This document shows, in pieces, positions 1-64,000 of a DNA stretch of 64,000 nucleotides. Numbering within the stretch: the first letter of the stretch is position 1; each line of letters opens with the position of its first letter. The stretch is taken from NCBI RefSeq assembly GCF_030348945.1, contig NZ_JAUCEN010000002.1, positions 620,001 through 684,000 of the forward strand, in the 5' to 3' direction. Both the position numbers and the translations under genes were made by a program. The notes under the pieces were generated by a model. That model was not told the DNA's origin, searched no databases, and saw only the letters and a list, made by a program, of their open reading frames with translations. This DNA comes from Peribacillus sp. ACCC06369 (GTDB lineage Bacteria > Bacillota > Bacilli > Bacillales > DSM-1321).

Positions 1-114
1 GATTCAACCTGTGCAAAAGAAGAGTGGGGATTTAAGGCGGAATATGATTTGGAAAAAATGACGAATGATATGTTGGTGAAGCTGAAATTAAGGTCACTTT
101 TAGTAACAGCATAA
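1..114 (+). CDS. C-terminal end of an SDR-type L-threonine 3-dehydrogenase (partial)
   Basis: Frame 1 is open from the window edge to a TAA at 112-114 and encodes 37 residues. They include EEWGFKAEYDLEKMTNDML, which matches the C-terminal tail I remember for SDR-type, NAD-dependent L-threonine 3-dehydrogenases (the epimerase-like Tdh of Firmicutes). That enzyme oxidises L-threonine to 2-amino-3-ketobutyrate. The active-site part lies outside the window, so the function rests on the tail alone. The last residues after the conserved DML tail look non-conserved. A perfect hairpin follows 18 bases after the stop. Confidence 0.55.
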   Translation, partial: DSTCAKEEWGFKAEYDLEKMTNDMLVKLKLRSLLVTA

Positions 115-131
115 ATATATCTGCTAGTAGC

Positions 132-163
132 CGAATAAAAGAGTTGTAATACTCTTTTATTCG
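132..163 (+). terminator. Hairpin after the threonine dehydrogenase end
   Basis: CGAATAAAAGAG (132-143) and CTCTTTTATTCG (152-163) form a perfect 12-bp stem with an 8-base loop. There is no long T tail. It fits a transcription stop for the gene ending at 114. The rest of the gap to 502 shows no gene, only AT-rich sequence that probably holds the permease promoter. Confidence 0.5.
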
Positions 164-502
164 AGTTACTATATTCAGATAACGTTTAAGGATTTCACTT
201 TTAAAACCAATAAAAAGTAAGCGCTTTCCATGCGAGTGGGTGATTAGGTTAAATGCTTGGTTCAAAGTTCTTATGATACTTGATACAGCATTAACTTGAA
301 ATCCACGATCTGGAATTACGTTATAATTTTTAAGAATCTTATTAACTGTCAGGATTGCTTAAATTAGAAGTGAAGAATGATTTTATGGGGCAGCTTTATG
401 ATAGTGAAAAGTGGAGCCTGCTATATCATTTCTGTACTAAATAGGGAGAGCAATAAACATCTTGCATCAGAATCGACTATTAGTAGTGTAGGGGGAAATG
501 GA

Positions 503-1906
503 ATGGCAAACAAAGATTTGAATAGGGAGTTAAAAGGCCGTCATATTCAGATGATCGCTTTGGGCGGTACGATTGGTGTTGGTTTATTCATGGGTTCAGC
601 CAGCACGATTCAATGGACAGGTCCTTCTGTAATGTTAGCTTATGCAATCTCAGGGTTATTTATATTTTTAATTATGCGTGCAATGGGGGAAATGTTGTAT
701 TTAGAACCAAGTACAGGCTCGTTTGCAACATTTGGCTATAAGTACATTCATCCATTGGCAGGGTATATGACTGCATGGAGTAACTGGTTCCAGTGGGTTA
801 TTGTCGGGATGGCTGAAATAATTGCAGTTGGGACATACATGCAGTATTGGTTCCCTGATCTTCCTGCGTGGATACCAGGTTTAATCGCAATGGTGATTCT
901 TGGAGCAGCGAACTTAATTTCAGTTAAATCCTTTGGTGAAATTGAATTTTGGTTTGCACTGATTAAAATCATAACGATTATATTAATGATCGTTGCAGGA
1001 TTTGGACTTATTTTCTTTGGCATCGGTAACGGAGGAGAAGCATTAGGGTTATCGAATCTTTGGGAACATGGTGGATGGTTTACGGGCGGTTGGAAAGGGT
1101 TCTTCTTTGCTCTTTCATTAGTCGTTGCAGCTTATCAAGGTGTAGAACTAATTGGGATTACAGCGGGTGAAGCAAAAAATCCGCAAGAAACGATAACCAA
1201 AGCGATTCAAAGTACCATTTGGCGTATCTTAATCTTCTATATCGGTGCGATTTTCATTATTGTAACCGTTTACCCTTGGGATCAATTAAGCGCGATCGGC
1301 AGCCCATTTGTTGCGACTTTTGCGAAAGTTGGTATTACAGCAGCAGCTGGAATTATTAATTTTGTCGTAATCACGGCTGCTATGTCTGGCTGCAATAGTG
1401 GTATTTACAGTGCAGGCCGTATGCTTTATACATTAGGTATGAATGGACAAGCGCCAAAATTCTTTGCGAAAGTATCTAATAGTGGTGTCCCATTATTCGG
1501 TACGTTCGGAGTGATAGTCGGGTTAGCGATTGGCGTTGTTTTGAGTTATATTGCACCAGAAAATTTATTCGTGCATGTATACAGTGCGAGTGTACTTCCT
1601 GGTATGATTCCGTGGTTTGTCATTCTGATCAGCCAAATTAAATTCAGAAAAGTAAAAAAAGCCGAGATGGACAATCATCCATTCAAAATGCCATTTGCAC
1701 CTGTTACAAACTACCTGACCATCGCTTTCTTGATTATGGTGTTAATCGGCATGTGGTTTAATGATGACACACGGATGTCGCTTATGGTAGGAATAGGATT
1801 TCTAGGTATCGTTGTAATTAGTTATTTCGCTTTTGGAATAGGTAAACGTGGACAAGCTGATACTCAGACAGATACTCAGACGGAAGATAAAGTGATTAAC
1901 CTATAA
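503..1906 (+). CDS. Amino-acid permease, APC superfamily (YbxG/YtnA-like)
   Basis: This 467-residue multi-span membrane transporter has the AAT-family N-terminal signature [20 protein letters not shown], then [14 protein letters not shown], and about 12 hydrophobic spans. The motif [15 protein letters not shown] around residue 215 is typical of amino-acid/proton symporters such as B. subtilis YbxG and YtnA. I chose ATG 503 because GGGGGA sits 7 bases upstream. An upstream in-frame ATG at 377 would add a 42-residue extension that the family lacks. The tail after the last span is polar ([12 protein letters not shown]). The substrate cannot be read from sequence. The adjacent threonine dehydrogenase end makes threonine a reasonable guess only. 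Confidence 0.85.
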
Positions 1907-1973
1907 TTCACTTTTGATTTTTCTAAGCGAAGTTTGTTTTGTTGCATTGATAAGAAAATCCAAGTAAAAAATG

Positions 1974-1997
1974 AGGGTTGCTGCGGCAGCCCTTTTC
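1974..1997 (+). terminator. Terminator of the permease gene
   Basis: GGGTTGCTGC and GGCAGCCC pair (one G-T wobble) and TTTTC follows. The hairpin has the same sequence as the central hairpin of the dispersed composite repeat found all over this window, so this may be a reduced copy. The rest of the gap up to 2265 holds a second small palindrome near 2030-2055 (TTTGTTTG...CAAACAAA) and no gene. Confidence 0.65.
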
Positions 1998-2265
1998 TAA
2001 TGGATTAATTAGTCCTTAACCCAATTTGATTTGTTTGGTTATTTATCAAACAAACAGATTCGTAGCTTTATTTAGTTATGGTCTTCAGTTTTTTTCCTAT
2101 TTTGATATTTGTTTTATGACAAAAGGGTACATTCCGATGTAATTGTTGCTGCATGTTTTAACTCCATCAAGCACTTTATAGAAGCAACGGGGGAACTTTT
2201 ACTATAATAAGAATTAAAGATAGTGAAAGGACAAGAATTTGAAGATATTAAAGGTGGGAAATGAC

Positions 2266-3174
2266 ATGGCAAGAAAATACCGATTATATCAAATTGATTC
2301 ATTTACGAAAGAAAAATTATCAGGTAATCCGGCTGGTGTAATAACAAATGCAGATGGATTATCTTCGGGTGAGATGCAGAGGATTGCAAGAGAGCTTAAC
2401 AATTCGGAAACGGCATTTATCTTTAAATCAGACAATAGTGAATATGATGTACAGATTCGTTTTTTTACACCTACACATGAGGTTCCCATCTGTGGACATG
2501 CGACGATTGCGGCCCACTATGCTCGTGCAGTTGAAAATAGTATAAATACAGTTAAAGTTTATCATAAAACCGGTGCCGGCATTTTACCAGTCGATGTGAT
2601 TAATGAAGATAATGATTACAAAATTATAATGACGCAGGGTAGTATTAGTTTTGAAACGGTGATTGATGGTGTAGCTTTGGAAAACATATTAACGGCTCTC
2701 AATATTAGTGAAAATGATTTATTAGAAGATTGTCCAGTACAAATCGTTTCTACCGGGCATTCCAAGGTGATGATTGGAATTAAGAGTTCGGAACTTCTTC
2801 ACCAATTAAACCCTAATATGGATCTACTTACAAAAGTCAGTGGATTAATTAATTGCAATGGTTTCTATGTTTTTACGATGAATGCTCCCGACTCGGAAAT
2901 TTTAATTCATGGAAGAATGTTTGCTCCTGCAATTGGTATTAACGAAGACCCTGTTACGGGTAATGCGAACGGTCCTTTAGGCGCATATTTAATACACCAT
3001 GGACTTGTCAAACATGATAATTCTTTATTCAGTTTTAAAGCAGTGCAGGGCGAAGCTATAAAACGGGCGGGTATCATTGATGTTCAAGTGAAAATTTGTA
3101 ATCAGGAGCCAGAGGAAGTAAGAATTGCGGGAAATGCTGTAATCGTGTTTAAGTCCGAGTTATTACTTGATTAG
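2266..3174 (+). CDS. PhzF-family isomerase/epimerase
   Basis: This 302-residue protein has the PhzF/YddE fold signatures: an N-terminal QIDSFTKEKLSGNPAGV, the Glu of NNSETAFIF, PICGHATIAAHYA in the first domain, and NEDPVTGNANGPLGAYL in the second domain. PhzF-family proteins catalyse isomerisation or epimerisation with the conserved Glu as base; most members have unknown substrates. ATG 2266 follows AAGGTGGG by 7 bases, so it is preferred over a TTG at 2239. It is transcribed alone and ends at a strong shared terminator. No phenazine genes are nearby, so a phenazine role is unlikely. Confidence 0.85.
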   Translation: MARKYRLYQIDSFTKEKLSGNPAGVITNADGLSSGEMQRIARELNNSETAFIFKSDNSEYDVQIRFFTPTHEVPICGHATIAAHYARAVENSINTVKVYHKTGAGILPVDVINEDNDYKIIMTQGSISFETVIDGVALENILTALNISENDLLEDCPVQIVSTGHSKVMIGIKSSELLHQLNPNMDLLTKVSGLINCNGFYVFTMNAPDSEILIHGRMFAPAIGINEDPVTGNANGPLGAYLIHHGLVKHDNSLFSFKAVQGEAIKRAGIIDVQVKICNQEPEEVRIAGNAVIVFKSELLLD

Positions 3175-3211
3175 CCATTCAAGGTGCAGTAGCTTAAGTT
3201 CGAAGTTGTCG

Positions 3212-3248
3212 TTAAATGGTTCAGGTTAGCTTTACCTGAACCATTTAA
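3212..3248. terminator. Bidirectional terminator between convergent genes
   Basis: A perfect 15-bp inverted repeat lies at 3212-3226 and 3234-3248 with a 7-base loop. It is centred between the convergent phzF-like gene and the haloperoxidase-like gene and can serve both. Confidence 0.8.
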
Positions 3249-3251
3249 ATA

Positions 3252-3968
3252 TTATTGAAGCGTGTTTAGATTTTGTGTCCTTAATAAACTTACAACTACC
3301 TCTCCAATTTGTCTGCCTAAACTTAAGCCTTCATTGTTATCTACGTTAAAATGTACGCCAGCGTACAAACGGGATTGGGCACTTTCTTCCATTACTTTTT
3401 TTATTTCGGATGACTCTCGAGGGAAAATATAACATAATATTACCTCTGCAGATCCCGCCACAGTAGCATGTGCAGAAGGATAAGCTGGAAAACGAGGGGT
3501 AATCAACACAGTAGTAAGATTTCTGTCATATTGATTTGGACGCGCAACATCCCAATGATATTTAAAAAACCAGGTTATAACAAATGTATCATTTAAAGCA
3601 GCGTTTAAATATCCTAGCACCCTGGCAACATTCGGTGATCCCAGCTTATACTTTCCAGCTAAACTGAAAAGTATGGTGTTGATTTTCTCGGTTAATTCAC
3701 CTGTTCCCCAATATTGGGCGATTTGTATTTTCTGAGGAGTCAATGAATTTAATGTCTGCTCTACAATCAATAACTCAGTTTCCCAATCAATACCTTCAGG
3801 ATTTTTAATTCTCCAATTAATACGTTGATGAAAAGGGTCTAGGAAAACATTATCTCTTCCCCTTGAAATAAAAAACATCGGCCAAAATCCTGCCTCTGGA
3901 GAACCTTTAGGTGGGATACTCTCCCCTGTATAAGGATACTCTGTCCATCTTCTGTAATTTATCCGCAT
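3252..3968 (-). CDS. Vanadium-haloperoxidase/PAP2-type phosphatase family protein
   Basis: The 238-residue protein carries the three-part PAP2/vanadium haloperoxidase active site: KYHWDVARP (Lys-x6-Arg-Pro), PSAHATVAGSAE (His of motif 2) and SRLYAGVHFNVD (Arg and His of motif 3). These residues bind phosphate or vanadate. There is no clear signal peptide, so it is probably cytosolic. It may be an acid phosphatase rather than a true haloperoxidase; sequence cannot separate them. ATG 3968 has AAGGGGTGG five bases upstream; GTG 3977 lies inside that ribosome site, so it is not the start. Confidence 0.8.
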   Translation of the reverse strand: MRINYRRWTEYPYTGESIPPKGSPEAGFWPMFFISRGRDNVFLDPFHQRINWRIKNPEGIDWETELLIVEQTLNSLTPQKIQIAQYWGTGELTEKINTILFSLAGKYKLGSPNVARVLGYLNAALNDTFVITWFFKYHWDVARPNQYDRNLTTVLITPRFPAYPSAHATVAGSAEVILCYIFPRESSEIKKVMEESAQSRLYAGVHFNVDNNEGLSLGRQIGEVVVSLLRTQNLNTLQ

Positions 3969-4208
3969 AAAGACCACCCCTTAATAAAAGTTCTCCTTGT
4001 TCCTTATGATTAAGAGTAATTAAATATGACCATTTATTGCCCTCATATCTATTAGAGGAAAATTTCAAAAACATATATTTATTAAGACAACCAGTTATAG
4101 GTCCGTTATTTGAAGATTCTTATGGGATTTTAATTGATACTAAGACAAAAAAGGTTGATGAATAATACGTTGTTACAATTAATTTTCTTCCTTCATTAAG
4201 CTTTAAAA

Positions 4209-4255
4209 AGGAAGGTGGCTTTCTTATGGAGCTAACGGGGCAGAATGGTTCATAA
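4209..4255 (+). repeat. Composite intergenic repeat, 3' half
   Basis: The copy reads GGAAGGTGGCTTTCTTATGG then AGCTAACGGGGCAG, the core of the 3' module of the family. The 5' module is not recognisable. Confidence 0.6.
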
Positions 4256-4306
4256 AATCATCTTAAAAAGGATTATTAAGTTCAGGACAATTTTTTATAA
4301 TTGAAG

Positions 4307-4337
4307 AGCCGACACCTTCAGGATATTGGTGTCGGCT
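4307..4337 (-). terminator. Terminator of the MocR-type gene
   Basis: AGCCGACACC (4307-4316) and GGTGTCGGCT (4328-4337) form a perfect 10-bp GC-rich stem just past the end of the minus-strand regulator gene. Confidence 0.7.
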
Positions 4338-4380
4338 ATAAACTGATGCACTGGTTTACAAGATTTATTGAATTTTTGAA

Positions 4381-5769
4381 TCAGTCGAGATACTGTTTTA
4401 ATATTTCTAATCCTATTTTTAACTCATCAAATGAGTTTGTAGAAGAAAGTGCAATACGCAAGTACTGATCGGGCGTGGTCTGCCCGCTTAGAAAACGATC
4501 AGAATGAAAAACCCGAATGCCGTGCCTTTTCAAATCCGTTTCCAGCTGTAACGCATCGTTAGGCCCTTGAATAGGAAGCCAACGATAAAAACTATGAGGA
4601 TGTCCAACATTCTTTCTTATAGGAAAATACTCTGAAAAAATATCATTTGCAGTTTGTGCAAGCTGTTTCTTTTGAGAAACAATTTCATGAGCCTTTCCTG
4701 ATAGGATAAGCTCTGTGATAACCTCAGCATCAAAAGAAGAGGTTTTTACATTGATGTTAAAAATGGCCTGCAAAATTTTCTCGCGTAAGGCATCCCCATA
4801 GACCATATAGGCAACTCTTAATCCAGAACATATTGACTTAGAGGTGCCACAAATATAAACGCTTTGTTCCGGAAGCAAATGGAACATCGGCTGCTGGTAA
4901 TCGGAGATAATACCAGCCGACAAAAATGCGTGAATATCATCCTCAATCAAAATTAAACGATGCTTACGGATGACCGCAGCTAATTCTTGCTTTCTAAAAT
5001 CTGAAATCATGACTGTGGTTGGATTGTTACAAGAGGGCATCAGAAAAACGCCGTGAATATTTGTTTGGCAACACTGCTTTTCAAGTTCGTCTGCCAGCAT
5101 CCCAAACTGGTCTCCGGGAATGGGTACTAACTGAATATGTAACATCTTTGCCAACTCGATAAAGTTTGAATAAGTGTATAAGTCGGTTGCAATGCGATTA
5201 CCAGGCTCAAACAACGCAGTCAAAGCAATTGCCAACGCATTTTGTGCGCCGGAAACAATCGCTATATGTTCTTGGTCTACTTGAATACCGAAAGATTTCA
5301 TCCAGTTTAGCCCTGCAGTCTTTTGATGTGGAATACCGGTCGGATCATTGTAATTCAGTAGCTGCTCCAAATATTTTTTATCCACAACCTTTTGGATAAC
5401 CTCTGTTACAATACCATTCGTTTGCTCAAAAGAGGCTACTAAACCAAAATCAATAATGTTTGTGATTTTATCATTGGAAATGGTAATTGAACGAGCAGCG
5501 TTAGGAGCGACAAAGGTTCCACTTCCGGTGACTGCATAAATCAGCCCTTTTACCTCGCAGACTTTATAGGCACGGGTAATAGTGGTAAAGTTTAAGTCAA
5601 GAAAATCTGCCAATTCTCGTTGCGGAGGTAACTTTGTTCCAGGTGCTAAAAAACCATTTGTTATATCTTGTTCAAGTAATGATGCAAGAGATTTATAAAA
5701 AGGACGCTTTAATGCTTTCTTATCAGGTTTCCAAGACATTGGATAATTGTCAAATGAATTTACTGGCAT
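4381..5769 (-). CDS. MocR/PdxR-type GntR regulator with aminotransferase domain
   Basis: The 462-residue protein has a GntR winged helix at about residues 20-90 (PPQRELADFLDLNFTTITRAY, then VTGSGTFV) fused to a fold-type I aminotransferase domain. LIEDDIHAF and SKSICSGLRVAYMVYG carry the PLP-contacting Asp and the Schiff-base Lys. MocR proteins are PLP- or amino-acid-responsive regulators that usually control a divergent neighbour. Here that neighbour is azlCD, with a long palindrome in the shared intergenic region. I infer that it controls branched-chain amino-acid or analogue export. Full family length; no sign of damage. Confidence 0.88.
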   Translation of the reverse strand: MPVNSFDNYPMSWKPDKKALKRPFYKSLASLLEQDITNGFLAPGTKLPPQRELADFLDLNFTTITRAYKVCEVKGLIYAVTGSGTFVAPNAARSITISNDKITNIIDFGLVASFEQTNGIVTEVIQKVVDKKYLEQLLNYNDPTGIPHQKTAGLNWMKSFGIQVDQEHIAIVSGAQNALAIALTALFEPGNRIATDLYTYSNFIELAKMLHIQLVPIPGDQFGMLADELEKQCCQTNIHGVFLMPSCNNPTTVMISDFRKQELAAVIRKHRLILIEDDIHAFLSAGIISDYQQPMFHLLPEQSVYICGTSKSICSGLRVAYMVYGDALREKILQAIFNINVKTSSFDAEVITELILSGKAHEIVSQKKQLAQTANDIFSEYFPIRKNVGHPHSFYRWLPIQGPNDALQLETDLKRHGIRVFHSDRFLSGQTTPDQYLRIALSSTNSFDELKIGLEILKQYLD

Positions 5770-5788
5770 ACTGCACCTCTACTATCGT

Positions 5789-5821
5789 ATTCCATACAAT
5801 AATATCATTATTGTACGGAAT
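5789..5821. promoter_or_regulatory. Probable MocR operator palindrome
   Basis: ATTCCATACAATAAT (5789-5803) and ATTATTGTACGGAAT (5807-5821) form a 15-bp inverted repeat with one mismatch and a 3-base centre, starting about 20 bases upstream of the mocR start. Further half-sites of the form TGTATGG/CCATACAA occur near 5836, 5953 and 5973, on the azlC side. Repeated half-sites in a divergent intergenic region are typical of MocR operators. Confidence 0.7.
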
Positions 5822-6032
5822 TATAATGATAAAATGTATGGTTTGAAATATGTGAATCTAGAAGAGTCCATATTGCATAAAGAAGAAGTAGAACAAATAA
5901 AGCCTCCATTTCATCAAAATAGGGGCTTTTATTAATTTGAAGATAATTGTAATCCATACAATTATCTTATTTTTTGTATGGATTTTGTATGTTAAATTTA
6001 GTATCAAATCAGTAGTTCAGGATGTGGATCAT

Positions 6033-6746
6033 ATGAAAAAAAGAAAACAAATATGGATGGCATTTCGTTCGGCTTTTCCATATACAGTCCCCATTTTTGC
6101 AGGGTTTCTATTTTTGGGAATAGCTTATGGAATCTATATGAATTCATTAGGTTTCAGTGCGATTTATCCAATCTTGATGAGTCTAACAATATTTGCAGGA
6201 TCAATGGAGTTTATTGCAGCCAATTTATTGCTTGTCGCATTCAATCCGATTAACGCCCTTTTTCTAACTTTAATGGTGAATGCACGACATTTGTTTTATG
6301 GCATTTCCATGCTTGATAAGTATAGAGGGACCGGGAAGAAAAAGCTGTATCTGATTTATGGGCTTTGCGATGAGTCTTTTTCCATCAATTGTACGGTTGA
6401 TGTTCCGCAGAATGTAGACAAGGGCTGGTTTATGACATTTGTAACACTGCTTAATCATGTCTATTGGGTCATAGGAGCAGCGATAGGTGGCATCTTTGGA
6501 TCACTTGTTAAGTTCAACACAGAAGGACTCGATTTTGTTATGACGGCTCTCTTTGTTGTCATTTTCATTGAACAATGGATGAAAGAGAAAAACCATCATA
6601 GTGCTCTCGCAGGGCTTGGGCTGTCAGCTGTCTGCCTTATTATTTTTGGTGGAAACAATTTCATCATCCCTGCTATGTTTGCAATTTTAGGGGTACTCAC
6701 CTTACTTAGAAAGCCATTAGAGAAAGTTGAGGTCAAGGCCATATGA
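6033..6746 (+). CDS. azlC: AzlC-family branched-chain amino-acid exporter, large subunit
   Basis: This 237-residue membrane protein carries [19 protein letters not shown] and [17 protein letters not shown], typical of AzlC. With AzlD it forms a two-component exporter of branched-chain amino acids and analogues such as 4-azaleucine. I chose ATG 6033, where the sequence turns into the family N terminus ([21 protein letters not shown]), with AGGATGTGG 6-14 bases upstream. A TTG at 5937 would add a spurious hydrophobic leader. The stop overlaps azlD by four bases, so they are co-translated. Confidence 0.87.
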
Positions 6747-7075
6747 CAATGGATTTAACACAGCAAATCATTACAATTGCGATGGTTGTTTTAGGCACAA
6801 TGCTTACAAGGTTTCTTCCATTCATCGTTTTCCCATCCGGTAAACCCACACCGAAGTATGTTCAGTATCTCGGTAAAATACTGCCATCCGCGGTAATTGG
6901 GCTTTTGGTCATTTATTGTTTAAAGGATGTGAGCATACAATCCGGAAGTCACGGCATCCCTGAATTTATTGCGGTGGCTATAGTTGCTCTGCTTCACTTT
7001 TGGAAGAAAATGATGCTCCTTTCCATAGCAGGGGGAACGATTGTCTACATGATGTTGGTTCAATTGGTTTTTTGA
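6743..7075 (+). CDS. azlD: AzlD-family small subunit of the exporter
   Basis: This 110-residue protein with four hydrophobic spans starts within the end of azlC (ATGA overlap). The segment [20 protein letters not shown] followed by [19 protein letters not shown] is typical of AzlD. It pairs with AzlC. The operon is probably under the divergent MocR regulator. Confidence 0.87.
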
Positions 7076-7169
7076 AAATTATATTGGTACTGACTTGTTC
7101 CATCTCGTATTTCCATTTCTTATTTCAATGGTGGGGGAGTAAAATATTCAATCAAAGGGGCAGGTAATA

Positions 7170-7625
7170 GTGAAAAAGAAAATTGATGAGTATCAAATTT
7201 ATGAAAAACACTATGAACAAATTCATGAGCAAGTAAAAAACGATCCGTATGCTCAGTCTTTAGGCATTCAGTTAACAAAATTCGAGGCAGGTTCTGCAGA
7301 AGCAACATTAGAAGTGCAAAGCCATATGGTAAATGCATATGGAACTGTACACGGGGCAGTTATTTATGCTTTAGCAGATCATGCTTTTTCGGTAGCCTGT
7401 AATGCATATGGAAAAACATCCTTAGGACTCTCGACAACAATCCAGTTTATTGAATCAGCTAAACCCGGAGATAAGATAGTAGCCCGTGCAACGGAAGTTA
7501 AACGAAACTATCGGACAGGATTTTATCGAATAGACGTTTTGCATGAGCAAAACCTGATAGCAACCATGGAGGCAGTGTCATATCGTAAGGATCATTATTT
7601 TATTGAACTTGATGAACAAGATTAA
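7170..7625 (+). CDS. PaaI-type hotdog-fold thioesterase
   Basis: This 151-residue single-domain protein has the hotdog thioesterase core NAYGTVHGAVIYALADHAFSVACN followed by GLSTTIQFIESAKPGDKI. The family hydrolyses acyl-CoA thioesters; PaaI acts on phenylacetyl-CoA pathway intermediates. No paa genes are present, so the substrate is open. The start is GTG 7170, preceded by AAAGGGG. That ribosome site lies inside sequence that resembles the 3' module of the composite repeat (AAAGGGGCAGGTAATAG), so the repeat may have donated the translation signal. A composite repeat with a terminator follows. Confidence 0.8.
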   Translation: MKKKIDEYQIYEKHYEQIHEQVKNDPYAQSLGIQLTKFEAGSAEATLEVQSHMVNAYGTVHGAVIYALADHAFSVACNAYGKTSLGLSTTIQFIESAKPGDKIVARATEVKRNYRTGFYRIDVLHEQNLIATMEAVSYRKDHYFIELDEQD

Positions 7626-7642
7626 GTAGTCTAATAGTTATT

Positions 7643-7709
7643 GATCAGAGCTGTCTTTAAGGCAGCTTTTTCTTTATGAAACTATCGGGGAGTTAGTTAA
7701 GAAGGACAA
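7643..7709 (+). repeat. Composite intergenic repeat with terminator
   Basis: The hairpin AGCTGTCTTTAAGGCAGCT is followed by TTTTTC and then ACTATCGGGGAGTTAGTTAAG (3' module). It is the likely terminator of the thioesterase gene. Confidence 0.75.
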
Positions 7710-7770
7710 ATGAAATTCATGTAGAAATAAATTAAGTGAGAATTCAATTAATTGTAAAGGAGGTATAACA

Positions 7771-8259
7771 ATGACTGTTTCATTAAACCCCATTTCCAAT
7801 GATGAAAAGCATATTCTTCAGAATTTATATTCCCTTTATTTACATGACCTTTCAGAGTATACCGATGGTTTAGACATATCAACAGATGGTTCATTTGAAT
7901 TTGATTCATTTGAATTAATTTGGAAGGAAGAAGGGTTAACACCATATTATTTAAAAAAAGATAAGACAATTGTAGGGTTTTTATTACTTTTAGAAAGGCC
8001 ATTTTTAAAAAAGGACTTTGATTACAGTATTAATGATATTTTTATGTTGAAAAAATATAGAAGAAAAGGTATTGCAATTTCATTATTAAAGGAATTGTTT
8101 AAACAAAAAAAGGGTAGTTACTATATTGTTGAATTAGCTAAGAATATTCCTGCTGTTATATTTTGGAGAAGGGTTTTTAGTGCGCTGAATATAGAGTTTG
8201 AAGAAAAAAAGAAAATTGTCGATGATGAAGAATGTTTGGTTCAATCCTTCCGAATTTAA
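7771..8259 (+). CDS. GNAT-family N-acetyltransferase
   Basis: This 162-residue protein has the acetyl-CoA motif FMLKKYRRKGIAISLLKELF at about residues 92-111, the R/Q-x-x-G-x-A/G motif A of GNAT enzymes. PAVIFWRRVFSALNIEFEE in motif B supports this. AAAGGAGG lies 9 bases before the ATG. The gene is monocistronic between two composite repeats. The acceptor substrate is unknown. Confidence 0.82.
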   Translation: MTVSLNPISNDEKHILQNLYSLYLHDLSEYTDGLDISTDGSFEFDSFELIWKEEGLTPYYLKKDKTIVGFLLLLERPFLKKDFDYSINDIFMLKKYRRKGIAISLLKELFKQKKGSYYIVELAKNIPAVIFWRRVFSALNIEFEEKKKIVDDEECLVQSFRI

Positions 8260-8269
8260 ATGAGATTAT

Positions 8270-8341
8270 TAAACTATCGGAGCTGTTTTAAAGTCAGCTC
8301 TTTCTTTATGCAAATAACGGGGCAGGTTAATTCAAGAAGAA
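8270..8341 (+). repeat. Composite intergenic repeat with terminator
   Basis: GGAGCTG...TCAGCTC pairs and TTTC follows, then AAATAACGGGGCAGGTTAAT, the 3' module with its small hairpin weakened. It terminates the GNAT gene. Confidence 0.72.
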
Positions 8342-8422
8342 AAAGGGAAGTTACTAATCAATGATGTTGAATCAATTAGACTTCCTCTTTACGTTATAAG
8401 GGAATAGAATATAAATAAAAAG

Positions 8423-8830
8423 GTGATTACAATTAAAAAGGTAAAAAGTATCCTATTTTTTCTTCTTGGATCCATATCTCTTGTGATTGGTATTGCAGGG
8501 ACTGTGTTACCTGTTCTGCCGGGCGGTCCGTTTTACTTATTTGCTGCTTTTTGTTTTGCTAAAAGTTCCAAGTCGATTGAAAACTGGTTCAAAAGCACCT
8601 CATTATATGAAAAATACGTTGAAGCATTCCTGCAAAAAAAAGGTATGACTCGAAAAGAGAAAATCAGAATCAATTTAATTGCCGACTTCTTCATCGTAAT
8701 TTCTGTATTTTATGTGGACATCCTATTAGTGAAAATCTTATTGGTAGTGCTCGCCCTCTACAAACATTATTATTTCATTAAAAAAATTAAGACAATTGAC
8801 CGAAAAAGTAAGAAACAAAGCGCTTTTTAA
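8423..8830 (+). CDS. YbaN/DUF454-family small membrane protein
   Basis: The protein has 135 residues with hydrophobic spans. The N-terminal GSISLVIGIAGTVLPVLPGGPFYLFAAFCFAKSS is the DUF454 (YbaN) signature, a family of unknown function. The listed start is GTG 8423, but no ribosome site lies upstream of it. AAGGTGAT overlaps it and is well placed for an ATT codon at 8432. Starting there gives (M)KKVKSILFFLLGSISL, the usual family N terminus. An ATT start is therefore likely and would keep expression low. Confidence 0.8.
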   Translation: MITIKKVKSILFFLLGSISLVIGIAGTVLPVLPGGPFYLFAAFCFAKSSKSIENWFKSTSLYEKYVEAFLQKKGMTRKEKIRINLIADFFIVISVFYVDILLVKILLVVLALYKHYYFIKKIKTIDRKSKKQSAF

Positions 8831-8911
8831 GTAACGGGTCCTTACATCAAGAGAGTTGCTGCGGCAGCTCTTTTTCTATGGTGCTAAAATGGGGCAGGAT
8901 AGTTGAACAAT
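8831..8911 (+). repeat. Composite intergenic repeat with terminator
   Basis: TAACGGGTCCTTACATCAAG (5' module), then GAGTTGCTGCGGCAGCTC with TTTTTC (terminator), then a 3' module containing TGGGGCAGGATAGTTGAAC. All three modules are present in order. Confidence 0.78.
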
Positions 8912-8922
8912 AAAAATAAAAA

Positions 8923-8940
8923 GCATTCTATATTGAATGC
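8923..8940. repeat. Left copy of the IS1182-element target duplication
   Basis: GCATTCTATATTGAATGC directly abuts the left end of the element. The identical 18 bases at 10689-10706 abut the right end. The sequence is itself a palindrome with a 6-base stem and forms a terminator stem with the flanking A and T runs. Confidence 0.85.
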
Positions 8941-9216
8941 TTCAGACTGTAGACAAACTCGATGAAAATCGAGTTTGTCTATTTTTTATGAGTTGTACAA
9001 TTTGGCCGTTGATTTTCCACTCCAGGCACTCGCTTTCCGCGGGCGGTCGGGGAGCCTCCTCGGCTTTCGCCTGCGGGGTCTCCCCTAGACGCGCTTTTCC
9101 CGCAGGAGTCTCGTACCTTCCGTTCCAATCAACTTTGTCTTACCTTTTAGATAAACACTTTTGCCTGGAGTCATTTTTGTTTTAAAATAGAAGTATTAAA
9201 ACTTGAGGTGATGAGG

Positions 9217-10575
9217 ATGCTTTCTAAACATGATTCTATTCAGCGAGATCAACTTGAAATGATTACGTTAGATCAACTGGTGCCACTGAACCATTTGGTT
9301 CGTAAAATGGAGGCTGCCATTGACTTCACTTTCATTTATGACTTGGTGAAAGAGATGTATTCAGAGGTAGGACGCCCAAGTATTGATCCAGTTATTTTAG
9401 TTAAACTGACATTCATTCAATATACCTTCGGTATTCGTTCCATGCGTAAAACGATTGAAGAAGTTGAAACCAATATGGCTTACCGTTGGTTCTTAGGCTA
9501 TGGTTTCCATGATAAAGTACCTCATTTCTCTACGTTCGGGAAAAATTATGAGCGACGCTTTAAAGATACAGACCTGTTTGAACAGATTTTCTATCGCATT
9601 TTAATGACAGCTGCTAATAAAAAGTTAATAAGTGCTGAACACGTTTTCGTGGATTCCACACATGTGAAAGCCAGTGCGAATAAAAGGAAATTTGAAAAGA
9701 AAATCGTTCGTAAAGAAACACGAGCGTATCAAGGGCGTCTTCAAGAAGAAATCAATCAAGATCGTGAAAAACATGGAAAGAAGCCTTTTCCATCAGATAA
9801 ATTTGATAAAGAAGAGACCAAAGAGATTAAAGAAAGTACAACGGATTCTGAGAGTGGCTACTATGTGAAAGATGAACGAACAAAACAGTTTGCCTATTCA
9901 TTCCATGCGGCCGCAGACCGCAACGGTTTTGTATTGGGAACGATTGTAACACCTGGAAATATACATGACAGTCAGATCTTAGAGCCACTAGTTGAACAAG
10001 TGATTGAGAAAGTTGGAAAACCGGAAGCCGTTGCCGCAGATGCAGCTTATAAAACACCAGCGATTACAAGCTACCTATTTAACAAAGAAATCATACCGGC
10101 TTTACCTTATACACGTCCTCGCACCAAAGAAGGATTTTTCCGCAAACAGGACTATGTATACGATGAACATTTTGATTGTTACCTTTGTCCTTCGGGAGAG
10201 CTATTAAAGTACTCAACAACCAATAAAGAGGGCTATCGCGAGTATAAATCACCCAAACACACTTGTGCGACATGCTCATTTTTATCTCAGTGTACAGAAA
10301 GCAAAGACCATCAAAAAGTGGTGACACGGCATATTTGGCAAACACATGTGGAAGAAGCAGATCATCTGCGTCATCATCAAGATGTAAAAACTATATATGC
10401 GAAACGTAAAGAAACGATTGAGCGTGTATTCGCAGATGCAAAAGAAAAGCATGGTATGCGTTGGACAACTTTAAGGGGACTTAAAAAATTGTCGATGCAG
10501 GCGATGCTTACTTTCGCTGCCATTAATTTAAAGAAGATGGCCAATTGGACATGGCGAGGTCCAAAAATGGCCTAA
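9217..10575 (+). CDS. IS1182-family transposase
   Basis: This 452-residue protein has an N-terminal domain with VGRPSIDPVILVKLTFIQYT and MAYRWFLG, and a DDE RNase-H-like core: HVFVDSTHVKASANK (first Asp), EAVAADAAYKTP (second Asp) and RKETIERVFADAKEKHGM (Glu). A four-Cys zinc-finger-like insertion (YLCPSGE...CATCSFLSQC) is typical of IS1182 transposases. It is full length and appears intact. ATG 9217 follows GAGGTG; the GTG at 9208 lies in that ribosome site. Confidence 0.9.
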   Translation: MLSKHDSIQRDQLEMITLDQLVPLNHLVRKMEAAIDFTFIYDLVKEMYSEVGRPSIDPVILVKLTFIQYTFGIRSMRKTIEEVETNMAYRWFLGYGFHDKVPHFSTFGKNYERRFKDTDLFEQIFYRILMTAANKKLISAEHVFVDSTHVKASANKRKFEKKIVRKETRAYQGRLQEEINQDREKHGKKPFPSDKFDKEETKEIKESTTDSESGYYVKDERTKQFAYSFHAAADRNGFVLGTIVTPGNIHDSQILEPLVEQVIEKVGKPEAVAADAAYKTPAITSYLFNKEIIPALPYTRPRTKEGFFRKQDYVYDEHFDCYLCPSGELLKYSTTNKEGYREYKSPKHTCATCSFLSQCTESKDHQKVVTRHIWQTHVEEADHLRHHQDVKTIYAKRKETIERVFADAKEKHGMRWTTLRGLKKLSMQAMLTFAAINLKKMANWTWRGPKMA

Positions 10576-10635
10576 CATAGTGGGCTCGTAGAGCCCCAAT
10601 CTCCTAACTTCAGGCAAAAATTCAAAGGGAATCTC

Positions 10636-10674
10636 AAAAAGGGGTTCGGAATTTTTTAATTCCGAACCCCTTTT
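10636..10674. terminator. Terminator at the right end of the IS1182 element
   Basis: AAGGGGTTCGGAATT pairs with AATTCCGAACCCCTT around a T-rich loop and TTTTG follows. It probably stops transposase read-through and also insulates the element from outside transcription. Confidence 0.8.
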
Positions 10675-10688
10675 GTCTACAAACTGAA

Positions 10689-10706
10689 GCATTCTATATT
10701 GAATGC
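10689..10706. repeat. Right copy of the IS1182-element target duplication
   Basis: The copy is identical to 8923-8940. It holds the TAG stop of the minus-strand yczE-like gene (10694-10696) and serves as its terminator stem. Confidence 0.85.
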
Positions 10707-11338
10707 TTTTTATTTTTATCATAATTTGGTGATGTATTAGAGTGTGTTAATATCCGGTCTAATACTTTTTCAGTAAATGACATAAAGTAATTAAGTATAA
10801 GCCCCCCTAAACAAACGGTTAATAAAGTTCCAATGCCAATTGGTCCATTTAAAATCATTGCCATTATCAAGAATACGAGGTAAATGAATGTTCTCGAAAA
10901 AAATATATTTGTTCTAGTTAATTCTTGGATGATTAAAGTTAACCGGTCAACTGGAATCGGTGCAAAATTTGTGTGTAAATATGTTGCAGTTCCTAATCCT
11001 ACAAGAACTAAGCCGATTCCAAAACAAACAACTTTGCTGTACCATAGTTCAGGTGTTATCAAATTGTGCAATAAAAAAAGCCACGTATCAATACCAATAC
11101 CTGTTATAAATGCTGTTAACAACCCCAAAACTTCTGGTCTTTGTCTTTTTAAAAATGAATTACTACATATCAATATTAATGCTATTATTATTTCCCAACT
11201 ACCCACAGTAAGCCCCACATTTATGGACAGTCCTACTAAAAGTGCATCAAAAGGGGAAGTTCCAAGGTCTGATTGTATAGTGAAAGAGATACCAAGCGTT
11301 AATATTAAAATTCCTAATACATAAAAAACATACTTCAC
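10694..11338 (-). CDS. YczE/YyaS/YitT-family membrane protein
   Basis: This 214-residue protein has five or more hydrophobic spans. ILTLGISFTIQSDLGTSPFDAL near the N terminus and FAPIPVDRLTLIIQE in the middle are typical of the YczE/YyaS group. In B. subtilis, YczE is needed for surfactin production; the molecular role is unknown. GTG 11338 has AAAGGGG 9 bases upstream; an in-frame ATG at 11359 has no ribosome site. It is divergent from marR-paiAB with two MarR-type operator sites between them, so it is probably regulated with them. Confidence 0.8.
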   Translation of the reverse strand: MKYVFYVLGILILTLGISFTIQSDLGTSPFDALLVGLSINVGLTVGSWEIIIALILICSNSFLKRQRPEVLGLLTAFITGIGIDTWLFLLHNLITPELWYSKVVCFGIGLVLVGLGTATYLHTNFAPIPVDRLTLIIQELTRTNIFFSRTFIYLVFLIMAMILNGPIGIGTLLTVCLGGLILNYFMSFTEKVLDRILTHSNTSPNYDKNKKHSI

Positions 11339-11363
11339 TTTACTCGACCCCTTTATCATTATT

Positions 11364-11384
11364 TTTTTGTTGCAAACGCAACAA
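11364..11384. promoter_or_regulatory. MarR operator copy 1
   Basis: TTGTTGC (11367-11373) and GCAACAA (11378-11384) are a perfect inverted repeat with a 4-base centre, next to the start of the yczE-like gene. The same motif occurs at 11414-11433. Confidence 0.75.
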
Positions 11385-11413
11385 AGTTAAGTTAAATTTA
11401 ATATATGTCTATT

Positions 11414-11433
11414 TTATTGCATTTGCAACAAAA
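11414..11433. promoter_or_regulatory. MarR operator copy 2
   Basis: Read on the minus strand, TTTTGTTGCAAATGCAATAA matches copy 1 (TTTTGTTGCAAACGCAACAA) at 18 of 20 positions. It lies about 20 bases before the marR start. Two operators in one divergent intergenic region suggest that MarR controls both directions. Confidence 0.75.
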
Positions 11434-11454
11434 ATATGTACTAAGGAGTTAATT

Positions 11455-11907
11455 ATGAAGGAAATTCTTCGAGAAATAGGAATGATTGCAAGGGCATTGG
11501 ATTCTTTAAGTAATATAGAATTTAAAGAGCATGACCTTACAAAAGGGCAGTATTTGTACCTTGTGCGAATATGTGAAAACCCGGGAATCATTCAAGAAAA
11601 GTTAGCTGAGATGATAAAAGTAGATCGAACAACAGCAGCTCGTGCAATAAAAAAACTTGAAATTAATGGCTTTATTGAAAAGAAAGAAGATAAACATAAC
11701 AAAAAAATTAAAAAACTCTCTCCTACAGAGAAAGGGAAAAATGTTTATCCTTTTATAAAAAGAGAAAATGATTATTCCAATATTGTTGCATTAGAGGGAC
11801 TTTCCGAAAGAGAAATCGAAACCATTTTCAATCTTCTTCAAAGAGTAAGAAAAAATATAGAAAAAGACTGGGAATTTGTAAAAAAGGGAAACAAGAGAAA
11901 TTATTGA
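11455..11907 (+). CDS. MarR-family transcriptional regulator
   Basis: This 150-residue winged-helix protein has KVDRTTAARAIKKLEINGFI as recognition helix at about residues 56-75 and the wing EKKEDKHNKKIKKLSPTEKG. MarR repressors release DNA on binding small ligands. AAGGAG precedes the ATG. It is the first gene of an operon with paiA and paiB and lies divergent from the yczE-like gene, with its likely operators between them. Confidence 0.86.
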   Translation: MKEILREIGMIARALDSLSNIEFKEHDLTKGQYLYLVRICENPGIIQEKLAEMIKVDRTTAARAIKKLEINGFIEKKEDKHNKKIKKLSPTEKGKNVYPFIKRENDYSNIVALEGLSEREIETIFNLLQRVRKNIEKDWEFVKKGNKRNY

Positions 11908-11932
11908 TTATATAAAGGAGTGACATATTTAA

Positions 11933-12451
<519 letters not shown>

Positions 12452-12471
12452 CTTTTGAAGGGTGGATTATT

Positions 12472-13095
12472 ATGTATATTCCAAAATATTATAAAGTCAA
12501 AAATGTTGATGAAATTTGGGATTTTGTTAAAAAAAACTCTTTTGGCACGATTGTCACAACAGAACAAGGGAAACCGATTGCCACTCATTTGCCTTTGGGG
12601 TTAAATAAAAAAGGTGATGATTACTATATTACTGGGCATTTGGCTTATGGAAATCCTCAGTGGAGAACATTTGAAACCTGTGAAGATGTGCTTGTAATGT
12701 TTCAGGGATCAAACGCTTACATTTCTTCTTCTTGGTATGGGCATGAAGAAGTTCCAACATGGAATTATCAAGCCGTCCATGTATATGGTAAAGCAAGCAT
12801 TTTAGGGAAAGATGAATTAATAGAAGAATTAACAATAATGCTGGAAAAATATGAAGAAAATCGTGAAAATCCTGTTTTATGGGATAAACTTTCTCCTCAT
12901 CTCTTAGAAAGTGAACTGAAAGGCATAGTTGGATTTAAGATTAAGGTGGGAGACATTCAGGCTGCATATAAATTAAGTCAGAACCGAACTGAAACGGATT
13001 ATATTAACATCATTGATAAGCTACAAAATGAGGAAAATCCAAATTCGAAACAAATGGCAGAACTGATGGAAAAGAGATTGAAAAATCACATATAA
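12472..13095 (+). CDS. paiB: PaiB, FMN-binding negative transcriptional regulator family
   Basis: The 207-residue protein has the split-barrel flavin fold of PaiB: YIPKYYKVKNVDEIWDFVKKN at the N terminus, GKPIATHLPL, and WYGHEEVPTWNYQAVHVYGK. In B. subtilis, pai genes affect sporulation and degradative-enzyme expression; PaiB binds FMN-like cofactors. Whether it binds DNA is uncertain. AAGGGTGG precedes the ATG. Confidence 0.88.
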   Translation: MYIPKYYKVKNVDEIWDFVKKNSFGTIVTTEQGKPIATHLPLGLNKKGDDYYITGHLAYGNPQWRTFETCEDVLVMFQGSNAYISSSWYGHEEVPTWNYQAVHVYGKASILGKDELIEELTIMLEKYEENRENPVLWDKLSPHLLESELKGIVGFKIKVGDIQAAYKLSQNRTETDYINIIDKLQNEENPNSKQMAELMEKRLKNHI

Positions 13096-13139
13096 GCCCA
13101 ATTTTTATTTAACCCTCAGATGCAAGAATTAAAGAACGG

Positions 13140-13252
13140 AACGGAGCTGTCATATTGGCAACTTCTCTTCATTTATGAAAGATTGTACTTAAAGTAAGAG
13201 TGCGTTAGTTCAATTCGTTTGGGGCTGCTTATCGGCAGCTCCTTTTTTGATT
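13140..13252 (+). repeat. Composite intergenic repeat, degenerate, with terminator
   Basis: A worn hairpin (GGAGCTGTCATATTGGCAACTTCTC region) is followed by GATTGTACTTAAAGTAAGAG, GTGCGTTAGTTCAATTCG, and then GGGGCTGCTTATCGGCAGCTCC with a T tail. These are the leader, 5' module and terminator of the family. It lies behind paiB. Confidence 0.7.
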
Positions 13253-13341
13253 GCAGCAGGTGTTGCAAGCTCTAAAGTGAATTTTTTAAATTGGCCAAAC
13301 TAGTGGTATCGATAGATCCTTCAAAGTTTATTTAAAAAAAG

Positions 13342-13392
13342 TTGACAAAGTCCACTAATCACACTAAAGTATTAGTGGATAAAGTCCACTAA
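13342..13392 (+). promoter_or_regulatory. SigmaA promoter overlapped by a MarR operator
   Basis: TTGACA (13342-13347) and TAAAGT (13365-13370) are separated by 17 bases. TCCACTAAT (13351-13359) lies in the spacer and its inverse ATTAGTGGA (13371-13379) follows the -10 box; a third half-site TCCACTAA is at 13385-13392. The operator therefore covers the promoter core, which means simple autorepression by the gene at 13407. Confidence 0.85.
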
Positions 13393-13406
13393 AAAGGAAG
13401 TCTACA

Positions 13407-13850
13407 ATGAATATAAATAAAAATACCATTGCTGATATACGGCAATTCAATAGATTTTATACGAATATACTTGGTGTATTGGATAAGCATATTTTGGATA
13501 CCGGATATTCTTTCACTGAGGCACGGGTAATTTTAGAAATCGGTTTGATGGAGCAGTGTATAGCAAATAATTTAGTTGATAAACTGGAAATTGATCGCAG
13601 CTATATGAGCAGAATAATTAACAAGTTAAGTAAAGATGGACTTGTTATGAAGGAAAACTCGACCTTGGATAACAGAACTAGCCTGATTCAGTTGACTCCT
13701 GAAGGGATGACACTTTTTAACCAGCTTAATGAAAAATCCGATGAACAAATAGTGAGGTTATTCCAAGGATTATCACAAAATGATATAAAAGAAATCCATG
13801 CTTCTATGATGTTCATTCAGAAGAAATTGGATAGTTTGGGGAGGATATAG
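13407..13850 (+). CDS. MarR-family repressor of the aldolase-alaX operon
   Basis: This 147-residue winged-helix protein has LEIDRSYMSRIINKLSKDGL as recognition helix and NRTSLIQLTPEGMTLFNQL as wing. It ends one base before the aldolase ATG (TAGG-ATG). The operator half-sites overlap its own promoter. The ligand is unknown; an amino acid or amino-acid analogue is the natural guess from the downstream genes. Confidence 0.86.
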   Translation: MNINKNTIADIRQFNRFYTNILGVLDKHILDTGYSFTEARVILEIGLMEQCIANNLVDKLEIDRSYMSRIINKLSKDGLVMKENSTLDNRTSLIQLTPEGMTLFNQLNEKSDEQIVRLFQGLSQNDIKEIHASMMFIQKKLDSLGRI

Positions 13851-13851
13851 G

Positions 13852-14928
13852 ATGATACGTTTTGAAAATGATTATACAGAAGGTGCTCATAAGCGAATTC
13901 TTAAACGATTAATAGAAACCAATGAAGAACAAACACCCGGGTATGGAGTGGATGAACACTGTGAAAAAGCGAGAGCTTACATTCGAAAAGAGTGTGATGC
14001 TGCGAATGCCGATATACACTTTTTAGTAGGAGGAACACAAACGAATACAACTATCATCGCTTCAATTTTGCGGCCGCATCAAGGTGCAGTGGCTGCAATT
14101 ACCGGTCATATCGCAGTACATGAAACAGGAGCTATTGAAGCCACTGGTCATAAAATACTTACTTTACCGAGTGATGATGGGAAAATTGAAGCTGAACAGG
14201 TGAAAGAATTATATGATGCTCACTGGAATGATGTTACTCATGAGCATATGGTACAGCCAGGCTTGGTTTATATTTCTAACCCTACAGAAAATGGAACGAC
14301 TTATAGTAAAGCCGAATTGGAAGCATTAAGTAAAGTTTGCCGCGAATGTGGTTTGCCATTGGTATTGGATGGCGCTAGATTAGGGTATGGTTTGGCTTCA
14401 ATAGACAGCGATTTAACCTTGGCGGATATTGCAAGGCTTTGTGATGTGTTCTATATAGGGGGGACGAAAATTGGTGCAATGTTTGGTGAAGCGGTAGTCA
14501 TCATGAATGATGCCCTGAAAAAGGATTTCCGATATTTCATTAAGCAAAAGGGAGGATTACTGGCTAAAGGAAGACTTTTGGGAATCCAGTTTGAAACCTT
14601 ATTTGAAGATGGCTTATACTATGAAATTTCTAATCATGCCGTGGAAATGTCAATCATGATTCGAGAAGCGTTTGTTGAAAATGGATTTTCATTACGATAT
14701 GATTCTACATCGAATCAGCAGTTTCCCATTTTACCGGAAGATGTAATTTTGGAATTAGGCAAAAAGTATTCATTCTCCTTCTGGGAAAAAGTCGATGCTA
14801 CACACAGTGCTGTGAGATTTTGTACTAGTTGGGCTACGAAAAAAGAACATGTTGAAATGCTGGTAGAGGATATCAAAGCAACTAAAGGAGAAAAAAATGG
14901 CCTCGATAGAGTTATATTTAGAGAATAG
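13852..14928 (+). CDS. Threonine-aldolase-family PLP lyase
   Basis: This 358-residue fold-type I PLP enzyme has FLVGGTQTNTTIIASILRPH near the cofactor phosphate, LPLVLDGARLGYG with the PLP-contacting Asp, and FYIGGTKIGAMFGEA with the Schiff-base Lys. These match the beta-eliminating-lyase/L-threonine aldolase group, which cleave beta-hydroxy amino acids to glycine and an aldehyde. The reading frame overlaps alaX by 32 bases, so the two are tightly coupled. The exact substrate could be threonine, allo-threonine or a hydroxy analogue. Confidence 0.85.
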   Translation: MIRFENDYTEGAHKRILKRLIETNEEQTPGYGVDEHCEKARAYIRKECDAANADIHFLVGGTQTNTTIIASILRPHQGAVAAITGHIAVHETGAIEATGHKILTLPSDDGKIEAEQVKELYDAHWNDVTHEHMVQPGLVYISNPTENGTTYSKAELEALSKVCRECGLPLVLDGARLGYGLASIDSDLTLADIARLCDVFYIGGTKIGAMFGEAVVIMNDALKKDFRYFIKQKGGLLAKGRLLGIQFETLFEDGLYYEISNHAVEMSIMIREAFVENGFSLRYDSTSNQQFPILPEDVILELGKKYSFSFWEKVDATHSAVRFCTSWATKKEHVEMLVEDIKATKGEKNGLDRVIFRE

Positions 14929-15616
14929 TTATCTAAAAGAATGTTCGGCAAATATTGTTTCCATACAAGATCGATTTGTTGTGTTTAATCAAACGATTTT
15001 TTATCCAGGTGGCGGTGGGCAGCCTTGTGACCGAGGGTTTATTAAACAAGGTGATGAAACCTATAAAATAGTAACAGTCAAAAAAATAGATGGTGAAATA
15101 ATTCATGAACTAGAACGTCCATTACAGGAAATTAATCAAACAGTAGAGATGCAAATTGACTGGTCCTGGCGGTTTCAGAATATGAAGTACCACACATTAT
15201 TGCATGTCATTTCAGGTTATTTATTTCAACATTACAATGCTTTAGCTACAAGCAGTCAAATTGAAAAAGATCATGCGAGATTAGAGCTGTCTTTTTCTCC
15301 TGAAATAATGGAAGAAATACCATTTGAATCATTAGAACAATCGATAAAGAAGATACTGGCACACCCCCATAATGTTTACGCGAAAACAATTAGCAGGACT
15401 GAAGCAGAGCAAAAAGAAGGGTTCATTAAAACGGTCATTAATTTACTTCCAGCCTCTCTTAACCAAATTCGAATCGTTCAAATAAATGATATTGATGAGC
15501 AAGCATGTGGCGGAACCCATGTTAACAACACAAATGAAATTAAAGACTTTTCCATTATGAAGATTCAACAAAAAGGTCCCACGAAAAAAAGGATTAAAAT
15601 TAAACTATTGGATTAA
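14897..15616 (+). CDS. AlaX-type trans-editing alanyl-tRNA hydrolase
   Basis: This 239-residue stand-alone editing domain has the first zinc/tRNA motif HTLLHVISGYLFQ and the second motif QACGGTHVNNT; His, His and Cys are the expected metal ligands. An N-terminal beta-barrel part with FYPGGGGQPCDRG makes it an AlaX-M-type protein. It hydrolyses mischarged tRNA-Ala (Ser, Gly). It begins inside the aldolase gene. The pairing of an aldolase that makes glycine from beta-hydroxy amino acids with an enzyme that clears Ser/Gly-tRNA-Ala suggests defence against amino-acid stress. Confidence 0.88.
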   Translation: MASIELYLENSYLKECSANIVSIQDRFVVFNQTIFYPGGGGQPCDRGFIKQGDETYKIVTVKKIDGEIIHELERPLQEINQTVEMQIDWSWRFQNMKYHTLLHVISGYLFQHYNALATSSQIEKDHARLELSFSPEIMEEIPFESLEQSIKKILAHPHNVYAKTISRTEAEQKEGFIKTVINLLPASLNQIRIVQINDIDEQACGGTHVNNTNEIKDFSIMKIQQKGPTKKRIKIKLLD

Positions 15617-15940
15617 GTTCCACTATCCCTTCTTTTTATCGGAAATTTACTAATATAAACATATTTAAGCACCGGACAGGGTATTTTCATTAACTGGTGC
15701 TCAATCTAATAATGAAGGTTATGCAAAAGTCGTGGCAGAGGTTAGCTGTTTAATTAAAATGAATTGTTTGTTAATATATAAGCTAAATGAAAAAGAGTAT
15801 ACAATTCGTGACGAATGAATTGTGCAATAGAATTATTCTTAATAGAATTTGGTCTTAAACCGACGAGGGTAAAAGGGAATTGGAGCAGGTTGACGAAAGT
15901 ATGGCTGGGAAATTTCTTGAGAGAAAAGGAGACATTAATA

Positions 15941-16234
15941 ATGACAATTTCAAAAAAAACTTTAAGGACTTGCGACGAAGGACACAAATACTATAAATCC
16001 AGCGACTGTCCGACCTGCCCGGTTTGTGAGCAAGAACGCAATCCTGAAGACGGATTTCTTTCATTACTCTCGGCACCAGCCAGACGAGCATTGGAACACA
16101 ATGGGGTAACCTCTTTACAACAGCTAACAAAATATAGTGAAAAAGAGATATTGAAATTTCATGGTATGGGACCAGCTTCTTTACCAAAACTAAGGGCTGC
16201 TTTGGAGACAAATGGGTTATCATTCAAAAATTAA
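15941..16234 (+). CDS. RNA polymerase alpha-CTD-like small protein
   Basis: The 97-residue protein has an N-terminal zinc-ribbon-like part (CDEGHKYYKSSDCPTCPVCEQ, four Cys) and a C-terminal helix-hairpin-helix: LLSAPARRALEHNGVTSLQQL then EKEILKFHGMGPASLPKLRAAL. That is the fold of the RNA polymerase alpha C-terminal domain. It may bind DNA or polymerase; no function is established. ATG 15941 with AAAAGGAG 9 bases upstream is chosen over an in-frame ATG at 15815. The gap before it (15617-15814) shows a weak hairpin and a possible gene relic. Confidence 0.75.
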   Translation: MTISKKTLRTCDEGHKYYKSSDCPTCPVCEQERNPEDGFLSLLSAPARRALEHNGVTSLQQLTKYSEKEILKFHGMGPASLPKLRAALETNGLSFKN

Positions 16235-16398
16235 ACACAAGAATGAGTAAACTTACAGGAATGCATTTGAGCATATTTCAAGTTCTTCCTCAAGTCACAG
16301 GGGCATTACGTCAATAAGGGATTAGGAACATCGATCATTCCTGAATTTTATGGACACCCTCCTTGTTAAAACTCTAAAAAGTGAGGTAATGAAAAATC

Positions 16399-17319
16399 AT
16401 GAGTTCCTATACTCCCTATTTTGAATTCAATCGAAAAAAGTGGGCATCTTTACGAAACCATACTCCTCTTCCTTTAACTGAAGAAGAATTGGATAACTTA
16501 AAAGGAATAAATGAAGAAATATCCATTCAGGAAGTGGAAGAGGTTTATTTGCCCTTGACCCGTTTAATTAATTTATATGTCGAAGCTTCTCAGCAGCTTA
16601 ACACGGCTACATCTTCCTTTCTGAAAACTAATGCAAAAAAAGTACCGTATATCATTGGAATTGCAGGGAGTGTTGCTGTAGGAAAGAGTACGACAGCAAG
16701 GTTACTTCAGACATTATTATCTAGATGGGATAATCATAGAAACGTAGGTCTTGTCACTACAGATGGTTTTTTGTACTCAAATGATTTCTTAGAAGAAAAA
16801 GGACTGATGAAACGAAAAGGGTTTCCTGAAAGTTATGATACTCAAAAACTAATTAATGTTATCGGAGATGTAAAAGTAGGAAAAAATAAAGTGGAAGTTC
16901 CAATCTACTCACATTTGACGTACGATATTTTGCCAAATGAAATCCAGACCATCTGTAATCCTGATATTTTAATAGTGGAAGGTGTTAATGTTCTTCAAGT
17001 TGACAAAGAAAATCAAGTATTCGTCAGTGACCTTTTTGATTTTTCACTCTATGTTGATGCAGACGTACCCGACATTGAACGGTGGTATGTTGAAAGGTTT
17101 CTTCTACTTCAAAAGACAGCGTTCCAAAGGCCCGAATCGTACTTTCATCGTTACACTAATTTGTCTAAAGAAGATACCATTAAATTAGCGACTCAAATTT
17201 GGGAAGAAATTAATTTGAAAAATTTACATGAAAATATACTTCCGACAAAAGGACGGGCCAATCTAGTTTTAAAAAAAGGATCAGATCATAAGGTTGAAAA
17301 TATACATTTGCGAAAATGA
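16399..17319 (+). CDS. coaA: Type I pantothenate kinase
   Basis: This 306-residue kinase carries the P-loop [42 protein letters not shown] and [13 protein letters not shown], the full CoaA signature. It phosphorylates pantothenate in the first step of CoA synthesis and is feedback-inhibited by CoA in the family. Length is normal. A weak ribosome site (GAGGT) lies 11 bases upstream. The 160 bases before it contain a module that resembles the composite repeat (CAGGGGCATTACGTCAATAA). Confidence 0.92.
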
Positions 17320-17479
17320 TAATTTTAGTTAATAATCAAGTCGATGCTATATCAATGAATAAGGAAACAGGTATTTGTACCGTAATTATAAATTAAAGAA
17401 CAAATACGAAATAACTGTGAAGAGTTACTGGAACAAGCTTCTTCTTGACATACTCTATAGTGTTAATTAAATATAGATA

Positions 17480-17556
17480 TAGATTGTGAAGAAATGTACT
17501 TAAAGTAAAGAGTGCTTAAGTTGAAGACGGAGTTGCGACGCAGCTCTTTTTTCACG
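17480..17556 (+). repeat. Composite intergenic repeat with terminator
   Basis: AGATTGTGAAGAAATGTACT leader, TAAAGAGTGCTTAAGTTGAA (5' module), then GGAGTTGCGACGCAGCTC with T6. The 3' module is lost. The remaining gap (17320-17649) is AT-rich and without a gene. Confidence 0.72.
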
Positions 17557-17649
17557 TAAAAGAACAGACATGTTACTATAGTAGAGGAGAGCCTGATTTT
17601 ATATTATCTGAGGTAAGCATATCTTATTCATCAAAGGAGTTTATTCATC

Positions 17650-18447
17650 ATGCATGTACTACAAAAAACACAAAAAATAGTTCGCTATCAAAATCAACAG
17701 GGCAATATACATTACGGTATTGTTGAGGATGAGATAATATTACAACTGTCTAGCAGTTTTGCTGAACTTGTCAACAAGGAAATAAAGTATGACGGGGTAG
17801 AGCTGAAATATAGTGACGTGAAAATTTTGGAACCTGTAAAACCTTCTAAAGTGGTTAATTTCGGCTGGACATATGCAGGTCATGCGAAGGAAACAGGGGG
17901 AGAGGCAAACCTTGTAGAACCATTTCTATTTTTAAAGCCATTATCTTCGCTTATTTCAGACAAGGAGAATATTATACTTCCTCCAAACGAGCTAACCAAC
18001 CAAGTGGAGCTTGAAGGGGAAGTGGCCCTGGTCATTGGAAAGCGCGGAAAGAACATTAAAGAAGAAGATGCGCTTGATTATGTGTTTGGTTGCACAATAT
18101 TTAATGACGTCACAGCAAGAGATCTTACAAAAAAAGATCCACAGTTTACTCGGGGCAAAGGATTTGATACGTTCGGACCTTTAGGGCCGTGCATCGTTAC
18201 CGGGGTAGATCCTACCAATTTGCGGATTGTGACCACTTTAAACGGCCGCGTTGTCCAAGACGGGAATACCAATGAAATGTCTCTAAGCATTCCGTATTTA
18301 ATCAGCTGGCTTTCGCAGGTAATGACTCTGGAGCCAGGTGACATTTTGGCCACGGGTTCACCATCTGGCAGCTGCCCGATCAAGTCGGGGGATGAGGTCG
18401 TTGTTGAAGTCGAGAATATCGGTCGGTTGTGTAATGGTGTCCAGTAG
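17650..18447 (+). CDS. Fumarylacetoacetate-hydrolase-family protein
   Basis: The 265-residue protein contains the FAH catalytic fold: VVNFGWTYAGHAKE, VELEGEVALVIGKRGKNI with the metal-binding Glu, FGCTIFNDVTARDL, and LEPGDILATGSPSG near the C terminus. The family includes 2-hydroxyhepta-2,4-diene-1,7-dioate isomerases and acylpyruvases; the true substrate is open. AAAGGAG is 10 bases upstream. It is monocistronic. Confidence 0.87.
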   Translation: MHVLQKTQKIVRYQNQQGNIHYGIVEDEIILQLSSSFAELVNKEIKYDGVELKYSDVKILEPVKPSKVVNFGWTYAGHAKETGGEANLVEPFLFLKPLSSLISDKENIILPPNELTNQVELEGEVALVIGKRGKNIKEEDALDYVFGCTIFNDVTARDLTKKDPQFTRGKGFDTFGPLGPCIVTGVDPTNLRIVTTLNGRVVQDGNTNEMSLSIPYLISWLSQVMTLEPGDILATGSPSGSCPIKSGDEVVVEVENIGRLCNGVQ

Positions 18448-18580
18448 GGCGTGCCTGCATTCTTAATAACCAAAAAAGAAAATAGTCATAAATAGATGAG
18501 CCGACTTATGTAAATTATACAGGGGCATCATCTCGCTTTGTTTGTTATTAAGATGACTCTCATGTGCAAAGTCTTATTAA

Positions 18581-18667
18581 ACAAATTGGTGCATTAGCGA
18601 AGATCAAAGCTGTCTCTAAGGCAGCTTTTTCTTTATGCAACTATCGGGGCAGTTTTTTGGAACAAGG
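18581..18667 (+). repeat. Composite intergenic repeat with terminator
   Basis: AATTGGTGCATTAGCGAAGA (5' module), AGCTGTCTCTAAGGCAGCT with T5 (terminator) and ACTATCGGGGCAGTTTTTTG (3' module). All three parts are present. Confidence 0.75.
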
Positions 18668-18852
18668 AATTTCAATAAAAATTAAAAATCAAAACATCTT
18701 AAATATTTTTCACAACAGGTCTAATCTTCATCATAGGATATCTTATTTTGAATGATTTAGTAGATAAATATCTTCCTAGTGAAGAATATGGTGATTCATA
18801 TAACAATTAAAGGATTAAAAAAAGATCAATAACTCTCTTCAATAATTATTTT

Positions 18853-18921
18853 TAGGATGCGATTCTTTAATTAGGAATCGCCTTTTTTATTGAACTAACA
18901 AGGGCAGGTTTGTTGAAGAAG
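18853..18921 (+). repeat. Composite intergenic repeat, variant hairpin
   Basis: The central hairpin here is GCGATTC...GAATCGC with CTTTTTT, unlike the GAGCTG type, followed by GAACTAACAAGGGCAGGTTT (3' module). The same variant recurs near 51790. The whole gap 18448-18994 contains only these two repeats. Confidence 0.7.
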
Positions 18922-18994
18922 AAGGTTTATTTAGAAGGACGTTGAAGTAGTAATCAAACATAATAAAAAAATATATAGAAGGGAACAAAAACTA

Positions 18995-19621
18995 ATGAAA
19001 TACGAATGGAGAAAACAAGAGAAGAATTTATATATCCCAAAACAAAAATCTGAACTTGTAAAAATTCCAGAACAGAAATTTTTTATGATAAAGGGAAAAG
19101 GAAATCCAAATGAACACGAATTCGCTGAAAAGATAGGTGTTCTTTATTCATTGGCTTATGCTGTCAAAATGATGCCGAAGCAAGGATACACTCCAGATGG
19201 ATATTTTGAATATACTGTATATCCATTAGAAGGAATATGGGATTTAACAGAAGAGGGAAAGAAATTAGATACATTAAATAAAGATGAATTATTATATACT
19301 ATCATGATTAGACAACCAGATTTTGTAACAAAAGAAATAGTAGAGAGAGCATTTGAAAATGTAGAAAAAAAGAAACCACATCCATTTCTAAATGATGTAA
19401 AATTCGGTGCATTACAAGATGGTTTATCTGTCCAGATACTTCATATAGGCCCGTATGATGATGAATCTCAAAGTTTTAAATTAATGAATGAATTCATAAA
19501 AAATAATAATCTTGAAAGAACTTCATTACAACATAGAGAAATATATCTTTCGGATTTTAGCAAAGTTGAACCTGCAAATTTAAAAACTGTTTTGAGATAT
19601 AAGGTTAGGCCAATAGAATAG
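18995..19621 (+). CDS. GyrI-like small-molecule-binding domain protein
   Basis: This 208-residue protein has the GyrI-like layout: VKIPEQKFFMIKGKGNPNEHEF, then YTVYPLEGIWDL, then LSVQILHIGPYDDESQSF, matching stand-alone GyrI-like proteins such as YdeI/SbmC relatives. The fold binds small hydrophobic or cationic molecules, or gyrase in E. coli SbmC. No DNA-binding domain is attached. AAGGGA precedes the ATG. Confidence 0.8.
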   Translation: MKYEWRKQEKNLYIPKQKSELVKIPEQKFFMIKGKGNPNEHEFAEKIGVLYSLAYAVKMMPKQGYTPDGYFEYTVYPLEGIWDLTEEGKKLDTLNKDELLYTIMIRQPDFVTKEIVERAFENVEKKKPHPFLNDVKFGALQDGLSVQILHIGPYDDESQSFKLMNEFIKNNNLERTSLQHREIYLSDFSKVEPANLKTVLRYKVRPIE

Positions 19622-19661
19622 CATACTCTCTTAACTCCTAACGTGCATATTAATGTAGCAA

Positions 19662-19772
19662 AGATTGTGAAGGAGTGTACTTAAAGTAAAGGGTGGGCTT
19701 TGCTTCATTATCAGGAGCTGATCAGTAGCTCCTTTTCTTTTGCAACTAAAGGGGCAGGTTAGTGCAACAAGG
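19662..19772 (+). repeat. Composite intergenic repeat, full-length reference copy
   Basis: This is the most complete copy: AGATTGTGAAGGAGTGTACT leader, TAAAGGGTGGGCTTTGC (5' module), GGAGCT...AGCTCC terminator with TTTTC, then CAACTAAAGGGGCAGGTTAG (3' module) and GCAACAAGG. It gives the module order used for the other copies. Confidence 0.8.
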
Positions 19773-19836
19773 ATTTCATTGTCAATAGTGAATTTAATAA
19801 AGAGGTAATGTCAGATTATGATTAGAGGTGAAATTT

Positions 19837-20298
19837 ATGAAAGTACATTTGAAATGTGTTACGAGAGAAAATTGGGAAAAGGCACTAGCACTAAAAGTTA
19901 AGAAACAGCAAAGTAACTTTGTACCACCAGTAGCCGTTTCACTTGCCAAAGTTTATATTAAACCAGACGGGGATAACATTGTTTATTTGCCCTTTGCCAT
20001 ATATGACAAAGAGATAATGGTCGGTTTTATCATGCATGCTTACGATGAAAATACGACGAATATGTATTGGATTAACGGATTCATAATTGATGAGAGTTAT
20101 CAGGGTAAAGGATATGGTAGGGCGGCACTGTCTGAGATGGTTCATTGGATAGCAAATAGGTTTACCATTTGTAAAGAAATTCGTCTAACCGTATTTAAAG
20201 ATAACGAAAATGCTCGTGAATTATATAAACGTTTTGGCTTTCTTCCCACAGGAGATGTCTATGGAGAAGAAGATGTGTGGTTTCTTCCTATAAAATAA
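19837..20298 (+). CDS. BltD/SpeG-like spermidine N-acetyltransferase (GNAT)
   Basis: This 153-residue GNAT has VTRENWEKALALKVKKQQSNF at the start, the arrangement of BltD-like polyamine acetyltransferases, then GFIIDESYQGKGYGRAAL (acetyl-CoA motif) and ENARELYKRFGFLPTGDV. ATG 19837 follows AGAGGTG; the in-frame GTG at 19828 lies in that site. A second polyamine acetyltransferase besides paiA in the same window is notable. Confidence 0.83.
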   Translation: MKVHLKCVTRENWEKALALKVKKQQSNFVPPVAVSLAKVYIKPDGDNIVYLPFAIYDKEIMVGFIMHAYDENTTNMYWINGFIIDESYQGKGYGRAALSEMVHWIANRFTICKEIRLTVFKDNENARELYKRFGFLPTGDVYGEEDVWFLPIK

Positions 20299-20319
20299 CT
20301 ATGTTTCTTAAGGAACTAC

Positions 20320-20400
20320 CAAGTGCGTTGGTATAAAATCAGTGCTGTCTTTAAGGCAGTTTTTTCTTTAGGAACTAAAGGGTCAGGTTATTTGAAGAAG
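20320..20400 (+). repeat. Composite intergenic repeat with terminator
   Basis: AAGTGCGTTGGTATAAAATC (5' module, worn), GCTGTCTTTAAGGCAGT with T6 (terminator), then AACTAAAGGGTCAGGTTAT (3' module). Confidence 0.72.
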
Positions 20401-20443
20401 ACGTCTGGGAAATGAAGTATAATTTAAATAGTCAAATTAAGGA

Positions 20444-20848
20444 ATGAGTGATGATGAAGTGGATTTGACTGAATTGATGCAAGATAAAGGATATAGTTAT
20501 TTGGAAAAAATAATAGAATCCAAAGAAAATTCATTACAATTGCTTATTAATAGAAGCACGTTCAACATCGATTTACCTTTGGTGCAATTAGAATTTGAAT
20601 CATATATTTGATATTCTGTTATCGATGAATGTTTTTCATATTCTATAGATAATTCTGAAATATCAAAGGGAGAGCTATTTCGGTTATATACCAAGTCAAG
20701 GTACTTGGATTATATAAAAATAGCCACGAATGAACGAGAAGATATATGTCCCTCTGAAAATTACATTCATTATCAGTTTCTCTGCTTAAATCACACGATT
20801 GATGTTATTTCTTGTGAAGAACCAAAAATAACCGTGGTAACAGGTTAA
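20444..20848 (+). pseudogene. Unknown protein gene with an internal TGA
   Basis: From ATG 20444 (GGA just upstream) to TAA 20846-20848 the frame holds 135 codons with a single stop, TGA at 20609-20611 (codon 56). Both sides are smooth coding sequence: MSDDEVDLTELMQDKGYSYL before it, and YSVIDECFSYSIDNSEISKG after it. A TGG-to-TGA change would explain it. I do not recognise the family; it is acidic and without membrane spans. Confidence 0.6.
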
Positions 20849-20866
20849 ACTAATCTATGAAATCCT

Positions 20867-20905
20867 TTTCTTGTTGAACTAACAGGTGCATTAATTCAAG
20901 AAAAT
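20867..20905 (+). repeat. Composite intergenic repeat, cut by the IS3 element
   Basis: CCTTTTCTTGTTGAACTAAC and AGGTGCATTAATTCAAG are the 5' module. The following A-rich arm (20906-20920) pairs with 22364-22377 on the far side of the IS3 element, so the element interrupts the hairpin. Confidence 0.65.
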
Positions 20906-20962
20906 AAAAAAAAGAAGACCACAATAATGAAGTGAACCCAAAAAGTTAGACACTTTATTTAA

Positions 20963-21817
20963 TTAGGCAGCCCTGAGGGCATGAACCCGGTAATCTACTG
21001 GGCTCATGCCTTTTAATTTCACTTTGATTCGTCGGTGATTATAATAATGGATATAATCCTCAAGTTCTTGTTTGAAATGCTCCATGCTTTCGAACTTCTG
21101 TAAATAAAGTAATTCAGATTTTAGTAAGCCAAAGAAGTTTTCAATGACCGCATTGTCTAAACAATTTCCTTTTCGGGACATACTTTGAGTAAGACCATGT
21201 GTTTTCAGGGCTTGTGAATAAGATTTCATTTGGTAATGCCAGCATTGATCCGAATGAAGAATGGGGGAATCTTTTGATTCCAATCGAATAAAGGCTTGGT
21301 CCAGCATCTTGGAGACTAAGGGATAAATAGGACGTGATTCGATATTGTAAGCAATGATCTCTCCATTAAATAAGTCGAGAATAGGTGATAAATACAACTT
21401 CTCACCGTATAAATGAAACTCAGTTACGTCCGTGACCCATTTTTGATTGGGCTTTGTTGCTTTAAAATTGCGATTGAGAATATTGGGAGCAACCTTTCCA
21501 ATCTTGCCTTTGTATGAACGGTATTTCTTCATACGGACCAGACACTTTAGCCCCAACTCCTTCATTAATCGAAGAACCGTTTTATGGTTCATTTGAATCC
21601 CTCTATTACGTAATTCCAATGTAATGCGTCGATACCCGTATCTCCCTTTATTCGTATGAAATATCTCTTTGATAACTGGCTTTATTTCTTCGTATTTATC
21701 CTGACGCCCGAAGGTGTTTATCCAATAATAATAGGTACTCCGTGCGAGATTTGCGACGGACAGAAGTAGCTTTAAATTAAAATCTCCCCTTAGTTCATGT
21801 ACTACTTTCGCTTTTTG
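20963..21817 (-). CDS. IS3-family transposase OrfB (integrase core)
   Basis: The frame is open from about 21817 and begins in the -1 frame relative to orfA. It encodes [40 protein letters not shown], then the DDE core: [33 protein letters not shown] and [20 protein letters not shown]. The three acidic residues are present. It is expected to be made as an OrfAB fusion by slippage at AAAAAG near 21812-21817. It appears intact. Confidence 0.85.
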
Positions 21818-22305
21818 CGTTCGGACGCTTCGCTTTCTTGAACTAAGGCTCTCAACTTTTTTAAATATGCATTCTCTGCACGTAATCGTTCATTTTCTGC
21901 CTGTAACGCCTCAAATGACCCTTCTACTGGCTTTTTCTTCGTTTCTTTTTTCATGGATGGACGCCCCTTTTTATTCGTTTCAAGAGCGTCAACCCCGTTC
22001 TCCTCCAATTGCTTTATCCACTTATTAATAGTAGAAGGAGAAGCAATGTTATACACAGCAGCTGCATGGGTACTAGACACTCCAAAATCGTTCATATAGT
22101 TTAGTACATCCATCTTAAAGCTAATATCATAATTTGTATAGGTAGACATTAGCCCTTCTATACCATGTTCTTTATAATGCGCCACCCAATGCTTTAAAGG
22201 AGTCGAACTGGTATTAAATTGTTTGGCGACAGTTCTAAATGAGTCAGCTCCTTCTAAATAAGCAAGGACAGCTTTTAATTTCAACTCTAATGAATATTTT
22301 GTCAT
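21802..22305 (-). CDS. IS3-family transposase OrfA (helix-turn-helix)
   Basis: This 167-residue protein has two helix-turn-helix units ([21 protein letters not shown] and [20 protein letters not shown]) and a C-terminal leucine-zipper-like helix ([20 protein letters not shown]). ATG 22305 has GGGGTG upstream. The ORF reaches further up to 22383 but that part overlaps the terminal repeat. Confidence 0.85.
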
Positions 22306-22536
22306 AAAAAATAGCACCCCAATTGTTAGATGGTGTCTAACAATTGGGGTGCAGTTCACAAGAGGTCTTCTTTTTTTGTGCAAAAATCAACATTAATGTT
22401 TTAAAAAAGTTCTATAAAAAGAAAAAAAAAACATAAATTGATTAATTCTGTATAGTTTAAAGTGATTTATTAATTATATAAAGTTATGTATCTAAATGAA
22501 CTCCCTCAGTTTAATAGATAATGCTCACGAATACTC

Positions 22537-22859
22537 GCTTATTCGCAGGATTTCATACCACATGGTATAGGTTGCTTTAGATGAACGAAAGAGATAGGAC
22601 CGTTTTGATAAGATGAGGGCAGATTGAAATAGGGGATCCATTGAAAATCCCATATTATTACATATTCTGCACGCATTTTCCACGTTGCCCCTGGAGGCTT
22701 TCCCTCCCATGTCTCAACGGGTCATAATCATATGCCCTTTCATTCCTTCGTCATACCTATCCAAGGGGTGGAGGCCGGTTTTGCTAACGGAACGGGTCAT
22801 TGCCCTTTTGTTCATTACATCCAGTACTTCGTGCTTTCTGTGAAATCCTACGAATAAGC
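22537..22859. ncRNA. Candidate bridge-RNA region of the IS110-family element
   Basis: This is the long noncoding flank downstream of the minus-strand IS110 transposase. GCTTATTCGCAGGATTTCA (22537-22555) and TGAAATCCTACGAATAAGC (22841-22859) are inverted repeats with one mismatch, and enclose about 285 bases. Inside, AACGGGTCAT and TGCCCTTT occur twice (near 22718 and 22792), as two similar segments. IS110-family elements encode a bridge RNA with two guide loops in a noncoding end; IS1111-type members keep it behind the gene. The assignment is inference. Confidence 0.45.
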
Positions 22860-22891
22860 CAACTTTCGTTAATAACAATGTGAATGTAAAT

Positions 22892-24166
22892 TTACGCTGC
22901 TAGTTGTTCAAGAGGGAAGACCATTTCCGGTTTATAGGCAGAGCCATTACGAGCTATCCCTACTAGAACACGGGCAAGTTTTCCACATAGTTTCATGATG
23001 GATTTCATTTTCTTAATCTTCTTCACTTTAACATTGTTCGAGTGTAGGGCTTTAAACTCAGGGTTATTCATCACCAGACTCATGGTCGCAAGGAAAAGGT
23101 AACGCCGCAGGCGTGATCTTCCACGTTTGGAAAGAACAATTTGGCCTTTCCACTTCCCAGAGCTTGCTTCAGCTAGATGCAATCCTGCATGACGAAGGAG
23201 CGCATTCCCGTGAGCGAACCCACTTAGATCTCCAGCTTCTCCTAAGATGCCCGCTAGTGAAATCTCGCTAATTCCTTTAATGGCAAGTAATGGCTTAACG
23301 AATGGAATCTGTTCCAAGACGTTTGTGACTTCTTGCGTCACTCTTTCGAGTTGGGATGAAGCGAGATCATATTCCTCTAATAACTGTCCCAAGTGAAGTT
23401 TATACGCATCAAGGGCTTGTTTCGTACCAATTGAACGCTTGGCCAACGCATGCAGGGCATGGGCTTTTTTATGCCCGGAATGTCGCTTCATACATGATTT
23501 CCACCCGGTTACGATATCTTGAGGCTGTAAGGAACATAATTCCGCTGGGGTAGGAAAGAGGCGTAGGGTTGCGATTGCCCCTTTACATGATACGTCTTTA
23601 AACACTTCCCGGAACTCGGGAAAGACAACATCCACCCAGCGATTAATTTGGTTGATGGAGCTAACAAGACGCTTAACGATCACATCTCGGTTAGCCATAA
23701 GGACACGAAGTTTTTCAAATGATTCTGAAGTGGAACCAACGATGGCATAGTAGCCATTCTTCACCATATCAGCGATGACAAGGGCATCTTTTTTATCACT
23801 TTTGGATTGCGTATTATCACGATTTTCTTTGTTTCTTTTGACATGGTGAGGATTGACCGTGACAACATCCATGTTTTGTTTGACTAGCCACTTTGAAAGG
23901 TTTATCCAATAATGACCGGTAGGTTCCATTCCGACTATCGTGGTGTCTAAGTTTTTCAAGTGTTTTAGTTCCTTGATCCAGTTTAGTAAGCTAGTAAAAC
24001 CTTCTTCGTTATTTTGAAAAGACAAAGGTTTTCCGACCACAATGCCCCGATAATTTACAGCACGGGCCACGTGTACGTGTTGGGCAATATCCACACCAAC
24101 AACTAGATGTTGATCCGTAATTCTCTCAATTAGTTGATTTTGTTTGTTTTGCATTTTAAAATTCAT
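22892..24166 (-). CDS. IS110-family transposase (DEDD recombinase)
   Basis: The 424-residue protein has the N-terminal DEDD RuvC-like domain (VVGVDIAQHVHVARA, VGMEPTGHYW, TQSKSDKKDALVIADMV) and the C-terminal Tnp2 domain (ISEISLAGILGEAGDLSGF, ALLRHAGLHLAEASSGK, SKRGRSRLRRYLF) with its catalytic Ser region. AAGGAGGAAG precedes the ATG. It appears complete. The upstream side is short (about 60-70 bases) and the downstream side long, the arrangement of IS1111-type members. Confidence 0.87.
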   Translation of the reverse strand: MNFKMQNKQNQLIERITDQHLVVGVDIAQHVHVARAVNYRGIVVGKPLSFQNNEEGFTSLLNWIKELKHLKNLDTTIVGMEPTGHYWINLSKWLVKQNMDVVTVNPHHVKRNKENRDNTQSKSDKKDALVIADMVKNGYYAIVGSTSESFEKLRVLMANRDVIVKRLVSSINQINRWVDVVFPEFREVFKDVSCKGAIATLRLFPTPAELCSLQPQDIVTGWKSCMKRHSGHKKAHALHALAKRSIGTKQALDAYKLHLGQLLEEYDLASSQLERVTQEVTNVLEQIPFVKPLLAIKGISEISLAGILGEAGDLSGFAHGNALLRHAGLHLAEASSGKWKGQIVLSKRGRSRLRRYLFLATMSLVMNNPEFKALHSNNVKVKKIKKMKSIMKLCGKLARVLVGIARNGSAYKPEMVFPLEQLAA

Positions 24167-24272
24167 AGTAGGGCTTCCTCCTTAAGGTTTTGAGTTAGAT
24201 TGGTCTCTATACTCGTATCTTACTGAGGGGCTCTATTTTTTTCAAACCTGATATTTAACGATCTACAGGAAT

Positions 24273-24331
24273 GCTAACAGGTGCTTTACTTCAATAAGGG
24301 AGGTTGCTGAAGCAGCCTTTATTGATGAACC
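24273..24331 (+). repeat. Composite intergenic repeat with terminator
   Basis: GCTAACAGGTGCTTTACTTC (5' module), then AGGTTGCTGAAGCAGCCTT. The 3' module has decayed. It lies next to the IS110 element. Confidence 0.7.
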
Positions 24332-24467
24332 AATACACAATAAATGTGGGGTAAATTATACTTGAAGTCATCATTACAAGACGGTCAATGGGTATTCATT
24401 AAATAGTTTCATTGTTTGTGCAAAGTGAAAAGTTCCTCATTTGAAGAAATGCTTTTTGGTATTTGTA

Positions 24468-24570
24468 TGATTGTGAAGGTATGTACTTCAACTATGGAGT
24501 TCAAGATCCAGAGCTGCCGAATTGGTTGCTTTTTTGCTTACTGAATAAAGGGGCAGGATAATTGAACAAA
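24468..24570 (+). repeat. Composite intergenic repeat, near complete
   Basis: TGATTGTGAAGGTATGTACT leader, a worn 5' module, an imperfect hairpin (AGAGCTGCCGAATTGGTTGCT) with T6, and a 3' module containing AAGGGGCAGGATAATTGAAC. The gap 24167-24828 holds this and the copy at 24273 and no gene. Confidence 0.68.
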
Positions 24571-24828
24571 TCTTTTTATATATTATTGCTTTGATTATTG
24601 AAAACAAAGTATTAAATTTAGAACCATAGAATAAGTATTAGAAGTGAAAAGGAGCTTGCCTAGTTATTTTTTTCTTCTTGTTTTCGTTTTTATCTCCAAC
24701 TTTCTTCCTTTTTATTATTAGGGGAAAAGACGTTTTTTCGAAAAAAGGAAATTACAATCTCATGAACTTCTTTTAAAAAGACATCAATTTTCTTTCCTGC
24801 TTATAATAATAATCGAAGGTGAGTGAAC

Positions 24829-25215
24829 GTGAAAAATAGAATAAAAACAAAAATGATAAAAATACTCAGTGGTAACAGGGAAACTAGATTAACCGTTCAA
24901 GTTGCAGATACTCATAGAAAAAGAGAAAAGGGCTTAATGTTTGTTAGAAAATTACCCGAAAATGAGGGTATGTTATTTGTTTATTCGGAAAAAATATTTG
25001 GTGGCTTTTGGATGAAAAACACATTCATTCCTTTATCTATTGCTTTTCTTGATTCAGATGGGGAAATTCTAAAAATACTTGATATGGAGCCTTGTAAAGT
25101 GGATATATGTCCTACCTATGATCCGGAACTTTCTTATCGTTATGCAATTGAAGTGAATCTTGGATGGTTTGAAAAGAATCAAATCAAAGAAGGGGATTAT
25201 GTAAAGTTTGATTAA
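24829..25215 (+). CDS. DUF192-family protein
   Basis: This 128-residue protein contains VQVADTHRKREKGLMFVRKL, GMLFVYSEKIFGGFWMKNTF and YAIEVNLGWFEKNQIKEGD, the DUF192 core. Many members are exported or soluble small proteins of unknown function; no signal peptide is visible here. I chose GTG 24829, 7 bases after GAAGGTGAG; another GTG lies at 24823. A strong terminator follows. Confidence 0.82.
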   Translation: MKNRIKTKMIKILSGNRETRLTVQVADTHRKREKGLMFVRKLPENEGMLFVYSEKIFGGFWMKNTFIPLSIAFLDSDGEILKILDMEPCKVDICPTYDPELSYRYAIEVNLGWFEKNQIKEGDYVKFD

Positions 25216-25220
25216 ATTCA

Positions 25221-25262
25221 AATCACCTCACCTCTAGTTCTTAGAGGTGAGGTGATTTTTTA
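25221..25262 (+). terminator. Terminator of the DUF192 gene
   Basis: AATCACCTCACCTCTA (25221-25236) pairs perfectly with TAGAGGTGAGGTGATT (25242-25257) and a T run follows. Confidence 0.88.
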
Positions 25263-25511
25263 ATGGATATTTATGTTAATATTTCTAGGGAGATTGTGAG
25301 ATTAACCTTCTTATAAAAGAATCATTCAATTGAATAGTGAAGAGTATGTTTAGAATTATCTTTTAGTCAGGACATGCTCTTTCTATTTATTCATTTATCA
25401 AGGTATTTTTGTATTAATTTTATCAAACGTTGTTTTCAAAGATACATAACGATTCCTTCTTACTAAAAATTCGAAACTATTTACTAAAAAACTATTTTGC
25501 GTGATTAAAAT

Positions 25512-25540
25512 TGTAAACTTTTCTTTACCTTATACGTCTA
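25512..25540 (+). promoter_or_regulatory. ECF-type promoter of the first sigma operon
   Basis: TGTAAAC (25512-25518) and CGTCTA (25535-25540) are separated by 16 bases, the architecture of ECF-sigma promoters. The second ECF operon has the same AAC-N16-CGTCTA pattern at 32310-32334. Self-activation is the likely reading. Confidence 0.72.
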
Positions 25541-25558
25541 GTTGGCAGGAGGACGATG

Positions 25559-26062
25559 ATGAATGACATAAATAAGAATAACGAGCTTAATTCAGAGCTT
25601 AATATCGTATATAGATATTTGCGAAAATTGGGTATTTCACAAGCTGATGCAGAGGATGTTGTTCAGGAAACGGCTTATAAGTATCTGCTTTATTACGATA
25701 CGATTCAGACTTCTAGGATAAGGAGTTGGCTGATACGTGTATCATTAAATTTTCATTATGATCAGTGCCGGAAGCAACGGCGGTATGACCTCAATTTAAA
25801 TGAAGGACTTTTAGAGACGGATATGAATGAGCTTCCAGAGGTGATTTTTCTTGAAAAAGAGAGGATTAGAGAGGTTGGGTATGCACTATCAAAGTTAAAG
25901 CCGCACTTTCAAGAACTTTTGTTATTGAAGTATCAATCAGGATTATCGTACGAAGAGATATCCAAGTTATTAGAGAAACCTATCAGTTCTATTAAGACGA
26001 ATTTATTCAGGGCCAGGAAACAGTTAGCGAAGATTTATAAGGAGGCAAACCATGAGCGGTAA
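25559..26062 (+). CDS. ECF-type RNA polymerase sigma factor
   Basis: This 167-residue protein has region 2 (RKLGISQADAEDVVQETAYK, then SWLIRVSLNFHYDQCRKQRR) and region 4 (HFQELLLLKYQSGLSYEEIS, then KPISSIKTNLFRARKQL). AGGAGG ends 6 bases before ATG 25559; the ATG at 25556 is too close to it. The stop overlaps the start of the downstream anti-sigma gene by 11 bases. It looks like a cell-envelope-stress module. Confidence 0.87.
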   Translation: MNDINKNNELNSELNIVYRYLRKLGISQADAEDVVQETAYKYLLYYDTIQTSRIRSWLIRVSLNFHYDQCRKQRRYDLNLNEGLLETDMNELPEVIFLEKERIREVGYALSKLKPHFQELLLLKYQSGLSYEEISKLLEKPISSIKTNLFRARKQLAKIYKEANHER

Positions 26063-27044
26063 TCACGAATCTAAAAAAGAGGAAGAAATCGATTTTATCA
26101 GCAAACCTTCCTTGCAAAAGGCCCTCAAAAAAACGAAAAGGTGGCAAACAATCAAGTATGTAATCATTGCTGTACTTACAACTACCATCCTGTTGACCAC
26201 TCTTTTCACAGGCAGTCAATACATTCTCAATAAACGGCTAGAGCATCAGGATAGTATATATGAGATGGTCCATGGGGCAAATATATCTTTTGGGGATAGC
26301 AGCCATGATTACAATTTATTTAGTGTAACAAGAGAAACTACATATCGTAAAAGCATTGGTGACCGTTCAATAGTATGGGATAAAAAGATCGAGAAAATCC
26401 CATTGTTCGGAAGGATAGACACCATTGAACGTGGAAGTGGAATGGTTGAAGTCAATGTTTTTAACGAAAAGGAGCAACGGACAGTCCGTTATAATGATTT
26501 CAATAATGAAAGAAAAATCGATTTTTATTATCCAGGTTTGTCCTATGACTATTTACCGGATGAACTTGATACTGCCGTTGGTTTGGACAAAAATACGTTA
26601 ATCGAGGTTGCCCTTTCCTTTAAGGAGCCAATGACTTTAGCAGAGATGGGGAAGCAGCTTGGCTATGAAAATGTAAATTGGCTATGGGTCGATACAACAA
26701 CTGTCGCTCAAATGGACAGAATGACAAAGGAGCTGGATTCTGATAGCTTAAAAACTAAGGGCGGTGGAGGTGCCTTTGGATTTGATGTCAGCCAAGAAGT
26801 TCCTTATTCTGGGGAAAGTGGGCAGGGGTTCATTCACACGTTGGAGCAACTGAGTAAAACAGACAGTCATAAAAGCTCTATTAAAGAAGCTCTGAAGGGA
26901 ATCAAGGAAAATACCCAATCTTCAAAAGGGGAAGTCCGTTTTAACGGGGCCGTCGTGACAGGTACGGCAGAGGAGTTTAGACGTTTCCAAAAACTAGATT
27001 TCATTCGCGCCTCCGTCATTGGCGCAACGATTGATAAGTATTGA
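26052..27044 (+). CDS. Anti-sigma factor, single-pass membrane protein
   Basis: This 330-residue protein has an N-terminal cytoplasmic part of about 35 residues (EIDFISKPSLQKALKKTKRW), one membrane span at about 38-58 (YVIIAVLTTTILLTTLFTG) and a large outside domain. This matches the sigma-factor-regulator N-/C-terminal families that pair with ECF sigma factors. The sigma-binding region is the N-terminal segment. The gene overlaps the sigma gene, so they are co-translated. It lacks a zinc (HxxxCxxC) motif. Confidence 0.82.
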   Translation: MSGNHESKKEEEIDFISKPSLQKALKKTKRWQTIKYVIIAVLTTTILLTTLFTGSQYILNKRLEHQDSIYEMVHGANISFGDSSHDYNLFSVTRETTYRKSIGDRSIVWDKKIEKIPLFGRIDTIERGSGMVEVNVFNEKEQRTVRYNDFNNERKIDFYYPGLSYDYLPDELDTAVGLDKNTLIEVALSFKEPMTLAEMGKQLGYENVNWLWVDTTTVAQMDRMTKELDSDSLKTKGGGGAFGFDVSQEVPYSGESGQGFIHTLEQLSKTDSHKSSIKEALKGIKENTQSSKGEVRFNGAVVTGTAEEFRRFQKLDFIRASVIGATIDKY

Positions 27045-27100
27045 AAGCAGGTAAATACTAAATGAACTTATCGATTAAAAAACCAGGAAAAATATAATAA

Positions 27101-27208
27101 TTGAAGATCAGGCTGCCATTTGGCAGTTTTTTTTCTTATGTAACGAACAGGTGCTTTACTTCATTGTCAGGAGCTGAACAGCAGCTCTTTTTCTTATGCA
27201 ATAAACAG
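27101..27208 (+). repeat. Composite intergenic repeat, tandem terminators
   Basis: Two terminator units in series: GGCTGCCATTTGGCAG with T8, then GAACAGGTGCTTTACTTC (5' module) and GGAGCTGAACAGCAGCTC with T5. The second 3' module is reduced to CAATAAACAG. Confidence 0.72.
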
Positions 27209-27347
27209 TGAATGAACAATTCCAGTTCTGCTGCATGGAAAGGGATTGATACTTGATATTATTACTGTTTTAATAATAGCCCATTCCTCACTTGATTTTC
27301 TCACATAAAATAATCATACGCCTATGGATAGTAAAGGAGGTGATTAC

Positions 27348-28017
27348 TTGGAAGAAAAAACATCTTCTAATAACCATTCTAAATATTTTGAACCATTCAT
27401 AAGTCCCAACCCAATTACTTCATTTAATCCCGTTCAGCGCTTTCCTAAAATTGATAAAACAGCATTTGTAAGTCAGTTTTCCAGTGTCATAGGTGATGTT
27501 ACCATTAGGAACAATGTTTATGTAGCTCCTAATGTAAGTATACGTGCGGATGAAGGAACCCCATTTTATATAGGTTTTAATACAAATATCCAGGACGGAG
27601 TAATTTTACATGGTTTTAAATAAAAGGATTTCAGTTGGAACAAAAAAGTATTCAATATTCATTGGAAATGAAGTGACCATTACTCATGGTGCCCTTGTTC
27701 ATGGTCCTTGTTATATCGCAGACAAGGTATTTGTTGGTTTTAATTCCATTGTTTATACGGCAATTGTAGGGAAAGGCGCATTTATTTCTTATAATGCAGT
27801 AGTAACAAATGGCGTTCGAATTCCACCTGATAGGTTCGTACCACCTGGAGCTAATATTGATTCTCAAGAAAAAGCGGATGCACTTTCGCCAGTACCAAAG
27901 GATGGTAATGAATTTGCAAATGCAGTTCAACGAGTCAATCAGGAATTTCCCGCATCTTATCACCTGCTATTTGGGATAAACCGTTGCTCCTGCGGATTTG
28001 CCTATGACCAACTTTAA
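27348..28017 (+). pseudogene. Gamma-class carbonic anhydrase gene with frameshift
   Basis: Two overlapping frames together give a left-handed beta-helix protein: [30 protein letters not shown], then in the next frame ITHGALVHGPCYIADKVFVG and VTNGVRIPPDRFVPPGANI. These match Cam-type gamma carbonic anhydrases; the three zinc-ligand His are visible (LHG, THG, VHG). The break lies near 27617-27627 in an A/T-rich run (GGTTTTAAATAAAAGG). AAAGGAGGTGAT at 27333-27344 points to a TTG start at 27348. Either the gene is inactive, or the shift is a sequencing error. Confidence 0.8.
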
Positions 28018-28071
28018 ACGTGAAATGGATGCTGGATCAGATCCTTTTCGCAAAGGACTCTTTATAGAAAC

Positions 28072-28240
28072 CCGAAGCTGTCATCTTGGCAGTTTTTTTT
28101 ATTGTAATTGGTGCAGTCCGGTTCACTGAATTGTGAGTTTGTGATGATTTGTACTTAAAGTAATGGACGCTTTACTTTAATAAGGAAGGTTGCTGTCTCA
28201 GCCTTTTTCTTATAGAATTAACGGGGCAGATAGTTTAATG
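28072..28240 (+). repeat. Composite intergenic repeats (two adjacent copies)
   Basis: First AAGCTGTCATCTTGGCAGT with T8. Then a leader (GATTTGTACTTAAAGTAATG), GGACGCTTTACTTTAATAAG (5' module), GGTTGCTGTCTCAGCC with T5, and AATTAACGGGGCAGATAG (3' module). Confidence 0.72.
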
Positions 28241-28267
28241 ATTGTACAACTGGTAAACTCCCAGTAA

Positions 28268-28360
28268 TTCCCATACAGGAGAATTAGAAAATAGGCTAAA
28301 ATAGATTTAGACAAGCCTTAAGAACTGAAATGGAGGTTTTGGTGTTGAAACCACATATTT
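28268..28360 (+). pseudogene. Truncated relic of a small membrane-protein gene
   Basis: The segment matches 39105-39210, where it leads into the intact gene at 39183: shared stretches include AATAGGCTAAAATAG/AATAAGCTAATATAG, AACTGAAATGGAGGTTTTGG and GTTGAAACCACATA. Here the frame stops after six codons. It looks like a duplicated gene start left behind after deletion of the body. Confidence 0.6.
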
Positions 28361-28439
28361 AGGGAAATGGTTACTTTACCTTTGATTTTGTCGATCTATG
28401 TTTATTTCATTACTGATTCCGGATATATTAATATATTTT

Positions 28440-28520
28440 CACTAACAGTTTCTTACTTCAATAAGGATGGTTGCTGGAGCAACTTATTTGTTATACTACG
28501 ATTGGGGAAATTAGTTTAAG
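28440..28520 (+). repeat. Composite intergenic repeat, degenerate
   Basis: ACTAACAGTTTCTTACTTCA then AATAAGGATGGTTGCTGGAG and GGGGAAATTAGTTTAAG are worn versions of the three modules. The terminator tail is lost. Confidence 0.55.
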
Positions 28521-28625
28521 TTCATTTTTTCACAGAAACTATATTTTAACAAAAAGTAATAGTAGAATACTTTAATCTATAAATAATTATAATAGACTAT
28601 GATATAGTTATAATGAGACAGAAAA

Positions 28626-28690
28626 GGTGTGTTCCTAGGTCGCGCCTGGCTTTTTGTGAGACCTAAGCAGGAGCGCCTACATCTTTTTTG
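28626..28690 (+). promoter_or_regulatory. Structured leader with terminator-like end before mqo
   Basis: TAGGTC (28636-28641) pairs with GACCTA (28660-28665). Outside it AGGTGTGTTCC can pair loosely with GGAGCGCCT, and ATCTTTTTT follows. The position, just upstream of the mqo ribosome site, suggests either a terminator of an upstream leader or an attenuator. I do not recognise a known riboswitch class. Confidence 0.45.
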
Positions 28691-28717
28691 CAAATATAGC
28701 GGATAAGGAAGGTTATA

Positions 28718-30223
28718 ATGAGCAACATACAGAATAAAACAGACGTTATCTTAATTGGTGGCGGAGTCATGAGCGCGACTTTGGGATCATTACTGAAAGA
28801 AATAGCACCGGAATGGGAAATCAAAGTGTTCGAGAAGCTCGCAAACGCAGGAGAAGAAAGCTCTAACGAATGGAATAATGCGGGTACGGGACATTCTGCA
28901 CTGTGTGAGCTTAACTATACATCCGAAAAATCTGACGGATCTATAGATATTAGCAAAGCTATCAATATTAATGAACAGTTCCAAGTTTCAATGCAGTTTT
29001 GGTCTTATCTTGTAAACAGTAAGCTGATTAATAATCCGCAAGACTTTATCATGCCATTGCCTCATATGAGTATGGTACAAGGGGATAAAAATGTAGAGTT
29101 TTTAAAGAACCGCTTTAAAGCGCTATCAAACAATCCTCTATTCAAAGGTATGGAGTATTCCGATGACCCAGCCAAACTGATGGAATGGATACCGCTTATC
29201 ATGCAAGACCGCCTATCGAATGAACCTATTGCGGCCACGAAAATAGACTCTGGTACAGATGTTAACTTTGGTGCTTTAACACGCATGATGTTTGATCACT
29301 TAAAGACTAAAAACGTCGATATCAAATACAAACATAGTGTTGATAATCTTAAACGTACTAGTGATGGCTCATGGGAATTAAAAGTGCGTAATGTCGATAA
29401 CGGTAGCGTAGAACACCATACTGCTAAATTCGTCTTTATTGGAGGCGGGGGCGGAAGCCTGCACTTACTGCAAAAATCCGGTATTCCTGAAGGGAAACAC
29501 ATTGGCGGATTCCCAGTAAGCGGGTTTTTCATGGTGTGTAATAATCCGGACGTCGTTGCACAACATCATGCAAAAGTATACGGAAAAGCTAAAGTTGGTG
29601 CTCCACCAATGTCTGTTCCGCATCTTGATACACGATATATCAATAATGAAAAATCGTTGCTATTTGGACCATTTGCCGGATTCTCACCGAAGTTCTTAAA
29701 AACAGGTTCAATGTTAGATTTAATAACTTCCGTAAAACCGAATAATGTCTTGACTATGTTGGCGGCAGGCGCAAAAGAGATGTCATTGACAAAATACCTG
29801 ATCCAGCAAGTCATGTTATCGAAAGAACAGCGCATGGAAGAGCTACGTGAGTTTATCCCGAACGCTAAGACCGAGGAATGGGATTTAGTAGTAGCTGGCC
29901 AACGTGTACAAGTAATCAAAGATACTGCTGAAGGCGGCAAAGGTACGCTTCAATTTGGAACGGAAGTTGTAAGTGCCTCTGATGGCTCGATTGCAGCATT
30001 ACTAGGTGCTTCTCCAGGTGCTTCTACTGCTGTTCACGTTATGCTTGAGGTAATTAATAAATGCTTCCCGCAACGTATGAAAGAGTGGGAACCAAAAATT
30101 AAAGAAATGATTCCTTCCTATGGCGAGTCATTAATGGAAAATCCAGAGCTTCTGAAAGAAATTCACTCTTCAACAGCAGAGACGCTTGGTCTAAGTAAAA
30201 AAAAAGAGCTAGTTTATAGTTGA
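28718..30223 (+). CDS. mqo: Malate:quinone oxidoreductase
   Basis: This 501-residue FAD enzyme has the N-terminal dinucleotide fold [20 protein letters not shown] and the MQO hallmarks [32 protein letters not shown] and [17 protein letters not shown]. It oxidises malate to oxaloacetate and passes electrons to the quinone pool at the membrane. AAGGAAGG is 9 bases upstream. Length is normal for the family. A strong terminator follows. Confidence 0.95.
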
Positions 30224-30240
30224 TTTTGATTTTTACACAG

Positions 30241-30280
30241 GAACCTTTGATCTATCTATGGATTGAAGGTTCTTTTTTTT
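30241..30280 (+). terminator. Terminator of mqo
   Basis: GAACCTT (30241-30247) and AAGGTTC (30266-30272) pair and eight T follow. Confidence 0.82.
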
Positions 30281-30303
30281 GTCATAAAGAGTAATTTCCT
30301 AAT

Positions 30304-30346
30304 TCAATTAACCGATGCATTACTTCGATAAGGAAGGTTGCTGTTT
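30304..30346 (+). repeat. Composite intergenic repeat, 5' part only
   Basis: CAATTAACCGATGCATTACT TCGATAAGGAAGGTTGCTG is the 5' module and left arm of the hairpin. The right part is missing. Confidence 0.55.
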
Positions 30347-30551
30347 GGATCTAGTATGAACGAAATGTAAAACAATGTAAGTGTCTATCGCCTACGAAGT
30401 AGTTTGGTTTAATAAGATGCATTCCATCTGTTTAATTGAGTGCCAGCTCATGTTATAATGGATAACCTAAGATAAATACTACTTTTACTTATAATTGAAC
30501 GGATGCCAAGAAAAGCCTCCGCATAGCGATAAAATATGGAGGTGTAAGAGA

Positions 30552-30761
30552 ATGAATAAACAATGGACAATTGGCAAAATTAAAGAATTTGTTGAGAACA
30601 ATTCGGAAAGTAAGTTGCTAACGACTGAATATCACGGTTTTTCTCAAAAGTTACTATTTAAATGTGCATGTGGTAGCAACTTTGAAAAAACATTTACGAA
30701 ATTTAAAAATAAAAACCAACGTAAATGTGACGTGTGCCAACCGCCTAAAGCGTCACGATAA
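30552..30761 (+). CDS. Small zinc-ribbon-like protein, unknown function
   Basis: This 69-residue protein has LLFKCACGSNFEKTFTKFKN and KCDVCQPP, two Cys-x-Cys / Cys-x-x-Cys knuckles that could bind one zinc. I recognise it only as a treble-clef-like small protein of the kind found near mobile DNA. GGAGGTG is 8 bases before ATG 30552; the frame is open further upstream without a ribosome site. A terminator-like hairpin (AGTGCC...GGCACT) lies at about 30779-30822. Confidence 0.65.
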   Translation: MNKQWTIGKIKEFVENNSESKLLTTEYHGFSQKLLFKCACGSNFEKTFTKFKNKNQRKCDVCQPPKASR

Positions 30762-31282
30762 CGTATAGCGAATAAACGAAGTGCCCATTTCTATTAAAGA
30801 GAAGTTGGCACTATTTTTATTAGTTCATTAAGGAAGTATGAAGCACGGTCAAACTATATTTCTAAGTTACATGCTCAAAGGCACAAAGCAGGGTTAACCC
30901 TGAAAAAACTAAAATATTTCTAGTACATAGGTTCGAAATACCTCTGCAGATGGCCGATCACTTCGTTTATCACGTATCGAAAACTCAATTTTATTAGAAA
31001 GGTAAGGATAAATCATTCAACTGATCTATCCTTCTTTTTTTTTATCAAAATTCTAGTACTACTTTCTTACCTTTAAGAATTATGATTGTACGATAACAAA
31101 AAACCGGATACACATAGTATCCAGTCGACCTACATACATGTAATGTTAAAGAAAAGTGAAAGTTATAGTTTAACTTTGCGTGCCGTTACAGAGCTCATGG
31201 TGTAAAAATCGAGTGCTATTATAAGACCTAACGAGGACAATTAAAAAAAAGCAAAAATAAAAGCCTAACGAAGATTAGGCTT
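30762..31282. other. Intergenic stretch with three hairpins and no gene
   Basis: Hairpins lie at about 30779-30822, 31005-31043 (AAGGATA...TATCCTT plus nine T) and 31259-31284. Between 30838 and 31000 I see no coding frame; that stretch ends at a strong terminator, so an untranslated transcript could lie there. Confidence 0.4.
31005..31043 (+). terminator. Orphan rho-independent terminator
   Basis: AAGGATA and TATCCTT pair around a 16-base loop, followed by a nine-base T run. No plus-strand gene precedes it closer than 30761. Confidence 0.7.
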
Positions 31283-31284
31283 TT
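31259..31284. terminator. Terminator of the small minus-strand gene
   Basis: AAAAGCCTAA and TTAGGCTTTT form a perfect 10-bp stem with a 6-base loop. It overlaps the TAA of the minus-strand gene by two bases. Confidence 0.75.
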
Positions 31285-31411
31285 ATTTTTTGGCTTTTAT
31301 TTGATTCATTTCTGCCAGAATTTCTTTAGCACGCTGCTCAGCACGTTCATAATTTCTTTCCTCAACTTCGATGAGCTTTCCATCAATTATAAAATTATAA
31401 TGGTATTTCAT
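31283..31411 (-). CDS. Small 42-residue protein, unknown
   Basis: This short frame begins with ATG at 31411, 8 bases after GGAGGA, and reads MKYHYNFIIDGKLIEVEERN followed by YERAEQRAKEILAEMNQIKA and KK. The second half is a probable amphipathic helix. Start signal, codon use and the terminator directly after it support a real gene. I do not know the function. Confidence 0.65.
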   Translation of the reverse strand: MKYHYNFIIDGKLIEVEERNYERAEQRAKEILAEMNQIKAKK

Positions 31412-31545
31412 TGAACAATTCCTCCTTCTTTGTTGTTCCATAATATAACATATTTTTATATGTTTTTTCCTTTGAAAATGTAAAGATTAGATTTTTAAAG
31501 TTCACGGTCAAACCGCGTTTTGGGTCCTGTAGTGTGAACGACACT

Positions 31546-31758
31546 TCACACGTTATTATAGGTAAAAAAGTGATTTTTTATGAAAGTGGTAGGGCGTACC
31601 TTTAAGTCTTTCCTCGAACTCATTTGGATCCCTGCGGATTTGTAACTGAATCTTCTATCAATGGAGGGTAAACATTGTTTACCTTGACCTGCTTGATATG
31701 CTTCTCTTCTTGTGCTCTCTATGTTGTATCCATCATCGATTGAACTACCTATCATCAT
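31546..31758 (-). CDS. Possible 70-residue protein, unknown
   Basis: The frame starts at ATG 31758 with AAGGAG 9 bases upstream. The product (SSIDDGYNIESTRREAYQAG, then SYKSAGIQMSSRKDLKVRP) has no recognisable family or membrane span. The ribosome site is the main argument; the basic, low-complexity composition argues against. Confidence 0.3.
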   Translation of the reverse strand: MMIGSSIDDGYNIESTRREAYQAGQGKQCLPSIDRRFSYKSAGIQMSSRKDLKVRPTTFIKNHFFTYNNV

Positions 31759-32091
31759 AACGTCATGCTCCTTGCTTACTCATAGCATGATACATCAACC
31801 ATCATAAGCATAACGAAATAACGCATTAGCCATATCATCTATCATTGGTAGGGATACACAACAGACTGCACCTCACAGTCACTGCTGGTTCACTCATTGA
31901 AAAGCATACTGATAGAACATATGATTCACCATCACTGTACCTGTAGCAACCTACCTTCATTACCTTATATAGGGGGAGCATCAGGATAATGCTTATTTAC
32001 AACGATAAGCATTCTGATACAAGTCATATGGACATTATGAACTCTATTTTGTAGGTGATTGGATTGTGTCTAAAAAGGCTCTACACTATTG

Positions 32092-32143
32092 AGATTGTGA
32101 AAAAATGTACTTAAACTAAAGGGGCAGGATAGTTCCATAAGGA
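32092..32143 (+). repeat. Composite intergenic repeat lacking the terminator
   Basis: The leader AGATTGTGAAAAAATGTACT runs directly into TTAAACTAAAGGGGCAGGAT and AGTTCCATAAGG. The 5' module and hairpin are missing, as if recombination between the two similar modules deleted them. Confidence 0.7.
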
Positions 32144-32309
32144 ATACTAATATTAGATCTAACGAGGAACTTATTTTAAGGAGGAAAACATGAGCTTTTA
32201 GCATGATTTTCATCTTATTTCTAAGACAACTAATATAAACGTCAGTTCTATAAAAGAACGAAAAAATCTCTAATCTAAACTTTTAGAGATTTTTTTAATG
32301 TAAAAACAC

Positions 32310-32334
32310 AACTTTTATTTAGTTAATACGTCTA
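32310..32334 (+). promoter_or_regulatory. ECF-type promoter of the second sigma operon
   Basis: AAC (32310-32312) and CGTCTA (32329-32334) with 16 bases between, the same as at 25512-25540. Cross-recognition between the two sigma factors is possible. Confidence 0.7.
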
Positions 32335-32369
32335 AGTATTGAACATTCAAGAAAAGGAGGGTTGGTAAC

Positions 32370-32897
32370 TTGTCGAAGTACAGAAAAGAAGAAATTGCAG
32401 ATTGGTATGACCAACATAGTAAATCCATTTTAAGTTTTATTTTATTGATGGTTAAGGATTATCAACAAGCAGAGGATTTGACCCATGATACCTTTGTAAA
32501 AGCGTATTTATATCATAATTTATTTAATCAGCATTCCAGTGAAAAAACATGGCTATTCAGTATCGCTCACAATTTAACGGTTGATTTTTTAAGAAAACGC
32601 AAACCCAGCAGGTTCTTTAAAGAAGTATTTCTTTTGCAAAAGGACAATAACTCATTGCCTGAAGAAATGATTCAAATAAAAGAGGAATCATTTGAACTAT
32701 ATAAAGCGTTAGGGGAAATCAAAGATACATATCGAAAGGTGATCATTTTAAGAAAGATCAAAGGTTTTTCTATTGAGGATACGGCAAAGATATTGAACTG
32801 GTCTGAGAGTAAAGTTAAATCGACTCTTTTTAGAGCTATTCCAGCATTGAAAAAACAATTAATAAAGGAGGGGTATTTGGATGAAAAAGCAATATGA
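32370..32897 (+). CDS. ECF-type RNA polymerase sigma factor
   Basis: This 175-residue protein has region 2 (LMVKDYQQAEDLTHDTFVKA, then EKTWLFSIAHNLTVDFLRKR) and region 4 (YRKVIILRKIKGFSIEDTAK, then WSESKVKSTLFRAIPALKK). It starts with TTG 32370 behind AAGGAGGG. The end overlaps the next gene by 17 bases. Confidence 0.86.
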   Translation: MSKYRKEEIADWYDQHSKSILSFILLMVKDYQQAEDLTHDTFVKAYLYHNLFNQHSSEKTWLFSIAHNLTVDFLRKRKPSRFFKEVFLLQKDNNSLPEEMIQIKEESFELYKALGEIKDTYRKVIILRKIKGFSIEDTAKILNWSESKVKSTLFRAIPALKKQLIKEGYLDEKAI

Positions 32898-33969
32898 AGA
32901 TACTGATTTTGATAGTTCCTTAAAGAAATTAAATTCCGATTTAATGTGGAAGACGAAACAAAAACAAGATCTCAAAAACCGAATTAGTACTGATATTGAA
33001 AAGTTGGAATCCCAAGAGAAAAATAAGAACCCTATCCTATCAACTGGTATCAAAAAAGTAAGTTTGATTCGTAAGTTAGCATACTCTAGTATCGCGCTGA
33101 TCATATTATTCGGTTTATTTATTGGCTCTACATTTGTCTCTCCAGCTATGGCAGAAGTGGTCTCAAAGATTCCTTTTTTAAACTCCATTATTAATGAAAA
33201 ATCGGTTGGCGTCATGATTAAAGAAGCGTTAAAGAAAGAGGGCTACAACTTTAGTGGTACTACTATTGACTATACCAAAAAGGAAATCACCATAACTGTA
33301 GAAGGTAATAAACAGTATTATAAAAGTGTTAAAGATGAGATTGAGAGTATTGTGAAGGATGTATTACAATCAAAGAAATATGATGCTTATAAAATTAAAG
33401 TAGAAAGATACAAGGAATACGTCGATGTCCTTAGCGAGAAAGATAAAATACAGAAAGAAAAACAGGCTAAGGAGGACATGGAACTTTGGAAGGCTCTTGA
33501 TAAAGTGTTTGAAAAGTATCACATCTTACAATATGGTGTGAATCCCTCTTATAAGACAGTAGAAATAGACTTACCGGACACCGAGACAAATACAGATGAA
33601 ATTAAAAAAGAAGTTAGTAAAATAGTACAGACAATAACAAACGAACAATACACAGTTAAAATTAAAAAAATTGATATGAAAAAAGAAGATCAAGATGAAA
33701 GATGGCGGAAAATTTTAGATTCTGTTACTGATGAATTAATCGGTAAAAAAGGTTATAAAGTTACGTTGACTGGATATTCAATTAACCCAGAACCTAGGAT
33801 TGATATATGGACTTCTATAAAAAGCTCGGATTCTGATTCAAGGGAACATGGAGATACTATCGAAAAGGTCCTTAAAGAATATATAAATTCTAAAGAAATG
33901 CAACCATTGGTTAAAAATGATTCATACAAAATTAATGTATACAGTAAGGATAAAAAGAAAATAAATTAA
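32881..33969 (+). CDS. Probable anti-sigma protein with DUF4030-type outside domain
   Basis: This 362-residue protein has a basic N-terminal region of about 60 residues, one span at about 68-85 (SIALIILFGLFIGSTFVSPA) and a long charged outside part with repeated Lys/Asp-rich beta segments (YKIKVERYKEYVDVL; YTVKIKKIDMKKEDQD). The layout and the overlap with the sigma gene mark it as the cognate regulator. It resembles DUF4030-containing proteins of Bacillus. AAAGGAGGGG precedes the ATG. Confidence 0.75.
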   Translation: MKKQYEDTDFDSSLKKLNSDLMWKTKQKQDLKNRISTDIEKLESQEKNKNPILSTGIKKVSLIRKLAYSSIALIILFGLFIGSTFVSPAMAEVVSKIPFLNSIINEKSVGVMIKEALKKEGYNFSGTTIDYTKKEITITVEGNKQYYKSVKDEIESIVKDVLQSKKYDAYKIKVERYKEYVDVLSEKDKIQKEKQAKEDMELWKALDKVFEKYHILQYGVNPSYKTVEIDLPDTETNTDEIKKEVSKIVQTITNEQYTVKIKKIDMKKEDQDERWRKILDSVTDELIGKKGYKVTLTGYSINPEPRIDIWTSIKSSDSDSREHGDTIEKVLKEYINSKEMQPLVKNDSYKINVYSKDKKKIN

Positions 33970-33973
33970 ATAA

Positions 33974-34001
33974 AAAGACCCCAATTGGTGGCCTTTTTAA
34001 T
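33974..34001 (+). terminator. Terminator of the second ECF operon
   Basis: AAAAAGACCCCAATTGGTGG followed by CCTTTTT can fold into a short stem flanked by A and T runs directly behind the stop codon. Confidence 0.55.
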
Positions 34002-34035
34002 GTACAATTCTTACAATTATGTATGCACTTAAACT

Positions 34036-34414
34036 CCCATGAAAATTAAAAAAGCACAAAATCTAGAAAAAACCACAACAAAATAGACTCAGTAAAAACG
34101 CTTTTTAAAAAAGGCTGAGCCTTATGAGTAATCTGATTGAGTTTGGTAAATCGTTAAACAAAAACCTCCAATCATACTTAAATTAGGTAGAGGCTAGCGC
34201 GACGACCAAAAAAGGATTAATCTCCCATGAGTGCTACCCATAAAGGGCGCGACAGTCGGTGGTACACCGTGGTCGTCGGAGTCAGACTAACGGATGGGCT
34301 CAAAGGCACCATAGTTCAACGACCTTCTTCGCCAGCCATTAAAACATTATCGACATAGAGACCAATTTTCATTCTCTGTGGTGAAGCGTTGATTTTTGCG
34401 CTTCATGGATGGCT
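34036..34414 (+). mobile_element. 379-bp structured noncoding element, copy 1
   Basis: The sequence is nearly identical to 39862-40240 and 51833-52210. It has no ORF. It begins CCCATGAAAATT and ends TTCATGGATGGCT, so CCATGAA and TTCATGG are short inverted ends. Inside, CGACGACC pairs with GGTCGTCG across about 60 bases holding smaller hairpins. GAAGCGTTGATTTTTGCGCTTC near the 3' end pairs with one G-U, where the other copies have G-C, so the stem is kept. It is inserted between AAACT and AACGGGTGCG of a composite repeat. Here the leader of that repeat is worn (TGTATGCACTTAAACT). Confidence 0.8.
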
Positions 34415-34440
34415 AACGGGTGCGTTAGTTGATTAAGGAT
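34415..34440 (+). repeat. Composite-repeat 5' module behind element copy 1
   Basis: AACGGGTGCGTTAGTTGATT plus AAGGA directly follows the element. It is the continuation of the interrupted 5' module. Confidence 0.7.
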
Positions 34441-34502
34441 CACAAAAATAATCTATCTTTTTTATAAAATAATCAAGAAGATTAAAAATATATGTTGTTC
34501 GA

Positions 34503-34535
34503 AAAAGGGGAGGGTATAGATTGCCTTCCCCTTTG
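34503..34535 (+). terminator. Rho-independent-type hairpin
   Basis: AAAGGGGAGG and CCTTCCCCTTT pair around a loop of about 11 bases. No gene lies directly upstream; it may end transcription coming from the interrupted repeat. The rest of 34415-34788 is AT-rich without a gene. Confidence 0.6.
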
Positions 34536-34788
34536 TGTATACAGATAAATTTATATGACTGTATTGTTTATAATGTACTCGATTTTGTATCTCAAAACAG
34601 TTTAGAGATTGAATTGGTGCGGTTTTGAGTGGATTAATAACTCTATGTACTCAAATTCATGTCCCCAATGTACTTATCTTTGTGTCTTCGTACAATTGGA
34701 AAAGCCCTTCTCTGGAACAGGCATTTTTTTCTACCTTTCATAAGAACATTAGTTCGTATATGATAAATAAAAAGGAGGGATCTTTCTG

Positions 34789-35129
34789 ATGAGTACAATT
34801 CGTGATAGAGGGCTCGTTAAATGGCAAGCAGCGCTGATTATGCCAGAACATAAAGCTTTAAATAAAAAAATGGGTGTGATTACTTCCTAAATAAAAAACC
34901 TGTCCTAGATGAATACCAGGTTGAAGAATTTGAAAACAACATTCATTATGCGATGGAATATCATTTACCGATAAGTTTTAGATTGCATAACGATGGAAAT
35001 CCAATTGAACTGCATGGATACTGTGTGTATATTGATCCTGTCACGAAAGTGTTAAGTATTCAGAAGAAAGATAGTTTCTTTGAGAAAATTAAATTTAATG
35101 AAATTATTAATGTAATCGTTGAGGATTAA
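34789..35129 (+). pseudogene. YolD-like protein gene, frameshifted
   Basis: ATG 34789 behind AAAGGAGGG begins STIRDRGLVKWQAALIMPEH, the N terminus of YolD-like proteins, which are usually encoded beside a UvrX/DNA polymerase Y gene. The frame stops at 34890. The next frame continues the family: KPVLDEYQVEEFENNIHYAM to IKFNEIINVIVED, stop 35127-35129. A one-base change in the seven-A run near 34862-34868 explains the break. No uvrX gene is nearby. Confidence 0.78.
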
Positions 35130-35172
35130 AACATTATTTGTACATATTCTGTAGTGCGTCATGAACACAAAA

Positions 35173-35200
35173 AAGCTTCACACAATTAAGTGTGAAGCTT
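35173..35200. terminator. Bidirectional terminator
   Basis: AAGCTTCACAC (35173-35183) and GTGTGAAGCTT (35190-35200) form a perfect 11-bp stem flanked by A and T-rich sequence. It can serve the YolD relic and the tRNA fragment. Confidence 0.8.
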
Positions 35201-35224
35201 GATGTAATAGCGATTCTTCGCTAT

Positions 35225-35282
35225 TGGTGATACCGGTGGCCGGGGTCGAACCGGCACTCCAGAGGAACACGATTTTGAGTCG
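35225..35282 (-). tRNA. 3' half of tRNA-Leu(CAA), truncated
   Basis: On the minus strand the sequence runs CGACTCAAAATCGTG (anticodon arm with CAA), then a short variable arm, the T arm GCCGGTTCGACCCCGGC, the 3' acceptor strand CACCGGTATCA and CCA. The D arm and the 5' acceptor strand are missing; upstream of the anticodon arm the sequence is unrelated (TTTTTTAGCC). This is how an attachment site looks after an element has integrated in or excised from a tRNA gene. A decayed integrase gene lies 1.2 kb away. Confidence 0.85.
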
Positions 35283-35502
35283 GGCTAAAAAATGTTAAAT
35301 TCCCCATTTGCGGAAACCGATATCCCTTAAAAACCATCATATTTCTCCCTCTTTTTGAACCGCGCAATGGGGAAACAAGCAAAAATTAGTCTCATAACTA
35401 TGAAAAACCACCAAAAAAACAGTAAATTCCTAATCAAATGGCAACCCCAAAGAGAACCACAAGCATAGAATTTCCAGATTCAGTGCCACTATGGTTTGAT
35501 AC

Positions 35503-35934
35503 TTATATCTTTCCGCTAAACTCCCACAGCCCAAGCTGCCCTTTTGCAGGAATATATTCATCGAGCATCCGCATGTCCTCAATTTCCCAGGCATAGCCGC
35601 CAACTCTGTAATCCCCTAAAAACAAGTCGTTCCCTGAAATAACCCGACTATCTTCTAAGACCGCCCAGTTTCCATTGTTTTCTTCTATTTTCAAACAGTT
35701 TTTCAGCTTGCAGACTCCAATTATCATTCCGGTCGGCAGATTATCTTCTGTATACCCATGCTTAGCCAGCAGCTCGGCAACTCCATCCAGTCTACAGGCG
35801 GGCTTATCTACTTTTTTGCTCGTATGAATAGCAAGAGGACCCCGATGATGCGTTCTCCAAGTCCTTGTTTCATATTCGGCTTCCCTAAGGACAAATAAGC
35901 TTGCCCAAGGCTGGATCATCGACAGTACTTTCAT
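35503..35934 (-). CDS. ASCH-domain protein
   Basis: This 143-residue protein has the ASCH/PUA-like fold: MKVLSMIQPWASLFVLREAE, YETRTWRTHHRGPLAIHTSK, then PTGMIIGVCKLKNC and YAWEIEDMRMLDEYIPAKGQ. ASCH domains bind RNA or modified nucleic acids and can have nuclease activity. ATG 35934 has AGGGGGA 8 bases upstream; an in-frame ATG at 35961 lacks one. It lies inside the supposed decayed integrative element. Confidence 0.82.
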   Translation of the reverse strand: MKVLSMIQPWASLFVLREAEYETRTWRTHHRGPLAIHTSKKVDKPACRLDGVAELLAKHGYTEDNLPTGMIIGVCKLKNCLKIEENNGNWAVLEDSRVISGNDLFLGDYRVGGYAWEIEDMRMLDEYIPAKGQLGLWEFSGKI

Positions 35935-36135
35935 TATTAATCCCCCTGCTCCTGACATCATTAAGTTAATTGGTTATATAGTTCCCTTGAATAAGGATAA
36001 TATAGACTGTATCTAGATTTAATGTTCTCTTTTGCCATAAAAAAGACAGCTAACCAAAATGTACGCTGTCCTCGTGGTCCTAACTATATTTTGTTGCAAC
36101 ACTAAGTGCATGTGGACATAATAGATGCTAGTGCA

Positions 36136-36276
36136 TTATTTTGGCAGTTCTACAGTAAACGGTTCTAACTTTTCACTGTCGATAAAGCTAGAAAAATCGA
36201 ATTGTAGAACAGTTTTCTCCTGCTTAAAATCAGCTATTTTTTCCTTTGTTTTGTCTATTAACTTGTGCTTAACGGC
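36136..36276 (-). pseudogene. C-terminal relic of a DUF4179-type anti-sigma gene
   Basis: The minus-strand frame ending at 36136 reads [20 protein letters not shown] then TVELPK. That aligns with the end of the gene at 53059-54474 ([20 protein letters not shown] then TVVLPVGNE). A TGA directly upstream cuts the frame. Only about 45 codons remain. The surrounding gap (35935-36449) has no other gene and a terminator-like hairpin at 36410-36440. Confidence 0.7.
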
Positions 36277-36449
36277 AGCTCACAAGGGAATACCCTAAAA
36301 AAGGCAATACTAAAGACACCTTGCAACATCGAATTTTTTTCCATACTATAAGGGTAAGGAAATTCCATATTTAGTTTTATAGGATTATTGATTTAAAATG
36401 TTTGGAGGCAGGGTATTGCGAGTACCTTGTCTCTTTTTTTTCATTCGAC

Positions 36450-37225
36450 TTAATTTCGTACCCTTTTTTTATTTATATTTTCAATCGGTGAAAACTCTTT
36501 GTGCTTTCTGATAACGTCATCAGAAAACAAATTTACATAGTGCTTTACCATTTCCATTGATGTATGTCCTAAAATTGCTTGAAGTTCAAAGATACCAGCA
36601 GATGCTTCTACAGATAATCGAGCAAAAGTATGTCTGAATTTATGACAAGTAGCTTGGATATTTATCGCTTTACCGTATCTTGATATTTGCGATTGCATCT
36701 GTCTTTTAGTTAATGGATCATTGTCGATATTTACAAATAGAAAATCATGTTCTAATACTCTCTAATCGAGAGGTATCTTTGGAGTTGTTCTTTCATCCTG
36801 TTCTGAATCGGTACGAAGCGTTGTTTGTATCCCTTTGTGTTTTGAATCAGTATTCTTGAGCGCGAGTAATCAATGTCTTTTATATTGATTCCTATACATT
36901 CAGATGCCCTTATACCTGTTTCAAGCAGCATCATAATAGTTAAGTCTCTGATGCCTGTAAATTTTCTGTGATTAGGTTGTTTAAAGAGAAGGTCAAGTTC
37001 ATCATTTGTATATGTTGGAACAGCGCACTTCCTATCTTTTACCAGCTTTATTTCACTCATTGGATTTTGTTTCTTCGTTATTAGCCGTTCTCTAACGAGG
37101 AAATTAAAGAAAGCTCTTATCTCCCTTAAACGCGTGTTAATAGTTACGGTCTTACAATTCTTGCTTTTCATATAACGAATGTCGCTTCGATTCAATGGTT
37201 CGAGAATTAGATAAGAAAAAAAGGA
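36450..37225 (-). pseudogene. Decayed tyrosine recombinase (integrase)
   Basis: Two frames together cover most of a phage/ICE-type integrase. The first (about 37225-36752) holds the end of the N-terminal domain (LREIRAFFNFLVRERLITKK) and the catalytic Arg (LLETGIRASECIGINIKDID). The second (36698-36450, open from about 36740) holds the box HKFRHTFARLSVEA and the final LGHTSMEMVKHYVNL with the catalytic Tyr. A frameshift lies between about 36740 and 36755, and the N terminus is missing. Confidence 0.8.
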
Positions 37226-37254
37226 TATACTGGAATAAAAGGGATTTAATTTGA

Positions 37255-37365
37255 ATTTTTTACCATTACACCTTCTATGAGACAGGTAATTTTGTAGTAA
37301 GTGTAGAATTAACTGAGGAAGAAATTAAAGAACTCGGGTTCAATGAGAAGGAGGAAGAAGAGTAA
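37255..37365 (+). pseudogene. C-terminal fragment of an unknown small protein
   Basis: The frame, open from a TGA at 37252, reads YHYTFYETGNFVVSVELTEE then EIKELGFNEKEEEE and stops at 37363-37365. The TAATG overlaps the next start. It has no start codon of its own, so it is the end of a gene lost by the integrase-side deletion. Confidence 0.5.
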
Positions 37366-37629
37366 TGAATAAAGACAACCTATTTATATATATTCATTCA
37401 TCCTGCATCTACAAAGACTGATGTTGATTTCTTTGGATATGATCATGAGGACACCAAATTTGAAGCACCTACACTGGCTAAATTAGAAAAATTTGATGAT
37501 CTTTCTAGTTGGCTTCATAAAATGCCTGAGGGCTCAAAAGTTCATTTAGCTGATATAACTTTAACTGTTTCAAATAACACTATTGAACTTAAGGATGAAG
37601 AATACACAAAAAAAGGCACAGAGATTTAG
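37365..37629 (+). pseudogene. Unknown protein gene with a four-base duplication
   Basis: ATG 37365 overlaps the previous stop and is preceded by AAGGAGGAAG. The frame begins MNKDNLFIYIH and stops after 18 codons. Removing one of two tandem ATTC units near 37391-37400 joins it to IHPASTKTDVDFFGYDHEDT through NTIELKDEEYTKKGTEI, stop 37627-37629. I do not recognise the family; it is acidic and soluble. Confidence 0.6.
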
Positions 37630-37638
37630 GAGTAATAA

Positions 37639-38007
37639 ATGAAGATTCAAATTGAGGTTCAATTGTTTGCGAACGGTGCTAATTTCTTACAGTCTGGTAG
37701 TTGTTCAGTAATAACAACTGACTTTAGAGAAGAACCGGAATGGACTGCTGCTGTATCAGCATATGAGTGGATACAAAAGATAAAAAACACTGTTCGCTAT
37801 CCAGACGACTTTCAAATTGTTAGAGTTGTTTACAACGGAGAAAATGACATTACAGATTTAGTAAGAAAAGTACGCCCTATAATAAAAGATGATTTACCTT
37901 TTTTAAAAAAATCAACTAATATTTTGGATTGGACAACCCTTAAACCAAAGAATTTAGAGGGCTGTTTTTATTTGTATCAATTTCTATTCTTTTTTTACAT
38001 GCGATAA
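37639..38007 (+). CDS. Unknown protein, 122 residues
   Basis: GGAG lies 8 bases before the ATG and the gene starts 10 bases after the previous one, so the three form an operon. The middle part DFREEPEWTAAVSAYEWIQK and PDDFQIVRVVYNGENDITDL is regular coding sequence. The end (FYLYQFLFFFYMR) is an unusual aromatic tail that may come from a frame change. I do not recognise the family. Confidence 0.6.
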   Translation: MKIQIEVQLFANGANFLQSGSCSVITTDFREEPEWTAAVSAYEWIQKIKNTVRYPDDFQIVRVVYNGENDITDLVRKVRPIIKDDLPFLKKSTNILDWTTLKPKNLEGCFYLYQFLFFFYMR

Positions 38008-38039
38008 TAAGGAAAAAAAGCTAATTTCGGGGGAGAGAT

Positions 38040-38603
38040 ATGTTTTTAATCGGAGCAGCAGTTCAAAGTTCAGGGTTACCACCCAGTTTTTATGGTTCAT
38101 TAATCGGTTCATTTATATCAGGTTCGGTAGCAGTAGGCATATTGATTTACAACAACTGGAAAAAGAACAAGGAATTTAATTTTCGTTGCTATGGCACAAT
38201 GAAAGTTATTAATGATCATTTGGTTTATCTATCTCAATGGGAACAATTGACATTGAAAGTATTAAGAGAAATGATAGATAAAGAAGGTTATAGAAACGAA
38301 GGACTTTTAAAAATTCTTAAAAACAGCAAAGGTTTTTTCGAAGAACAACATACATTATTAGAAAAAGAGCGAGCAAATATTCCTTATGACTTTACAACCA
38401 GATACTTCACAATCGTAAGTGCCATCCATTCGGTCACTGTTGCATATGATCAGCTCATCGAGGAACCCGGCGATCCTGATAGATATGAAACTCTTGTTAA
38501 TCAGATGAGTTATTGTAACAAGATTATAAAAGTATTTAATAAGAATACCACTCAATACCTGAAAAACGTGGAAAAGAAATATAAAATAAAGGATTTTTAT
38601 TAA
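38040..38603 (+). CDS. Unknown membrane-anchored protein, 187 residues
   Basis: CGGGGGAG precedes the ATG. One membrane span at about residues 18-38 (GSLIGSFISGSVAVGILIYN) is followed by a long cytoplasmic helical domain (FNFRCYGTMKVINDHLVYLS, DKEGYRNEGLLKILKNSKGF). It may be a small accessory-region protein; I do not know its function. Confidence 0.65.
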   Translation: MFLIGAAVQSSGLPPSFYGSLIGSFISGSVAVGILIYNNWKKNKEFNFRCYGTMKVINDHLVYLSQWEQLTLKVLREMIDKEGYRNEGLLKILKNSKGFFEEQHTLLEKERANIPYDFTTRYFTIVSAIHSVTVAYDQLIEEPGDPDRYETLVNQMSYCNKIIKVFNKNTTQYLKNVEKKYKIKDFY

Positions 38604-38625
38604 TACACTAACCGGGAGGATGTAA

Positions 38626-38808
38626 ATGAAAAATTTACTTAAATTATCTTTGATTCTTGCCTGTGCCTATTTTTTGATTCCGGCATCCGAAGATTGGATG
38701 ACTTGGAAACCATCCCTTTACCTTTTCGATGAAAATGGAAAATTAGTCGATAAATTAGAAGATATACCTAAACATCCTCCAATTAATTTGGCAGATTTTT
38801 TTCCTTAA
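38626..38808 (+). CDS. Small exported protein, 60 residues
   Basis: GGGAGG is 8 bases before the ATG. The first 22 residues (MKNLLKLSLILACAYFLIPA) form a signal or anchor sequence. LILAC is lipobox-like, though the Leu at -2 is unusual. The rest is short and acidic (YLFDENGKLVDKLEDIPKHP). It follows the 38040 gene by 22 bases and may be its partner. A terminator follows at about 38841-38870. Confidence 0.6.
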   Translation: MKNLLKLSLILACAYFLIPASEDWMTWKPSLYLFDENGKLVDKLEDIPKHPPINLADFFP

Positions 38809-38840
38809 ATCAAATAGATAAATTAGTAGATACACCTTAA

Positions 38841-38870
38841 TGAATCTCTTTAGAGGTTCTTTTTTTTATT
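38841..38870 (+). terminator. Terminator of the small-gene operon
   Basis: GAATCTCT and AGAGGTTC pair (one G-T wobble) with eight T behind. Confidence 0.7.
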
Positions 38871-39012
38871 TTAGTAGCAGATAAATATCAAAGGACATTT
38901 TCAAAGTTTGGGAAAGTGTCTTTTTATTTACACTTTTTAATTGTGTTATTGTGTTATTGCGTTTTTGTGTTATGAAATCATTAAATGACTCTAGTGTGTA
39001 TTTTTATTTGGT

Positions 39013-39093
39013 CAACTAACGGTGCATACATTGATAAGAAAGGTTGCTAAAGCAGCCTTTTTCTTATTGAACTATCGGGGAGGTTAGTTGCAG
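39013..39093 (+). repeat. Composite intergenic repeat, complete
   Basis: TCAACTAACGGTGCATACAT (5' module), AAGGTTGCTAAAGCAGCCTT with T5 (terminator), GAACTATCGGGGAGGTTAGT (3' module). Confidence 0.75.
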
Positions 39094-39182
39094 GATATTG
39101 TGAAACATTTCCATATAGAAGAATAGAAAAATAAGCTAATATAGGTTAAGGTAAGCCTTCAAGAACAGAACAGGAGGTTTTG

Positions 39183-39362
39183 ATGTTGAAACCACATACT
39201 CAAGGTTTTATCGCCTGTCTTATAGCAGTCATTTTAGCTGCGTTAACTATTAGGTTTAAGACTGGAACAGTTAATATAGAACTTATAATATTTTTTATAT
39301 CTTGCCTCTATGGTACTTATCTTCTCATTTCTTTTTATTATAGTCGAAATAGTAAAAACTAG
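39183..39362 (+). CDS. Small membrane protein, 59 residues
   Basis: ATG 39183 follows AGGAGG. The product has two hydrophobic spans (TQGFIACLIAVILAALTIRF; LIIFFISCLYGTYLLISFYY). No family recognised. A truncated copy of its start region lies at 28268-28360. Confidence 0.6.
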   Translation: MLKPHTQGFIACLIAVILAALTIRFKTGTVNIELIIFFISCLYGTYLLISFYYSRNSKN

Positions 39363-39376
39363 ATTCGTTCTTCAAC

Positions 39377-39463
39377 GCGTCGCATTAGTTAAAGAACGTA
39401 GATTGATTGGGGCAGTTTACAGCTTTTTTTTATGGAGCTAAAGGGTCAGGTTAGTTAATAAGG
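39377..39463 (+). repeat. Composite intergenic repeat, degenerate hairpin
   Basis: GTCGCATTAGTTAAAGAACG, a worn hairpin ending CAGCTTTTTTTT, then GGAGCTAAAGGGTCAGGTTA (3' module). Confidence 0.65.
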
Positions 39464-39513
39464 AATGCTATAATAACCTTAATTTCAAAACGATTTTAAG
39501 GAGTTAAACTCTT

Positions 39514-39822
39514 ATGATTATAAAAATTGACTTTGGTGACGATTTTATTCAATACATTTCTTGTTCAACAAAAGTAGGCAGGAAGATGAACAGTATTCAG
39601 GAGGACTTTCTAAATTGGATTTTTGACGAGGAAAAGAATACAGAATATTGGGCTTTAGAAAAAGGGGAAAGAATTCACCCTAATTATGATGCAAAAGCAA
39701 TTGTTGAATGGTTAAACAATGTAAGATTAAAGCGAGGAATAGCGAAAGCTAAATTAATCACGAATCCTCAATTATGTGTTAAAAAAGTAATTATATTTTT
39801 AGAGTGTTTCTTAAATGTTTAA
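39514..39822 (+). CDS. Unknown protein, about 102 residues, possibly truncated
   Basis: AAGGAG lies upstream of the ATG. The product reads IIKIDFGDDFIQYISCSTKV then EDFLNWIFDEEKNTEYWALE, with an acidic soluble character. The last part (CVKKVIIFLECFLNV) runs into a composite repeat that holds element copy 2, so the native C terminus may be missing. No family recognised. Confidence 0.55.
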   Translation: MIIKIDFGDDFIQYISCSTKVGRKMNSIQEDFLNWIFDEEKNTEYWALEKGERIHPNYDAKAIVEWLNNVRLKRGIAKAKLITNPQLCVKKVIIFLECFLNV

Positions 39823-39861
39823 TGTTCAAACCATAAGATCGTGAAAAAATGTACTTAAACT

Positions 39862-40240
39862 CCCATGAAAATTAAAAAAGCACAAAATCTAGAAAAAACC
39901 ACAACAAAATAGACTCAGTAAAAACGCTTTTTAAAAAAGGCTGAGCCTTATGAGTGATCTGATTGAGTTTGGTAAATCGTTAAACAAAAACCTCCAATCA
40001 TACTTAAATTAGGTAGAGGCTAGCGCGACGACCAAAAAAGGATTAATCTCCCATGAGTGCTACCCATAAAGGGCGCGACAGTCGGTGGTACACCGTGGTC
40101 GTCGGAGTCAGACTAACGGATGGGCTCAAAGGCACCATAGTTCAACGACCTTCTTCGCCAGCCATTAAAACATTATCGACATAGAGACTAATTTTCATTC
40201 TCTGTGGTGAAGCGCTGATTTTTGCGCTTCATGGATGGCT
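39862..40240 (+). mobile_element. 379-bp structured noncoding element, copy 2
   Basis: The copy differs from copy 1 at only a few positions. The left flank is an intact composite-repeat leader (GTGAAAAAATGTACTTAAACT, about 39841-39861) and the right flank is AACGGGTGCGTTCG. So the composite repeat was cut between CT and AACGGG with no bases gained beyond the element. The IS110-family element starts about 75 bases downstream. Confidence 0.8.
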
Positions 40241-40302
40241 AACGGGTGCGTTCGTATCATAAGGTTGACCAGTAAAAATTACTGGTTGACCTTTTTTTAA
40301 TA
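40241..40302 (+). repeat. Composite repeat with terminator behind element copy 2
   Basis: AACGGGTGCGTTCGTATCAT, then GGTTGACCAGTAA and TTACTGGTTGACC (perfect 13-bp stem) with seven T. The 3' module is absent; the IS110-family element follows. Confidence 0.72.
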
Positions 40303-40317
40303 GAATCTATTATATCA

Positions 40318-40490
40318 GTAGCCAGGGTAGGACGTACGGGTGCGTGGGACTTGATCCCGTGAACTAAACTGTTCGCCCCCTACTTGTAGAAACATGTTTG
40401 AGGCTGGTTGGGACGTGGATCTCGTATAACAAGCGAAGCTATGACACTACATGGAGGACTAGGGGTACTGGTAAATAAGTGGAGGAGGAA
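40318..40490 (+). ncRNA. Candidate bridge-RNA region of the second IS110-family element
   Basis: This is the GC-richer noncoding leader directly before the transposase, with pairing segments such as GGGACTTGATCCC and TAGGACGTACGGGTGCGT against the C-rich GCCCCCTA. IS110-group elements carry the bridge RNA upstream of the gene. Limits are approximate and the call is inference. Confidence 0.42.
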
Positions 40491-40497
40491 AAAAGCA

Positions 40498-41703
40498 ATG
40501 AATCCAGTTGTTGGTCTGGATGTAGCAAAAGGAGAGAGCCAAGTTCAGGCATTTTTAGATCAATCTAAACCGTATGGGAAGAGCTTTTCAATGAAGCATA
40601 TCAAAGAGGAATTAGATCATTTATTAGACTTTTTAAAAGAGATTGAAGTGGTGACAGGGCAGATGCCTATGGTCATTTTAGAATCTACAGGGCATTACCA
40701 TACTCCTGTTATTCAATACTTGGAGGAACAAGGGATTCTATATATCTTACTAAATCCGATTATTTCTTATCAGGCAAAGAAGACCAGTTTACGAAAGGTA
40801 AAAACAGACGCAATCGATGCGTACCAGTTGTGTGTGCTGTATTACAAAGAGGATTTTGAACCTCATAAAATTAGAGGAATTCAGCTTTTAGACCTTCGGA
40901 ATTTGTCCAGACAACAGGAAATCGTAACGAATATGTATGTGGAAGCTAAACTTCAGTTTCACACCATTTTAGATCAAGTGTTTCCTGAATATCGGAAGGT
41001 TTTTGGGGATCTGTATTCGAAGGTTTCTTTATTGATGTTAAAGGAATATCCTACTTCAGAGGCTGTATTAACAGCCGGAGAAAGTAGACTAGCAGAGAGT
41101 GTTATAGAGTTCTGTTCTAGCCGATCCGGTCAATGGGCATGGGGAAAAGCAAAAAAAATAATGGACTCCGTATCTCGGAATCCATTTCAAAAAAACGTGT
41201 ATGAAAGTCACGTAATTAATCTTCGTATGTACATTGAGTTGCTTTTTCATTACCAGGGGCACCTTTCTGATTTGGAAGATCGTATAGTGGCCCTGGCAAA
41301 TGAACTGGAAGAATATAAGATCATCCAATCGATACCCGGTATCGGTGAAAAAATCAAAGCCACGATTATCTCTGAAATTGGTGAAATCGATCGGTTTAAT
41401 CATCCGAAAAAACTGGTTGCCTTCGCTGGAGTAGATCCAAGTGTTCACTCATCGGGTAAGTTTACAGCAACCATTAATCGTATGACAAAAAGAGGTTCGA
41501 GCAGACTACGTCATTCTCTGTATCTTGCCGTACTATGCGGCATAAGAAGTTCAAGGAACAAAAAGCTTAAAGCATTCTATGATAAGAAAAAATCAGAAGG
41601 AAAACCTGCCAAAGTGTCAATCGTTGCCTGTGTGAATAAGTTGCTTCATTGGATTTATGCTTTATTAAAGAGAAAAGAAACGTTCCTAGATTTAGCCTAT
41701 TAA
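40498..41703 (+). CDS. IS110-family transposase (DEDD recombinase)
   Basis: This 401-residue protein has VVGLDVAKGESQVQAF, VILESTGHYHTPVIQYL and KVKTDAIDAYQLCVLYY in the N-terminal RuvC-like domain, and IIQSIPGIGEKIKATIISEI, LVAFAGVDPSVHSSGKF and MTKRGSSRLRHSLYLAV in the C-terminal Tnp2 domain. It starts at ATG 40498 after GGAGGAGG; the open frame from 40408 is leader sequence. It is full length and distinct from the IS110-type protein at 22892. The right end of the element lies within about 100 bases after the stop. Confidence 0.87.
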   Translation: MNPVVGLDVAKGESQVQAFLDQSKPYGKSFSMKHIKEELDHLLDFLKEIEVVTGQMPMVILESTGHYHTPVIQYLEEQGILYILLNPIISYQAKKTSLRKVKTDAIDAYQLCVLYYKEDFEPHKIRGIQLLDLRNLSRQQEIVTNMYVEAKLQFHTILDQVFPEYRKVFGDLYSKVSLLMLKEYPTSEAVLTAGESRLAESVIEFCSSRSGQWAWGKAKKIMDSVSRNPFQKNVYESHVINLRMYIELLFHYQGHLSDLEDRIVALANELEEYKIIQSIPGIGEKIKATIISEIGEIDRFNHPKKLVAFAGVDPSVHSSGKFTATINRMTKRGSSRLRHSLYLAVLCGIRSSRNKKLKAFYDKKKSEGKPAKVSIVACVNKLLHWIYALLKRKETFLDLAY

Positions 41704-42202
41704 CGGTTTTGTGTAACAGAGAAAAATCCTTCCAAAAGGTTTTGGAGGGTTATTTGGCGTGGCCAAAAATAGTATATCATAAGGGAAATGAAAATTTTAG
41801 AGAAAGATATTGACATCCTATTAGCTGGTTTAGTTCACTAAAAGAAAAAAGGAGAGTATATTATACATGGCTAAAATGTACTCTCGTTTATTTATTAAGT
41901 TTTTTTATAATTAGGTCTAGATAACTTAAGTCACTAATTTGTCCATCCGTGAGGTAGATAATGTATATTGAAGAATACTTTAAAAATGATAAAATCTTCA
42001 GTTTAGTGCATCCCAGTTAATTATTATAGAAGAAACACGTACAGTGGTTTTTTGTATTCATTAACAAGATGGTTCAAGAGGGAAGTGTTAGTACAGATTC
42101 TCATTTTACGAATTAAATATTGACACTAAAGAAAAATAGAAGTATGATAATGAAGTCGCCTAATTAACGAGCGATATTAACAAAATATTTTCTTCGTAGA
42201 AG
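41704..42202. other. Region between the IS110 element and the rRNA operon
   Basis: Contains the right end of the IS110-family element and AT-rich sequence. No gene is visible. An imperfect inverted repeat (GGAGAGTATA...TGTACTCTC) lies at about 41852-41875. Confidence 0.4.
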
Positions 42203-42231
42203 TTGACAACTATTCAACGTTATGTTAAGAT
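42203..42231 (+). promoter_or_regulatory. rRNA operon promoter
   Basis: TTGACA (42203-42208), 17 bases, TAAGAT (42226-42231), about 118 bases before the mature 16S start. A near-consensus sigmaA promoter is expected here. Confidence 0.8.
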
Positions 42232-42348
42232 GAATAAGTTGAAACAAACCAGTAACAATTGCTCTTTGAAAACTGAACAAAACAAAGCGCCAACGTTAAA
42301 TTTTAAGTGAGCACACACTATCAAAAAAGCAAATGAGCAAGTCAAACA

Positions 42349-43907
<1,559 letters not shown>

Positions 43908-44076
43908 ATAATTACGAGAGCGCTTTTGTTTTGTTCAGTTTTGAATGAGTAATTCATTCAGATAGGGAAGAAAAACATCACGATGTGATGGATTCTTTCT
44001 GCTTTGTTCCTTGAAAACTAGATAATAGATAGAAGGCAATTAATTTTTTTCAAAGCATCTGTAAGATCTTTTTAAC

Positions 44077-47008
<2,932 letters not shown>

Positions 47009-47074
47009 ACGCTTTTTAAAAAATGAAATACCTTCTTATTATCTAGTTTTGAAGGAACAACGTTCCTGATATGT

Positions 47075-47190
<116 letters not shown>

Positions 47191-47258
47191 AAGTTTATCA
47201 CATCAAATAGGATTCATAAACCCGTATAAACAGGTTCAAATCCTATCTTAGCATTCTA

Positions 47259-47287
47259 AACCTTAGGATTCTCCTAAGGTTTTTTTG
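47259..47287 (+). terminator. Terminator of the rRNA operon
   Basis: AACCTTAGGA (47259-47268) and TCCTAAGGTT (47272-47281) form a perfect stem with a 3-base loop, followed by a T run. Confidence 0.88.
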
Positions 47288-47350
47288 TATAAATTCAACT
47301 TTTCGTTGGAAAGGCTTATTAATAGCATGATTTTGGTAGGGGGCCTCTCG

Positions 47351-48202
47351 ATGACCAGTAAAGAAGAAAACCTGGACAATAAACAAATTCTTCATTCTTT
47401 TGCCGAATGGTTAATGGGTCAAAATAAATCCGATGGTACGATTAAAACCTATGTGGGAGTCATCTCCCAGTTTCTTCAATGGTTTAAAGAAGAAGCGGAA
47501 GAGATTGAAAAATCCCACGTGCAAACCTATATAGACGATATGGAACAGTCAAACAAGAGTGGAGGAACGATTGAAAAACATTATTCAGCCATTACCATGT
47601 TTTCCAGGTTCCTTGATAAACCCGAGATCGTCCTCAACATTGATCGTAAAGCAAAGGAAAAGAAAGAAGATCCGCCAAAAGCCCTGAACATGCTTGAGCA
47701 AGCTGCTCTCCTAAAAGAAATCGAGGCCTCTGGTCATTTCAGGAATATTGCTATAGTCTACACAATGATACATACGGGTATCCGGGTGTCCGAACTTTGT
47801 GATTTGAACCATAGCGACATTCAAAAAGAGGGAGAAAGGCAATATATCCTCATCCGGGATTCAAAAGGTGATATAGACAGGAAGATTCCACTGTCCATAA
47901 CTGCTAGTGAAAAGATCAAGGCATACAAGGAATTTTTAAATATGGAAACGGAAGCCATCTTCATATCCAGTGTGAATCAGCGCATCACGCCAAGGTCCGT
48001 GCAATATATGCTGACTAAATATAATGCGACTCCCCATAAGCTGCGGAGTACGTTTTGCCAAAAACTAATCGATAAGGGGATAGACCTTCAAACCGTTTCA
48101 AAATTGATGGGGCATAAAGATTTGAACATGACCAAACGTTATATAGGAGAAGGAAAAGAAGAATTGGAATTAGCCATTGAAAATACTTTTGATAATTTAT
48201 AA
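47351..48202 (+). CDS. Tyrosine recombinase, XerC/D-like
   Basis: This 283-residue protein has an N-terminal SAM-like core-binding domain (FAEWLMGQNKSDGTIKTYVG) and a C-terminal catalytic domain. The Arg I box is HTGIRVSELCDLN, the His-x-x-Arg box is HKLRSTFCQKLID, and MGHKDLNMTKRYIGEG carries His and the nucleophile Tyr. GGTAGGGGG 7 bases upstream supports ATG 47351. It sits directly after the rRNA terminator. It could act at an attachment site near the operon, or be a resident recombinase; there is no partner gene. Confidence 0.82.
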   Translation: MTSKEENLDNKQILHSFAEWLMGQNKSDGTIKTYVGVISQFLQWFKEEAEEIEKSHVQTYIDDMEQSNKSGGTIEKHYSAITMFSRFLDKPEIVLNIDRKAKEKKEDPPKALNMLEQAALLKEIEASGHFRNIAIVYTMIHTGIRVSELCDLNHSDIQKEGERQYILIRDSKGDIDRKIPLSITASEKIKAYKEFLNMETEAIFISSVNQRITPRSVQYMLTKYNATPHKLRSTFCQKLIDKGIDLQTVSKLMGHKDLNMTKRYIGEGKEELELAIENTFDNL

Positions 48203-48254
48203 GGGCCCTTTGGTAAAATCCTTTTCTTATGGTATTTCCTCTTTAGAGGATAAT

Positions 48255-48304
48255 AAAAAAGACACTGCTCCCAATAAAGATTAAGGGAAACAGTGTCTTT
48301 TTTA
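48255..48304. terminator. Terminator of the recombinase gene
   Basis: AAAAAAGACACTG and CAGTGTCTTTTTT pair with a loop that has a further CCC/GGG pairing. It works in both directions. Confidence 0.8.
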
Positions 48305-48353
48305 TTGTGTCCAAATAGAAGAAAGAAACAATTTAAGATGTGCCCGCCTTTTT

Positions 48354-48787
48354 TTAATTGTTCAAATCACTCAAGCCGGGGCTATGTTCATTTGGCATAT
48401 CCGGCATTTCGGGAACCGGGAATCCTTTTGGCGGCTCGGTATAAGGTTTCCACCATTTCGGCTCGGTGTCTCCCCTTGGGAAATTTCGCTGATTTGAGTT
48501 TGATCCAATCTGAAGTTGAATTGGGCATTATGGTAGCCTAAATCCACATATTTGCGGCATTCGGGATATTTGTTCAAATCATAATTGGGTACAGGGAAGA
48601 TTTTTCCCCAGTCGACACCAAGCGTTTCCAATGCCTTGGCAAATGCATTTTGGTGCGCATTGTCGCAAACTATTAAAAATGCCAGTGTTTCACGCATTGT
48701 TTTATTGGAACTCATTTCATAAATCCTGGACTTTTGCAGGACACCAGTAGATTCAAGCATGACAATGTTCAAAAGGTTAGCTTAGCG
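48354..48787 (-). pseudogene. Manganese catalase (YdbD/CotJC-like), truncated and frameshifted
   Basis: The minus strand reads VMLESTGVLQKSRIYEMSSN, FLIVCDNAHQNAFAKALETL, DWGKIFPVPNYDLNKYPECR and QFNFRLDQTQISEI, the core of Mn catalases. The part before VMLES is missing and a TAA lies upstream. After GGNLIPS the family C terminus is in another frame: EPPKGFPVPEMPDMPNEHSP then GLSDLNN, stop 48354. So both ends are damaged. A frameshift lies near 48430-48470. Confidence 0.78.
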
Positions 48788-48959
48788 TATGGATAGTGCT
48801 ATCCGTCCTCTTTATTTATTTAGCAATAAAAAAAGAGAACGGGAATCCATCATAGTTCAAGCTCATTACCTATGCAAATTGTATTGTGAATAATTTTGCC
48901 TGAGATTAATGGACTTTTCCCTTCAAATGTGTTCCTTAGCCTTACGCCTTACGTATATT

Positions 48960-49151
48960 CTATTCGATTTCATCATCAAGCAGGTGCAGGATATCTTCTA
49001 CGACACCCGCATGATCACCTTTTCGAAATTTATCAATAAAGTCTATATAAAGAAGCTCAAACACCTTTTCTAGTGTGTAGCCATGTTCAGGTTGAACTTC
49101 CTCCATATCGGCAAGCAACACCTCTCCACGTAAGGCGTATTTCCTTCTCAT
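48960..49151 (-). CDS. Unknown acidic protein, 63 residues, possibly a fragment
   Basis: The frame reads RKYALRGEVLLADMEEVQPE then HGYTLEKVFELLYIDFIDKF and ends ILHLLDDEIE. No ribosome site precedes ATG 49151, and an alternative start (TTG 49163) is no better. It may be the C-terminal end of a larger protein. The segment 48791-48959 before it holds no gene. Confidence 0.45.
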   Translation of the reverse strand: MRRKYALRGEVLLADMEEVQPEHGYTLEKVFELLYIDFIDKFRKGDHAGVVEDILHLLDDEIE

Positions 49152-49277
49152 GCGTAAATTCAAAGTTTTTAATTCTTGGTTCTATTCTTTATGAATTAAT
49201 TTAAAAGCAGATTCACCATACTTTTCAAGTCTTGAATCTTTACCAGCATACTGATCCAATGAGGTAAGCAATTTAAT

Positions 49278-49427
49278 ATGATAGCAAGTAATTTTGGACC
49301 ACAGTTACTCGTTGAAGGGTTTGGCCTATCATTAACACAAGCTTCAAGATATGGGAAGTTAGAGGATTATCTTTTAGAAGAACAAATAAGATCAGAACGT
49401 GATTTTATTATGGAAAATGGGACTTAA
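49278..49427 (+). pseudogene. Short relic ORF, 49 codons
   Basis: ATG 49278 begins IASNFGPQLLVEGFGLSLTQ then ASRYGKLEDYLLEEQIRSER and stops at 49427. It has normal coding composition but no ribosome site. A minus-strand remnant (LLTSLDQYAGKDSRLEKYGE) lies at about 49190-49270. Both look like ends of lost genes. Confidence 0.35.
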
Positions 49428-49613
49428 CTGTTTTTAATTAAGAGGTGATCTAGTTAATGGGGAAATAACCCTGAGTAGGTCGTTTATATTCTATTTTTTT
49501 ATAATGTAGGATTTTTTCTTATTTAGCAATCGGGCCATTTAATGGAATAATGGAGTTAGTATAGTTTCATGGACACATTTTAGTTAAGTCCTTACAATGA
49601 TTTTTGAGAGGAT

Positions 49614-49898
49614 GTGTCCGTCTTGGAACGTAAGAATACAGGTAAAAAATACAATAATGAATTCAAGAAGACTATTGTAGATCTTTATCACTCGGGTAAT
49701 TCGGTCAAAGAATTAAGCGGCGAATATGGCGTATCAGAAGTTACCATTTATAAATGGGTTAAAGAATTTACTCCAATCGGTTTAGGGGAAGAGTCCATGA
49801 CTCCAAAGGAATTAGCCGCCATTCAAAAGGAAAACCTTCGGTTAAAGCAAGAAGTTGAAATCTTAAAAAAGGCTATGGCCATATTCGCGAAAAAGTAA
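49614..49898 (+). CDS. IS3-family transposase OrfA
   Basis: This 94-residue protein has a helix-turn-helix (GNSVKELSGEYGVSEVTIYK) and a zipper-like helix (AIQKENLRLKQEVEILKKAM). It ends ...AKK-stop at an AAAAAG slippery run. The start is GTG 49614 or TTG 49623. Confidence 0.82.
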   Translation: MSVLERKNTGKKYNNEFKKTIVDLYHSGNSVKELSGEYGVSEVTIYKWVKEFTPIGLGEESMTPKELAAIQKENLRLKQEVEILKKAMAIFAKK

Positions 49899-49957
49899 CC
49901 GAAACAGATCTTACCGAATTTATTGAGGAACACAAGAAACAATATCCCGTACAGAAG

Positions 49958-50773
49958 ATGTGTGAAATACTAGAAATCCCAAGAAGCAGCCATTATCAGT
50001 CCCTTCAAATAGTCGTATCAAATCGCGAACAGGAAAACCAAGAAATCACGAAGGAAATTCATCTCATTTACCTGGAAAGCAAGGGACGATATGGGGCTCC
50101 AAAGATTCATGAAAGCTTATTAACCAAAGGGTTTTCCCTAAGTCTAAAGCGTGTTCAACGCTTAATGAGCAAGGCGAGAATTCGTTCTATTACTAAGAAA
50201 AAATACCGTCCCTATCCATCTAAAGAAAAGGTTATTCAATTGGATAATTTGTTAAAACGAGACTTCACTACTCAGACCATTAATGAGAAATGGGTAGCAG
50301 ATATTACGTATATCCATACGTTAAAAGACGGATGGTGTTATTTAGCTTCGGTATTAGACCTTCATTCTAAGAAAATAGTAGGGTATTCATTTTCTCGTTC
50401 AATGACGACAGAACTGGTCATAAAAGCTTTCAATAACGCACACCTATCACAAAAGCCCTCGGAGGGCTTAGTTCTTCATACCGATCTTGGCTCACAATAT
50501 ACAAGCAGTGAGTTTACTCAACATATCCAAAACCATCATATTAAGCAATCCTTTAGTCAGAAAGGTTGCCCGTACGATAATGCCTGTATTGAATCCTTTC
50601 ATGCCCTATTAAAGAAGGAAGAAGTCAACCACGTACAATATCTAGACTATCAAACAGCTAAATTAGCGATGTTCCAATTTATTGAAGGTTGGTATAACCG
50701 AAAAAGAATTCACAGCAGCTTGGGTTATCAAACCCCACAAGCCATTGAAGATCGAATTAGGAATACAGCTTAA
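49958..50773 (+). CDS. IS3-family transposase OrfB (integrase core)
   Basis: The product (271 residues from ATG 49958) has the DDE core: EKWVADITYIHTLKDGWCYL, LVLHTDLGSQYTSSEF and KGCPYDNACIESFHALLKKE. The frame is open back to about 49895 in the -1 frame relative to orfA (VTETDLTEFIEEHKKQYPVQ), so an OrfAB fusion by slippage at GCG AAA AAG is expected. Intact. Confidence 0.86.
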   Translation: MCEILEIPRSSHYQSLQIVVSNREQENQEITKEIHLIYLESKGRYGAPKIHESLLTKGFSLSLKRVQRLMSKARIRSITKKKYRPYPSKEKVIQLDNLLKRDFTTQTINEKWVADITYIHTLKDGWCYLASVLDLHSKKIVGYSFSRSMTTELVIKAFNNAHLSQKPSEGLVLHTDLGSQYTSSEFTQHIQNHHIKQSFSQKGCPYDNACIESFHALLKKEEVNHVQYLDYQTAKLAMFQFIEGWYNRKRIHSSLGYQTPQAIEDRIRNTA

Positions 50774-50888
50774 GATTTAACTTTTTAGTGTCCAAAATAT
50801 TGACTCAAATCCATTAAAGTTGTTTATGTTATTCCATTAAAGGGCCATATTGCGGAAGAAGAAATTGTAATCCAATCGAAGTAATTAA

Positions 50889-50963
50889 GTGAAAATAATT
50901 TGTGGTACAGGTACTGGTAAAAGTACTTTGCCAAATATAAAGGAAAAAATAAGTATGATTTAG
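50889..50963 (+). pseudogene. P-loop gene fragment, 24 codons
   Basis: GTG 50889 begins KIICGTGTGKSTLPNIKEKI, a Walker-A-type start of a small ATPase or kinase, then stops at 50963. It is probably the remains of a nucleoside/adenylate-kinase-like gene next to the IS3 element. Confidence 0.4.
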
Positions 50964-50978
50964 AAAGTAGGTAAATAA

Positions 50979-51695
50979 ATGATTCCATTAGTATATGATC
51001 AAATTAATAGCTGGGGTAAAGACGATGAATTCTTCTTAGCACTGTTAAAGAAGGTAAATGTTAAAAAAATAGCTGATTTGGGTTGTGGAACTGGAAGATT
51101 GACAACGCATTTTGCGAAAGTAGGCTATCATATTACAGCTATTGACCCGAATGAAGAAGCAATCGAATATGCGGAAAACAAAGCGTATCCAGGCGAAGTG
51201 ACTTGGATTGTTGGTGATAGCTCAAAATTACAAACAAGTGGGTTTGATGCCGTTATAATGACAGCGAATGTTGCGCAAGTATTTCTTACAGATGAAAGTT
51301 GGCAACACGTCATTTCAGATGCATATCGAGCATTAAAGCCTGGAGGACATTTTATCTTTGATACACGTAACCCATTAGCAAAGGCGTGGGAACAGTGGAA
51401 AAAGGATATGACACCTGATATTGCAACGAATCAGATGACTGGTGATACACTTGAAATATGGACAGAATACGAGGGATTTATAGAAGATGTTTTTACATTT
51501 TATGAAACTGTGAAAAATGCACGTACAGAAGAAGTAGTAATTCATAAAAAGATGCAATTAAAATTCCGAACACAAGATGAAATCCATGAATCATTACAAC
51601 AAGTAGGCTTTTCACAATTCCAAGTTTATGGAGATTGGGAGTTTAAACAAGCAACTTCAGAAACCAAATCTTTTATTTTTCACAGTGTAAAATAA
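50979..51695 (+). CDS. Class I SAM-dependent methyltransferase
   Basis: This 238-residue protein has the SAM-binding motifs IADLGCGTGRLTTHFAKVGY (motif I, about residues 31-50), ITAIDPNEEAIEYAENK, and FDAVIMTANVAQVF; ALKPGGHFIFDTRNP is motif III. The second half matches Bacillus methyltransferases of unknown substrate. A weak AAAGTAGG site precedes the ATG. Confidence 0.85.
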   Translation: MIPLVYDQINSWGKDDEFFLALLKKVNVKKIADLGCGTGRLTTHFAKVGYHITAIDPNEEAIEYAENKAYPGEVTWIVGDSSKLQTSGFDAVIMTANVAQVFLTDESWQHVISDAYRALKPGGHFIFDTRNPLAKAWEQWKKDMTPDIATNQMTGDTLEIWTEYEGFIEDVFTFYETVKNARTEEVVIHKKMQLKFRTQDEIHESLQQVGFSQFQVYGDWEFKQATSETKSFIFHSVK

Positions 51696-51769
51696 ATAAG
51701 GGATTTCTTTGACGATTTGCTTATCTACTTTGACAATTTCATTATTAGAAACGAAAGAATGAAAGAGAG

Positions 51770-51832
51770 ACAATTATTATATTCAGCAATCGGGCGCGAT
51801 TCTTTAATAAGAATCGCTTTTCTTAATGAACT
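51770..51832 (+). repeat. Composite intergenic repeat, variant hairpin, cut by element copy 3
   Basis: AGCAATCGGGCGCGATTC, loop, GAATCGC and TTTTCTTAATGAACT. The hairpin is the GCGATTC type seen at 18853. The 3' module is interrupted after AACT by the 378-bp element. Confidence 0.7.
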
Positions 51833-52210
51833 CCCATGAAAATTAAAAAAGCACAAAATCTAGAAAAAACCACAACAAAATAGACCCAGTAAAAACGCTT
51901 TTAAAAAAGGCTGAGCCTTATGAGTGATCTGATTGAGTTTGGTAAATCGTTAAACAAAAACCTCCAATCATACTTAAATTAGGTAGAGGCTAGCGCGACG
52001 ACCAAAAAAGGATTAATCTCCCATGAGTGCTACCCATAAAGGGCGCGACAGTCGGTGGTACACCGTGGTCGTCGGAGTCAGACTAACGGATGGGCTCAAA
52101 GGCACCATAGTTCAACGACCTTCTTCGCCAGCCATTAAAACATTATCGACATAGAGACCAATTTTCATTCTCTGTGGTGAAGCGCTGATTTTTGCGCTTC
52201 ATGGATGGCT
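51833..52210 (+). mobile_element. 378-bp structured noncoding element, copy 3
   Basis: It is nearly identical to copies 1 and 2, with one T fewer in the T/A run near 51903. The left flank is TTAATGAACT and the right flank AACGGGTGCTTTAG, so the target AACT/AACGGG is the same although the left context differs (a 3' module here, a leader in copies 1 and 2). No ORF is present. Confidence 0.8.
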
Positions 52211-52292
52211 AACGGGTGCTTTAGTTCAATAACAGGGGTTGCTGCGGCAGCCTTTTTCTTATGCAACTAAAGGGGCAGGTTTGTTCAATAAG
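52211..52292 (+). repeat. Composite intergenic repeat behind element copy 3
   Basis: AACGGGTGCTTTAGTTCAAT (5' module), GGTTGCTGCGGCAGCC with T5 (terminator), AACTAAAGGGGCAGGTTTGT (3' module). Apart from the insertion it is a complete copy. The stretch 52293-52510 has no gene. Confidence 0.75.
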
Positions 52293-52526
52293 CGATTTTG
52301 TAGAATCACGACACCTTTGAGTTGCAGAATACACTCAACAAATTCAAAAGCTATCAAAAAAAGCAACAGTTTAAAGAAGCAGAAATCGCAAAGTGGTTTC
52401 TGTTTATTTTGTTAAACTTAGGTTTTTATTTGCATGTTATGCTTTTTCTAAAAATACTTTAACTTTTTGAAACTTTTTCTAAAGATATATTCCACTAATA
52501 GTTGAAAGGAGTTGAGAGAGAGAGAG

Positions 52527-53066
52527 ATGGAGTTTGAGAATGATAAGATGGTTAAAAAAGCAATCAGGGGAAATAAAAAAGCCTTTGAACAACTCATAAA
52601 GCAGCACTATGAACGAATCTACCGGACTGCTTATCTTTATGTACATAACGAAGAGGATGCATTGGATGTCGTTCAAGAGACGACATATCAAGCTTATAAG
52701 AGTATTCACTCGTTAAAGCATCCAGATTACTTTATGACTTGGCTTACCAGGATCATTATCCGATGTGCTGGTCATATTCTCAAAAGAAGAAATAATATTG
52801 TGCCACTAACAGACGAAGTATTGTCTGATTTATCGGTAACCTATCATTCAGGTCATGACGAAGCAATAGATCTATTAAATGCGATCGGACAGTTAAAAGG
52901 GAATTATAGATCCGCCATTATTTTGTTTTACTACTATGATTATTCTATTAAAACCATTAGTGAAATCATGGAGATCCCCGAAGGGACTGTAAAAACTTAT
53001 TTAAGCAGGGGGAAAGCCGAATTAAAAAAGTCCTATAAAGATGAGGAGGGCAAATGCAATGGATAA
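52527..53066 (+). CDS. ECF-type RNA polymerase sigma factor
   Basis: This 179-residue protein has region 2 ([60 protein letters not shown]) and region 4 ([39 protein letters not shown]), similar to SigV/SigI-like ECF factors of Bacillus. The start is uncertain: AAAGGAG touches a TTG at 52512, while ATG 52527 follows a GA-repeat. It overlaps the next gene. Confidence 0.86.
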
Positions 53067-54474
53067 CAAAGAAGTAAAAAGTGCTATTGAAAAAATAGTT
53101 GTACCAAAAGAAAAAGTGTTTGGCGCTATTGATAAAGGCTTAAAAATGTCAGGGCAAGGTAGGAAAATAAAGAAAAAGAAAGTTCTTGCAGGTTCATCTG
53201 CTGCAGCTGCTCTTCTTGGAATCACCATTGCTTCTGGATTTGTTAATCCTACAATGAATAAAGTATTGGCTAATACCCCTTTAATAGGCGGTATTTTTCA
53301 AGAATTCAATGATTCAATGGGTGTTGAACTTGCGAATCAAGATGCAGTTACAGAATTAAATCAATCCTTAACTAAAAATGGAGTGACTGTAAAACTCACC
53401 AGCGCTTATTTTGATGGCAATGTGATATCAATTACAGGATTTGTAGATGAAGAGGTTGAAAAAGGGCATAACGAAAAAGGGGAAGTAAGCTTTGATATGA
53501 ATTTTGAACACAACAAAGGGGATAATGACCCTTGGTTGAATGGAAAGTCGACAGACATTAGGAAGGTCAAGGGGGGATACAATTTCCAATGGAAAATGGA
53601 ATATCCATATAAATCATTTAAGAAGAATTCTACTCTCCCTATAACTATTCATAATATTAACGGGATAAAAGGTGAATGGAATTTTGATATCCCAATTCAG
53701 CAAGAAAAAAACAGTACACTTGTTATTGATCAGGAGCAAGGGTACCCGGATGATGAGGTCAAAATCCGTATTAAAGAGGTCCTCACCGCAAGGGCGTCAT
53801 CTTCGCTTATTTATGAGACGGTGGAAAAATATAAAGATGATGAAATTTATATACTAAAAGCAATTGATAATAAAGGAAAGGTATATAGGTTTGGAAACGG
53901 AACATCTCTAGAGGAGGCAGCACTAGAGGATGGATATCATAGTACTGCTCGAACAAAAATGACCAAGCTGAACTCAAATACTACTTCACTTACTTTTTAT
54001 CCGCAGCTATCTGTTGCAGACCCAAAAGTACAACAGCTATTGGACAAAAAATCATTTACGTTAAAAAGCAAACGGCTCAATTTAGGCCTTCAGGTAAATG
54101 ATATAACTAAAAAGGGTAGTAAACTAGTAATCGATTATCAATTTACAGGGCTCTCCAAGGAATTGAGTAAACACCAGCTTGATTTATTTGAAAATAATTT
54201 GAAATATGAATCATTGTTGGTAGATAAGGAATATATAGGGGAAATAGATCCTGAAAATCCAGTGCCACCTAAAAATCATAGCATTCGCATGAATAAAGTG
54301 AAAACTATCGATAAAAAGACAGCGCACTTCCAATCTACATTCGATTTAAATGGAGAAGAAAAAATCATGAACTTTAAACTGGAAAATACAATTTTGCAAT
54401 TCAATTTTTCAAACTTTATCCCAGCTAAGGAATTACAACCATTTACTGTTGTACTTCCAGTGGGGAATGAATAA
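53059..54474 (+). CDS. DUF4179-family anti-sigma-type membrane protein
   Basis: The 471-residue protein has a cytoplasmic N terminus ([20 protein letters not shown]), one span at about 46-65 ([20 protein letters not shown]) and an outside region typical of DUF4179 followed by a beta-rich domain (DUF5643-like). The motif [20 protein letters not shown] follows the membrane span. ATG 53059 has GAGGAGGG 8 bases upstream, and overlaps the sigma gene end by 8 bases. It is probably the regulator of the upstream sigma factor. Confidence 0.78.
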
Positions 54475-54600
54475 ACAATTAAAGTAGCTCATTTTAGGGA
54501 CCATATAGTTGACGAGTGGGATTCTACTAGTGCATTGAATAATTAGTAATATAGGGGCGATGATTTATGTAAGTCACCGTCTTTTTTATTAGTTAGAAGT

Positions 54601-54672
54601 TTGTGAAAATATCTACTTAAACCAATGGGTGCGTTAGCTGAAAATCGGAGCTGTCTTAAAGACAGCTTTTTC
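54601..54672 (+). repeat. Composite intergenic repeat (5' part), interrupted by intron
   Basis: TTGTGAAAATATCTACTTAA leader, CCAATGGGTGCGTTAGCTG (5' module), GGAGCTGTCTTAAAGACAGCT with TTTTTC. The intron starts right after this T run; the 3' part resumes at 56561. Confidence 0.78.
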
Positions 54673-56560
54673 GTGCGCCCGGCATGGGTGCAATCTATAG
54701 GGTGAAAGTCCCGAACCATGAAGGCAGTAGTAGTGGTTAGCTTAATGCAAGGGTGTCCACGGTGACGTGGAATCTGAAGGAAGCAAGCGGCAAACCTCCG
54801 GTCTGAGGAACACGAACTTCATATAAGGCTAGGTATCATTGGATGAGTTTGCGAAACAAAACAAAGTCCTTACTGCCGAAGGTGGTACAGAGTAAATGAA
54901 GCAGATAGATGGAGGGAAAGATTGCACTCTTACCCGGGGAGGTCTGATGACAGCCAAGTACACTTGGTAACCTGTCCAGTGATGGACAGCTGAATCATCA
55001 GAAGTCAGCAGAGGTCATAGTACTTGTCTACTCGAGAAGATAAGGAAGGACCGAACAGATTAAGGAGGATGAATACTAGGCGTTCGTTATCTGCGAAGAA
55101 GCAAACAATTCCTAACGGAACTTATTTGAAGGAAGAAGTGGTGAATACACGGGGAACTTCAAAAGGGTGGAGCAGATAAAGGCACAAATAGACCATTTAT
55201 CCACGTAGAAAGGATATCAACGATGTTAATGGAACAGATACTAGAGAGGGAAAACTTAATACAGGCATTGAAGCGTGTAGAAAGAAATAAGGGAAGCCAT
55301 GGTGTAGATGGAATGCCGGTTCAAAACCTGAGACCGCACCTCGCAACTGAATGGTACAACATGAAAACTGCCCTTTTACAGGGTACCTATCAACCGCAGC
55401 CCGTCCGTCGTATCGAAATCCCGAAACCAAACGGCGGAGTTCGGCTATTGGGTATTCCAACCGTTCTAGACCGTTTCATTCAACAAGCCATTGCCCAAAT
55501 ATTGACCAAGATATATGACTCAACCTTTTCGGAGAATAGCTATGGATTTCGCCCTAACAAACAAGGGCACCAGGCGGTTCGAAAGGCAAAGTCCTATATA
55601 ACCGAAGGTTATAAATGGGTAGTGGATATGGACTTGGAGAAGTTCTTCGATAAAGTGAATCATGACAAGCTCATGGGAATGTTAGAGCGGAAAATTGAAG
55701 ATAAACGAATTCTCAAACTGATTCGTAAATTCCTTCAAGCAGGCATTATGATAGGCGGACTTTTTCATAAAAGTGAGGAGGGAACTCCGCAAGGAGGCCT
55801 GTTAAGTCCTTTATTATCTAATATAATGTTAGACGATTTAGATAAAGAACTAGAGAAACGCAATCTTCGATTCGTAAGGTATGCGGATGACAGTACTATC
55901 TTTGTGAAGACACGAAAAGCCGCCAAACGTGCAATGGGAAATATCTCAAGCTTCATTGAAAATAAACTGAAGCTAAAGGTCAACTACGAGAAGTCGAAGT
56001 ATGATCGCCCTTGGAACAGAACGTTTCTCGGTTTTAGTTTCACGAAGTCAAAGAAGAACCCGAAGGTTCTACTGGCTAAACAAACGGTGAAGAGAGTAAA
56101 GAAACGAATCAGGGAAATGACCTCGAGAAAATTACCGAAACCCATGAAACTCCGAATAAATAAGTTAAAGCAATACCTTAGAGGTTGGATGGGTTATTTC
56201 GCCCTCATTGATACTCCGAACGTTTTGAAGAATTTAGATTCATGGATTCGAAGAAGACTCAGGATGTGCCTATGGAAGCAATGGAAATTGCCAAGAACGA
56301 GAGTGAGGAAACTCAAAGGATTAGGCGCCCCATTTGGAAAAGCGTATGAATGGGGAAATAGCAGAAAGGGTTATTGGCGCATAGCGCATAGTCCTATTCT
56401 AGACAAAACCCTTAATAATGTTTATTGGCACCACCAAGGGTTAGTAAATCTATATGAACGATATACAAAACTACGTCAGACTTAAACTGAACCGCCGTAT
56501 ACCGAACGGTATGTACGGTGGTGTGAGAGGTCGGAGGCTAGGCGCCTCCTCCTACTCGAT
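54673..56560 (+). mobile_element. Group IIC intron (1888 bp)
   Basis: The 5' end is GTGCGCCCGGCATGGGTGC. At the 3' end domain V (GAACCGCCGTATACCGAACG with GTATGTACGGTGGTG) and domain VI precede ...CTACTCGAT. Joining the flanks (GACAGCTTTTTC plus TTTATGGAACTA) restores the composite-repeat sequence found uninterrupted elsewhere (GGCAGCTTTTTCTTTATGCAACTA), which fixes both splice points. It lies directly behind a terminator hairpin, the known target preference of group IIC introns. Confidence 0.9.
55223..56485 (+). CDS. ltrA: Group IIC intron reverse transcriptase/maturase
   Basis: This 420-residue protein has RT blocks VDMDLEKFFDKVNHDKLMGM, HKSEEGTPQGGLLSPLLSNI and FVRYADDSTIFVKTRKAAKR (YADD active site), then domain X (maturase: LKQYLRGWMGYFALIDTPNV). 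No endonuclease (HNH) domain follows, as usual for class C. It appears intact. A weak ribosome site precedes the start. Confidence 0.92.
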   Translation: MLMEQILERENLIQALKRVERNKGSHGVDGMPVQNLRPHLATEWYNMKTALLQGTYQPQPVRRIEIPKPNGGVRLLGIPTVLDRFIQQAIAQILTKIYDSTFSENSYGFRPNKQGHQAVRKAKSYITEGYKWVVDMDLEKFFDKVNHDKLMGMLERKIEDKRILKLIRKFLQAGIMIGGLFHKSEEGTPQGGLLSPLLSNIMLDDLDKELEKRNLRFVRYADDSTIFVKTRKAAKRAMGNISSFIENKLKLKVNYEKSKYDRPWNRTFLGFSFTKSKKNPKVLLAKQTVKRVKKRIREMTSRKLPKPMKLRINKLKQYLRGWMGYFALIDTPNVLKNLDSWIRRRLRMCLWKQWKLPRTRVRKLKGLGAPFGKAYEWGNSRKGYWRIAHSPILDKTLNNVYWHHQGLVNLYERYTKLRQT

Positions 56561-56598
56561 TTTATGGAACTAAAGGGACAGTTTAGTTGAAGTAGTGA
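56561..56598 (+). repeat. Composite intergenic repeat (3' part) behind the intron
   Basis: TTTATGGAACTAAAGGGACAG and TTTAGTTGAAG complete the module order of the copy at 54601. Confidence 0.75.
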
Positions 56599-56623
56599 TA
56601 AAATAAAGGGGAAATTAGATAAT

Positions 56624-57031
56624 ATGAAAGAAGTGAAGGTTTTGATTAAATATAAATGCCTCCATCATGTAAGTCTTACTGTGACAGATTTGGAAAGAGC
56701 AAAAGAATTTTATGGTAAAACTCTATGTTTAAAAGAAATACAGCGTCCTGATTTTGATTTTCCAGGTGCCTGGTATGAAATAGAGGGACATCAACTGCAC
56801 TTGATAGTCGATCCCTCTTCACAGACGATTCGTAAGGATAAAAGCATATCCAGCAGAGAAGGTCACTTTGCCCTTAGAGTCGATAACTACTATGACACTC
56901 TTAAATGGTTAAAGCAGAATGAAGTTGAAATCCTTGAAAAACCATACGGAAAAAGTGGATTCGCACAAATTTTCTGTGCTGACCCAGACGGTAATTTGAT
57001 TGAACTAAATGTTAATCAAAACAATCTATGA
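56624..57031 (+). CDS. VOC (glyoxalase/bleomycin-resistance) family protein
   Basis: This 135-residue single-domain protein has LHHVSLTVTDLERAKEFYGK, YEIEGHQLHLIVDPS, GHFALRVDNYYDTLKWLK and FCADPDGNLIELNV. The first His, the HL of HQLHL, the GHFAL His and the final Glu are the metal ligands expected for VOC enzymes. Substrate unknown. An in-frame ATG lies near the start with a weak ribosome site. Confidence 0.82.
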   Translation: MKEVKVLIKYKCLHHVSLTVTDLERAKEFYGKTLCLKEIQRPDFDFPGAWYEIEGHQLHLIVDPSSQTIRKDKSISSREGHFALRVDNYYDTLKWLKQNEVEILEKPYGKSGFAQIFCADPDGNLIELNVNQNNL

Positions 57032-57041
57032 GTAAGCTAAG

Positions 57042-57102
57042 ATAAAGGCTGCCATTACTGGGTCTTTTCTTATTGAAGAAACGGGGCAGGATAGTGGAAC
57101 AA
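57042..57102 (+). repeat. Composite intergenic repeat, worn
   Basis: AAAGGCTGCCATTACTGGGTC is a worn hairpin; then GAAGAAACGGGGCAGGATAG (3' module). The 5' module is not clear. Confidence 0.62.
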
Positions 57103-57220
57103 AATGCCTTTTTTGAGGATGGAGGATAATGGGAACCAATAATGTAGAATCCATAAAAATTAGATCAATAATGATAGAGGATTAAAATTTTTAAAAAATA
57201 GACTTTGCCTTATTAAAGAT

Positions 57221-57241
57221 AATAATAATAATAATAATAAT
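57221..57241 (+). repeat. AAT trinucleotide microsatellite
   Basis: About seven AAT units lie immediately before the ATG 57240 and the ribosome site of the epimerase-like gene. Length changes could alter spacing upstream but not the frame. Confidence 0.7.
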
Positions 57242-57257
57242 GAAAGGAGGAACTAAA

Positions 57258-57686
57258 TTGGGAGGAACTGAATTTGAATATGTTTTAGATCACGTTGGAA
57301 TTGCTGTTAGAAGTATTGATGATGCTCTTCCCTTTTATCTTAATGTATTAAATGGAGTATTAGAGGACCGTTATACAAGCGATACACCTGGTGTCGAAGT
57401 ACACGTTGCTGTTGTTAGAACTAATGATAAAGTAATTGAATTATTGGCACCAACCAACAAGAACTCTCCAATGGCTCGGTTTATAAAGCAACGAGGAAAG
57501 GGGGTACATCATATTGCATATCGAGTTGACGATTTGGACAAAGCAATACTCGAGGCAAGTACAAATGGAGTTCGTTTTCTAGAGGACACACTACGTACAA
57601 ACACACGTGGAAGAAGGCTCATTTATGTTAATCCCGCATCAACTGATGGAACTTTGATTGAACTTTGTAGCTATCCAAATAATTAA
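57258..57686 (+). CDS. Methylmalonyl-CoA epimerase-like VOC protein
   Basis: This 142-residue VOC protein has DHVGIAVRSIDDALPFYLNV, NDKVIELLAPTNKNSPMARF and KGVHHIAYRVDDLDKAILEA, which match methylmalonyl-CoA epimerase (converts the R and S isomers in propionate metabolism). The TTG at 57258 has AAAGGAGG 9 bases upstream; ATG 57240 has only the AAT repeat upstream. No methylmalonyl-CoA mutase is nearby, so the role is from similarity alone. Confidence 0.75.
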   Translation: MGGTEFEYVLDHVGIAVRSIDDALPFYLNVLNGVLEDRYTSDTPGVEVHVAVVRTNDKVIELLAPTNKNSPMARFIKQRGKGVHHIAYRVDDLDKAILEASTNGVRFLEDTLRTNTRGRRLIYVNPASTDGTLIELCSYPNN

Positions 57687-57771
57687 AGAAAAATTTTTAT
57701 CTTAATTGGTAGAGGAAATTCAAAGCAACAATTGGGGAATTAACGTGAACTTTAAATAATCTATTACGCTG

Positions 57772-57865
57772 TTCAACTAACAGGTACGTTAACTTAAGAT
57801 CAGAACTGTCTATAAGGCAGCTTTTTCATAGTCTACTATTAGGGCAGGATAGTTCCTTAAGAATG
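57772..57865 (+). repeat. Composite intergenic repeat, complete
   Basis: TTCAACTAACAGGTACGTTA (5' module), AGAACTGTCTATAAGGCAGCT with T5 (hairpin), CTACTATTAGGGCAGGATAG (3' module). Confidence 0.74.
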
Positions 57866-58093
57866 AAAAAACCTAAAATCACCCTAACGAAGACTTATTT
57901 TTAGGGGGAAAAACATGAGCCTTAATCATGGTTTTATCTTATTTCCAAGACACCTGAAATAAAAGATTTTTGGATGTAGAGAGAAAGAAAAAACAGTGTC
58001 ATCGGCAGTGTTGTGATACATGATGATTTGACTCATTAAAATGGATTCTAAGTAAAAAAACATCATTGCGATGGACTCCAAGTGGCTGAGGTA

Positions 58094-58232
58094 TTAACTA
58101 TCATGGAGTAACCCTTAAACGAATAGCAAAACCAGTTGAAATGGATGAAAGCATACCTTTTCTTTCATCCAATGTTTCGAATTACATATTGGGCGAAATC
58201 ATCAATGTTAGTGGCGGAAGATGGCTTCTGAT
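58094..58232 (+). pseudogene. C-terminal relic of a short-chain dehydrogenase
   Basis: The plus frame reads GVTLKRIAKPVEMDESIPFL then SSNVSNYILGEIINVSGGRW and LL. This is the SDR C terminus (PLKRIGKPEE...GEVINVSGG in intact relatives). The catalytic part is absent and no start exists. Confidence 0.65.
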
Positions 58233-58272
58233 AATTGGGAGTTTTTCCGAATGCGTTATTATGCAAGCTGTA

Positions 58273-58304
58273 AAAAAGAGACCAAAATAAAGTGGTCTCT
58301 TTTA
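58273..58304. terminator. Terminator hairpin
   Basis: AAAAGAGACCA and TGGTCTCTTTT form a perfect 11-bp stem, with A and T runs on either side. Confidence 0.75.
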
Positions 58305-58771
58305 TTTGTTCAAATATCATTAAAAAAGGTCTGTCCGGAAAAGTCGAATTCAGCCGAAATTGGGCCAGTCCTTTCGATCTTAATGCAGTGTTTTCACTTC
58401 TTCATATCCAGTTGTGAAAAGTACGAGAGCAGGTGATGAATTGCTATCTGCATCTTTTCTACCTGTTGTATCGATTATAAGTTGTGTAAGCTTCCAATAA
58501 TCCTATCGGTCCTTGGACCCTATGGGGTGTGTCCTATTAGGGATACCTGAATGTCCCTTTATGATAGCAGCTCGAAAGGATCAAATACGCAGTTTCATAC
58601 TTATTTTATATTTACCATCACTTAAACAATATTAGGAAAAACATCCATAATTATTATTCAAAGAAAATAATATTTATTCTAAAAATTCATATTATAATAC
58701 TTTATTCTTATGCTATATTATAGGGAGAAATATTTATTATCACGTATAATCTAAGAAGTGGAGTGATTTGA

Positions 58772-59548
58772 ATGAAGAAACTTGGTTTACTTAGTATGTT
58801 TTTGATTTTATCTATCTTTATCTCGGCTTGTGGAACCAGTGATGAAAAAAATGCAGGTGAGGAAAAGAAACCTGAAAAGGTATATAAAGTTGGTGTTGAT
58901 ACAACTTATCCTCCTTTTGAATTTAAAGAGGGGAACGACTATAAAGGTATTGATATTGAGTTAATCAATGCAATAGCGAAAGACCAGGATTTTAAAATCA
59001 AATTGTCTCCTATGGATTTCGGTGGAATCATTCCAGCGATGCAAGCCAATCAGCTTGATGTGGCCATTGCGGGAATGAGTATCACGGAGGAAAGAAAAAA
59101 GGTAGTAGATTTCTCAACACCGTATTTTGATGCAGGATTAACAATAGTTGTTAAAAAAGATAATACAAGTACTAAAACGGTTAAAGATCTTAAAGGAAAG
59201 ACCATAGCAGTGAAAAAAGGGACAACAGGTGCTAAATATGCACAGGATAATGCTACGAAACTAGGAATTAAAGTTGTTCAATTTAATGATAGTCCAGCAA
59301 TGTTCCAGGAAGTGGCCAACGGTAATGCGGATGCTCTTATAGAAGATTACCCGGTTATCTCCTATGCAATCGCCCAAAAAGATCTTGGGCTGAAGATCGT
59401 AGGTGACCGTTTGAATGGTGATCAGTATGGGATTGCTGTATTGAAGGGGCAAAACAAGGATTTATTGAAGAAAATAAATGATGGTCTTGCCAATATTAAA
59501 AAAGACGGCACGTATGATGAGATTATAAAAACGTATCTTGGTGAATAA
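58772..59548 (+). CDS. glnH: Amino-acid ABC transporter substrate-binding lipoprotein (glutamine type)
   Basis: This 258-residue protein has a signal peptide with lipobox IFISAC (Cys at about 20), then YKVGVDTTYPPFEFKEGNDY, DVAIAGMSITEERKKVVDFS and GKTIAVKKGTTGAKYAQDNA, the periplasmic-binding-protein type 3 family. The closest memory match is GlnH. It binds a polar amino acid outside the membrane. GTGGAGTG precedes the ATG. It is the first gene of a three-gene operon. Cystine or arginine as substrate cannot be excluded. Confidence 0.87.
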   Translation: MKKLGLLSMFLILSIFISACGTSDEKNAGEEKKPEKVYKVGVDTTYPPFEFKEGNDYKGIDIELINAIAKDQDFKIKLSPMDFGGIIPAMQANQLDVAIAGMSITEERKKVVDFSTPYFDAGLTIVVKKDNTSTKTVKDLKGKTIAVKKGTTGAKYAQDNATKLGIKVVQFNDSPAMFQEVANGNADALIEDYPVISYAIAQKDLGLKIVGDRLNGDQYGIAVLKGQNKDLLKKINDGLANIKKDGTYDEIIKTYLGE

Positions 59549-59562
59549 ATTCATGATCAATA

Positions 59563-59580
59563 GGCGCGCATAAAGCGCGC
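59563..59580 (+). terminator. Intercistronic hairpin between glnH and glnP
   Basis: GCGCGC, loop ATAAA, GCGCGC, then TTTCTTTTTC. It is GC-rich in an AT-rich genome and lies between the binding-protein gene and the permease gene. It may stop some transcripts or protect the glnH mRNA so that binding protein is made in excess. Confidence 0.72.
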
Positions 59581-59605
59581 TTTCTTTTTCAAAGGGGTGA
59601 AAGGA

Positions 59606-60250
59606 ATGGATATAATTGTTGCGGCATTGCCTATTTTATTAAAAGGACTTCAGGTGACACTTTATATCTTTGTGATTGCCATTATCCTAGGTTTTTTGAT
59701 TGGTTTAGTGGTGGCCTTGCTGCGACTTGCCCCGATCAAGATCTTGAACTGGATTGCAAAGGTTTATGTGGATGCTATACGGGGGACACCGTTCATTGTG
59801 CAGTTGTTTTTTATCTATTTTGGTGTAAATTCTTTAAATTTGATTTCTTTGAACAGTACAACAGCAGGAATTATTACCGTTGCAATCAATGCAGGGGCAT
59901 ATTTTGCTGAAATAATAAGGGCAGGAATACAATCCATCGATAAAGGACAAACGGAAGCGGCAAGATCCATCGGGTTCACGGGTACTCAAACAATGAGATA
60001 TGTCGTGCTGCCGCAAGCCTTTAGAAGGATGCTCCCTACCATTACGAACCAATCGATCATCAGCTTGAAAGATACTTCTCTATTATCCGTCATTGGTATA
60101 GCGGATTTAACTCAGCAAGGTCAGATTCAAGCTTCGGCAACCTTTGAAGCATTCAAGGTTTGGCTGGCTGTAGGTGTGATTTACTTTATCATCATCTATT
60201 TGTTAACCCTTATTGCTAATTTCATTGAAAGGAGGGTACAAGTTCGATGA
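59606..60250 (+). CDS. glnP: Amino-acid ABC transporter permease (HisM/GlnP family)
   Basis: This 214-residue permease has about five spans and contains [20 protein letters not shown] and the EAA loop [20 protein letters not shown], followed by [23 protein letters not shown] 59597 lies in the ribosome site, so ATG 59606 is used. The end overlaps glnQ by four bases. Confidence 0.88.
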
Positions 60251-60981
60251 GCATCATTACTGTAAAAAACCTGAGAAAATCATTTGGAACTGTCGAGGTT
60301 TTAAAAGATATTAATGCAGAAGTGCAAGAAAAGGAAGTAATTTGCGTAATAGGCCCTTCCGGATCTGGAAAGAGTACATTCCTGCGTTGCCTGAATCTCC
60401 TTGAGGAGGTTACGGGCGGTGAGGTGGTCATTAACGGACATGATATAACCGATCCTAAACGGAAAATCAATATTAACAAGGTCCGGCAAGAAGTTGGAAT
60501 GGTTTTTCAACATTTCAATCTATTTCCTCATAAAACGGTGATGGAAAACATAACGTTGGGCCCTATTAAAATTCGTGCCACCGATAAAGCGGAAGCGGGA
60601 AGATTAGCGCTTGAGTTATTGGATAAGGTTGGTCTCAAGGAAAAAGCAAATAGCTATCCAGGGGAACTTTCCGGTGGACAAAAGCAACGGGTTGCCATCG
60701 CAAGGGCATTAGCGATGAATCCGAAAATCATGCTATTTGACGAACCGACTTCGGCACTTGACCCTGAAATGGTCGGGGATGTTTTAGAGGTAATGAAACA
60801 ACTTGCTAAAGAAGGCATGACAATGGTCGTGGTTACGCATGAAATGGGCTTTGCCCGCGAAGTCGGGGACCGGGTCATATTCATGGATGGAGGGTATATT
60901 GTCGAAGAAAATGAACCGAATCAACTATTCGGTAACCCTCAGCACGAGAGAACCAAGGCATTCTTGAGTAAAGTGCTTTAA
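60247..60981 (+). CDS. glnQ: Amino-acid ABC transporter ATP-binding protein (GlnQ family)
   Basis: This 244-residue ATPase has Walker [10 protein letters not shown], the Q loop [12 protein letters not shown], signature [15 protein letters not shown], Walker [15 protein letters not shown] and switch His [10 protein letters not shown]. It drives import by the GlnP channel. The ATG overlaps the glnP stop. Confidence 0.92.
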
Positions 60982-61151
60982 CGGAATGCGAGTGTGGGAT
61001 TGCCTGTAATAAATTAGTATAAGTATTGCCGGCATTGAAGTGGATTATGAAAGAAGTTGTGCATAAAGTGTGGATAAAGAAATGCGGGAAAACCCAAACG
61101 CATAAGCCTTTCCCTTATCTTTGTGCATAACTTTTTTTAGAGTAAAATAAG

Positions 61152-61194
61152 AAAAGAAACCTATGCAATCAACACCTGCATAGGTTTCTTTTTT
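61152..61194. terminator. Bidirectional terminator between convergent operons
   Basis: AAGAAACCTATGCA and TGCATAGGTTTCTT form a perfect 14-bp stem around a 9-base loop with a T run on one side and A run on the other. It ends glnHPQ and the minus-strand PIG-L-type gene. Confidence 0.88.
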
Positions 61195-61196
61195 AT

Positions 61197-63704
61197 TTAC
61201 TTGGAACCGTAACTAATCAGGTTCGTCATGATTCGATATCCGCCTGGAACCTGACCTTGAATTTGCCTGTATAGGACCAGGTTAGTGTAGAGGTAGGTGC
61301 CTTTACCGTATTTAGCCATGAGGATTCCGCCATCAAATGGTTCTTCATTCGGATCAGCCATGGAAATGAATGTTTCAAACCGTTCGTCCCATTTCATTGG
61401 GAAGTACAATCCTCTTTCTTGAACCCAATTGTTCCAATCGTCCGTTGTTATTTTGTTTGGATAGTTAAAAAGCGCTGATTCTGGTTTAGACACGTTGACC
61501 GTGGCATTTTCATCGGTTACCCGCCAGCGAATGGAAGGATTCCCGAGGGTAAGTGGATATGGGGCAGTTTTCTGGGCATCCCATCCATCACCCGGTTTAT
61601 GGTACTGAACGACGAGATGACCGCCGTTTTCCACATATTCAAGTAAGCGCGCGTTATTTGCCTTTAGATCTTCCCTGGATAGATAGGCACGTATGCCTGT
61701 AACGATCGTGTCGTATTGGCTTAAATCACCTTCAGCTAAATCAGCTGCAGTTAACTTTGTGATGTTAAGGCCAGCGTTGCTTAAGTAATCTGCCACTTTA
61801 TCAAATCCACTCTCAATGTAACCCACTTTTAATGAAGCTGGCATCAAAAGCTCAAATGCAACGGTATTGATTGCAGCTGGATATCGGTAATAGAAGGTTC
61901 CGATATGGTCATAGGAAATCTCCTGAATGGTTGAATCAAAGGTTTTTCCATTGACCGTGGCAACTGCCTTAACCTGAAATTCACCATTTTGAATTGCCTT
62001 CGGTGGTGTTAGAGTGAACTTCACTTGTTTTTCTTCTGATTTTTCATTAAATGATACGGTGGTTTTTTTGGGATGAACTTCCCAATTTTCAGGAATTTTT
62101 AAAGCGACCTTTGCTGCTGTTTTTCCTTTTGTATAATTTTTCAAGGTTACGGTCACTGGTATTTTTTCTTTTACATCTGATGTATTTACCACGATATCTT
62201 CAGGGGATAGGTTAAGACCAACGTCAGGAAGGACAGCAATCGTTCCATCCAATTCTTCCATGATGGCGGTTTTGGTGCTGCCGTATTTATAAGAAATGCT
62301 GGTTGTAATTGTTGATTCATCATAAGCATGATAATAGGCTGCATCTTCAGGGACTTCGACCTGGTAGGTTATTGTCGTTGATTTATTTGGTGCTAGATTG
62401 ACTTCTTTAGCTTTTGTTTTAGCCTTCCATCCTTTAGGTACGTTCAATGCAGCAGCGACTTTTTTCAATGTTTGTTTCCCGTTATTCCTCACCGTTATGG
62501 TTACGTTCGTATTCTGGCCTTTTGTAAGGATCATTGACGCTGCTTTAGCTTGAACATCCAGTCCTGAAGAGACATAACTGACATTTTGTAATTGCTCTTC
62601 TTTTAATGAGAGCTTATGAAGTAAGTCGTTTTTCATGGCAGGGCTTAGCTTTGCCTTTTTGATTTGCGCAGTAATTGAACGAACATTGGCGAGAGCCGTT
62701 TGGGAAGTTGAAAAAACCCGTTTATCATTTGGATAAGCTTCAATAACAGCATCTAAATTCCTTTGTAGATATTTAAATTCACCTTTTAATTTTGATGCTG
62801 AGCGAGGGAGTTTTTCAGCCCATTCAGTAAAATCATAAGGTATGCCTGCAAATAGGTCCGACTGGCTTTTTGTATCAACGGCGCTTTGCTTCAAATCTAG
62901 ATGGACCTGGCGCGGTGCTGCAGGGATATCAGAGCCCATGCCTTGGCTTTTATGCAGATACCGGGATTGTTCTCCAAGCTGTGGGTAAGTCATACCGTAT
63001 ATTGGATCATATTTACCGATTTCAATCGAAGTGGTTGCTTGATCTGCGGAGGAAACAGGTAAATATAACTTTTTCACTTGCCATACCGATAGACCTTGTT
63101 TCAATTGTTTTGGAAAAACAGTAGGATCAGCGGCATCCTTAAAGGCACGTTCGCTTAAGATTGTCATTGTTCGATGATGTCCATGCTGGGTATCATCATT
63201 TTGGAAGGATGGCATCAATATATCAGGCTGATACGTCCTAATAAAGCGGATAAGCCGTTCATACGTGAGTTCCTCGCCCCATTTTCCCAATGTTTCCTCT
63301 GGTGTTTTAGAGAATCCGAAATCATAGATGGGATCAGAGGTTGTTTCACTTAGATGATAGGCCTTAACTCCGGTGATTTTTGCAGCTTCTATCATTTCCC
63401 TTGAACGGATGATTCCAAGAGCATTGTCCAGTTCATCCCCAATTTCATTTTGTCCTCCTTCACCCCGGTTTGCAATCAGGCTGGATGTCTTCACCCCTAA
63501 CCCTCTCGATAGATAAGCGAGAAAGTCACTGCGCTCATCATCAGGATGGGCACCGCTGTTTAAGAATGTCACGGTCGTCTCGAGTGGCTTGACAGCATTC
63601 CATAACTCAACTTTGGCTTCCTCCGGATTTGCAGCGGAACCTCCAAACGGCAATAATGCAAGAACTAGCAAAAGGGAAAGCAACGATAAAAAAGCTTTTT
63701 TCAT
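61197..63704 (-). CDS. Secreted PIG-L-type deacetylase with NEW3/beta-sandwich domains
   Basis: This 835-residue exported protein has a signal peptide (LLSLLLVLALLPFGGSA), then a PIG-L/LmbE N-acetyl-deacetylase domain (NSGAHPDDERSDFLAYLSRG and DTQHGHHRTMTIL with the zinc ligands). From about residue 380 come one or two NEW3-type beta-sandwich domains (VTVRNNGKQTLKKVAAALNV; ITVTLKNYTKGKTAAKVAL-like segments). The C-terminal domain is a glutamine-amidotransferase/ThuA-like fold (YDTIVTGIRAYLSREDLKAN). It probably deacetylates a cell-surface or outside sugar. It is convergent with the transporter and has its own promoter near 63720-63850. Confidence 0.85.
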   Translation of the reverse strand: MKKAFLSLLSLLLVLALLPFGGSAANPEEAKVELWNAVKPLETTVTFLNSGAHPDDERSDFLAYLSRGLGVKTSSLIANRGEGGQNEIGDELDNALGIIRSREMIEAAKITGVKAYHLSETTSDPIYDFGFSKTPEETLGKWGEELTYERLIRFIRTYQPDILMPSFQNDDTQHGHHRTMTILSERAFKDAADPTVFPKQLKQGLSVWQVKKLYLPVSSADQATTSIEIGKYDPIYGMTYPQLGEQSRYLHKSQGMGSDIPAAPRQVHLDLKQSAVDTKSQSDLFAGIPYDFTEWAEKLPRSASKLKGEFKYLQRNLDAVIEAYPNDKRVFSTSQTALANVRSITAQIKKAKLSPAMKNDLLHKLSLKEEQLQNVSYVSSGLDVQAKAASMILTKGQNTNVTITVRNNGKQTLKKVAAALNVPKGWKAKTKAKEVNLAPNKSTTITYQVEVPEDAAYYHAYDESTITTSISYKYGSTKTAIMEELDGTIAVLPDVGLNLSPEDIVVNTSDVKEKIPVTVTLKNYTKGKTAAKVALKIPENWEVHPKKTTVSFNEKSEEKQVKFTLTPPKAIQNGEFQVKAVATVNGKTFDSTIQEISYDHIGTFYYRYPAAINTVAFELLMPASLKVGYIESGFDKVADYLSNAGLNITKLTAADLAEGDLSQYDTIVTGIRAYLSREDLKANNARLLEYVENGGHLVVQYHKPGDGWDAQKTAPYPLTLGNPSIRWRVTDENATVNVSKPESALFNYPNKITTDDWNNWVQERGLYFPMKWDERFETFISMADPNEEPFDGGILMAKYGKGTYLYTNLVLYRQIQGQVPGGYRIMTNLISYGSK

Positions 63705-63972
63705 TTTCTTTTAACCCCCTTCAACCTTAATAAAATACCCAAGCTTTTGTGAAGAAAAAAATGTAGGTTAGTAATATTTTCTAACTAACCAGATGAAAAA
63801 ACTTATCTAATAAATAGCACTAATGGTTATAAATGTAAATAATTCGAAGTAACTATTAAAAGGTGAGTATTTAAAATATTCAGAATTATAACTTGTGCAC
63901 AGAATGTATTTAAGTTATATTTTTACTTAATTAGGAAGATTTACTAACTAAATGATGTAAGGCCGTGATGTG
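63705..63972. other. Upstream region of the deacetylase gene
   Basis: AT-rich sequence with the ribosome site (AAGGGGGT, minus strand) of the deacetylase. No other gene or hairpin is clear. Confidence 0.4.
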
Positions 63973-64000
63973 ATGAGTTTTAAAAGAACACCCAGTCATC
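63973..64000 (+). CDS. Possible gene start at the window edge (partial)
   Basis: ATG 63973 opens MSFKRTPSH to the edge. TAAGG lies 11 bases upstream, which is a weak ribosome site. Only nine codons are visible, so the call is tentative. Confidence 0.25.

Follow-up and report, generated by a model that had tools for sequence, protein, structure and literature searches.

Three short noncoding copies in a host hairpin repeat

The window analysed here, a 64,000-nucleotide stretch of the Peribacillus sp. ACCC06369 genome, contains three copies of a short noncoding element that align with one another over their full length and show few differences in pairwise comparison. A group II intron is also found nearby within the window. 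The copies and the host sequence around copy 1 are listed below, the strand given to the copies being that of the gene in autonomous relatives.

34036..34414, minus strand: copy 1, predicted recombinase-less bridge-RNA element (end-to-end alignment, genome scan, junctions)
39862..40240, minus strand: copy 2 of the predicted element (alignment, genome scan, junctions)
51833..52210, minus strand: copy 3 of the predicted element (alignment, genome scan; empty counterpart in a related genome)
34032..34035, no strand assigned: left-hand AACT of the host hairpin target, which resumes at 34415 (rejoined flanks, repeat count)
34415..34430, no strand assigned: right-hand continuation of the host hairpin target, AACGGGTGCGTTAGTT (rejoined flanks, repeat count)

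Genome-wide there are seven full-length copies, 94-100% identical to copy 1, two of them on a second, 158-kb contig; the terminal 50 bp alone matched at two further places. The longest stop-free run is 45 codons in the two copies checked, copy 1 and the most divergent one. All seven are flanked by A(A/G)CT^AACGGG in constant orientation. The flanks of copy 1, when rejoined, form AACTAACGGGTGCGTTAGTT, a perfect small hairpin. This 20-mer (one free base, at most one mismatch) occurs uninterrupted 12 times in the genome versus 0 for a reversed control, and the 9-mer ACTAACGGG on its own shows no enrichment in the genome (59 versus 60 in the control). A first-pass annotation of the window had described three near-identical, ORF-free copies with a fixed target and orientation inside a host hairpin; these claims hold, and four more copies are now added.

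Target duplication is likewise absent at the insertion sites, as that annotation had it. A refinement is that a core CT (34034-34035 and 34413-34414 for copy 1) is common to both junctions and leaves the element boundary ambiguous by 2 bp, which is expected from IS110-type core recombination. The empty counterpart of copy 3 in a related genome has 169 identical bases, 160 to the left and 9 to the right of the junction, with no base gained or lost there; farther right this locus carries a different repeat module. Insertion at a dinucleotide core with no target duplication is characteristic of the IS110 family.

Autonomous relatives and distribution

Plasmid-borne relatives occur in Peribacillus, Paenibacillus, Cytobacillus and other genera, on which ground an identity with Bacillus cereus bcr repeats was set aside. 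Some relatives are autonomous. These share the end and the RNA region at about 83% identity, with a recombinase gene that starts about 260 bp in and a total length of about 1.6 kb. The gene encodes an IS110-family recombinase (PF01548 and PF02371; NCBIfam NF033542, 287 bits), and in two PLSDB plasmids an "IS110 family transposase" is annotated next to the RNA. In these autonomous recB elements the RNA lies upstream of the gene. At the other end TTTTCATGG is shared with the recB elements, the base beside the core differing from that of most. The window element lacks the DEDD recombinase gene (PF01548 and PF02371) of its autonomous relatives, and is thus a derivative rather than a complete IS110 member.

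Elements without a recombinase occur in several Bacillales genera in a narrow length range, 365-385 bp where both ends were located. Among 112 family RNA copies sampled, 88 are lone and 24 accompany a gene; to be counted, a recombinase had to reach 60% identity at E 1e-60 and begin between -50 and 250 nt past the RNA, criteria strict enough that decayed autonomous copies are included among the 88. Of 31 genomes with lone RNAs, 21 have no recombinase at least 60% identical among the matches at E 1e-60. Depending on the scan, up to 19 or up to 16 candidates per genome, the best 2 per genome or 150 of 1143 were scored, so that copy counts are to be read as "at least"; some lone rows of the later scan are close to contig ends, and the divergent copies listed are those less than 90% identical to copy 1. 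Derivatives of about 210 bp, with ends and without the RNA, also exist. There were no matches among 50,697 phage records, and one viral contig bears an autonomous relative.

In a first tree, which excluded 7 named rows, rows shorter than 220 bases and rows more than 97% identical to a kept row, the recombinase-less elements fall in one clade, most of them in one supported group. In a wider tree (19 hits skipped; excluded were 39 unclassified rows, any containing N and any more than 94% identical to a kept row) they are split, with at least three changes forced and four needed, and some short elements cluster with autonomous relatives that carry the CATGGG donor code described below. The branching suggests that the recombinase-less elements had more than one origin, or recombined.

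The RNA region and its guides

Within the copies, the following features were assigned, those inside the RNA being given for copy 1 except for the core itself:

34190..34338, minus strand: predicted bridge-RNA core, copy 1 (covariance model R1, 171.8 bits)
40016..40164, minus strand: predicted bridge-RNA core, copy 2 (covariance model R1)
51986..52134, minus strand: predicted bridge-RNA core, copy 3 (covariance model R1)
34383..34404, minus strand: end hairpin GAAGCG(T/C)...GCGCTTC (two-sided changes in relatives)
34037..34043, no strand assigned: subterminal inverted repeat CCATGAA, read from the sequence; partner TTCATGG
34402..34408, no strand assigned: subterminal inverted repeat TTCATGG, read from the sequence
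34313..34319, minus strand: putative target guide, 5' side, UUGAACU, reading in the sense of the left target, core CT included
34287..34295, minus strand: putative target guide, 3' side, AUCCGUUAG, pairing with the right target CTAACGG
34222..34229, minus strand: putative donor guide CAUGGGAG, pairing with the element's own end CTCCCATG

The stems noted at first pass (CCATGAA/TTCATGG, GAAGCGC/GCGCTTC and CGACGACC/GGTCGTCG) are all present, and the latter two show compensatory changes on both sides among related elements. The end hairpin may represent the RNA's 5' stem-loop. RNAalifold, run automatically, gave a weak consensus (-12.67 kcal/mol, double changes in 2 of 28 pairs), in part because the alignment ends are out of register. 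Model R1 was built on this poor structure and so rests mainly on sequence. For the preferred structure, helices were named by hand, one local gap was shifted and pairs were counted, so that it leans on the analyst's choice; one hand-named pair is present in just 24 of the 36 rows, and one stem has an alternative partner whose fit is similar at 5 of 7 pairs. No promoter stood out in a promoter search, which gave one weak minus-strand site, within chance and outside the RNA core.

Guide complementarity lies on the minus strand, that is, in the direction of the relatives' recombinase gene. Guide and target co-vary as pairs across the family (CCGTTAG/AACGG, CCTTTAG/AAAGG, CATTTAG/AAATG and others), and the donor guide changes along with the element's own end. 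Agreement was counted in 36 representatives less than 93% identical, using only rows whose ends were found by sequence patterns, a few of which were misread (the guide of L133 in the first test, some targets in later tables). For the right target, 141 of 150 positions are paired in 30 usable rows (shuffle mean 121.8, maximum 132 over 20000 shuffles); for the donor, 121 of 126 in 21 rows (shuffle mean 109.2, maximum 118); for the left target, 57 of 84 in 21 rows, a value reached by 31 of 20000 shuffles. The agreement extends to elements without a recombinase taken by themselves: a second scan, of genomes partly overlapping the first, with 14 of 20 representatives usable for each target, gave 62/70 for the right target (reached by 7 of 20000 shuffles) and 42/56 for the left (18 of 20000). 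Three genomes offer a direct contrast. In one, a lone CCTTTAG guide sits at ccctttag and the autonomous element there is CCGTTAG; in the second, a lone CATTTAG guide sits at ccatttag with an autonomous CAGTTAG element; in the third, a lone CCTTTAG guide sits at ccctttag, again with an autonomous CAGTTAG element. Mismatched guides are found in some copies (L007, L032, L034, L077, L078, L084, L255, L312, L358 and L360).

The donor guide of the window-type element fits its own end, CATGGG, and not the CATGGT of most autonomous relatives; the CATGGG code is present in a few of these (L185, L236). Covariation supports this one donor guide against the element's own junction. A second, left donor guide candidate, UUUAUGGGUAGC, fits copy 1 and not the autonomous relatives, and is not a convincing assignment. 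The predicted target guides match both strands of the insertion site, as in the IS110 family. Judged by these comparisons, the minus-strand RNA of each copy is a predicted bridge RNA (seekRNA) of the IS110 family. The first-pass reading of a mobile, non-autonomous element whose RNA folds survives in its main part; its choice of family and of strand does not, the relatives being IS110 elements and the RNA lying on the minus strand.

A proposed explanation and its alternatives

The copies are probably non-autonomous members of the IS110 family, made of the ends and a complete-looking bridge RNA, that are moved by an IS110 recombinase acting in trans. Transcription, partner and reaction would be as follows. 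The minus strand would be transcribed, and an autonomous relative (recB-like, present or in the recent past) would supply the recombinase, which would bind the element's RNA. This RNA would have two pairing partners: as donor the element's own ends, and as target the arm ACT^AACGG in the abundant host hairpin repeat. The element would be excised as a circle, recombining at the CT dinucleotide, and the circle junction would join ...TTTTCATGGG to AGCCATCC.... Since its donor guide fits its own CATGGG end, the element would carry its own address labels and borrow the enzyme alone; a guide fitting CATGGT would be CAUGGUAG in place of the CATGGG-fitting one. Autonomous relatives with the CATGGG code would be the natural helpers. 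In the sections consulted of two studies, the RNA region, or enzyme plus RNA, functions in trans in published assays (PMC11187229, PMC11208160).

It is unlikely that the copies are ordinary deletion derivatives, in which an autonomous IS110 element mobilises the ends through its own bridge RNA and the RNA in the short copies is a passenger. The RNA-less derivatives of about 210 bp imply that ends alone can probably be moved, and this account also draws on the few CATGGG autonomous relatives, on the grouping of some short elements with them in the wider tree, and on the degraded guides of some short copies. However, guide and target still change together among recombinase-less elements alone, and the CATGGT code of most autonomous relatives mismatches the ends of the short elements. 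Moreover, in the three genomes above the short element occupies the target of its own guide and not that of the autonomous element, although scoring was confined to the best two places in each genome and a further autonomous element may be missed there.

A second account, which we hold to be improbable to a like degree, keeps the guide-only element and names as its enzyme a distant resident IS110 recombinase (for example of the 413-aa or 431-aa type) in place of a recB-like one. No close recB-like recombinase was found in the element's own genome, where the best match is 42% identical and contains a stop codon. PF02371 is found at 18 places in the same genome, several of them multi-copy and with open frames, and insertions of its other IS110 families seem to fall in this host repeat too. 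In addition, the consulted part of PMC11187229 predicts matching seekRNA segments for two transposases that share 46% identity. Against this, the bridge-RNA model finds beside the own-genome IS110 loci only copy 2, in L115, and a pair of chance-level hits in L123, and similar RNA scaffolds occur next to recB-like genes. The multi-copy IS110 families of the genome, considered as partners, have ends and RNA regions that look different. An IS110 gene on plasmid L191, 1.7 kb from a recombinase-less copy, shares no more than 25% identity with recB.

Passive segmental duplication, or a family of host small-RNA genes, has no finding in its favour and is very improbable given identical ends amid unrelated flanks, host sequence unchanged between the filled and empty sites of copy 3, and further copies on the second contig and on plasmids of other species. 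Least credible of all are the first-pass candidates, an IS200/IS605 element or an IscB/HEARO omegaRNA element without its ORF, which would suit the many hairpins, fixed left target and lack of target duplication, but Rfam gave only 12 chance-level matches to copy 1 up to E 10, far under gathering scores and none of them HEARO, no copy reached a gathering score, the genome has no Y1 transposase (PF01797, 0 matches; the positive control was detected in 5 of 14 genomes), and the relatives encode IS110 recombinases.

Comparison with known systems

The preferred reading, a bridge-RNA element moved in trans, resembles IS110 elements such as IS621, as the consulted sections of PMC11208160 describe them, in its CT core, absence of target duplication, and target guides and one donor guide that covary with target and donor, with the RNA at the gene-upstream end in autonomous relatives. 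It differs from IS621 in having no recombinase gene and, as that paper is understood here, in guides that are reversed relative to the gene; lone RNAs exceed gene-linked ones in the sampled family (88 versus 24). Features shared with the IS1111 group and its seekRNA, from the consulted part of PMC11187229, are a top-strand match 5' of the bottom-strand match, a subterminal inverted repeat of 6-7 bp and palindromic-repeat targets. IS1111 elements have a long RNA downstream of the gene and subterminal repeats of 7-17 bp, whereas the RNA here is upstream in relatives (the norm in IS110, an exception in IS1111), the repeat is 6-7 bp and the window element has no gene.

Like bacterial MITEs, the element is short, non-autonomous and multi-copy, and one end and the RNA region are common to it and the recB elements. 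MITEs have just transposase-recognised ends, whereas this element would also bring a guide RNA of its own that specifies both donor and target. IscB/HEARO and IS200/IS605 elements share its shortness, structured RNA and lack of target duplication, and differ in enzyme, RNA and chemistry.

Implications

Bridge RNAs have been reported as components of complete IS110 elements in the sections consulted of PMC11208160 and PMC11187229. No description of recombinase-less elements with a bridge RNA was found in the PubMed Central open literature searched, which included the consulted parts of these two papers and of PMC12859917, PMC11578231, PMC10969869 and PMC12045711. If the proposal is true, these elements would be natural guide-only users of bridge-RNA recombination, and nature would already separate, as engineers do, a mobile guide with its own ends from a recombinase supplied in trans. 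Their natural, apparently recently active sets of donor, guide and target could inform rules of orthogonality (GGG versus GGT donor codes, several target codes). A bolder form of the proposal, for which the chances seem evenly poised, is that these are persistent bridge-RNA satellites, reduced to ends and a bispecific guide RNA and having donor and target codes of their own. Lacking an enzyme gene, they would spread and diversify among genera of the Bacillales, change the code of their target guides, and make use of IS110 recombinases supplied by passing autonomous elements and plasmids. The question raised is how a guide-only element multiplies where the genome shows no matching enzyme; the proposed reading would account for one class of noncoding repeats in Bacillales.

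Copies of the element and their landing site

Comparison bears out the first-pass annotation in describing near-identical copies at window 34036-34414 (copy 1), 39862-40240 (copy 2) and 51833-52210 (copy 3). Seven full copies, 94-100% identical to copy 1, are present in the 5.6-Mb, two-contig genome (two of the seven on the 158-kb contig), and the last 50 bp of the element alone is matched at two more places. All seven lie in a single orientation, with A(A/G)CT on one side and AACGGG on the other. The joined flanks of copy 1 give AACTAACGGGTGCGTTAGTT, a perfect hairpin that occurs uninterrupted (at most one mismatch) at 12 other places in the genome versus none for the reversed control. The suggested comparison of filled with empty sites was informative: the left flank of copy 3 has a counterpart in a related genome, identical over 169 bases, that runs into the uninterrupted target, so that insertion was precise. 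That genome has one RNA copy, whose flanks are those of the most diverged copy here (loci L032 and L007), and the other copies were therefore probably gained after the two genomes split.

Other IS110 elements seem to have landed in this hairpin repeat as well. A 431-aa gene of a different subfamily lies at window 40240-41703; its element apparently starts near 40251, on the right arm of a hairpin that has copy 2 in its left arm, and one landing site thus seems common to two bridge-RNA-type elements. Two multi-copy IS110 families of this genome, of 413 and 384 aa (L111-L114 and L116-L119), apparently sit in variants of this host hairpin too; the repeat may serve bridge-RNA elements as a shared landing pad. 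Two Rfam domain models of group II introns, D1D4-3 and D1D4-1, match window 54756-55051, and a 420-aa ORF (55223-56485) follows; the region is probably a group II intron with its own reverse transcriptase.

Three kinds of related element

Homologues, whose collection the first-pass annotation had proposed, were found in genus, family, order and plasmids. In the genus 33 of 36 genomes, and in the family 38 of 43, carry a match of some kind, as do at least 63 of the 397 genomes sampled from the order (32 of 135 genera; a lower bound, as two candidates were scored per genome) and 15 of 72,556 plasmid records. Kind A, which includes the window copies, is about 380 bp and has no gene. Kind B shares the end of kind A, matches it over about 225 bp and then has a gene that starts about 260 bp into the element; the opposite end lies at about 1.6 kb. 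Its product is an IS110-family recombinase (NF033542, described there as RNA-guided, 287 bits; PF01548; PF02371), and PLSDB also annotates the gene adjoining the RNA in two plasmids as IS110 family. The first-pass strand has to be exchanged, as the plus strand is opposite to that of the kind B gene and, presumably, of the RNA. Kind C, about 210 bp, retains the outer 50 bp, ends in CATGGT and has neither RNA nor gene. Several genomes of the genus have similar miniatures at different targets; those of this genome are:

C2:4613021, L008, kind C miniature with outer 50 bp and CATGGT end
C2:4595576, L060, kind C miniature with outer 50 bp and CATGGT end

A putative bridge RNA with co-changing guides

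In IS110 elements, as described in PMC11208160, a noncoding RNA has one loop that pairs with the target and a second that pairs with the junction of the element itself, the core dinucleotide being part of the pairing. The corresponding predicted guides of the present elements are, in the gene direction:

Left target guide: UUGAACU, the left target plus the CU core
3' target guide: AUCCGUUAG, whose last seven bases pair with CTAACGG
Donor guide: CAUGGGAG, pairing with the element end CTCCCATG

Co-change gave the decisive evidence. Where the 3' target guide varies among relatives, the occupied target varies with it: CCUUUAG with CTAAAGG, CCUAUAG with CTATAGG, CCGAUAG with CTATCGG, CCCAUAG with CTATGGG, GCGUUAG with CTAACGC, CAUUUAG with CTAAATG, CAGUUAG with CTAACTG, CCCGCAG with CTGCGGG, UGCACAG with CTGTGCA, and UGCGCAG with CTGCGCA. 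One element, L237 (UGCGCAG), sits at a site one base off, and the guides of L007, L032, L034, L077, L078, L255, L312, L358 and L360 no longer fit. Among 36 representatives less than 93% identical, compared with 20,000 shuffles that leave relatedness among elements in place, the right target guide pairs at 141 of 150 positions (30 usable rows; shuffle mean 121.8, maximum 132) and the donor guide with its own end at 121 of 126 (21 rows; mean 109.2, maximum 118). Agreement for the left target guide is 57 of 84 (21 rows; mean 48.5), a value reached by 31 shuffles. Judged from these alignments, the single guide and target substitutions are hard to explain other than by co-change, and the putative RNA is best read as a bridge RNA.

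The folded structure claimed at first pass gains support from compensatory changes among relatives, which favor an RNA. Both sides change together in the closing stem (GGCUGGCG/CGCUAGCC, GGCUGACG/CGUCAGCC, GCUGGAG/CUCCAGC and others) and in the end hairpin (AAGCGC/GCGCUU, AAUCGC/GCGAUU, UAGCGU/ACGCUA and others), and pair 95-107 is kept in 36 of 36 rows as U-A, G-U or A-U. Evidence on the other side is that the automatic consensus fold of the RNA was poor; in the hand-named structure, moreover, no more than 24 of 36 rows keep one of the pairs, and for one stem a different partner fits nearly as well.

Recombinase-less elements and their own RNA

A 23-base kind A pattern found 101 stretches in a collection of 84,980 genomes, in partial overlap with genomes already used. 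The RNA rows parsed, from pattern stretches and one viral contig found with a shorter pattern, number 108; 102 have no recB-like gene (recB being the recombinase of autonomous relatives) starting 100-300 nt downstream, and the six that do carry four CATGGT and two CATGGG guides. All 73 lone rows with both ends found are 365-385 bp, although lengths of about 250-457 were admitted by the search. The end is CATGGG in 72 of them, as the donor guide demands, and CTTGGG in the other. Most kind B rows in which guide and end could both be read show CATGGT in each; the exceptions L185 and L236 have switched both to CATGGG, and L187 has the end CATAGT with the guide AATAGT. Donor guide and end mismatch in kind A elements L083, L084, L007, L077 and L078.

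With recombinase-less elements taken alone (14 usable of 20 representatives for each guide), the right target guide pairs at 62 of 70 positions and the left at 42 of 56, values reached by 7 and 18 of 20,000 shuffles, respectively. In three genomes where kinds A and B have differing guides the lone element is at its own guide's target: CCTTTAG at ccctttag (autonomous CCGTTAG), CATTTAG at ccatttag (autonomous CAGTTAG) and CCTTTAG at ccctttag (autonomous CAGTTAG), the two best places having been scored in each genome, which may hold more autonomous elements. Divergent kind A copies mostly keep an identity of 0.81-0.89 in the RNA region versus 0.64-0.74 in the spacer, a pattern that L084, L085, L037 and L260 do not clearly show. 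The recombinase-less elements thus seem, by these comparisons, to use their own RNA.

A possibly borrowed enzyme

Scoring 150 of 1143 first-look candidates, the RNA model recovered the seven kind A copies in this genome and nothing else; beside its IS110 loci it found copy 2 itself and two chance-level matches only. The closest recB relative here, L121 (C1:85706-86926), is 42% identical and has a stop codon inside. A further, different IS110-family recombinase gene (424 aa) lies at window 22892-24166. Family-wide, a recB-like gene follows the RNA at 24 of 112 places and none follows at 88. Lone RNAs occur in 31 genomes: ten of these also contain a recB-like gene with at least 60% identity, one (the present genome) contains the distant recombinase alone, and in 20 no recombinase passes the threshold applied. 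The CATGGT code of miniatures L008 and L060 suggests that kind B was once present here and has since been lost. In published work (PMC11187229) the RNA region is shown to be active in trans, and a cargo flanked by the ends was mobilized with enzyme and RNA coming from separate sources; transposases 46% identical are predicted there to have matching seekRNA segments in common. By this analogy a borrowed enzyme would be mechanistically plausible.

Origins of the recombinase-less form

A first tree, built from 52 end regions (20 A, 32 B), places all of kind A on one side of a single branch (93/87; recovered in 92% of 200 bootstrap trees). Kind A does not stay together when the tree is widened to 72 regions (39 A, 33 B). 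There, 28 of the 39 A rows fall into one supported group (99/93), wide and diverse, with members from Bacillaceae and Paenibacillaceae and a Sporosarcina; another six (Psychrobacillus, Sporosarcina, Paenisporosarcina) join autonomous elements of the CATGGG type (100/98), which are candidate helpers; three are apparent A/B mosaics and two lie elsewhere. The recombinase-less L082, L083 and L267 have an RNA 5' part like the autonomous kind and are apparently mosaics of both. Four changes are needed on the wider tree, at least three of them forced, and a constraint holding kind A together is unrejected (p-AU 0.255). Given this splitting, recombinase-less forms probably had more than one origin or recombined repeatedly.

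Guide-only mobile elements

The element works like an IS110-family element yet is not a complete member: a search for the recombinase showed that the gene is missing. On a reading of PMC11187229, the order of the guides and the subterminal inverted repeat of 6-7 bp resemble IS1111, whereas the RNA upstream of the gene in autonomous relatives is IS110-like; the mixture is a secondary oddity. No description of recombinase-less elements with a bridge RNA was found in the open-access papers searched. Anatomy and covariation are firm as features of sequence; transcription of the putative RNA, the partner enzyme and the reaction are proposed. The family of guide-only mobile elements is real and apparently was recently active.
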